Assembly (NCBI GenBank): GCA_937873655.1
Contig: CALMYQ010000001.1
Location: forward strand, 1-33,319
DNA: 33,319 nucleotides
Source: an uncultured Lewinella sp.
GTDB lineage: Bacteria > Bacteroidota > Bacteroidia > Chitinophagales > Saprospiraceae
Direction: 5' to 3'
This document shows, in pieces, positions 1-33,319 of the stretch (its first letter is position 1; each line of letters starts with the position of its first letter). The notes beneath the pieces were generated by a model. It was not told the origin of the DNA. It saw nothing but the letters and a program-made list of their open reading frames with translations, and made no database searches. Made by a program: the position numbers and the translations under genes.

Positions 1-132
1 GTTAAAGAAGCCTAATGGCAGCGGCGCTGGCACCAATGAGCCCGTGGATAATGGCAGCGGGCCGTCAGGTCCGCCATGTCGGTAGCACCCCGTTTGAATA
101 GCGGATTTCCGGCCTGTAGGGCCGGTATATGA
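1..132. repeat. 132-nt intergenic direct repeat, copy 1
   Basis: This stretch recurs at 341-472 with three mismatches by eye. It contains a short hairpin, CCGGCC-tgtag-GGCCGG, near its right end, preceded by a GGTAGCACCCCG segment. A 28-nt part of it (53-80) occurs a third time at 289-316. It has no convincing coding content. The layout of a conserved GGTAG block followed by a hairpin with GTAG in the loop resembles small palindromic intergenic repeats common in Bacteroidota genomes. That family assignment is from memory and is inference. Confidence 0.8.
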
Positions 133-288
133 CCGCTCCGGGTTGCATTGCCGGCTGCAAAAAGGAATGGAATGGATTTCAACCGCCTTACCAAAGATTT
201 ACAGGCCGCCTCTTCGACGGACGCCCAGCAATGAACCAATGCCGGACCCTGAGCGCAGTCGAAGGATTAGTCGTAAGTGGGGGTAAAA

Positions 289-316
289 GGCAGCGGGCCG
301 TCAGGTCCGCCATGTC
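289..316. repeat. 28-nt partial third copy of the intergenic repeat
   Basis: Identical to positions 53-80 of the first copy (it begins GGCAGCGGGCCGTC), but the flanks differ on both sides, so only an internal block was copied. This suggests that the repeat is modular. Confidence 0.7.
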
Positions 317-340
317 AAGGTTAAAGGTTAAAGTAGAAAG

Positions 341-472
341 GTTAAAGAAGCCTAATGGCAGCGGCGCTGGCACCAATGAGCCCGTGGATAATGGCTGCGG
401 GCCGTCAGGTCCGCCATATCGGTAGCACCCCGTTTGAATAGCGGATTTCCGGCCTGTAGGGCCGGTATGTGA
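341..472. repeat. 132-nt intergenic direct repeat, copy 2
   Basis: Second copy of the repeat at 1-132, offset by exactly 340 nt. The differences seen are A to T in the TGGCAGCGG segment, G to A in CCATGTCGG, and A to G in GGTATATGA. It is preceded by short GGTTAAA iterations at 318-347. The spacer between the copies (133-340) and the stretch 473-594 show no gene I can support. The short open frames here read through the hairpin and are repeat by-products. Confidence 0.8.
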
Positions 473-594
473 TTGCCCCGATCAGGCAACACCGGTGCGA
501 CCGATCTCCGCCCGACGAAGATCCATGCGTAGGGACGGAAGATTTTTCGTCCCATTTTCCATCGCAATCACCAAAATGCTCACCGCCCATAAAA

Positions 595-702
595 CATGAG
601 TCATCCCGGATTTTGTAACATGGTAAATACGGGATGTTTTTTATTGAACCACAACTTGTCCCGTAAAAAATCTTTCAGTGTAAAAATCCGGGATGATTCA
701 TG
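595..702. repeat. Inverted repeat pair (20-nt arms) with internal CGGGAT motifs
   Basis: The left arm 595-614 (CATGAGTCATCCCGGATTTT) is the reverse complement of 683-702 with one mismatch, separated by 68 nt. A further CGGGATG lies inside at 630-636. The interior also carries ACCACAACTTGTCCCG (648-663), which recurs exactly at 9883-9898. The element sits just downstream of the leftward operon that ends at 732. It could be a small non-autonomous mobile repeat or a transcript-end structure. The arms are too far apart, and lack a T-tract, for an ordinary intrinsic terminator. Confidence 0.6.
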
Positions 703-731
703 TTTACCAATAAGCTACCAGAATTTCTCCT

Positions 732-1808
732 TTATTTAGTCCGGGCAAAGGCCTTCTCTCCTTCCGGTTTTAACCCGTAACGAACCCAGAATGCGGCGTG
801 CATGAGCCTGACCATCTGATCCTTGGGATGGTTTTTTTGTATTTTGTCATAGACTTCGGCAGCGGCATGATACCAGTCCTTTTGTTCCAGGGCGATGGCA
901 CTCATCAATCCGCGTAACGATTCCGGTCCACGCTTGTAAATAGCGCTATTTTCCACGCGCTTCATCACTTCTGCCGTTTCATTTGGGCTGCCCATTTCAA
1001 AAGTCAGGGTATTTGATTTCTGATCTGCAGCGCCCTTAACCGAAACATTCCATTGGTAAAAGGCTCCTTCTTTCAATCCTGCAGCGATCGGCTCGAGGGT
1101 CCAGGAGGTATCCCTGGTTGTTGTTTCCTTTACCGTTTGACCGGCTTCATCCTGGATCCGGATATAAAATTCGGGATTACCGGAAGGCTTCGACCAATAA
1201 AGTCTTACAGGCTCTTTACCGTTCACTTTACCAAAAGGCTGGATTGCCCAGATGGTCAGGCCTTTATCGCCAAAACCATCGCCGGAGCCTCCGGTCGGTT
1301 TTACGGTGCCCCAGCCGTCACCCGAACTGCCGGTGGGTTTTACCGTTCCCCAGCCGTCACCCGAGCCGCCCGTTGATTTTACGGTGCCCCAACCATCGCC
1401 TGAGCCGCCCGTGGATTTTACGGTGCCCCATGCGTCGTCGGAATTATTGGAGTTGGCGGCCAGATCAACAGCCGCCATAACGTAGGTTCCAAAAGTCAAG
1501 GCAAAATCGAGGTCTACCATGTTTTCGCCTTCCGGAAATTGGCTCGCCAGGGGTACGGATTGCTTCCCTTCCAACTGACGAAAATGGCCGTTATGGAACA
1601 GGACGACCTGGTTCTTTTTTTTGAGCTGAAGGCTGCCGCCTCTCCTCAAAACAGCCCCGGTTAGGATTTTGCCCGTCATACCGTCAGCCGAGGTATACTT
1701 GATCTTGCCTTTGGCGGCCACCAATACCACGGGCATTTCCGTTTGGGCCGTTGCAGCAACCGTCATTCCAACCGTCACAACCAATAAGATCAGGTGCTTT
1801 ATCATCAT
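732..1808 (-). CDS. Exported FecR-like/DUF928-like protein with 13-residue DGWGTVK repeats
   Basis: A 358-residue exported protein. Residues 1-22 form a signal peptide ending in TAQ. Residues about 26-90 (VVLVAAKGKIKYTS..., GAVLRRGGSLQL, QVVLFHNGHFRQLEGK) look like a FecR-type beta domain. Residues 125-176 are four exact 13-residue units of the form DGWGTVK(S/P)TG(G/S)SG, probably a flexible linker. Residues about 184-270 form an Ig/FN3-like segment (FYIRIQDEAGQ, YQWNVSV) that by eye recalls DUF928 proteins, which in cyanobacteria occur near CHASE2 and CHAT genes. The C-terminus is a TPR-like helical tail. It is a paralogue of the 3472-4428 product and is the last gene of a leftward cluster, 35 nt after the metallopeptidase gene. 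The start could also be the second Met (1805). Its function is not known; an adaptor or scaffold role is inference. Confidence 0.88.
   Translation of the reverse strand: MMIKHLILLVVTVGMTVAATAQTEMPVVLVAAKGKIKYTSADGMTGKILTGAVLRRGGSLQLKKKNQVVLFHNGHFRQLEGKQSVPLASQFPEGENMVDLDFALTFGTYVMAAVDLAANSNNSDDAWGTVKSTGGSGDGWGTVKSTGGSGDGWGTVKPTGSSGDGWGTVKPTGGSGDGFGDKGLTIWAIQPFGKVNGKEPVRLYWSKPSGNPEFYIRIQDEAGQTVKETTTRDTSWTLEPIAAGLKEGAFYQWNVSVKGAADQKSNTLTFEMGSPNETAEVMKRVENSAIYKRGPESLRGLMSAIALEQKDWYHAAAEVYDKIQKNHPKDQMVRLMHAAFWVRYGLKPEGEKAFARTK
1281..1436 (-). repeat. Four tandem 39-bp units in coding sequence
   Basis: Four in-frame 39-bp units encode residues 125-176 of the FecR-like protein, each translating to D(A/G)WGTVK(S/P)TG(G/S)SG. 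A degenerate fifth start (DGFGDKG) follows. The DNA copies are nearly identical, so the copy number is probably unstable between strains. Changes by whole units would keep the frame. Confidence 0.9.
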
Positions 1809-1843
1809 CTGAAAATTTAGTGACTAACCGGAATTATGAACCT

Positions 1844-3475
1844 TCATTCAGGGGATTTGCGATATGCCCCCCAGGCCGATACCAGGCCTTTTTCATCCAG
1901 TTGAAACAATAAATGCAGGTCGGGATAGACCCAGAAGGCCCGCTTGCCGCCGGCAACAATACGCGGCGGCGCGCCGTAAAGGTTCCGCACCTCTCCGGAA
2001 TCGGACCCGACGTGAATGCCTTGCCGGGTCATATCCGAACACCCCTGACCGCATACCTGAGCAACCGTGTAATGGCTGTCGTCAACATAATGAACCCATA
2101 CCTTCGATCCGGGGAATTGCTTCACCCCGCAAGTGATTTTAGGCTGAACCTTAACCTCCTTGTCTACCCCGGGGTTGAGCATAAACACATCGATGGAGAC
2201 ATTGTCTATCTTTTCCCGGGCAATCTCGCCTGCCGTTTTAGGCCTTTGTCTTGGTTTGCCCGACAGGGTTTCAAGGTTGATCGCTGCCGAAATGCTTCCC
2301 TTTTCCCGGGCGGACGTCAACTGGGCCTCCGCCTGTACCGAGTCCTTTTGCAACGCCGACATGACCCCTTTCAAGGCCAGGAAATCAGGAAGGTCCTGCC
2401 CCTCATTGGCCTTTTTCCCTTTTGACAGCCAGTAACCGGCATCTGCCCATTCACCCTGCATGACGTACACGCAGGCCATATTGAGATAACCCGGCAGATA
2501 GTCCGGATCGAGCGAAATGGCAACTTCAAATTGGTTAAGGGCCTCTTTCATCAATTCCTCCCGCATTTTGATCCGGTCGGCTTGCATGCCCTTCAGGTTG
2601 TACAGCCTGGATTCCGGGTCCGGTTCCAGCGGCAGGACGTAGGGCATTTCGGTCATGCTGAAGAGGTCAAGGGCGGCCATTGCCAGGTTCACCCCGGCAT
2701 TGCTGTGGATCTCGCGGCTTTGAAAATCGCGGAGGATAAAGCGGTAGTAGTCGGCTGCCGATTCGTAATTCTGCAGCAAGGTCAGGTAACCGGCCGTTTC
2801 GAATACCACCTGCAATTCCTTCAATTTTTCGGCCGCATTCACGGAGATCTGCACGCGCTCGTCCAGGGCGGGATACCCCGGAAGTTTTTCCGTCAGCCCG
2901 TAGTTTGTGTAAATCTCTTTCAGCAAACGGGGCAACATCCCGTAAACCTTATACCCCGCCGACAGGGCCAGGAATCCGCCCAGGTAATCCGCCTGGGTTT
3001 CCTGCCGGATCTTTTCATCCAGCTGACCGATCCGCCGCGCTGCATCCAGTTCCTTGTTGTCGTTGACAAAACTCTGGGCCCAGTCGTGTTTTTCGAAATA
3101 GTGGGTCAGCTCATGGCCGAGCAGAGCGGCCATGGCGTTGAGGGAATCCGCGCCGAAGCTCACGCAGATATCATAAGCCTTTTCTTCGATCGCGATCCGG
3201 ATATTTTTGGGATCCATGTAAGCGACATTCTGGTTGCCGTTGGTCAGGGCCAGTTCTGGGGGTTGCATGCCGAAGTTGCCCTTTGCCCTGAGCAGATCCT
3301 GATAAACGCCGTTGACCACTTCGTATTTGTATGCGGCGGCGGCCTTTACGCCGATCTTGCCGCGGGGATTGAATACATAGGCGAAAATTTCCTGCGATTG
3401 AGCCGTTGCGACTCCCGCGCAGGCCAACCCGATCAAAAGAGCCAGAATTTTGGGGTAACTCATCGATCTGATCAT
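1844..3475 (-). CDS. Exported M48-like zinc metallopeptidase with TPR repeats
   Basis: A 543-residue protein. Residues 1-26 are a signal peptide (ends ATAQ). The zinc motif HELTH is at 121-125, with the likely third ligand E159 in ETQAD and a following GG, the arrangement of M48-type peptidases (gluzincins). TPR-like helices occupy about 225-400, the clearest being ALNQFEVAISLDPDYLPGYLNMAC. A C-terminal beta-rich domain of about 110 residues (from GVDKEVKVQP) has several Cys (CGQGC). The start codon overlaps the stop of the upstream gene by 4 nt (ATGA, 3472-3475), which implies translational coupling with the FecR-like gene. The 5765-7408 product is a full-length paralogue with HELTH at the same residue number. 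Expected location is the periplasm or outer-membrane face. The substrate is unknown; family assignment is by motif only. Confidence 0.88.
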   Translation of the reverse strand: MIRSMSYPKILALLIGLACAGVATAQSQEIFAYVFNPRGKIGVKAAAAYKYEVVNGVYQDLLRAKGNFGMQPPELALTNGNQNVAYMDPKNIRIAIEEKAYDICVSFGADSLNAMAALLGHELTHYFEKHDWAQSFVNDNKELDAARRIGQLDEKIRQETQADYLGGFLALSAGYKVYGMLPRLLKEIYTNYGLTEKLPGYPALDERVQISVNAAEKLKELQVVFETAGYLTLLQNYESAADYYRFILRDFQSREIHSNAGVNLAMAALDLFSMTEMPYVLPLEPDPESRLYNLKGMQADRIKMREELMKEALNQFEVAISLDPDYLPGYLNMACVYVMQGEWADAGYWLSKGKKANEGQDLPDFLALKGVMSALQKDSVQAEAQLTSAREKGSISAAINLETLSGKPRQRPKTAGEIAREKIDNVSIDVFMLNPGVDKEVKVQPKITCGVKQFPGSKVWVHYVDDSHYTVAQVCGQGCSDMTRQGIHVGSDSGEVRNLYGAPPRIVAGGKRAFWVYPDLHLLFQLDEKGLVSAWGAYRKSPE

Positions 3476-4428
3476 TTTTGTTGAAGGATAGTTTTGGCCT
3501 CATCCAGGCGGTCCATCCGGGACAGGAATGCCGCCCGCGTATCCCGGACCAGCGCATTGCCCGGGAAAGTCTTTGCCGCATCGGCATAAACCCGGTCGGC
3601 CTCGTAAAAGAATTCCGATTCTTCCAGCATAAAGGCTTTCATCAGCTGCTGCTCCAGCGGCGCGGCTTGCCGGTACTCCGGGTTATCCGCCAGCCTGGTC
3701 ATCATCACCTCGGCAGCGCCCGGGTCAAACACGAACTCATGAGCGACCGACCGGGCGGCTTCTCCCTTGCCTGCGCCGGTCAGCACGATCCAGGTGTAAT
3801 TTTCCCCGGGCTCAAGCGCCAGTTGCGAGAGATCAACCTCGAATACCGAATCGCGGACCCATGCCGAGAGGATCTCCTGCTCTTCGGGATTTGACCGGAT
3901 CTTAAACAGAAAAGCCCGGGTTTCTTTCGGCCCGGTCCAGGCAAATCGCACCGTACCGCCGCTCATTTTGCCTTCGAGGTGGCGCCCCGAACGGATCGGA
4001 TGATCCTTCTCCGCGAATCCTTTCACCCCGGCGCGAACCGCCTCCATATACCTGCGGTGGTTTTCTACAAGTTGTTTCTCATTCTGGGTTTCTTTCATGC
4101 TGCCGGAAAGGAAATTCCAGAAACGCCCCGTGAAACTCATGCCCGACCCGGCGGCCGGCTGGTTCAACACTTCGGACAACAGGTAGGTCCGTCCGCCTTT
4201 CAGGGGATAAGTGGCGCCGTTGTACAGCAACCTGGCCAAAGCGCCTGAGGGAAGTTTAATCTTTCCGTTGATCGAAAGCCGCGTGCCCGGATAAACCGAT
4301 TGTGCCTTCCCGTTGCCTGCCGGCAAAAATTGCACTTTCCCGGAGCTTTGCAGCACTACGGCCTCCTCCTGGCCGTACAAAACCGCCCCGGCAAAAAACA
4401 GGCAAACGGCTAACAATAAGTTTCTCAT
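3472..4428 (-). CDS. Exported FecR-like protein with TPR-like C-terminus
   Basis: A 318-residue protein with signal peptide 1-20 (ends LYGQ). Residues about 23-90 form a FecR-like beta domain (VVLQSSGKVQFLPAG, YPGTRLSINGKIKLPSGALARLLYNG). An Ig/FN3-like segment follows at about 155-240 (VRFAWTGPKETRAFLFKI, NYTWIVLTG), then a helical TPR-like tail (EADRVYADAAKTFPGN). It shares its whole order of domains with the 732-1808 product but lacks the DGWGTVK linker. Its stop overlaps the start of the metallopeptidase gene by 4 nt. No transmembrane segment other than the signal peptide is seen, so it is not a classical FecR anti-sigma regulator of TonB systems. It more likely acts as a periplasmic binding or scaffold protein (inference). 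Confidence 0.87.
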   Translation of the reverse strand: MRNLLLAVCLFFAGAVLYGQEEAVVLQSSGKVQFLPAGNGKAQSVYPGTRLSINGKIKLPSGALARLLYNGATYPLKGGRTYLLSEVLNQPAAGSGMSFTGRFWNFLSGSMKETQNEKQLVENHRRYMEAVRAGVKGFAEKDHPIRSGRHLEGKMSGGTVRFAWTGPKETRAFLFKIRSNPEEQEILSAWVRDSVFEVDLSQLALEPGENYTWIVLTGAGKGEAARSVAHEFVFDPGAAEVMMTRLADNPEYRQAAPLEQQLMKAFMLEESEFFYEADRVYADAAKTFPGNALVRDTRAAFLSRMDRLDEAKTILQQK

Positions 4429-4473
4429 GATGTTCCAAATTATATAAACCTGATTTGTCCAGCTTGAAACAGG

Positions 4474-5685
4474 TTACCCGGATTTGTTCAATTTGAATAT
4501 TTTCGGCAATTTATTGATCCAGGCCTGGTTTCGGCTGCTTGAAAAAGCTTCATAGCTCAATAATACGTCAAAATAAAGTGCAAGCGCCAAAAGCCCCGCG
4601 GTAAAATCCCATTTCAGCCGAAACCAGTAGAACAGCAGAGAGATCAAGAAAAACAGCAGGGCAAATTCCGCCACCTGCAAGGTCCGCGTAATCGGGTGGT
4701 AAAGCCGCGGATACCGTTCGTGCACCCACTCCAGCAAAGCGACATTTCCATAACAAACCAGGATGGCCAGCAAAAGGCTCAACCAGGCGGGAATCTTATT
4801 GATGAATTTGCCGTCGAGAATCATCCGGATGATATTGGCGTGGATGATAATTCCGTACATATCGGGCTCCGATCTGCCGGAATAACGCACATTCAACGGG
4901 GTGTGGAATTTATCCAGGGCGGGGCACTCGCTGGTGGGGTCGCCGTTGTAACCCATCAGGATGATCTTACCGGCGAGGAGCGGTTTAAGGTCGATTGTCG
5001 TGTCCAGGATGGCTTCGGGTTCGAACTGGACAAAATTGTCTTCGGTTGAAGAGAAGTGGATGCGTTCGAGCTCATTTCTCCGTCTCAGCATTTTTTCGAC
5101 CTTTTCCGGCGCGTATTGTTCCGCAATCCGGGTGGCGAAGCTGTATGAGACGCCTTCTCCGGTCCGTTCCGCGGGGCTGAAAAACCGGATCGTGCGGACC
5201 TCCATGCTCGGAAAATTGGCATAGCCCAGGCGGGCGTAGTTGCTGAAAAAGGTATCCACACCGGTCTCCGACTGGAAGCGCTTCAGGTCATCCCGGTAAT
5301 TTTCCAGGGTGGACGCCAGCACCACATTGCCCGAATGTTGGATGGCCGCCTGCAAAGCGGAATCGATCGCCGCGTTTTGCCGCCCGGCGTAAAGCACATC
5401 GATCCCGATGACCTTGGGTTGAGCTTGGCTGATCCTTTTCAGCATGGCGGCCATCTGGGCCCGGTCGGGCTGGCCGGTATTGATCAGCACGATCCGGTCA
5501 TCCAGCCGGACTTCCTGGTTGCGCAACCTGGAATAGACGATATCCGTCATATCGAAATCCTTGATGCCCTGGGTAAAGGGGTCGAGGAAATGGATATTCA
5601 GCCGGATCAGGGACAGTACGCCGATGACCAGGAACACGAAAACGGTAACCACCGCGGGGTAAGGCCTGATGAGTTTTTTCAACAT
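4474..5685 (-). CDS. CHASE2-domain membrane protein without output domain
   Basis: A 403-residue protein. One transmembrane helix (about 9-28) precedes an extracytoplasmic CHASE2 sensor of about 260 residues. Visible CHASE2 hallmarks are the DDRIVLINTG strand, KVIGIDVLYAGR, GKIILMGYNGDPT and PDMYGIIIHANIIRMIL. Three further transmembrane helices follow (about 300-322, 335-357 and 360-380), then a basic tail of about 20 residues. CHASE2 usually feeds a kinase, adenylate cyclase or other output domain. None is present, so the signal would have to pass to a partner protein. It lies between the two metallopeptidase/FecR-like units, 45 nt before the FecR-like gene, and is probably cotranscribed. 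Family identity is confident; role in the cluster is inference. Confidence 0.9.
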   Translation of the reverse strand: MLKKLIRPYPAVVTVFVFLVIGVLSLIRLNIHFLDPFTQGIKDFDMTDIVYSRLRNQEVRLDDRIVLINTGQPDRAQMAAMLKRISQAQPKVIGIDVLYAGRQNAAIDSALQAAIQHSGNVVLASTLENYRDDLKRFQSETGVDTFFSNYARLGYANFPSMEVRTIRFFSPAERTGEGVSYSFATRIAEQYAPEKVEKMLRRRNELERIHFSSTEDNFVQFEPEAILDTTIDLKPLLAGKIILMGYNGDPTSECPALDKFHTPLNVRYSGRSEPDMYGIIIHANIIRMILDGKFINKIPAWLSLLLAILVCYGNVALLEWVHERYPRLYHPITRTLQVAEFALLFFLISLLFYWFRLKWDFTAGLLALALYFDVLLSYEAFSSSRNQAWINKLPKIFKLNKSG

Positions 5686-5691
5686 GGATCC

Positions 5692-5757
5692 GGTGATCTG
5701 TTGATTTGGTGATTTGTTGAGCTGGTGATTTGTTGATTCGAATCAACAAATCACCAG
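5692..5757. repeat. Three 16-bp tandem units ending in a 36-nt perfect palindrome
   Basis: Units GGTGATCTGTTGATTT (5692-5707), GGTGATTTGTTGAGCT (5708-5723) and GGTGATTTGTTGATTC (5724-5739) are tandem. The third is the left arm of a perfect 36-nt palindrome at 5722-5757, centred on TTCGAA. It lies between two same-strand genes 79 nt apart. In RNA it would form a long stem, and could act as a processing or attenuation site that lowers expression of the genes after the metallopeptidase. Such GGTGATTTG iterations can also be passive intergenic repeats. Confidence 0.75.
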
Positions 5758-5764
5758 ATGTCCA

Positions 5765-7408
5765 TCACAACTTGAGATAATTCACCCAACGTTCCAGTTT
5801 TCCTCCTTTACCCAGGATAAAGATCATTTTGGAATAGACCATGATCTGGCCGAGCGGTGTTTCAATGGTTCGCTGGGGTTTCTGGTAGGCGGTGATAATA
5901 TCATTGCCGGTAGCGCCGGGGCCGATATTCCGGGCTGTATTGCCTTTATAGCCGGATGAAGTAATTTGAAACAATGTATTGACCCCGGTCTGGCCGTTCT
6001 GGCTGACGAAGAGCCTGGAACCCGGTCCCTGGTCGGGATTTTGGTGAAAGAAGAGGTCTTTATTCAATGTAATGGACAATTTCTGATTAATCCGGACATT
6101 GTCTGCAATACCGGTCAGGGATTGATCGTCGATTTTTTCGGTTTTGGGTAAGCCGGCGAATGAAACGGGTTCCGTCTCCGGCGGGGTATTATTGAGGATA
6201 TCCAGGTTGATGGCGGCCAGGTTGCTGTTCATCGCCGCAGCCGTTTTGAACGTTTGGGTCGCCTTGGCAGTATTGCCGGCTTCTGCATCCAGTATCCCCG
6301 TCAGCACATCCACATCCAGTACGGTCTTATCGTAATGCCCCCTTACGGCAGCAGGCCGTGCTTCTTCTTCTGCGTAGAATGCTGCGCGTTTGGCATCCCC
6401 CATAATAGCGTACACGCAAGCCTTATTGAGGTAGGCCGGTGCATAGTTGGGGTCCATGCTGATGGCCGCTTCGAAATGGAGGAGGGCCTGGTGCAACAAC
6501 TGATTGCGGGTATCCACCATACCGGATCCTTTGCCGGCAGAAGATTCCAGGTCGAGTTCAATCGGGTAGCGGTACTTTAATTCTCCTTCCTTGAAATATT
6601 GAAGGGCGTCCAGCACAGCGGTCACGCCAAGGTTGTTATAAATCTCCCGGCTCTGGTATTCCATCAAAACATAGCGATAATACTGGTAGGCTTCCTGATA
6701 ACTGCCGATAGCCGTCAGCAGGTTGGCCATGTCGAAAACGTCCACCAGCCTTTTAAGTTTTTGAGCCGACCGCCTGGTGAGTTCCTCCCGGTCCTGAAGG
6801 GAAGGGTATCCTGCGATTTTATCCGGCAGCTTGTAGGCGTCGTACAAACCTTTGATCACTTGGGGGCCTTTATCAAACAATCCGTAACCGGCCGAATAGG
6901 CAAGAAATCCGCCCAGATAATCAGCTTCTGTTTCATTGGCCGCATCATCCTGGAGGCTGTCCAGTTTGATCCCGATCGGCAGGTCTTTATAATCGGCTGC
7001 AAATCCACGACGCCAGGCGTGCTTTTCATAGTAATGGGTCAGTTCATGTCCCAGCAAAAAGGCTATCGCGCCATCGGGATCCGGGCCGAAACCTTTGCAT
7101 ACATCGTATGCCTTTTCTTCCAGTTTGATCTCCAGCGCATCGTAATTCATACCGGCAACCTGCGAGGTCTCCTTCCGCATGACAAATGCCGGTACGGGAA
7201 ACCGGTAGTCGCCCCGGGCTGCTACGAGCGTATTGTAAATTTTCAAGGCATCCTTATATTTTGTTGAATCCACCACGCCCGACCCTTTGGTCAGCGCGCC
7301 GCCAGGCTTACGGACCAAAGGGAGGGTGCCGAAGCTTCGATCCTGAGCCGAGACCCGGAGCGTCATCAGAAATGCAAGAAAGATGAATAATACAGGGTTG
7401 TTTTTCAT
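5765..7408 (-). CDS. Exported M48-like zinc metallopeptidase with TPR repeats (paralogue)
   Basis: A 547-residue protein with signal peptide 1-22 (ends VSAQ). HELTH is at 121-125 and the probable third zinc ligand is E159 (ETEADYLGGF), exactly matching the 1844-3475 paralogue. TPR-like helices run at about 225-420, including LHFEAAISMDPNYAPAYLNKAC. A beta-rich C-terminal region of about 120 residues differs from that of the paralogue and lacks its Cys pairs. It is the first gene of the leftward five-gene cluster and divergent from 7510. It is expected to be periplasmic or surface-exposed. The shared architecture suggests duplication of an ancestral gene followed by change of the C-terminal, possibly substrate-selecting, part (inference). 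Confidence 0.88.
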   Translation of the reverse strand: MKNNPVLFIFLAFLMTLRVSAQDRSFGTLPLVRKPGGALTKGSGVVDSTKYKDALKIYNTLVAARGDYRFPVPAFVMRKETSQVAGMNYDALEIKLEEKAYDVCKGFGPDPDGAIAFLLGHELTHYYEKHAWRRGFAADYKDLPIGIKLDSLQDDAANETEADYLGGFLAYSAGYGLFDKGPQVIKGLYDAYKLPDKIAGYPSLQDREELTRRSAQKLKRLVDVFDMANLLTAIGSYQEAYQYYRYVLMEYQSREIYNNLGVTAVLDALQYFKEGELKYRYPIELDLESSAGKGSGMVDTRNQLLHQALLHFEAAISMDPNYAPAYLNKACVYAIMGDAKRAAFYAEEEARPAAVRGHYDKTVLDVDVLTGILDAEAGNTAKATQTFKTAAAMNSNLAAINLDILNNTPPETEPVSFAGLPKTEKIDDQSLTGIADNVRINQKLSITLNKDLFFHQNPDQGPGSRLFVSQNGQTGVNTLFQITSSGYKGNTARNIGPGATGNDIITAYQKPQRTIETPLGQIMVYSKMIFILGKGGKLERWVNYLKL

Positions 7409-7413
7409 TTTGG

Positions 7414-7444
7414 GAAATTTATTGTTTTAAATGAAAAATTTCAA
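7414..7444 (-). promoter_or_regulatory. Candidate Bacteroidota-type promoter for the leftward cluster
   Basis: On the minus strand TTG (7442-7444) is followed after 20 nt by TAAATTTC (7414-7421), close to the TAnnTTTG -7 consensus with the final G replaced. The box ends 5 nt before the ATG at 7408, so transcription from it would give an almost leaderless mRNA. This is a pattern match only. Confidence 0.3.
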
Positions 7445-7509
7445 GGCTGGTTGCCCTAAATTTAATATTTTTCCGAACAATTGAAGGTTGAAGCCCAAAA
7501 AGTTCAGGT

Positions 7510-9075
7510 ATGAAACACCTTGCCGTATTGTTCGTTCTGCTGTTTTCTTTCTGTACAGCTATTTCCCAGGACCTGCACGTGTATTACAATGCGTTTACTG
7601 ATTCCCTTTATTACAAGGTAAACGGAAAAACCATTGTCCATCCTTTGATCAGAAAAGGCAGCGACGTCGTGGTCCATATCGAAAATTTCAACAACTACCT
7701 CTATCGCGCCAATATACGAACCGCTACTGGCCCGGGCGCTTTGCCGGCTTCCGGCGGGGGGGTTAAGCTGGGCAATGTCCTTCAGGGCGGCGGTTTTAAT
7801 CTGTCCAAACTGGTCCTCGGTGACGGGGAATCCTCTGGGTTTGGCCTGCCGAAACTCCTGTTCAATGAAGACGGATTCGGATTCGCGGACGATTCTGAAG
7901 CTGCCGGCCACCAAATACTGAAAGAAGAACTGACCAAACTGGAATCTTCTTTCAATCTTACCAAAGCATTTCTAACCGCTCTTGATGCCGAAATGGGCGA
8001 CCTGAACCACAACATCCGGTCAACCCTGGAGACCCAGCAGATCCAATCCTTCGCAGCGGACGAGATCAGGCGGTTGCGCTATAACCCGCGCCTCGAACCC
8101 CGGCAGATCAAGCAGCTTTCCCAGGAATATATGGACCATATCTTCGGCGAGAAGAACCCGGAAAAGCTCACCTTGAGCAAGGTCATCCAAAAAGCAGACG
8201 CCAACGGCGAGGTCACCCGGATGAAGCAGGACTATATGAACAAGCTGGGCAGCTATTCCTCCCGGGTCGATGCCATGAAATTGACCCGTGAACTGTTGCA
8301 GGACCCCAAATACAATGTGCTTGACGCCAACCTGGATCAGTTCAGGGTTGCCGCTCAATCCTATATCTCAATTGCCGATAACAACCTGAAGACCTATTCA
8401 CAGAATTCCGCCAGCCTCGACACGGTATTATCCGAAGTCAGAAACCTGGACATGAATTCGCTGATACAACTCAGGACAGACTACCTGGTAATGTCAAAAA
8501 ATGATTTCACGCAGGTTTCCAGGCACAAAGTCCAGAGCGACGACCTCAATCTTTACATCACCCTGACGCCCGTCGACTCGGTAAACGTACCGGAAGCCGC
8601 CACCCGGCGGCTGGATCCCATCTCGCTCAAGGTCTACGGAGGCCTGCAGATCAAGGGCGCATTGGGCCTGAGCTTCGGCGGTTTTTTCAAACAACCGCAG
8701 GAGTATTCCGTTCGCGACAGCATCATCCGGAGCTCATCCAGGGATGCGTTCACCCCCTTCCTTACCTCTTATGTCAATTTTTACCGCCAGGGGCGGGGCG
8801 CTGCCTCTTTCGGCGGCGCCTTCGGGATCGGTCTCCCGATCGGCGGGCAGAACGGCCTGGAGGCTATCACGTTTTTCCTGGGGCCCAGCCTGGTGTTGGG
8901 CAGAAAACAGGGGGTGGTGCTCAACGCCGGCTTGTTGGGGGGTAAGGCCGAAACATTATCCGGCGGTTACGCGGTCGGCGACCGGTTTGATGCCGACCCG
9001 GGGTTGTTAAAAACCAAATCCGTTTACCGGCTGGGGTATTTCTTTGGGATTGCGTTTAATTTGTTGGGACAGTAG
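7510..9075 (+). CDS. Exported protein of unknown function with possible C-terminal beta-barrel
   Basis: A 521-residue protein with signal peptide 1-20 (ends AISQ). Residues 21-75 are beta-rich. A Gly/Ser-rich segment follows at about 75-130. A long helical, probably coiled-coil region spans about 135-335 (ILKEELTKLESSFNLTKAFLTALDAEM, ALTRELLQ-type heptads). The C-terminal 175 residues (from LKVYGGLQIKGALGLSFGGFF) alternate aromatic and glycine residues as in outer-membrane barrels and end in FGIAFNLLGQ. It is divergent from the metallopeptidase operon, sharing a 101-nt intergenic region. I do not recognise the family. A surface-anchored partner of the operon products is possible but unproven. 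Confidence 0.82.
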   Translation: MKHLAVLFVLLFSFCTAISQDLHVYYNAFTDSLYYKVNGKTIVHPLIRKGSDVVVHIENFNNYLYRANIRTATGPGALPASGGGVKLGNVLQGGGFNLSKLVLGDGESSGFGLPKLLFNEDGFGFADDSEAAGHQILKEELTKLESSFNLTKAFLTALDAEMGDLNHNIRSTLETQQIQSFAADEIRRLRYNPRLEPRQIKQLSQEYMDHIFGEKNPEKLTLSKVIQKADANGEVTRMKQDYMNKLGSYSSRVDAMKLTRELLQDPKYNVLDANLDQFRVAAQSYISIADNNLKTYSQNSASLDTVLSEVRNLDMNSLIQLRTDYLVMSKNDFTQVSRHKVQSDDLNLYITLTPVDSVNVPEAATRRLDPISLKVYGGLQIKGALGLSFGGFFKQPQEYSVRDSIIRSSSRDAFTPFLTSYVNFYRQGRGAASFGGAFGIGLPIGGQNGLEAITFFLGPSLVLGRKQGVVLNAGLLGGKAETLSGGYAVGDRFDADPGLLKTKSVYRLGYFFGIAFNLLGQ

Positions 9076-9122
9076 CGACGCATGATCATGCGTCGGTACT
9101 AGCGACGCATGATCATGCGCCG
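9076..9122. terminator. Two tandem palindromes between convergent genes
   Basis: CGACGCATGATCATGCGTCG at 9076-9095 is a perfect 20-nt palindrome. It is repeated at 9103-9122 with one change that breaks a single pair. The pair immediately follows the stop of the 7510 gene and precedes, by 4 nt, the stop of the convergent 9127 gene. A bidirectional transcript end is likely, although T-tracts are weak. GACGCATGATCATGCGTC-type units are also widespread intergenic repeats in this phylum (recollection). Confidence 0.6.
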
Positions 9123-9126
9123 GTGT

Positions 9127-9594
9127 TCATTTTTCCACCCACGTCAACACAGCGGCGTTTCCTTCGGATGCGACTACTTTCCCTTCTCCGGCCAGGACGA
9201 GGTTTTCGATCCCGCCGTCGGTCGTATTTTTCATCAGGCCGCCGATCCTGATCACGCCTTGATTGGTCACTGTTCCGATCAAGGACAGGCCGGTCCCACC
9301 CTGGCGTTCCGGGACAACAGTCATCACCCCTTCGGGCAGAACCTCCAACCGCGCGCCGCCTTCGATTTCCAGGCCGGCTATCTCCGGCAAAACGGACCGG
9401 ATCACCGGATAAACCTCATGGCCAACATGGGCGATCAGCACATAATCATTTGCTCCCGGGACCTTTTTATCCAGCCAGTTGCGGGCTTCCATCCAGTCGG
9501 TTTCCCGGCCCGGCGCGCCGCCGATCCATACGGACTGGCCGGTTACAGATAAACAGCAAATGGCGAATACAAGGACAACGAGCATCTTTTTCAT
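9127..9594 (-). CDS. Small exported beta-rich protein
   Basis: I place the start at the internal Met (9594, MKKMLVVLVFAICCLSVTGQ), because it gives a compact 20-residue signal peptide. The longer frame from 9615 adds seven polar residues. The mature protein has about 135 residues and begins WIGGAPGRETDW.EARNWLDKKVP, a pattern common at the start of beta-helical, polysaccharide-related secreted proteins of Bacteroidota. Repeated short hydrophobic strands follow (LEIEGGARLEVLP, LIGTVTNQGVIRIGG). It has no C-terminal T9SS domain and is far shorter than the usual beta-helix enzymes, so it may be a stand-alone fragment or small binding protein. Function unknown. Confidence 0.75.
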   Translation of the reverse strand: MKKMLVVLVFAICCLSVTGQSVWIGGAPGRETDWMEARNWLDKKVPGANDYVLIAHVGHEVYPVIRSVLPEIAGLEIEGGARLEVLPEGVMTVVPERQGGTGLSLIGTVTNQGVIRIGGLMKNTTDGGIENLVLAGEGKVVASEGNAAVLTWVEK

Positions 9595-9968
9595 GGCTTG
9601 GTGTTTTGCTTTCAAAGGGTCTATTTGGAACCATTTGAAAAGGTTACCCCTGCCGCGAAGCTTTTGTGATTCACGTATGCATCATTTCCCCTGTCCGTTC
9701 AAAAAATCGAAAGCCTGGCCTAAGATGTCCTTTGCCAGTACATCCAGTTGGCCGACTTTAATAGAATCTATTCACATGCCCAGAACAGACCCTATCCGAA
9801 TTCTTTTTCGGATGAAGCAGGTATTTTGAAACCATAAGATACTTCCAAAATGCCAAACCCTTCGGACCTGGCTTGTATTTTTACCACAACTTGTCCCGCA
9901 AGGCGGGATCAGGCATATAAGTTCACACGAGTTTTTATTGCAATTGCGCCGTAGCTCAACCGTCCGGC
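9595..9968. other. 374-nt intergenic region without a gene
   Basis: No open frame here looks like a protein. It holds a 53-nt segment (9775-9827) related to 13779-13830, the shared 16-mer ACCACAACTTGTCCCG (9883-9898), and a small hairpin TCCCGC-aag-GCGGGA (9894-9908). Confidence 0.6.
9775..9827. repeat. Degenerate 50-nt repeat, copy 1 (pair at 13779)
   Basis: Begins CATGCCCAGAACAG and contains an ATCCGAA...TTCGGAT stem followed by GATGAAGC. It aligns without gaps to 13779-13830, with about 34 of 43 positions identical by eye. Both copies lie upstream of minus-strand genes for exported proteins. Confidence 0.5.
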
Positions 9969-12900
9969 TCACAACTTCCCGGAGACTTTTTCCACAATCG
10001 CCTCTACCAGTCCCTTCATATCCGTTTTTTTGCCGGACACCCGGAATTCCCCCAGGTCGTCTTTCCCTTTGAACAACCGGCCCTGCACCGCCACCTCATC
10101 GCCGCTGACCTTGTAGCGCCCCTTGATGGAATAGGCATTTTCATACTCCTTCACATCCACGTAGATCAACTCGGCCTGCGTACCGCGCGCAGTGATGGTC
10201 CGGAAATAATCCGCCAGGGCATCGGTCAGGCCGATCACATCGTCGAACTTGTCTTCGTCCTGGAAGTTGTTCCGGATAAAAACCGGTTTAGGTTGGGCCA
10301 GCGGGATCTTCACCCGGTCATTGACAATACCGATGTCAAAACTGCCCCCGCCTGCCGGAAAGGCCAGAACAGGCGCCTGAACCTGCCGGATATTTTTGGC
10401 CAGCACGGGCACCTCATCCCTTGCGTACTGGAACAGCGTCATCACGTCCACCCGCTTGTCGGCCGTCAGGGCCAGGCCGCTCATACCCTGCAACAGGCTG
10501 TAGGTGAGCAGGCCCTGGCCGTACTGGCTGGCCTCAAAGCTCACTTTATCGCCGGCGGCGCCGGTGAGGATGAACATGCCTGTGCGGTCTTTCATCCGGT
10601 CGAGTGCGCGGATCTGCGAAGAATTCAGCTCGCGAGCGCCGATATTTGCCAGGGCTTCCACGGCTTTGCCCGAGTTGCAGGCATCCAGGATCATAACCTG
10701 TTTCTGGGCCGGTATGGCCGTCAGCCACCGGGTCAGGTCTTCGGAGGAAACGGTATAGTTATTCCTGACCTCATCGTCCTTCAGATCGGCGCTGGCGATG
10801 TCCTTGGTCAGGTAGTAGAACTGGCTCTTTTCCGCGCTGCCGTAGGTGAGGCCGTGCCCCGAAAAATAAACGACCAGGATATCCGTGGGTTTGGCCTGTG
10901 CGGCGAAGGCGCTGAACGCATCGGCGATGTTCTTTCTGGAGGAAATACCGGCTGGCGTTTTCGCATCGGTGGTGAGCAGGCGCACATGGACGCGGTTTTC
11001 GAACAGGGCTTTCCCCGCATCGCCGATCGCCTGCGCCATCTGGGTTGCGTCGTGGTCGGGAAAGCGCAGATCGAGCAGGTCGCCGCTGTAATCCGAGGTG
11101 CCGACCAGGATGGCGAACAGTTCCGGCCTGGGTGAATTCAGCGGTTGCAGGTTGGTGTTGGTGTCGTTGCCCCTGCCGGTTGAAAATGCCGGCGTAAAAC
11201 CAATTTCGTACGCCGGGCTTTTAAGCCAGCCCGCACTGTTGTAAGCCCGGAGCGCCAGCGTATTGACGCCCGGCAGGTAGTATTTATCGTAAGCCTTGAG
11301 GTCGAGGTCCAGCGCAGTGTTGCCGTCCGGATTGATGTTTTCGACCACCTCTTTCCCATTGATAAAAAAGCTGAGTTTGCCCATGCCGCCTGCGCGCCGT
11401 GTCAACCGGATGTTGAGTTGATCCGCCTGAACAACGGCTTCGATCGCGGGGTAGAGCGCAACGTCCGCCAGTGCCGACACATCCCGCAACGATTCGCCGT
11501 TCACAATTTTTTGCAACAAACCGGGCTCATAGTACCGTTCCTTGAGCTGTTCAAGTTCGACTACCTCCACCCCAACGACGTAGTGCATCAGGTTCATGGC
11601 GCCTGGAGATGCGTCGAATAGCCCCGAGGGCGTGGTGACCACCCAATCCGAAGAATCGATGGCAACCAGGGTAGCCAGTTCTTCACCGGTTGATGTCCGC
11701 CAGAGTTTAACCTTGTTGTCCCAGCCCCCTGAAACAAAAAACTGCCCATCGGGGGAGAACGCGATCGCATCGGCCTCGTGCTCAGCCGAGGTGTGCAGCA
11801 ATTTGCCCGTTTGCCGGTCCCATGTTCTCAGGGTCTTATCGGCGCCGGCGGTCAGGATCAGTTTTCCATCCGGAGAAAAGGCCACTTTCCAGATCTGATC
11901 GGTATGTCCTTCCAGCGTATGAACGAGCTTTCCGTCGCGATCCCAGAGGTTGGCGGTTTTCCCCCAGCCTCCGGCCAGTATTTGCTGGCCGTCAGGAGAA
12001 AATACGGCGTCAGTTATTCTTAATCCATCGCCCGGGAGCGTCTTCAGGATGGTCCGGGTCTTCAGATCCCAAAGCAGGACATTTCCATGCCAATCGCCGG
12101 ACAAAAGGGTCTTGCCGCCGTCATTCGGGGAAAAATCCACTGCTGAAATCCCCCCCAGCGCCATAAAATCCGCCGGCCCCAATTCCCGCTGCATCTGGTC
12201 TGCCTGATCCGAAGGCGGTGCGGATTCTTTAGGTTTTTCCAGCTTATACAAAAGGGTTCCCTTCGCGCGGTCCCAGATCTCAATATCATCATTTTCGGTT
12301 CCGAAAGCCAGGTATTTTCCACCCGATGGATCATCCGGCCCGGGCGGGGAAATGGCCATCGAAAGTGAAACGCCATTGGCGAGTTGCGGCTCAAAAACCT
12401 CAACCGGATTTCCTGTGGCATAATCCCGTCTTGCAGCCCAATAATTCAGCCGACCCGTGATCAGACCCGGATTGGCTTCATTCCCGGTAAAGAAAAATCC
12501 GGCGACCGGCTGAAACAAATGGCCCAGATAATCCGGCGTTTCGGCAAAGGTCTGCATGGAAGCCCCGGCGAGGTTCCATCGCTTGCAATGACCGATATCC
12601 GTTCCCACCAGCAGACTTTTTCCGGCATCAACCGTTGAAAAAGCCAAAGCGGATATGCTTTCGGAATGGCTGCCGAAGGCCTGAACGGCATCTCCGCTCA
12701 ACGTAACAATGCGGGCTTCGCCGCCGGCCAGCAGAAGATATTTGCCTGAAGCGGGTTCGCCGGGTCCGGGCGGGATAAACCTGGCGCTGAACAATCCGCG
12801 GTCCGTCTGAAAATCATGGATCATTTCTCCCGAATTGCGATCTCTGATCTGGATAGCGCCCCATTCGCTTCCGGTGAGGACCAGTTTTCCATCGGGCGAA

Positions 12901-13712
12901 AAAGCGACTGTTACGATGAAATCGCCAGTACCCTTAAAAGACCTGATTTCCGCCCCGGAATCCCGATCCCACAATTTGGCGGCGCCGTCCAGGCTGCCCG
13001 TCAGTATTTGTTTCCCCCCGTCATCCGGCGAGAAAGCGACGGAAGTTACCCGGTCATTATGGGGTTGAAAAGTCCGGATTTCTCTTCCAGTCGCCCGATC
13101 CCATAACTTCGCGGTTCCCTGACCTTGCTCGATCATTTTCGGGGCCCCCATGACAGATGCAGCATCGGGATTGGGGACGTTCCTTCCATCCCAGCTTCCG
13201 GTCAGGACAAACCGGCCGTCGGGTGAGAAAGCGACGCTGGTCACTGTACTGGAATGCCCCGTCAGGGTTTGGACGACTTTGCCGGTACGCCCGTTCCAGA
13301 TGCCGGCGGTGCTGTCGCCGGTTCCGGCCGCCAGCCACTCGCCGTCGGGAGAAAAGGCGATTGAGTTGATGGCCCCGGCCTCTTCGCAGGATTGGATTTC
13401 CTTTCCGTAAAGGTCCCATAATTTCACGCTCTGGTTTTGGGCGCCGGTGGCGATGAACTGGCCGTCGGGCGAAAAAGCGACGGCGGTTACCTCGGTATCG
13501 CCGACTTTAAAGGTCTGGATCTCCAGTCCGGACCGGCTCCAGAGTTTGGCGGTTCCATCACGGCTACCGGTCAGGATCTGCGTTCCATCCGGTGAAACGG
13601 CTGCTGCGTTGACTCCGGATGTATGCCCGATCGGCACGACCAACCGGGGCGCCTGGGCATGCAGCTGGATCGTCAGGATGAGCGCGGAGATCAGGTATTG
13701 AATAGATCGCAT
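9969..13712 (-). CDS. WD40-repeat caspase-like protease (paralogue A)
   Basis: Start taken at 13712 (MRSIQYLISALILTIQLHAQ, a signal peptide matching that of the paralogue). 13724 is an alternative, and the frame open to 13802 adds an unlikely charged N-terminus. The 1247-residue product has 14 WD40-like blades (about 25-690), several degenerate or with insertions (for example FIPPGPGEPASGKYLL). Then comes the conserved TTPSGLFDASPGAMN linker, an Ig-like segment, and a caspase-fold (peptidase C14) domain starting at ELFAILVGTSDY. The catalytic dyad is H953 in YFSGHG and C1012 in LDACNSG. A C-terminal domain of about 110 residues (ADYFRTITARG, YSIKGRY, GRLFKGK) recalls TolB-N/LpoB-like modules (inference). 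The signal peptide implies export, unusual for a bacterial WD40-caspase. Likely role: propeller-gated proteolysis; substrate unknown. Confidence 0.92.
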   Translation of the reverse strand: MRSIQYLISALILTIQLHAQAPRLVVPIGHTSGVNAAAVSPDGTQILTGSRDGTAKLWSRSGLEIQTFKVGDTEVTAVAFSPDGQFIATGAQNQSVKLWDLYGKEIQSCEEAGAINSIAFSPDGEWLAAGTGDSTAGIWNGRTGKVVQTLTGHSSTVTSVAFSPDGRFVLTGSWDGRNVPNPDAASVMGAPKMIEQGQGTAKLWDRATGREIRTFQPHNDRVTSVAFSPDDGGKQILTGSLDGAAKLWDRDSGAEIRSFKGTGDFIVTVAFSPDGKLVLTGSEWGAIQIRDRNSGEMIHDFQTDRGLFSARFIPPGPGEPASGKYLLLAGGEARIVTLSGDAVQAFGSHSESISALAFSTVDAGKSLLVGTDIGHCKRWNLAGASMQTFAETPDYLGHLFQPVAGFFFTGNEANPGLITGRLNYWAARRDYATGNPVEVFEPQLANGVSLSMAISPPGPDDPSGGKYLAFGTENDDIEIWDRAKGTLLYKLEKPKESAPPSDQADQMQRELGPADFMALGGISAVDFSPNDGGKTLLSGDWHGNVLLWDLKTRTILKTLPGDGLRITDAVFSPDGQQILAGGWGKTANLWDRDGKLVHTLEGHTDQIWKVAFSPDGKLILTAGADKTLRTWDRQTGKLLHTSAEHEADAIAFSPDGQFFVSGGWDNKVKLWRTSTGEELATLVAIDSSDWVVTTPSGLFDASPGAMNLMHYVVGVEVVELEQLKERYYEPGLLQKIVNGESLRDVSALADVALYPAIEAVVQADQLNIRLTRRAGGMGKLSFFINGKEVVENINPDGNTALDLDLKAYDKYYLPGVNTLALRAYNSAGWLKSPAYEIGFTPAFSTGRGNDTNTNLQPLNSPRPELFAILVGTSDYSGDLLDLRFPDHDATQMAQAIGDAGKALFENRVHVRLLTTDAKTPAGISSRKNIADAFSAFAAQAKPTDILVVYFSGHGLTYGSAEKSQFYYLTKDIASADLKDDEVRNNYTVSSEDLTRWLTAIPAQKQVMILDACNSGKAVEALANIGARELNSSQIRALDRMKDRTGMFILTGAAGDKVSFEASQYGQGLLTYSLLQGMSGLALTADKRVDVMTLFQYARDEVPVLAKNIRQVQAPVLAFPAGGGSFDIGIVNDRVKIPLAQPKPVFIRNNFQDEDKFDDVIGLTDALADYFRTITARGTQAELIYVDVKEYENAYSIKGRYKVSGDEVAVQGRLFKGKDDLGEFRVSGKKTDMKGLVEAIVEKVSGKL

Positions 13713-13778
13713 AGTCTGAATCATTAGTTTTTTTATGTCCGCCTTTTCGCAAAACAAACCCGGGTTTACCTTCTGCGC

Positions 13779-13830
13779 ATGCCCAAAATTGAGCCTATTC
13801 AAATTTGTTTTTGGATGAAGCCGGACTTTC
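13779..13830. repeat. Degenerate 50-nt repeat, copy 2 (pair at 9775)
   Basis: Begins CATGCCCAAAATTGAG and continues through TTTTTGGATGAAGCCGG, aligning gap-free with 9775-9827. It lies 67 nt upstream of the chosen start of paralogue A and overlaps the rejected long N-terminal frame. The remaining intergenic sequence (13713-13961) shows no gene. Confidence 0.5.
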
Positions 13831-13961
13831 GGCTCTTCCTATGTGTTCTTATGATTCTGATAGCCTGCCAAGCGGTACGCATGGTGGTAAATAATTAACA
13901 GTGGTTTTGAAAACGGCAGATCATTAAATCTGTCCCTTACGTCCCAGGTTCCATCGGCGGC

Positions 13962-16900
13962 TCACAGCATCCCGGAGACTTTTTCCACGATCGCCTCCAC
14001 CAGCCCCGTCATATCGGCCTTTTTACCCGTTACCTGGAATTCACCCAGGGAGGTCTTTCCCTTGAACAGGCGGCCGCGGACTTCCACGGCATTCCCTTTC
14101 ACCGCATAGCGCCCTTTGATGGAATAGGCGTTCTCGTAATCGTTGACATCCACATAAATAAGCTCGGCCTGTGCCCCGCGGGCGGTGATGGTCCGGAAAT
14201 AATCCGCCAGTGCGCCGGTCAGGCCCAGCACGTCGTCAAAGCTTTCTTCGTCCTGGAACACATTCCGGATAAAGACCGGTTTGGGCTGGGCCAGCGGGAT
14301 CTTCACCCCGCCGTCCACGATGCCGATATCAAAACTGCTGCCGTCTACCGGGAAGGCCAGAATGGGGATCTGCACCTGCCGGATGCTTTTGGCCAGTACA
14401 GGCACTTCATCCCGGGCGTATTGGAACAGGGTCATCACGTCCACCCGCTTGTCGGCGGTCAGCGCCAGGCCGCTCATGCCCTGCAGCAGGCTGTAGGTGA
14501 GCAATCCCTGGCCGTACTGGCTGGCTTCGTAGCTCACCTTGTCGGCGGCAGCGCCCGTGAGGATGTACATGCCGGTGCGGTCTTTCATCCGGTCGAGCGC
14601 CCGGATCTGGGAGGGGTTGAGGTCGCGCGCACCGATGGCGGCCATGGCCTCCACCACCTTGCCGGAGTTGCAGGCATCCAGGATCATGACCTGCTTGAGC
14701 GCCGGGGTCGCGGTCAGCCATTTGGTCAGGTCTTCTGAAGAAACGGTGGCATTTTTCCGGACGTTCGGGTCCGACAGATCGGCCCTGGCGATATCTTTGG
14801 TCAGGTAGTAGAACTGACTTTTTTCCGCCGCACCGTAGGTGATCCCGTGGCCGGAGAAATAGACCAGCAGGATGTCGGCGGGTTTGGCCTGGTCGGCAAA
14901 GGCTTTGAAGGCCTTTTCAATATTGGCCTTGCTGGCGATATCTTCCGGGCTTTTACCGGCGGTTGAGAGTAATTTCACGTGTACGCGGTCTTCAAAAAGG
15001 CGGCTTCCCGCTGCCTGCATCGCCTTGGCGAAAGCCGCGGCATCCAGGTCCGGAAACCGGAGGTCGAGCTGATCCCCGGCATAGTCCGAAGTGCCGATGG
15101 AGATCACATAAAGGTGCGGTTTGGCTTTGCTCAGCGACTGAAGCTGACCGGTATTGCCGGTCGTACCCGTACCCTTTCCGGCCGCAACCGGATCATAAGG
15201 CAATTCATAGGCAGGGCTTTTCAGCCACTCGTCCTTGTTGTAAGCCCGCAAGCCGACCGTGTTGGATTCGACCACACAATATTTTTCGTAGGGTTTCAGG
15301 TCAATGGTGATCTCTGTTTTGCGGTCGGGGTTGGCGTCCGCTTCCACCTCTTTGCCGTTGACGAACAGGCTGAGCTTGCCCAGGCCACCGCCTTGTTCCG
15401 TCAATCTGACTGTGAGCTTGTCTTCTTTGATCTCCGCTTCGATCTTTGGATACAGCGCCACATTATCCAGGGCAGCTACATCCCTGACCTCCACTTTGCT
15501 GATGCCGAGCAGGCGGGCCAGGAGACCGGGTTCGTAGTATCGTTCCTTCAACTGGTCCAGTTCGACCGGTTCGAGGCCCACCACGAAATACATCAGGTTC
15601 ATTGCGCCGGGGGAGGCATCGAACAGACCGGAGGGTGTGGTTACCACCCAGTCGTCCGTGCCGACCGAAACCAGGGTAGCGACTTCCTGCCCTGTACCGG
15701 CATCCCAGACCTTGATCGTATGATCGAAGCTGGCGGAAAGGATGAATTTGCCGTCCGGAGAAAAGGCGACCGAGGAAATGGTATTGTTATGGCCGCGAAG
15801 GTTATGGATCTCTTTACCCTGCAGATCCCACAAGCGCACGGTATTGTCCCAGCTTCCGGTCACTACCCGCCGGCCGTCCGGGGAAAAGGCTGCACAGGAA
15901 ACCACGTCGTCCGTATGCCCTTTGAATACCGTCAGTTCACGGCCTTGCAGATCCCAGAGTCTGGCGGTTTTGTCGCTGCCGGCAGAAAGGATGCGGCTGC
16001 CGTCGGGAGAAAACACCAATTCCCGGATCATTGCGGTATGCCCGTTGAATCGCTGGATTACCTGCCCGGAAAGGTCCATCAGATTAAAGGAATAGCCCTC
16101 TCCCGTAGTGAGCAGGTGATTGCCGTCGGGGGAAAACACCGGATTGAAGACGTAATCTTTAAATACCAATGAATTCAATTCCCGGCCTTCCAGGTCCCAA
16201 AATTGGAGGGTTTTCTGACCGAGGGTCAGGACCTGTTGACCGTCGGGTGAAAAAATAGCCGAACCGAACCCGAACCTGGGCTGAGGCAAGGAGCGGGTTT
16301 CCTGCCCCTGCAGGTTCCACAGGCGGACAGACCCATCTGCACTGCTGGTCAGCACCCGTTGACCGTCCGCTGAAAACTCAGCCCGGCCTACCCAATTCGT
16401 ATGTCCCTTGAAGGCGAGTACGGACCGGTTTTCCACGCTCCATAGCTTTGCCAGGTGATCATACCCGGCCGATAAGATCTGTTGGCCGTCGGGGGAAAAG
16501 TAAGCGGAGGAGACCTCTCCCGTATGGCCCTGAAAGGAGCGAACCTCGCGACCCTGGTCATCCCATAATCTGGCGGACCGGTCGGCGCTGCCCGTCAATA
16601 AAAATTTTCCGTCGGGGGAATAAGCTAATGCGTTCAACCTATCGGAATGGCATTTCATCGATCGGAGCTCATTCCCTTGCAGGTCCCATATCTTTACCAC
16701 TCCGTTTCTGCCGCCGGCTGCCAGTTGTTGGCCATCGGGAGAAAAAACAACAGCGCTCACCCGGAAAAGGTGGTCGCCGACGCCAAAGGTGCGGACCAGT
16801 TCCCCGGACAGGTTCCACATCCGAACCGTGTCGCTGACGGCCGTCAGGATATGTTCTCCGTCAGGTGAGAAAGCGACACTACCCAGTTCGAAGGTCTCTT

Positions 16901-17495
16901 TATATTCCCGGATCAGGCTTCCGTTCAGATCCCACAACCTCGCAGTGAAGTCATCACTGCCGGTCAGGATTTTCTTTCCGTCGGGTGAAAAGGCCACTGA
17001 GGTCACAAAAGATTTATGCCCTTTGAACCGGTGGATCTCCTTACCGGTCAGATCTGATAAGATTGCATTATTATCACCGGTACCGGTCAGTATGTACTTC
17101 CCGTCCGGGGAAAAAGCAACGGAAGCTACGCTCGAGAAATCTCCTTTGAAGGTGCGGATCTCTCTGCCGGTGAGTTCCCATAATTTTGCGGTTTTGTCTG
17201 CACTGCCGGTCAGAACGTACTTCCCGTCCGGGGAAAAAGCCACGGAGCTGACCAGGGATCCGTGCCCTTTGAAGGTGACCAGTTCCCTGCCCTCCATATC
17301 CCAAAGTATAGCGACCCCTTTGCTGCCGATGAGGAATTCGCCGCTGCCGGTCAGCACATATTTGCCGTCCGGGGAAAAAGCAACGGCATTGATGCTGTGG
17401 GTACTTCCGACAGGAACGACCAGCCTGGGTGTCTGGGCCTGGATCAATGAGCTTGCGATCAAAAAAAGAAAAACGATTCGAAACAGATTATTCAT
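13962..17495 (-). CDS. WD40-repeat caspase-like protease (paralogue B)
   Basis: A 1177-residue protein. Signal peptide 1-21 (MNNLFRIVFLFLIASSLIQAQ). Fourteen WD40 blades (about 28-610), each marked by FSPDG followed by LWDLQG or a similar motif; most end in GH. Fourteen blades fit two seven-bladed propellers. The TTPSGLFDASPGAMN linker and an Ig-like segment lead to a caspase-fold domain from LYVISIGTSDY, with H883 (YFSGHG) and C942 (LDACNSG) 59 residues apart as in paralogue A. The C-terminal domain is nearly the same as in A. The blades here are more regular than in A, so B may be nearer the ancestral form. It is divergent from the sigma-factor gene across 185 nt, which makes it a candidate target of that sigma factor (inference). 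Confidence 0.93.
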   Translation of the reverse strand: MNNLFRIVFLFLIASSLIQAQTPRLVVPVGSTHSINAVAFSPDGKYVLTGSGEFLIGSKGVAILWDMEGRELVTFKGHGSLVSSVAFSPDGKYVLTGSADKTAKLWELTGREIRTFKGDFSSVASVAFSPDGKYILTGTGDNNAILSDLTGKEIHRFKGHKSFVTSVAFSPDGKKILTGSDDFTARLWDLNGSLIREYKETFELGSVAFSPDGEHILTAVSDTVRMWNLSGELVRTFGVGDHLFRVSAVVFSPDGQQLAAGGRNGVVKIWDLQGNELRSMKCHSDRLNALAYSPDGKFLLTGSADRSARLWDDQGREVRSFQGHTGEVSSAYFSPDGQQILSAGYDHLAKLWSVENRSVLAFKGHTNWVGRAEFSADGQRVLTSSADGSVRLWNLQGQETRSLPQPRFGFGSAIFSPDGQQVLTLGQKTLQFWDLEGRELNSLVFKDYVFNPVFSPDGNHLLTTGEGYSFNLMDLSGQVIQRFNGHTAMIRELVFSPDGSRILSAGSDKTARLWDLQGRELTVFKGHTDDVVSCAAFSPDGRRVVTGSWDNTVRLWDLQGKEIHNLRGHNNTISSVAFSPDGKFILSASFDHTIKVWDAGTGQEVATLVSVGTDDWVVTTPSGLFDASPGAMNLMYFVVGLEPVELDQLKERYYEPGLLARLLGISKVEVRDVAALDNVALYPKIEAEIKEDKLTVRLTEQGGGLGKLSLFVNGKEVEADANPDRKTEITIDLKPYEKYCVVESNTVGLRAYNKDEWLKSPAYELPYDPVAAGKGTGTTGNTGQLQSLSKAKPHLYVISIGTSDYAGDQLDLRFPDLDAAAFAKAMQAAGSRLFEDRVHVKLLSTAGKSPEDIASKANIEKAFKAFADQAKPADILLVYFSGHGITYGAAEKSQFYYLTKDIARADLSDPNVRKNATVSSEDLTKWLTATPALKQVMILDACNSGKVVEAMAAIGARDLNPSQIRALDRMKDRTGMYILTGAAADKVSYEASQYGQGLLTYSLLQGMSGLALTADKRVDVMTLFQYARDEVPVLAKSIRQVQIPILAFPVDGSSFDIGIVDGGVKIPLAQPKPVFIRNVFQDEESFDDVLGLTGALADYFRTITARGAQAELIYVDVNDYENAYSIKGRYAVKGNAVEVRGRLFKGKTSLGEFQVTGKKADMTGLVEAIVEKVSGML

Positions 17496-17629
17496 ATTGC
17501 CGGATTGTTGAGTTTTAGCTGAAGATGAGCGGCACTGATCAGCAAAAGGGAGATCTGGAAGGACTAAAGCATTTTCCGGGTAAATAATTTAGCAACCGGA
17601 TAATTGGTTACCCAAATTTCAGTAAAGAT

Positions 17630-17661
17630 TTGAAAAAAAGATGAAAAATCCGCTACTTTAA
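17630..17661 (+). promoter_or_regulatory. Candidate promoter for the sigma/anti-sigma pair
   Basis: TTG at 17630-17632 (within GATTTG) is followed after 21 nt by TACTTTAA (17654-17661), a partial match to TAnnTTTG. The leader to the ATG at 17681 would be about 15 nt. No clear promoter was found for the divergent caspase gene in the same 185-nt interval. Confidence 0.3.
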
Positions 17662-17680
17662 GCCCGGAATACTGAAAAAG

Positions 17681-18253
17681 ATGCCGAACACCGATGACCA
17701 GCACCTTTCAGCCGTACGCTCGGGTGATTTGAACGGGCTGCGGGCTGTTTACCGGGAATTTCTTCCCCGCATTTCCAGGTTGATCACCCGGAACGGCGGT
17801 TCCCACGACGATGCCCTCGATATTTTTCAGGACGCGCTGGTCGTATTGTTCGAAAAGACCAGAGACGGCAGTTTTCAGTTGACCAGCTCCTTTTCCACCC
17901 TCATATACGGGGTATGCCGGAATTTGTGGGGCAACCGGCTGCAAAAAAAATCGCGGACGGAGGTAACCCTTGCCGACGACTTCAAATTCAGTGATGATTC
18001 CGCTAATCTGGAACACGCTATTGTGGAAGAGGAGAAAAATCGCCTTTTCTGGGATGCCTTCCGAAAACTCGGCGCTGATTGCCAGCAACTGCTCCGGCTT
18101 TTTTTTGAAAAAAAGACCATGGAGGAGATTGCTGAAGTCATGCAGTTCGGCAGTGTAGGATACGCCAAAAAGCGCAAATTCCTCTGTAAGGAAAACTTAC
18201 TGGAAGCCGTCAAGGCCGATCCCAGATTTAATGACTATCAGAACGCAGGCTAA
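17681..18253 (+). CDS. ECF-type RNA polymerase sigma factor
   Basis: A 190-residue protein, the usual ECF length. Region 2 covers about 20-92 (DDALDIFQDALVVLFEK, SFSTLIYGVCRNLWGNRLQKKSR), with the core-binding and -10-reading helices recognisable. Region 4 covers about 125-180, with a helix-turn-helix around KTMEEIAEVMQFGSVGYAKKRKFLCKE. The RNLW...K and KKRKFLCKE features are those of a Bacteroidota sigma group that I recall occurring near CHAT/caspase genes (recollection). The next gene, an anti-sigma candidate, starts 2 nt after its stop, so the pair is an operon. It probably directs transcription of nearby genes; targets not known. Confidence 0.9.
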   Translation: MPNTDDQHLSAVRSGDLNGLRAVYREFLPRISRLITRNGGSHDDALDIFQDALVVLFEKTRDGSFQLTSSFSTLIYGVCRNLWGNRLQKKSRTEVTLADDFKFSDDSANLEHAIVEEEKNRLFWDAFRKLGADCQQLLRLFFEKKTMEEIAEVMQFGSVGYAKKRKFLCKENLLEAVKADPRFNDYQNAG

Positions 18254-18255
18254 GC

Positions 18256-19110
18256 ATGGAAAAGGACCGCTTATACGAACAGATTGAAGCCTACCTGGCA
18301 GGCGCCCTGCCCGGGGAGGAACGCCGTTCGTTTGAGCAGCAACTGGCAGCGGATCCTGAGCTTGCGGCAGAAGTCGCCCTGCACCGGCAGGCGGCAAAAG
18401 CGCTGGGAGATCCGGAGAAGCTGGCTTTCCGCCAAAAAATCGCCGATCTGGCCCAGGAATTTTCGGGCCCTCAAGCCCGGAAAGGACCCAATTTCCGCAG
18501 ATGGCTGCCGTTCGTCATCACTGGCTTGTTCATCGCACTTTGGTGGTGGTACGACCTCAGCCACCTGGCGCCGGAAAAACAAGAGACCTCCTCGGTCATC
18601 CAGCCGCAGGCGCCGGATTCCCTGAATGCACCGGAAACAGCGGCCGAAACCGGGGACACGTTGATTACCTTGCCTCCTGAAACGCCCGTACAGGAGCAAC
18701 CTGTCCGGCGGGATCCCAAACAAGCCTTTGCCGTCAATCCGGAACTGGAGCATCTCCTCACCCAGGCTCCGGACGCCTACCTGAAGGTGGATACGACCTT
18801 GTTGGAGACCTTCCCCGCTGCGGGCGGCCGGAATATCCGGTTCAACGGCCGGCTGCAAACCTCGGTGGATCCCCTGCCCGGCTTCGAGCTCGCGGTACTG
18901 AACAACAGTGCGCGGGTGGTGTCCCGCCTGCCGGTCAAAGCGGAGGAGATCCCCGATGCGGATCCCAAATTCGCCTTTGCCGCCAGGAAGAATTATGCGC
19001 TGGAAGTGGACGAGGTCGTCAAATTGCAACCCGGGCTTTACTACCTGAGGCTGTCGGTGAAAGGCGGGACCCAATCGCTTTGGGCGGGAAAATTCCGGGC
19101 GGACCGGTAG
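18256..19110 (+). CDS. Membrane-anchored anti-sigma-like protein
   Basis: A 284-residue protein. The cytoplasmic N-terminus (YEQIEAYLAGALPGEERRSFEQQLAADPEL) matches the helical sigma-binding start of many Bacteroidota anti-sigma factors. It lacks the HxxxCxxC zinc motif. One transmembrane helix lies at about 83-99 (LPFVITGLFIALWWWYD). The periplasmic part has a Pro/Glu/Thr-rich linker (about 105-160) and a C-terminal beta domain (about 190-284, from RNIRFNGRLQ to LWAGKFRADR) with no recognised family. Position 2 nt after the sigma gene supports the role. The periplasmic domain would be the sensing end (inference). Confidence 0.82.
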   Translation: MEKDRLYEQIEAYLAGALPGEERRSFEQQLAADPELAAEVALHRQAAKALGDPEKLAFRQKIADLAQEFSGPQARKGPNFRRWLPFVITGLFIALWWWYDLSHLAPEKQETSSVIQPQAPDSLNAPETAAETGDTLITLPPETPVQEQPVRRDPKQAFAVNPELEHLLTQAPDAYLKVDTTLLETFPAAGGRNIRFNGRLQTSVDPLPGFELAVLNNSARVVSRLPVKAEEIPDADPKFAFAARKNYALEVDEVVKLQPGLYYLRLSVKGGTQSLWAGKFRADR

Positions 19111-19568
19111 CGGATACGGCATAGCCGCCGGTTTGCCGGGCTTCCTCCGGGAAACTATTTCATGGCTGCCTGCAACCATTTCCGCCGCTTTTCGTATCTG
19201 TATTGAGCAGACATCCATCTCTTTCCTCGTTTTTTCTGATTAAGGACCGCTGATTTGCTGCGCCTTGCGGGGCAGGTCATTTAAATGACAAATAAATATT
19301 AATTAATAATATAATTTTATTTTCAATTTATAATATTTTTCATACATTTGCCCTGTTTAAAGGAATTTTCATGTCTTTGAACCTGCTTATTTGCTTTAAT
19401 GAGGCTTTTCTAATTCTACTTTAAAACCGTTTTAAGCCAGCGTCCCACACCATCGACAACCGCAATCCGGACGCAGAACAGGTACACCATTCTTACAGCT
19501 CCTCAAGGCATGTTTCATTCGGAACATAACCTAATTCATTTCATTAACCACTGTAAGTTCATCTTATC
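19111..19568. other. 458-nt intergenic region with AT-rich stretch
   Basis: No gene seen. Positions 19280-19345 are strongly AT-rich (ATTAATTAATAATATAATTT) against a GC-rich surrounding. They lead into a perfect -7-type box at 19343-19350. The roughly 200 nt between that box and the ATG at 19569 would be a long untranslated leader. No clear hairpin was recognised in it. Confidence 0.6.
19321..19350 (+). promoter_or_regulatory. Candidate promoter for the T9SS cargo gene
   Basis: TACATTTG (19343-19350) matches the Bacteroidota TAnnTTTG consensus exactly. The -33 element is weak (TTTC, 19321-19324, spacer 18 nt), but the whole upstream stretch is AT-rich. Confidence 0.4.
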
Positions 19569-21797
19569 ATGAAGAAGAAACATGTACCTATTCTGTGCAA
19601 CCATGTCTTCAGGCGGTTGCTCTTCGTTATCGCGCTGGCCATTCCCGCGCTTGTACAAGCCCAGTATTTTGAAGATTTTGAGGTTGGTCAGAACAATAAG
19701 GGGCTGATCGGCGCAAGCTGTTCCGGCTCCGGGATCGAAACCTGCGACAACCTGGACCTGAGCGGCGTCAACTGGACCCTGACCGGCGATTTCAGCGGGT
19801 TTGACGGCAATGACTACGCGGGTGTAGTGGATTTATTCGGACTCCATTTCTTCAGGATCAATGATACTGAAAACGAGATTTGCTGGACAAGCCCCGTTCT
19901 GGATATGAGCGAGGCAGTAGCGCCGATCGTATTCGGTTGTCTGGTGTCGGAGACCGGCAACCTGGAGAACAGCGACTACATCAGGATGGAATACAGCATA
20001 GACGGCGGGCCGTTTGTCACGGCTGATTCCCGGAGCGGCAATTTCGGGGCCCTCGCACAAGGCATCGGCGGCATCATCCCCGCAGGCAGCGGCAACAAAC
20101 TGGTCCTCCGGTTATGCGCAAAGACGGACAGCGACTCGGAAAACATTTATTTCGATAATGTGACCATTCTGAATCCCAATGTTCATGTGGATGACTGCGC
20201 CACCGACGAAGAATCACCCGAAGCTGTATGCCAGAATGTGACCGTGCAACTGGATGAGGAAGGCGACGCCGAAATCGCCGCTGAGGCAGTAGACAACGGC
20301 TCTACGGACAACTGCGAAATTGCGGGGCTTGAGCTGTCCCAAAGCGGATTCAGCTGTGAAGACGTGGGCGAGGTAACCGTCACGCTGACCGTAACGGACG
20401 CCAACGAGAACAGTTCTACCTGCACCGGCACGGTAACGGTAGAGGACAACGCAGCCCCCTCCGCGCAATGCCAGAACGTGACCGTCCAGCTGGATGAAAA
20501 CGGCGAAGGCAACACGACCGCTGAAGACGTAGACAACGAATCCTCCGACGCTTGCGGCATCGCTTCCATCGAGCTCTCCCAAACGGAATTCGGCTGCGAA
20601 GAAGTCGGTTCCGTAACCGTAACCCTGACAGTGACGGATGTGAACGAAAACAGCTCGACCTGCACGGCAACCGTTTCCGTACAAGACAATATCGACCCAG
20701 GGATCACCTGCAACAACTTTACCGTGACCTTCAACGGCGAATACGGCATCGAGCTCGACCCGGATGATCTGGCAACGGCTTCCGATAATTGTTCGGTTGT
20801 GGCCCTGGAGTCCGACCCGGACCATATCAACTGCTATGAGGTCGGCAATGTCGTACCGGTAACCGTTACGGCGTATGACCCCAGCGAGAATTCAAGCTCC
20901 TGCACCTCCTACGTGACCGTTGAAGGCCTGCCCTGCGGCTGGATGCAGATGCCCAACGGCATTGCCTGCACGGAAGGCAATGAAGCCGACTACGACGTGC
21001 CCTCCGAAACCTTCTCGCTGACGGCATCCGGCTGCTACACGCCCAGCGCCACCAACGACGAGAGCGGTTTCATCAAGTTTTCGCTCTGCGGCGACGGTTC
21101 GATCACGGCGCGTATTGCCAGCCTGACCCTGCCGGCATACGCCGGGATCGTCATGCGGGAATCCGATGCCGCCGGCGCCAAGAAAGTAGCTATGACTTAC
21201 CAGGGCGCGGGCAGCATTGGCCGGTATGTCCGGTATACCACCAACGGCGCTTCCTACCCGTCCTATATACCGGCAGCGCCGGGCACTACCTGGTTGCGGA
21301 TCGTCCGTACGGGCAACACCTTCCAGGGTTACCGGTCTTCCAACGGCATAACCTGGCTCTATTCCTTTACGGTCAATGTGAATATGGCGGAATGCATCCA
21401 GATCGGCCTGATCGCCTGGGGCACCAACTCCCTGGCTACCATAACGGCTACCTTTGATCATGTTGTGATTGATCCGCCTTACAGCCAACAGAACGGAAGG
21501 CCTGCGGCAGGCGCCGGTGTCAATCCGCAGACAGAAACCCTGGAAGCTGCAGCAATCTGGCCCAATCCGGCTGCCGGTGAGGCCACGCTCTCTCTGGATG
21601 CCGCCTGGGGTGAACACGTAACGGTCACGGTCCTGGACGAACTCGGACGCCAGGTGAAGACCATCCGTCCGGACAGCTCCGACGGCCCGCAACTGAACCT
21701 GGACCTGAACGGCGAAGCGCCGGGTCTGTATTTTGTACGGATCAGGAATGAAGAAGGGCGCCAGACAACCCTCCGCCTCATCCTGACAAGGCCATAA
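19569..21797 (+). CDS. Secreted T9SS cargo protein with four-cysteine 80-residue repeats
   Basis: A 742-residue protein. Signal peptide about 1-32 (ends VQAQ). An N-terminal region (about 33-210) resembles a jelly-roll or lectin-like beta domain. Residues about 215-380 hold two copies of the repeat that is multiplied in the next gene (AVCQNVTVQLDE..., DNGSTDNC, TVTLTVTDANENSSTC), here notably acidic. A further HYR-like unit follows to about 455, then a domain of about 190 residues with alternating aromatic/Gly strands (GIVMRESDAAGAKKVAM, WLRIVRTGNTFQGYRSSNG) as in LamG/DUF1349-like carbohydrate-binding folds. The C-terminus (IWPNPAAGEATLSL to TTLRLILTRP) is a type A T9SS sorting domain, so the protein is exported across the outer membrane. 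Probably a surface adhesin or binding protein. Confidence 0.9.
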   Translation: MKKKHVPILCNHVFRRLLFVIALAIPALVQAQYFEDFEVGQNNKGLIGASCSGSGIETCDNLDLSGVNWTLTGDFSGFDGNDYAGVVDLFGLHFFRINDTENEICWTSPVLDMSEAVAPIVFGCLVSETGNLENSDYIRMEYSIDGGPFVTADSRSGNFGALAQGIGGIIPAGSGNKLVLRLCAKTDSDSENIYFDNVTILNPNVHVDDCATDEESPEAVCQNVTVQLDEEGDAEIAAEAVDNGSTDNCEIAGLELSQSGFSCEDVGEVTVTLTVTDANENSSTCTGTVTVEDNAAPSAQCQNVTVQLDENGEGNTTAEDVDNESSDACGIASIELSQTEFGCEEVGSVTVTLTVTDVNENSSTCTATVSVQDNIDPGITCNNFTVTFNGEYGIELDPDDLATASDNCSVVALESDPDHINCYEVGNVVPVTVTAYDPSENSSSCTSYVTVEGLPCGWMQMPNGIACTEGNEADYDVPSETFSLTASGCYTPSATNDESGFIKFSLCGDGSITARIASLTLPAYAGIVMRESDAAGAKKVAMTYQGAGSIGRYVRYTTNGASYPSYIPAAPGTTWLRIVRTGNTFQGYRSSNGITWLYSFTVNVNMAECIQIGLIAWGTNSLATITATFDHVVIDPPYSQQNGRPAAGAGVNPQTETLEAAAIWPNPAAGEATLSLDAAWGEHVTVTVLDELGRQVKTIRPDSSDGPQLNLDLNGEAPGLYFVRIRNEEGRQTTLRLILTRP

Positions 21798-21847
21798 TCT
21801 TTCGGGTTAGGGCCCATCGGCGCCTTACCTGAACCGGTCACTCCGCC

Positions 21848-21886
21848 CTGCCCGGGAAAGTCAGTCTTTCCCGGGCAGTTTTTTTT
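21848..21886 (+). terminator. Strong rho-independent terminator
   Basis: A perfect 13-bp stem, CTGCCCGGGAAAG and CTTTCCCGGGCAG, with loop TCAGT is followed by eight T residues (21879-21886). It lies 50 nt after the stop of the T9SS cargo gene, so the giant adhesin downstream is transcribed separately. Confidence 0.92.
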
Positions 21887-22345
21887 GAGGGCAGCCCGCC
21901 GAACATTGGTATAAATTTTCCTTGTTTTATTTCCTGAATTCCAAAAACAGCGTAATATTGTAGCGATAACGATATTCAGAAATATTATATCCTTTCAATT
22001 CCGTTTTAAGTATTTTGGTCACATCCCTCTGACACATTCATTTCTAAGGACATAATTCAACAACAAAAGACTGGTACTCACCGGAGTACACTGGAAAAAT
22101 TCAGGGTTTGTTTTCATCAGGAGGCAGCATTCCTAATGCCTTTCGCATGTCCAACGGCTGATTAAAGGGCGCCTCTTTCTTTAGTCCACCTTACTGACCA
22201 TCACAACAAGACAAGACAGGTTTTACATAATTGCTATTAACAACCTCTTTTCATGGGTACAACTCTACACTTGATCCCCGGGCCCGAAGGGTCCGAATGC
22301 GCGATCCCGGCATATCAGCCGAATTCCATTCATCCTCAACAGTTG
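21887..22345. other. 459-nt leader/intergenic region upstream of the giant adhesin gene
   Basis: No separate gene is supported. The left part is AT-rich (about 21905-22020), and a promoter should lie there, but I found no convincing TAnnTTTG match with a spaced TTG. An in-frame ATG at 22253 would add 31 residues to the adhesin. Confidence 0.5.
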
Positions 22346-25300
22346 ATGTCCAAAAACGGCTTTCGCCTGTTCCTGGCGATGCCCTTGCTCATAGCATTCA
22401 TCCTTTGCTGGGCCAATAAAGGCATCGGCCAAACTGCAACCTATTCCGTTCCGGGGAACTATAATTTTATTGTTCCGCCGGGTGTGACCAGCGTGACGGT
22501 GAAAGCCTGGGGCGGCGGCGGCGGCGGCGGGCACTCGGACGGCGGAAATGGCGGCCAATCCGGCGGCGGCGGCGGCGGCGGCGGCGGTGGATACCGCACA
22601 GGTACCTTCACGGTTACGCCCGGCCAGACCATTTCGATTGTAGTCGGCCAAGGAGGCATCGGAGCAGATCAGGATGATGAAGACGGCGAAGCCGGCGGTT
22701 TGTCGAGTGCTACCTATAACAGCTTTGCCATCATCGCTTTTGGCGGCGGCGGCGGCAATACCGGGGTAAACGGAACTACAGGCGGTCAAGGGGGTGCAGG
22801 CGGTGGCGGTTCAGGCGGCAGCGGCGGCAACTCGGGCGGCATGGGCGCTTCAGGCGGTGCTTCTGACGGTGGAAGGGGCGGCGGCGGCGCCGGCGATGCC
22901 AACCCGGGGCAAAACGGATCCGGCAGGACCGGCGGTGGGGCCGGCGGGTCTGCCGGTGGCGGCAGCGGCGGCTTTGGCGGAACTTCGAGCAATGACGGAA
23001 CGAACGGCGGCAATCTCGGCGGCGGTGGCGGCGGGACAGGAGACGACGGCAGCACCAGCGATACGGGCGGTAATGGCGGCCGCGGCGAGGTCCAACTGAC
23101 CTTTACCTGCCCGACTTACAGCCTTATCTCCACCGCTGCGACCAATCTGGCCTGCGGTGGAAGTTTCTCGTCTGTTTCCGTAACAGGCAGCGCCTCAGGT
23201 CTCCCCGCCGGCGCCTATAATGTCACCTACAATCTGAGCGGCACCAACGCCGCAACCGGCAATACCGCAGAAATGATCGTCAGCGCCGCCGGCAACGGTT
23301 CATTCAATACCGCCACACTGAATAACGCCGGGGTGACTACCCTGACCATCACCAGCCTGAGCGGAGGGGACGGATGCAGTTCTTCCCTAAACGCCAATAA
23401 TACCGCCACTATTTCCGTCACGCAGGCTGTACCCGCTACCCCCGGCGCTATCTCCGGTGACGGTTCTATTTGCGTACCCAACCAGACAGATAACATTTAC
23501 AGCATTTCAGCGGTTTCCGGCGCAACGTCCTATACCTGGACCGTACCTACGGGTTGGTCCATTACAGCCGGGCAAGGTACGACTTCAATTACCGTTACAG
23601 CAGGCGATAACGGAGACAACGGTTCCATAACCGTAACCGCTGATAATACTTGCGGTTCGAGTACGCCGCAAACCCTGTCGGTATCGGTCATTAGCAACAA
23701 CGATATAGGCTTTAATAACAATATCCAGAACAATTCCCTTACCATTTGCCTGGGCGATAATTCCAACTCCATCAACGGCGGCAATCCGCCAGGTGGCGAG
23801 ACCTATACCTGGGAGGTTTCAACCGCTGGTCCGACCGGCCCGTTTTCCACGGTTTCCCCCAACCCGGGTGACGCCCAGAACTGGAACATCAGTTCAACCT
23901 ATTACAACAACCTCGGCACCTACTATTTCCAGCGGTCGGTTTCCAGTAACGGGACCTGTAACGGCCCCAGTGACGTGGTCACCCTGAATGTGATCTCCGA
24001 TGTCCCTACTTTCAGCGTATGTCCATCGGATATTACAACCAATACCGATAACGGCGTTTGCTCGGCAATTGTCGCTTACAACGTCACAGCTTCCAACGGG
24101 ACGTTAACCTATGCTTTCACTGGTGCAACAACGAGTAGCGGCAGCGGCACAGGCAGCGGATCGACTTTCGAAAAAGGCGTCACCTCCGTCACGGTCACCG
24201 CCACAGGCACCTGCGGAAGTGCAACCTGCTCCTTTACCGTAACAGTGGAAGACCAGGAAGCCCCAGTGCTGACCTGCCCGACCAGCGTGACCGTATCCAA
24301 CGATATCGGGGTGTGCGGCGCGGTTGTCAATTTCAGCGATCCTGTTGTCACTGACAATTGTCCCTTTATAGTTGCGGTCTCAAATTTGAGTGTGGGAGAT
24401 ATCGCTTTTACCGGCTACCGAAGTGATGACCCAGATCAATTCCGGTTCGTTGCTTTGGTAGAAATTGCGGCAGGAACTGTTATCCGTTTTACGGATAACG
24501 GATGGTTGGCAGTCGGGGGCTTCAGAACGAATGAAGGGGAAACCGTTTGGACAGCGGATACCCAGGTCCCCTTGGGTACAGTTGTTACCGTTACAACTTC
24601 AGGAGCAAGCACAGGAACGGTCAGCACCCCTGGCAGCCACATTAACCTGAGTACCAGCGGCGATCAACTGTTTGCATTCCAGGGCACAATGAACAATCCC
24701 ATTCTCATTACCGGAATTCAAATGAATACCACTAGCGGCTGGGATTCTGATGCAACCAGCTCCAGCAGTAGCGCTAAGCCTTCAGAATTCACAGACGGCG
24801 TAAACTCTATTTCGTTTACTTCTCCCGCCGACAACGGCACGTATGACTGCTCGGTAATATCAGGAGAAATCAGCACCATTCGCCAGGCAGTTAACACCTC
24901 AACAAATTGGACCCTGAATAATTCGAGCGGATTTAGTTTGACTTCGTGTAATTTCAGCATCACGGGACCTTCTGTACCTACTACTCTTACCCTGGGCCTG
25001 CCCAGCGGCAGCACCTTCCCGGTCGGCACAACAACCAATACGTTTTCCGCTATGGATGCCGGCGGCAACACCGGTGCCTGCAGCTTCACCGTCACCGTCA
25101 ACGATACGGAAGACCCGGTAGCCAATTGCCCCGCCAACATTACCGTCAACAGTACCCCGGGGCAATGCGGCGCCCTGGTCAGTTTCACCGTGACCTCAAG
25201 CGACAACTGCCCGGGCGAGACCATCAACAGCGTACCCGCATCCGGGACTTTCTTCACGGTGGGCACCACTCCGGTACAGGTTACCGTCACCGACGCCGCA

Positions 25301-28300
25301 CAAAATGATACGCCCTGTTCCTTCAGCGTAACAGTCGTCGACAACATCAACCCAACTGCCATTTGTACGGACCCAACCGTTCAACTGGACATTAACGGAA
25401 ATGTCGTCATCACCGGAAATATCCTCAATGAGGGATCGTCCGACAACTGCGCAATCGGCAGCCTGACGCCGGACATCACCAACCTCAATTGCAGCAATAT
25501 CGGCCCGAATACGGTGACCCTGACGGTGACCGACCTCAGCGGCAATTCGGCGACCTGCGTATCAATCGTGACCGTGGAAGATAAATTGCCGCCCACCGCC
25601 ATTTGCCAGAATGTGACCGTTCAGCTGGATAATACCGGCAACGGATCGACAACGGCCGCAGCCGCAACCATCAGCGCTTCTGACGCCTGCGGGGTCGCAT
25701 CCCTGAGCCTGAGCCAGACGAACTTCACCTGCGCCCATACCGGGGATAACACGGTTACCCTCACGGCCACCGATGTCAACGGCAATTCAGGCGCCTGCAT
25801 CAGTATTGTAACGGTCGTTGACCAGGTGCCGCCGACTGCGATCTGCCAGGACGTAACCGTTCAACTGGATAATACAGGCAACGGATCGACGACGGCTGCT
25901 GCGGTCAATAACGGCTCCTCCGACGCTTGCGGCATCGCTTCCCTCAGCCTCAGCAATTCCGATTTCACCTGTGCAAATGTCGGCTCCAACACCGTCACTC
26001 TGACCGTAAACGACATCAACATCAATGCTTCGACCTGCACCGCAACGGTGACGGTGGTTGATGTGATAGCGCCGGCAGCAGTCTGCCAGGACGTGACCGT
26101 ACAACTGGATATTACCGGCAACGGTTCCACCACAGCCGGCGAGGTCAATAACGGTTCTTCCGACGCCTGCGGAATCGCTTCCCTCAGCCTGGACAATACC
26201 GCGTTCACCTGCGCAAATGTCGGGAGCGGCAATACCGTTATCCTGACCGTCACAGACGACAACAACAATTCATCTGCCTGCCCGGCTACGGTCACCGTGG
26301 TCGACGGCGTTGCGCCGGAAGCCTTATGCCAGGATGTGACCGTCCATCTGGATGCATCCGGCAACGGTTCCACTACCGCAGCGGCGGTGAACAACGGATC
26401 GTCGGACGCTTGCGGAATCCAGTCGGCAGTCCTCAGCCAGCAGTCCTTCAGTTGTGCGAACACGGGTACAAATACGGTTACTTTGACTGTGACGGATAAC
26501 AACGGAAATGCTTCAACCTGCGCCGCAACCGTTACTGCAGTAGACGGCGTTGCACCGGTCGCTGTTTGCCAGGATGTAACGGTCCAACTGGATAACAACG
26601 GGACCGGCTCAACCACAGCAACGGCCGTCAATAACGGCTCTTCCGACGCTTGCGGAATCCAGTCGGCAGTCCTCAGTCAGCAGTCTTTCAGTTGTGCGAA
26701 TATGGGTACAAATACGGTTACTTTGACCGTGACGGATAGCAACGGGAATGCTTCGACCTGCGCCGCAACCGTGACGGTGGAGGACCTCGTGGATCCAACC
26801 ATTACCTGCCCCGCCGATATCACACTTGGGACCGACGAGAATTGTCAGGCCCTGCTTCCCGATTTCACCCAGGCCGCCAATGTAGTTTTGGCGAACAGCA
26901 GTGCCGGCTATTCCGGTACGCAAGGCCGGAACGGATGGTTCTACGGCAGTTATTTCGCTTTTGACGCCAATGGTTTCACGCCGCTTTCCCCCGGCAGTTT
27001 CGGCCCGATCTGGTTCGGCAACCAGGCCTTCGGCACACCGTTCCTCGATCCCAACGGCGGGCATCCCGGCGTGGACGACCTCATCTGGGCGGTACGCCGC
27101 TGGCGGAGCAACTACGACGGAACCGTCACGATTTCCGGTGATTTCTACGACCGGAATACCGGCTGCGGAGACGGCGCCCATGTGCGCATTTTCCAGAACG
27201 GCTCCCAGGTTTACGAATACCTGAATATTCCGGGCAGCAGCGTCCCCTACTCCATCACCCTGACCGTACAGTCACAGGATAATATTGATTTTGTCATTGA
27301 CCCGAAATTCGATGCCGGTTGCGACGACACGCATTTCACAGCGACCATCAGCGCGCCCACCGGAATGGCGGTTGCAGACAACTGTACCGTGGCATCCGTC
27401 ACGCAGTCACCCGCACCCGGCACGGCGCTTTCAGTAGATTCTCAGACCGTGACTTTAACCGTAACTGACCAATCGGGCAACTCCGCCAATTGTACCTTCT
27501 CCGTAACAACAGAAGACCAGACGCCTCCGACGGCGCTTTGCCAGGATGTCACTGTTCAGCTCGACGCTGCCGGCAACGGCTCCACCTCCGCGGCGGCGGT
27601 CGATAACAGCTCCAATGACGCTTGCGGGGTCGCTTCCTTAAGTCTGGATATCACCGATTTCACCTGTACCAATGTCGGGTCTAATCCCGTTGTCCTGACC
27701 GTAACTGATATCCACGGCAATACTTCCACTTGCTCGGCGACTGTAACGGTTGAAGATAAGGTCGACCCGACCGCCATTTGCCAGGATGTCACCGTACAGC
27801 TCGATGCCGCCGGAGACGGCTCCACTTCCCCGGCAGCGGTCAATGACGGCTCTTTCGATAATTGCGGGGTCGCTTCCCTCAGCCTCGATGTATCTGCATT
27901 TACCTGCGCCGAGGTCGGATCGAACCCGGTCGTCCTGACCGTCACCGATATCAATGGGAACAGCTCCACCTGCCAGGCCAATGTGATCGTGCAGGATAAA
28001 GTTGCCCCGACCGCTATTTGCCAGGACGTCACCGTTCAGCTCGATGCCGCCGGAGACGGCTCCACTTCCCCGGCAGCGGTCAACGACGGCTCTTTCGACA
28101 ATTGCGGGGTCGCTTCCCTCAGCCTCGATATTTCCGCATTTACCTGCGTCGGGGTCGGATCGAATCCGGTCGTCCTGACCGTCACCGATATCAACGGCAA
28201 TACTTCCACCTGCCCGGCAACCGTGACGGTTGAAGACAAGGTTGCGCCGACCGCCATTTGCCAGGATGTCACCGTTCAGCTCGATGCCGCCGGAAACGGC

Positions 28301-31300
28301 TCCACTTCCCCGGCAGCGGTCAACGACGGCTCTTTTGATAATTGCGGGGTCGCTTCCCTCAGCCTCGATATTTCCGCATTTACCTGCGCCGAGGTCGGAT
28401 CGAACCCGGTCGTCCTGACCGTCACCGATATCAATGGGAACAGCTCCACCTGCCAGGCCAATGTGATCGTGCAGGACAAAGTTGCGCCGACGGCTATTTG
28501 CCAGGATGCCACCGTGCAGCTTGACGCCTCCGGCAACGGTTCCACTACCCCGGCTGCCGTCGACAACGGCTCGAATGACGCCTGCGGGATCGCTTCCCTC
28601 GGCCTGGACATCACCGACTTCACCTGCGCCAATGTCGGGTCTAATCCCGTTGTCCTGACCGTCACCGACGTCAACGGTAACACTTCCACCTGTTCGGCAA
28701 CCGTGACCGTGCAAGACAAGGTCGCGCCGACCGCCATTTGCCAGGATGCGACCGTCCAACTGGATTCGGACGGCAACGGTTACCTGACAGAAGGAGAGGT
28801 CGACAACGGCTCCAACGATGCCTGCGGCATCCAGGGTCTTGTGCTGAATCAAACGGCCTTCGGTTGCGCCAATGTGGGGTCGAATACCGTAACCCTGACC
28901 GTAACGGATGTCAACGGCAATGTTTCGACCTGCTCGGCTACCGTTACTGTTGAAGATAATGTGGCGCCGACGGCCATTTGCCAGAATGTCACCGTTCAAC
29001 TCGACGCCGCCGGCAACGGATCCACAACCGCAGCAGCGGTGGATAACGGTTCGTCGGACGCTTGCGGGATCGCAAGCCTGTCACTGAGCCAGACGGCGTT
29101 CAACTGTACCCATGTCGGATCGAATACAGTCACTTTAACGGTAACGGACATCAACACCAACAGCTCCATTTGTACAGCTGTAGTTATCGTACAGGACAAT
29201 ATCAACCCCAATGCCCTTTGCAAGAATGCAACGGTCAACCTCGACAACACCGGCAACGGGTCGATCACGCCGAACGATATCGACAATGGTTCCAACGACA
29301 ACTGCGGCATCGGCTCCCTGAGCCTCAGCCAGACCGGTTTTGACTGCAGCCTTGTGGGTAATAATCCCATCACCCTGACCGTGACAGACGTCAACGGGAA
29401 TGTCAGCACCTGTACAGCAACGGTCAAGGTCCAGGACAACATCGCGCCGGTCGCGGTCTGCCAGGATGTGACCGTTCAACTGGACAATACCGGAAACGGC
29501 TCCACTACCGCAGCAGCAGTGAACAACGGATCGTCGGATGCCTGCGGCGTCGACGGCCTCAGCCTGGATGTTTCCGCTTTCACCTGTTCGAACATCGGAC
29601 CGAATACCGTTACCCTGACCGTCACAGATATCAACGACAATGTTTCGACGTGCCCGGCAACCGTTACTGTTGAAGATAACGTGGATCCGGTCGCCGTTTG
29701 CCAGGATGTCACCATCCAACTCGACAATACAGGCGCCGCCGACCTTACGGCAGGTGATATCAATAACGGCTCCAATGATGCCTGCGGCGTGCAATCGGCG
29801 TCCTTAAGCCAGGAAATTTTCGACTGCAGCGAGGTCGGACCGAATACGGTAACCCTGACGGTCACGGACAATCACCTCAATACGTCCACCTGTACGGCTA
29901 CCGTCACCGTTGAAGATTATATTGATCCGGTGATTGCGGGATGCCCGGCAAATATCGTCCTGGCAACACTGACAACAGATTGCAGTGCGCTGGGATCCTG
30001 GACACCGCCGACTGCCAGCGATAATTGTTCGGTTCAAAGCCTGACCTTTGCACTTAATCCGAATGTTTCTGTTATTTCATTGCCGACATTGGTCTTCGGG
30101 GTATTCCCGGGCGGCGTAACGACGGTTACCTATACCGCAACCGATCCCTCCGGCAACAGCGCTCTATGCAGCTTTAACATCACCGTAAATGACGAAACGC
30201 CGCCGATTTTGACGGGTTGTCCGGGCAATGTCATGGTCAACAGCAATCCGGGATTATGCGGCGCAAACGCCTTCTGGAATCCGCCGACAGCATCGGATAA
30301 TTGTCCGGGCGTAACGGCAACAGCCAGCCACTCCCCCGGCGATTTCTTCCAGGTAGGCGCCACGACCGTAACCTATTCCGCCACAGACGCATCGGACAAT
30401 ACGACGCCCGTTCCGTGTACCTTCACGGTAACTGTTTCAGACAATACCAATCCGACCATTACGTGTCCGGCCAGTGTGGTTCAAACAGCCGACCCCGGCC
30501 TTTGCAGCGCTTTGGTCACTTTCGCGGCTGCTACGGCAACGGACAACTGTTCGGCTACGGTTGCTTACAGCCAGGATCCAGGTACTGTTTTCCAGGTCGG
30601 TACAACCGCGGTCACTGCCACGGCAACAGACCTTGCCGGAAATACCGCAAGCTGCAATTTCAACGTGACGGTAACTGATGACGAACCGCCGACGGCGCTT
30701 TGCCAAGACCTCACCGTTCAGCTTGACAATACAGGCAGTGCATCCATTGCGCCGGCTTCCATCGACAACGGCTCATCCGACGTTTGCGGAATTCAGTCCA
30801 CAGTCCTCAGTCAGCAGTCCTTCAGTTGCGCGGACGTGGGTACAAATACGGTTACTTTGACCGTAACGGACATCCACAGCAATGTTTCGACCTGCTCAGC
30901 TACCGTGACCGTTCAAGACAATATCGCGCCGACTGCCGTCTGCCAGGATGCGACTGTCCAGCTGGACGCTAACGGCGCAGCAAGCATCCAACCTGCCGAC
31001 ATTGACAACGGTTCATCCGATGCATGCGGGATCGCCTCTCTCAGCCTGGACGTAAGTTCGTTTGACTGCAATGACCATATTTCCGGGCCGGCCATCACCG
31101 AGCTCTTTATTTCGGAATATGTGGAAGGTTCCGGCAATACCAAGTGCATTGAGATCTACAACGGCACCGGCGCAGCCGTCAACCTGAGCGGATATCAACT
31201 CCTGTTTTATGTGAACGGCAGCAGTTCCGTAAGCACAACTATCAACTTATCGGGAACGGTGGCCGACGGGGATGTATTCGTAGTTTGCGACGACGGCGCT

Positions 31301-33319
31301 GCGGCGGCATTCCTCGCCCAGGCCGATCAGCTTTCTACCGTAACCTTCTACAACGGCGACGATGCAGTTGTGCTGGCGAAAAACAGCACACCGGTCGACA
31401 TCTTCGGCAGAATCGGTCAGGATCCAGGTTCAGACTGGAACGTCTCCGGCAACAGCACGGTAGATCATACCCTGGTCCGGAATCCGGATGTTTTTGCCGG
31501 AAATACGGATAATGCGGTGAATTTCCCGAGCCTGGGTACAGAGTGGACCCAATTTGCGAACAATACCAGTTCACAGTTGGGCAGCCATACGGTAAACAGC
31601 GTACCCGGAAACGCGGTTGTATTGACGGTGACGGACAACAACGGCAATACTTCCACTTGTACGGCGAACGTAACCCTGGAAGAAAATACGCCGCCCACCG
31701 CGATATGTCAGGATGTGACGGTTCAGTTGAATGCCGCCGGCACGGGGACGACAACGGCTGCTGCCGTCGATAACGGCTCCAATGACGCCTGCGGGATTCA
31801 GTCGGCAGTCCTCAGTCAGCAGTCTTTCAGTTGTGCTGAGGTGGGCGCAAATACGGTTACTTTGACCGTGACCGACACCCACGACAACGTTTCGACCTGC
31901 ACGGCTACCGTGACCGTGGAAGACAACATCGATCCAATCGCCTTGTGCCAGGATGTGACCGTACAGCTCAATGCTTCCGGCAACGGTTCCACAACGGCAG
32001 CAGCAGTGAACAACAGCTCGTCCGACGCCTGCGGGATTCAGTCCGCAGCCCTCAGTCAGCAGTCTTTCAGTTGTGCTGAGGTGGGCGCGAATACCGTTAC
32101 TTTGACCGTGACCGACATCCACGACAACGTTTCGACCTGCACGGCTACCGTGACGGTGGAAGATAACGTCGATCCGGTCGCCTTGTGCCAGGATGTGACC
32201 GTGCAACTGGGCGCAAACGGAACGGGCACGCTAACGGCGGCCGAAGTGGATAACGGTTCCGGTGACGCCTGCGGCATTGCCGGCCTGAGCATCGACAATG
32301 CGGATTTTGATTGTTCCGATATCGTTGCCGGCGCGCAGATAACGGAGCTTTTCATTTCCGAATACATCGAAGGCGGTGGCAGCAACAAATGCATAGAGAT
32401 CTTCAACGGCACCGGAGCGCCGGTCAACCTGACCGGCTATCAACTCCTGTTCTATTTCAACGGCAGCATCTCAGCCGGCACTTCGATCAACCTGACCGGC
32501 ACGATCAACAACGGCGATGTATACGTAGTTTGCGATGACGGCGCAACCGCTGATTTCCTCAACAATGCAGATCTGGCCTCCGCTGCCAGCTTCTTCAATG
32601 GGGATGACGCCATTGTACTGGCCAAATCCGGAACGCCCATCGACATCATCGGCAGAATCGGCCAGGACCCGGGTACGGAATGGACCGGCGGAGGAAATTC
32701 AACATTGGACCGCACGCTGGTCCGGAATGCCGATATCACCTCCGGCAATACCGATAATGCATCGGGATTCCCAAGCCTGGCCACAGAATGGACAGGATTC
32801 GCGAATAATACCAGTTCACAACTGGGCAGTCACACCAGCAATTCCCTGGGCAATGTTGTCACCCTGACGGTAACGGACACCCACGGTAATGTTTCGACCT
32901 GCTCGGCGACCGTAACTGTTGAAGACAATATGGCACCGGTCGCATTGTGCCAGGATGTGACCGTCCAGCTCAATGCATCAGGTACCGGTTCTACCACGGC
33001 GACAGCGGTCGATAACGGCTCCAACGACGCTTGCGGAATTCAGTCCACAGTCCTCAGTCAGCAGTCCTTCGGTTGTGCTGAGGTGGGTACGAATACGGTG
33101 ACTTTGACCGTGACTGACATCCACGACAACGTTTCGACCTGCACGGCTACCGTGACCGTGGAAGACAACGTCGATCCGGTTGCTTTGTGCCAGGATGTGA
33201 CCGTTCAGCTCAACGCGGCGGGCGCGGGTTCTACCACGGCAGTTGCGGTCGATAACGGCTCCAACGACGCTTGCGGAATTCAGTCGGCAGTCCTCAGTCA
33301 GCAGTCCTTCGGTTGTGAG
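22346..33319 (+). CDS. Giant secreted multidomain repeat adhesin (3' end outside window)
   Basis: Open from 22346 to the window edge, 3658 codons without a stop. Start chosen at 22346 because it gives a clean 29-residue signal peptide (MSKNGFRLFLAMPLLIAFIL..., ending GIGQ). Order: glycine-rich domain (about 30-250); Ig/PKD-like domains (about 252-555); HYR domains (about 555-1000); then 23 copies of an 80-residue repeat in three arrays, with three tandem HYR domains between the second and third. A unit reads roughly AICQDVTVQLD, STTAAAVDNGS, DACGIASLSLS, FTCANVG, NTVTLTVTD, STCTATVTVED, with four conserved Cys. Four unrelated domains are embedded within HYR or repeat units. It is probably a T9SS-exported, disulfide-stabilised surface stalk for adhesion; the expected sorting domain would lie beyond the window. 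Identity of the repeat family beyond HYR-like is not certain. Confidence 0.9.
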   Translation, partial: MSKNGFRLFLAMPLLIAFILCWANKGIGQTATYSVPGNYNFIVPPGVTSVTVKAWGGGGGGGHSDGGNGGQSGGGGGGGGGGYRTGTFTVTPGQTISIVVGQGGIGADQDDEDGEAGGLSSATYNSFAIIAFGGGGGNTGVNGTTGGQGGAGGGGSGGSGGNSGGMGASGGASDGGRGGGGAGDANPGQNGSGRTGGGAGGSAGGGSGGFGGTSSNDGTNGGNLGGGGGGTGDDGSTSDTGGNGGRGEVQLTFTCPTYSLISTAATNLACGGSFSSVSVTGSASGLPAGAYNVTYNLSGTNAATGNTAEMIVSAAGNGSFNTATLNNAGVTTLTITSLSGGDGCSSSLNANNTATISVTQAVPATPGAISGDGSICVPNQTDNIYSISAVSGATSYTWTVPTGWSITAGQGTTSITVTAGDNGDNGSITVTADNTCGSSTPQTLSVSVISNNDIGFNNNIQNNSLTICLGDNSNSINGGNPPGGETYTWEVSTAGPTGPFSTVSPNPGDAQNWNISSTYYNNLGTYYFQRSVSSNGTCNGPSDVVTLNVISDVPTFSVCPSDITTNTDNGVCSAIVAYNVTASNGTLTYAFTGATTSSGSGTGSGSTFEKGVTSVTVTATGTCGSATCSFTVTVEDQEAPVLTCPTSVTVSNDIGVCGAVVNFSDPVVTDNCPFIVAVSNLSVGDIAFTGYRSDDPDQFRFVALVEIAAGTVIRFTDNGWLAVGGFRTNEGETVWTADTQVPLGTVVTVTTSGASTGTVSTPGSHINLSTSGDQLFAFQGTMNNPILITGIQMNTTSGWDSDATSSSSSAKPSEFTDGVNSISFTSPADNGTYDCSVISGEISTIRQAVNTSTNWTLNNSSGFSLTSCNFSITGPSVPTTLTLGLPSGSTFPVGTTTNTFSAMDAGGNTGACSFTVTVNDTEDPVANCPANITVNSTPGQCGALVSFTVTSSDNCPGETINSVPASGTFFTVGTTPVQVTVTDAAQNDTPCSFSVTVVDNINPTAICTDPTVQLDINGNVVITGNILNEGSSDNCAIGSLTPDITNLNCSNIGPNTVTLTVTDLSGNSATCVSIVTVEDKLPPTAICQNVTVQLDNTGNGSTTAAAATISASDACGVASLSLSQTNFTCAHTGDNTVTLTATDVNGNSGACISIVTVVDQVPPTAICQDVTVQLDNTGNGSTTAAAVNNGSSDACGIASLSLSNSDFTCANVGSNTVTLTVNDININASTCTATVTVVDVIAPAAVCQDVTVQLDITGNGSTTAGEVNNGSSDACGIASLSLDNTAFTCANVGSGNTVILTVTDDNNNSSACPATVTVVDGVAPEALCQDVTVHLDASGNGSTTAAAVNNGSSDACGIQSAVLSQQSFSCANTGTNTVTLTVTDNNGNASTCAATVTAVDGVAPVAVCQDVTVQLDNNGTGSTTATAVNNGSSDACGIQSAVLSQQSFSCANMGTNTVTLTVTDSNGNASTCAATVTVEDLVDPTITCPADITLGTDENCQALLPDFTQAANVVLANSSAGYSGTQGRNGWFYGSYFAFDANGFTPLSPGSFGPIWFGNQAFGTPFLDPNGGHPGVDDLIWAVRRWRSNYDGTVTISGDFYDRNTGCGDGAHVRIFQNGSQVYEYLNIPGSSVPYSITLTVQSQDNIDFVIDPKFDAGCDDTHFTATISAPTGMAVADNCTVASVTQSPAPGTALSVDSQTVTLTVTDQSGNSANCTFSVTTEDQTPPTALCQDVTVQLDAAGNGSTSAAAVDNSSNDACGVASLSLDITDFTCTNVGSNPVVLTVTDIHGNTSTCSATVTVEDKVDPTAICQDVTVQLDAAGDGSTSPAAVNDGSFDNCGVASLSLDVSAFTCAEVGSNPVVLTVTDINGNSSTCQANVIVQDKVAPTAICQDVTVQLDAAGDGSTSPAAVNDGSFDNCGVASLSLDISAFTCVGVGSNPVVLTVTDINGNTSTCPATVTVEDKVAPTAICQDVTVQLDAAGNGSTSPAAVNDGSFDNCGVASLSLDISAFTCAEVGSNPVVLTVTDINGNSSTCQANVIVQDKVAPTAICQDATVQLDASGNGSTTPAAVDNGSNDACGIASLGLDITDFTCANVGSNPVVLTVTDVNGNTSTCSATVTVQDKVAPTAICQDATVQLDSDGNGYLTEGEVDNGSNDACGIQGLVLNQTAFGCANVGSNTVTLTVTDVNGNVSTCSATVTVEDNVAPTAICQNVTVQLDAAGNGSTTAAAVDNGSSDACGIASLSLSQTAFNCTHVGSNTVTLTVTDINTNSSICTAVVIVQDNINPNALCKNATVNLDNTGNGSITPNDIDNGSNDNCGIGSLSLSQTGFDCSLVGNNPITLTVTDVNGNVSTCTATVKVQDNIAPVAVCQDVTVQLDNTGNGSTTAAAVNNGSSDACGVDGLSLDVSAFTCSNIGPNTVTLTVTDINDNVSTCPATVTVEDNVDPVAVCQDVTIQLDNTGAADLTAGDINNGSNDACGVQSASLSQEIFDCSEVGPNTVTLTVTDNHLNTSTCTATVTVEDYIDPVIAGCPANIVLATLTTDCSALGSWTPPTASDNCSVQSLTFALNPNVSVISLPTLVFGVFPGGVTTVTYTATDPSGNSALCSFNITVNDETPPILTGCPGNVMVNSNPGLCGANAFWNPPTASDNCPGVTATASHSPGDFFQVGATTVTYSATDASDNTTPVPCTFTVTVSDNTNPTITCPASVVQTADPGLCSALVTFAAATATDNCSATVAYSQDPGTVFQVGTTAVTATATDLAGNTASCNFNVTVTDDEPPTALCQDLTVQLDNTGSASIAPASIDNGSSDVCGIQSTVLSQQSFSCADVGTNTVTLTVTDIHSNVSTCSATVTVQDNIAPTAVCQDATVQLDANGAASIQPADIDNGSSDACGIASLSLDVSSFDCNDHISGPAITELFISEYVEGSGNTKCIEIYNGTGAAVNLSGYQLLFYVNGSSSVSTTINLSGTVADGDVFVVCDDGAAAAFLAQADQLSTVTFYNGDDAVVLAKNSTPVDIFGRIGQDPGSDWNVSGNSTVDHTLVRNPDVFAGNTDNAVNFPSLGTEWTQFANNTSSQLGSHTVNSVPGNAVVLTVTDNNGNTSTCTANVTLEENTPPTAICQDVTVQLNAAGTGTTTAAAVDNGSNDACGIQSAVLSQQSFSCAEVGANTVTLTVTDTHDNVSTCTATVTVEDNIDPIALCQDVTVQLNASGNGSTTAAAVNNSSSDACGIQSAALSQQSFSCAEVGANTVTLTVTDIHDNVSTCTATVTVEDNVDPVALCQDVTVQLGANGTGTLTAAEVDNGSGDACGIAGLSIDNADFDCSDIVAGAQITELFISEYIEGGGSNKCIEIFNGTGAPVNLTGYQLLFYFNGSISAGTSINLTGTINNGDVYVVCDDGATADFLNNADLASAASFFNGDDAIVLAKSGTPIDIIGRIGQDPGTEWTGGGNSTLDRTLVRNADITSGNTDNASGFPSLATEWTGFANNTSSQLGSHTSNSLGNVVTLTVTDTHGNVSTCSATVTVEDNMAPVALCQDVTVQLNASGTGSTTATAVDNGSNDACGIQSTVLSQQSFGCAEVGTNTVTLTVTDIHDNVSTCTATVTVEDNVDPVALCQDVTVQLNAAGAGSTTAVAVDNGSNDACGIQSAVLSQQSFGCE
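22509..22591 (+). repeat. GGC trinucleotide tracts encoding polyglycine
   Basis: Two tracts of mostly GGC codons encode seven glycines (22509-22531 region) and ten glycines (22562-22591) at the start of the glycine-rich domain. Gly-rich sequence continues to about 23090. Slippage here would alter the glycine count without breaking the frame. Confidence 0.85.
24364..24975 (+). other. Embedded domain A of the giant adhesin (inside a HYR domain)
   Basis: The HYR domain that begins APVLTCPTSVTVS runs to VVTDNCP and is then interrupted by about 200 residues (IAFTGYRSDDPDQFRFVAL, VIRFTDNGW, GDQLFAFQG, ending near CNFSITG). It resumes as TTLTLGLPSGSTFPVG and SACSFTVTV-like strands. The IAFTGY...FTDNGW...AFQG pattern resembles a module seen in other large secreted bacterial proteins (recollection). 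Boundaries are approximate. Confidence 0.65.
25364..26806 (+). repeat. First array of 240-bp repeats (6 units)
   Basis: Units counted from the first conserved Cys codon start at 25364, 25604, 25844, 26084, 26327 and 26567. Spacing is 240 bp, except one of 243 bp caused by an extra residue in VGSGNTV. The first unit is the most divergent. Confidence 0.88.
26880..27365 (+). other. Embedded domain B of the giant adhesin (inside a HYR domain)
   Basis: A HYR domain starting ITCPADITLGTDENCQALLPDF is interrupted before its ADNC motif by about 160 residues rich in aromatic and Gly residues (NGWFYGSYFAFDANG, IWAVRRWRSNYDGTVTISGDFYD, DNIDFVIDPKFD). It resembles a jelly-roll/carbohydrate-binding fold. 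The host domain resumes at VADNCTVASVTQSP. Confidence 0.6.
27539..29938 (+). repeat. Second array of 240-bp repeats (10 units)
   Basis: Ten units at exactly 240-bp spacing (27539, 27779, 28019 and so on to 29699). Units 2 to 4 are nearly identical over long stretches at the DNA level, including third codon positions, which points to recent duplication or gene conversion. Confidence 0.9.
31072..31605 (+). other. Lamin-tail-like domain inserted in repeat (copy 1)
   Basis: After SSFDCND the repeat is interrupted by about 175 residues with the LTD signature ITELFISEYVEGSG, CIEIYNGTG, VNLSGYQLLFY, DVFVVCDDGA, VDIFGRIGQDPG. The host repeat then resumes at AVVLTVTDNNGN. LTD domains in bacterial secreted proteins are often linked to nucleases or surface attachment; here it is a spacer or binding module (inference). 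Confidence 0.85.
32320..32845 (+). other. Lamin-tail-like domain inserted in repeat (copy 2)
   Basis: Second LTD (ITELFISEYIEGGG, CIEIFNGTG, VNLTGYQLLFY, VDIIGRIGQDPG), inserted after ADFDCSD in the same loop as copy 1. The repeat resumes at NVVTLTVTDTHGN. DNA similarity to copy 1 is moderate, clearly lower than between neighbouring 240-bp repeats, so this duplication is older or evolves under other constraints. Confidence 0.85.

Follow-up and report, generated by a model that had tools for sequence, protein, structure and literature searches.

A CHASE2 sensor gene linked to a FecR-like partner, M48-like peptidases and predicted exported caspases in Saprospiraceae and other Bacteroidota

Genes for a CHASE2 sensor, a FecR-like partner, an M48-like peptidase, a protein here termed PLUS1 and caspases are linked above chance, and the linkage spans Saprospiria and further Bacteroidota and Ignavibacteria. 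We see an even chance that a widespread CHASE2 system takes, in Bacteroidota, the form of the locus studied here, in which a sensed signal would start periplasmic or outer-membrane proteolysis by predicted exported caspases and M48 peptidases. The CHASE2/partner-caspase linkage and two natural FecR-like/caspase fusions, taken together, make it likely that these parts form one system cutting envelope proteins on an outside signal.

The locus lies in a window of 33,319 nucleotides, the whole stretch of DNA analysed, from an uncultured Lewinella sp. All open reading frames (ORFs) listed in the initial annotation are present where it placed them, as are the genes of the set it described within 19 kb (CHASE2, two HExxH-TPR peptidases, two WD40-caspases and a sigma/anti-sigma-like pair). 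Three gene types are paralogous pairs (m48a/m48b, 34% identity; caspase 1/caspase 2, 50%; fecR1/fecR2, 26%, over the C-terminal half of fecR1), and hence the number of distinct families in the 19 kb is smaller than that list implied. The m48b-CHASE2 gap is 79 bp, and m48a and fecR1 overlap by 4 bp. Signal-peptide-like starts, called throughout by our own hydropathy script and not by a trained predictor, were found in fecR1, fecR2, m48a, m48b, both caspases, PLUS1 and the small protein encoded at 9127-9615.

Table 1. Features of the CHASE2 locus and its neighbours (positions in the window)
Feature	Position	Strand	Remarks
fecR2, second fecR1-type protein	732..1808	-	inserted 13-residue tandem repeat
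m48a, M48-like HExxH + TPR peptidase, predicted exported	1844..3475	-	
fecR1, predicted exported FecR-like beta domain + Fn3 + TPR, MtxA/DUF928 type	3472..4428	-	
CHASE2 gene	4474..5685	-	PF05226, 7e-23
m48b, M48-like HExxH + TPR peptidase, predicted exported	5765..7408	-	first of five-gene run
PLUS1, divergent gene	7510..9075	+	signal peptide, coiled middle, barrel-like C-terminal stretch
Small predicted exported protein, possible accessory part	9127..9615	-	between PLUS1 and caspase 1
WD40-caspase 1	9969..13802	-	Peptidase_C14 at 10365-11117, 59.6 bits (cut-off 21.4); WD40; dyad
WD40-caspase 2, signal peptide	13962..17495	-	Peptidase_C14 at 14358-15098, 65.5 bits (cut-off 21.4); WD40
ECF sigma factor (neighbour, excluded from parts)	17681..18253	+	TIGR02937, 64 bits (cut-off 42.9)
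Anti-sigma-like protein (neighbour, excluded from parts)	18256..19110	+	NCBIfam antisigma NF052375, E 9e-9, 35.6 bits (cut-off 100)

The CHASE2 protein belongs to its family by a PF05226 match of 81.9 bits (cut-off 26.3), the sole such match in its genome, and Pfam assigned no other family to it. Its hydropathy peaks start at residues 11, 300, 335 and 363. Across the family, the tail past the last segment has a median of 25 residues; among 81 ORFs the longest tail is 82 residues, and 74 have 60 or fewer. Neither the Pfam search of the window protein nor these short tails revealed a cytoplasmic output domain, so that output likely runs through the exported proteases, a step that we infer; alternatively, a protein encoded elsewhere could bind the cytoplasmic parts of CHASE2.

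For the partner, 'FecR-like' is a label only. PF04773 (FecR) matches three other genes in the genome and neither fecR1 nor fecR2, FecR is absent among the 25 families listed (of 58 matched) for 47 FecR-like members, and hhalign against the genome's own FecR proteins, just three sequences, gave 1.3%; we therefore rejected Pfam FecR membership, and with it the FecR assignment of the initial annotation in that sense. DUF928 (PF06051), by comparison, matches 8 of the 47 members (best E 7.4e-5; among the families listed, the window's own proteins do not match), and profile-profile comparison gave 95.7% (E 8.6e-9, 148 columns; negative control 1.0%), or 89.3% with four DUF928-annotated proteins only. 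This supports probable homology of the second half of the FecR-like protein to cyanobacterial DUF928, at a level that does not reach the membership cut-off. The same half shares the fold of MtxA, having the Big/Fn3 + TPR fold of the MtxA C-terminal domain and an adjoining CHASE2 gene; mtxA, too, is described as neighbouring CHASE2 (PMC4439547). The second protein of this type, fecR2, with a 39-bp tandem repeat at 1285-1430, was recovered by the A2 profile at 4.6e-30.

In both window caspases, WD40 repeats precede a C14 domain with the SGHG and DACNSG motifs of the His/Cys dyad, and the likely true start of caspase 1, with a signal peptide, is near 13724 or 13712. The catalytic His and Cys are invariant in 39 aligned caspases (of 62 found). 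Most described bacterial caspases are taken as cytoplasmic. The export predicted by the initial annotation was borne out at the level of our script, with a signal-peptide-like start in 54 of 57 caspase ORFs tested; two of the other three are truncated at the 5' end.

The two M48-like peptidases have HELTH at residue 121 and, at residue 159, ETQAD (m48a) or ETEAD (m48b). PF01435 scored 19.5 bits on m48a, against a cut-off of 20.3, and Pfam listed no M48 match for m48b; comparison of the M48-TPR proteins with the solved M48 structure 3c37 gave E 0.0011. HExxH is kept in all 37 M48 proteins of the module loci, and in 36 of the 37 the immediate neighbour of the gene is FecR-like, caspase or CHASE2; some M48 relatives sit away from the module. 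PLUS1, found at E<1e-80 in 8 of 60 genomes, has no Pfam match, and its C-terminal stretch looks like an outer-membrane barrel, as judged by eye from alignment A5.

Recurrent linkage across Saprospiria, proposed as a check in the initial annotation, was indeed found among the best 80 of 166 relatives, less one (L018), whose CHASE2 was missing among the ORFs kept. Of the 79 relatives whose CHASE2 ORF is readable, 71 have a FecR-like gene downstream of CHASE2, on its strand and no more than 600 bp away: all 26 loci of Saprospiraceae type and 45 of 53 others. We delimited the Saprospiraceae-type group (27 loci) post hoc, by titles and similarity rank, and it takes in three loci (L025, L030, L031) not titled Saprospiraceae or Lewinella. 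Its 26 loci include PLUS1 in 19 (1/53 elsewhere) and caspases in 21, and 33 caspase genes were observed in their 377.8 kb against 0.77 expected (129 in 63.3 Mb). This corresponds to a 43-fold enrichment, and to 14-fold in the other loci. The statistics assume independence among loci that are in fact not independent, and they take the background density, for the 53 other loci too, from the nine module-bearing genomes themselves. Eight loci of Chitinophagaceae have a single divergent caspase arrangement in common and so represent little more than one event, and the locus and genome surveys overlap (L020/G014, L033/G026, L034/G006, L036/G029, L041/G019). When the neighbours in 85 loci (including at least three duplicates) were clustered de novo, the leading families were CHASE2 (84 loci), FecR-like (77), caspase-TPR (36), M48 (31) and PLUS1 (24), the next reaching at most 12.

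In two genomes a FecR-like domain is joined to a caspase and a barrel-like end in a single protein, encoded directly after CHASE2. The fusion in L040 has only the FecR-like domain of the partner, the DUF928-like half being absent, and that in G339 is 59% identical to it and begins 62 bp past CHASE2; the phylum-wide search that we ran scored at most three candidates per genome. It is the fusions alone that indicate a putative contact between partner and caspase.

In the mechanism that we propose, an inner-membrane CHASE2 and its predicted exported FecR-like/Fn3/TPR partner would control the caspases and M48 peptidases. The partner would bind the periplasmic domain of CHASE2, and the complex might hold or recruit the caspase through WD40 or TPR repeats; the M48 peptidase may act on the caspase, or on what the caspase produces, by processing or clearance. 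The link from the complex to the outer membrane could be made by PLUS1 or by the fusion's barrel, and the outcome might be envelope remodelling or regulated death. That the output-less CHASE2 and the FecR-like/DUF928 partner directly switch on periplasmic or outer-membrane caspases, in a cascade outside the inner membrane, is a more tentative proposition, which we rate somewhat short of even. If true, extracytoplasmic proteolysis would be the output of a transmembrane sensor, and the MtxA, LysM-FecR and DUF928 sensor pairs from at least four phyla would be one family with exchangeable outputs.

Could the CHASE2/FecR-like pair be the only functional unit, with caspases, M48 and PLUS1 being systems of their own that accumulate in shared genomic islands? 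The pair is near-universal, yet 40 of 79 loci (35 of the 53 outside the Saprospiraceae type) have no caspase in the flanks covered, and most of these genomes have caspases in many other places; since many such loci have full 10-kb flanks, the pair can work without a caspase close by. Nevertheless, we find this explanation decidedly unlikely, given the caspase enrichment (with its non-independent loci), the fusions, caspase genes 2 bp (L081) and 50 bp (L090) upstream of CHASE2 on the same strand, and a clustering in which no other family comes near these counts. Moreover, caspase, M48 and FecR-like genes stay together in G001, G018 and G020, where no CHASE2 match was found, and in G018 they lie on one strand, with a WD40-caspase, gaps of 29 and 49 bp. 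Envelope quality control, with M48-TPR dealing, like BepA, with outer-membrane proteins that have been misassembled, CHASE2 sensing stress and the caspases auxiliary without a role in death, is somewhat unlikely: it fits the predicted exported M48-TPR in all 26 Saprospiraceae-type loci and the resemblance of PLUS1 to an outer-membrane protein, but M48 is found in 0 of the 53 other loci whereas FecR-like stays in 48, and the fusions link FecR-like with caspase, not with M48.

Defence systems repeatedly contain caspases and CHAT, and neighbours of the module differ between lineages, as would suit exported caspases that kill the cell or an attacking phage or predator; against this, which we hold to be very unlikely, PADLOC on nine window proteins, with caspase 2 but not caspase 1 among them, yielded only generic caspase and HEAT/ARM matches, on caspase 2. 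Cleavage of the anti-sigma protein by the exported peptidases, freeing sigma as a transcriptional output, appears extremely unlikely. The sigma gene does begin 185 bp from caspase 2, and three other loci also have sigma genes, as do the surroundings of two M48-family genes elsewhere, but sigma is present in only 3 of 26 Saprospiraceae-type and 0 of 53 other loci, and its orthologues in G001 and G020 (60-61% identity) lie on contigs other than the module's. We accordingly leave the sigma/anti-sigma pair, part of the module in the initial annotation, out of the components.

Returning to the reading of the locus as a CHASE2 system with exported proteases, its likeness to cyanobacterial loci, of which it had been suggested to be the Bacteroidota counterpart, stands as regards DUF928 homology and the CHASE2-DUF928 order but not the sigma pair or Pfam FecR membership. 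Cyanobacterial plasmids carry CHAT-CHASE2 followed by DUF928, a predicted exported protein, with caspase-fold proteases nearby and WD40 proteins in places; a WD40/CHASE2/DUF928 cluster is described in Nostoc punctiforme (PMC5587647). Unlike the CHASE2 of the cyanobacterial locus L094, which bears a CHAT domain, that of the window has no CHAT by Pfam and hence is not of the CHAT-CHASE2 type; cyanobacterial DUF928 lacks the FecR-like N-terminal domain to which the Bacteroidota DUF928-like half is fused, and it is in the Bacteroidota module that the proteases are predicted to be exported. The idea of classical caspases replacing CHAT holds roughly, but at least one cyanobacterial locus, L094, has both, and some Bacteroidota members also weakly match CHAT.

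Elsewhere, MtxA of magnetotactic bacteria goes with a CHASE2 paired with adenylate cyclase, caspases not being mentioned in the portion of that account available (PMC4439547), and a Campylobacterota CHASE2-cyclase/FecR/TPR/phosphodiesterase cluster is described with cAMP output (PMC9239204). The Burkholderia BiofilmReg operon likewise pairs an exported FecR-domain protein with a CHASE2 receptor but, as described, comprises LysM-FecR, a CHASE2-histidine kinase and a response regulator without proteases (PMC5192318); the window locus is of another type, CHASE2 being the sole Pfam domain of its sensor and a response regulator being absent among 13 window proteins scanned. A metacaspase-CHASE2 protein of Trichodesmium also ties caspase to CHASE2, in a single protein whose caspase its authors, in the text available, assign to the cytoplasm (PMC3501461). 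Related sensor pairs in other phyla thus feed a kinase, a cyclase or a CHASE2-attached CHAT, and here the output seems to have moved outside the inner membrane.

The module bears on the long-standing question of the role of bacterial caspases and joins DUF928, MtxA and the FecR-type proteins associated with CHASE2, all three poorly understood, in one picture. The gene set is defined and recurrent; it comprises a receptor and a partner whose fold is solved in part, and two natural fusions point to which of its parts belong together, so that the hypothesis is testable in cultured strains. The relatives found include Neolewinella aquimaris DSM 105137, Lewinella sp. JB7 and Lacibacter, and one relative is on a plasmid. 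As to the small 9127-9615 protein, an iterated search of the 85-locus set returned only the window's own, and in the module locus of G020 a homologue (2e-25) lies next to the WD40-caspase.

The window (33,319 bp, 55% G+C), one contig within an 8.07-Mb genome, carries a minus-strand five-gene run, m48b-CHASE2-fecR1-m48a-fecR2, in which M48-like HExxH-TPR peptidases (m48a, m48b) and FecR-like/DUF928-type proteins (fecR1, fecR2) accompany CHASE2 with successive gaps of 79, 45, -4 and 35 bp. PLUS1, encoding a putative outer-membrane-barrel-like C-terminus, lies 101 bp away and divergent to the run, and is followed by two WD40-caspases in the orientation of the run and then by a divergent sigma/anti-sigma pair. 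Three gene types (M48, FecR-like and caspase) are present in the window as paralogous pairs, and the proteases have intact catalytic motifs.

A CHASE2 alignment scanned against named species genomes gave 166 relatives, of which the best 80 were kept with flanks of up to 10 kb; with L018 dropped, the counts cover 79 loci whose CHASE2 ORF was readable, 26 Saprospiraceae-type and 53 other. CHASE2 was followed by a FecR-like gene in the same orientation, no more than 600 bp away, at 26/26 and 45/53 of these, respectively (26/26 and 48/53 anywhere in the flanks). M48 was present at all 26 Saprospiraceae-type loci and none of the others, PLUS1 at 19/26 and 1/53, and caspase at 21/26 and 18/53; four of the five caspase-less Saprospiraceae-type loci end at a contig edge on one or both sides. 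Label-free clustering of neighbour genes ranked the same families top. The linkage of CHASE2, FecR-like, M48 and caspase genes proposed in the initial annotation is recurrent in relatives.

Background caspase density, from a profile built on the CHASE2 loci and run over nine module-bearing genomes, was 2.04 per Mb (129 matches in 63.3 Mb). Flanks held 33 caspases against 0.77 expected at Saprospiraceae-type loci and 24 against 1.7 at the others, with formal P values of 1e-41 and 2e-19 that assume independence and so overstate the case. Caspase arrangement nevertheless varies between lineages: an upstream run (Lewinella types), a downstream convergent TPR-caspase, an upstream WD40-caspase with M48, a divergent TPR-caspase (Chitinophagaceae), a downstream Ig-caspase (Ignavibacteria), or upstream and adjacent (L081, L090).

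At locus L040, a 731-residue ORF directly 3' of CHASE2 fuses FecR-like and caspase domains and lacks the DUF928-like half; it is the sole fusion within the 85-locus set. The same kind of gene (59% identity) lies 62 bp 3' of CHASE2 in genome G339, with a barrel match above cut-off (28.2 vs 27), and was the sole full-length match among 395 phylum-wide genomes when up to three candidates were scored per genome.

In a survey of 60 genomes, the window's own included, six matched the window CHASE2 and nine had full-length FecR-like/DUF928 proteins (E<1e-20); in the three of these nine without a CHASE2 match, M48, FecR-like and caspase genes were still together. Strong M48 matches (E<1e-100) occurred in 10 genomes, including all nine with FecR-like proteins, and PLUS1 matches (E<1e-80) in eight, six of them shared (Fisher tests, 7e-10 and 4e-5, respectively). 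A caspase was found at the FecR-like locus in eight of the nine genomes; the contig of the ninth is 7.5 kb. Neither CHASE2 nor a FecR-like gene was found near a second M48 and PLUS1 pair of the window's genome in the 19.9 kb covered.

Features of the window and of relative loci (L-numbers), with positions
Feature	Position	Observation
L040 fusion, FecR-like domain	98-233	E 4.5e-31
L040 fusion, caspase	248-467 (own profile)	Pfam C14 1.6e-16
L040 fusion, C-terminal outer-membrane barrel		match under cut-off
FecR-like gene, then caspase-FGE-sulfatase fusion	L142:7024-10017 (G235)	12 bp apart; fusion predicted exported
Second M48 + PLUS1 pair	L102:8972-12311 (G000:C244)	same genome as window
Second arrangement	L104:2755-7919; L105:4211-9171; L107:9303-14100	1,190-1,340 aa protein, seemingly without signal peptide; adjoining 380-410 aa predicted exported protein similar to TPR part of M48 family; WD40-caspase-type or caspase genes in the vicinity
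CsgG-Ig-caspase protein	L090:4488-6509 (Ignavibacteriales)	50 bp upstream of CHASE2
Successive genes for CHAT, CHASE2-cyclase, a FecR-like small exported protein and ShlB/FhaC two-partner secretion	L095:2612-12660 (Sphingobium plasmid)	FecR-like protein, HMM E 6e-4
fecR2 tandem repeat, 39 bp	window 1285-1430	3.7 copies, giving 13-residue units
HYR/T9SS protein	window 19569-21797
ORF with 240-bp repeats	window 22253-33319 (+)	at least 3,689 aa; continues past window end

With Leptolyngbya CHAT-CHASE2 as query, 41 plasmid records matched, of which 12 were examined, 11 by profile. A DUF928-type protein followed CHASE2 at 8 of these 11 cyanobacterial loci, was nearby in one and absent in two, by a profile that contained the loci's own proteins; a DUF928 model from six independent proteins recovers the three unlabelled plasmid proteins. 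Additional CHAT proteins are annotated in 9 of the 12 records, and a caspase is present at locus L094. The one annotated sigma-70 protein gave no sigma domain with Pfam, and two other cyanobacterial loci have, at the corresponding place, a gene that matches sigma region 4 weakly (E 0.0035 and 0.0093).

CHASE2/FecR pairs have been described in Burkholderia (PMC5192318) and Campylobacterota (PMC9239204), a WD40/CHASE2/DUF928 cluster in Nostoc (PMC5587647), a metacaspase-CHASE2 in Trichodesmium (PMC3501461) and MtxA in magnetotactic bacteria (PMC4439547). No description of Bacteroidota exported caspases with CHASE2 was found in the portions of the open literature covered, subscription papers being mostly outside the search.

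Known CHASE2 receptors have a kinase, cyclase or CHAT domain attached. At the loci studied here, no more than 60 residues follow the final hydrophobic segment in 74 of 81 CHASE2 ORFs, and the longest such tail is 82. Since the partner, the caspases and M48 are all predicted to be exported, the simplest reading is that the output would be proteolysis outside the inner membrane.

Elsewhere in the window, the 13-residue units of fecR2 separate its beta domain from the Fn3 part, and the repeat-bearing ORF, together with the HYR/T9SS protein, suggests that a giant surface protein is encoded at the end of the window.
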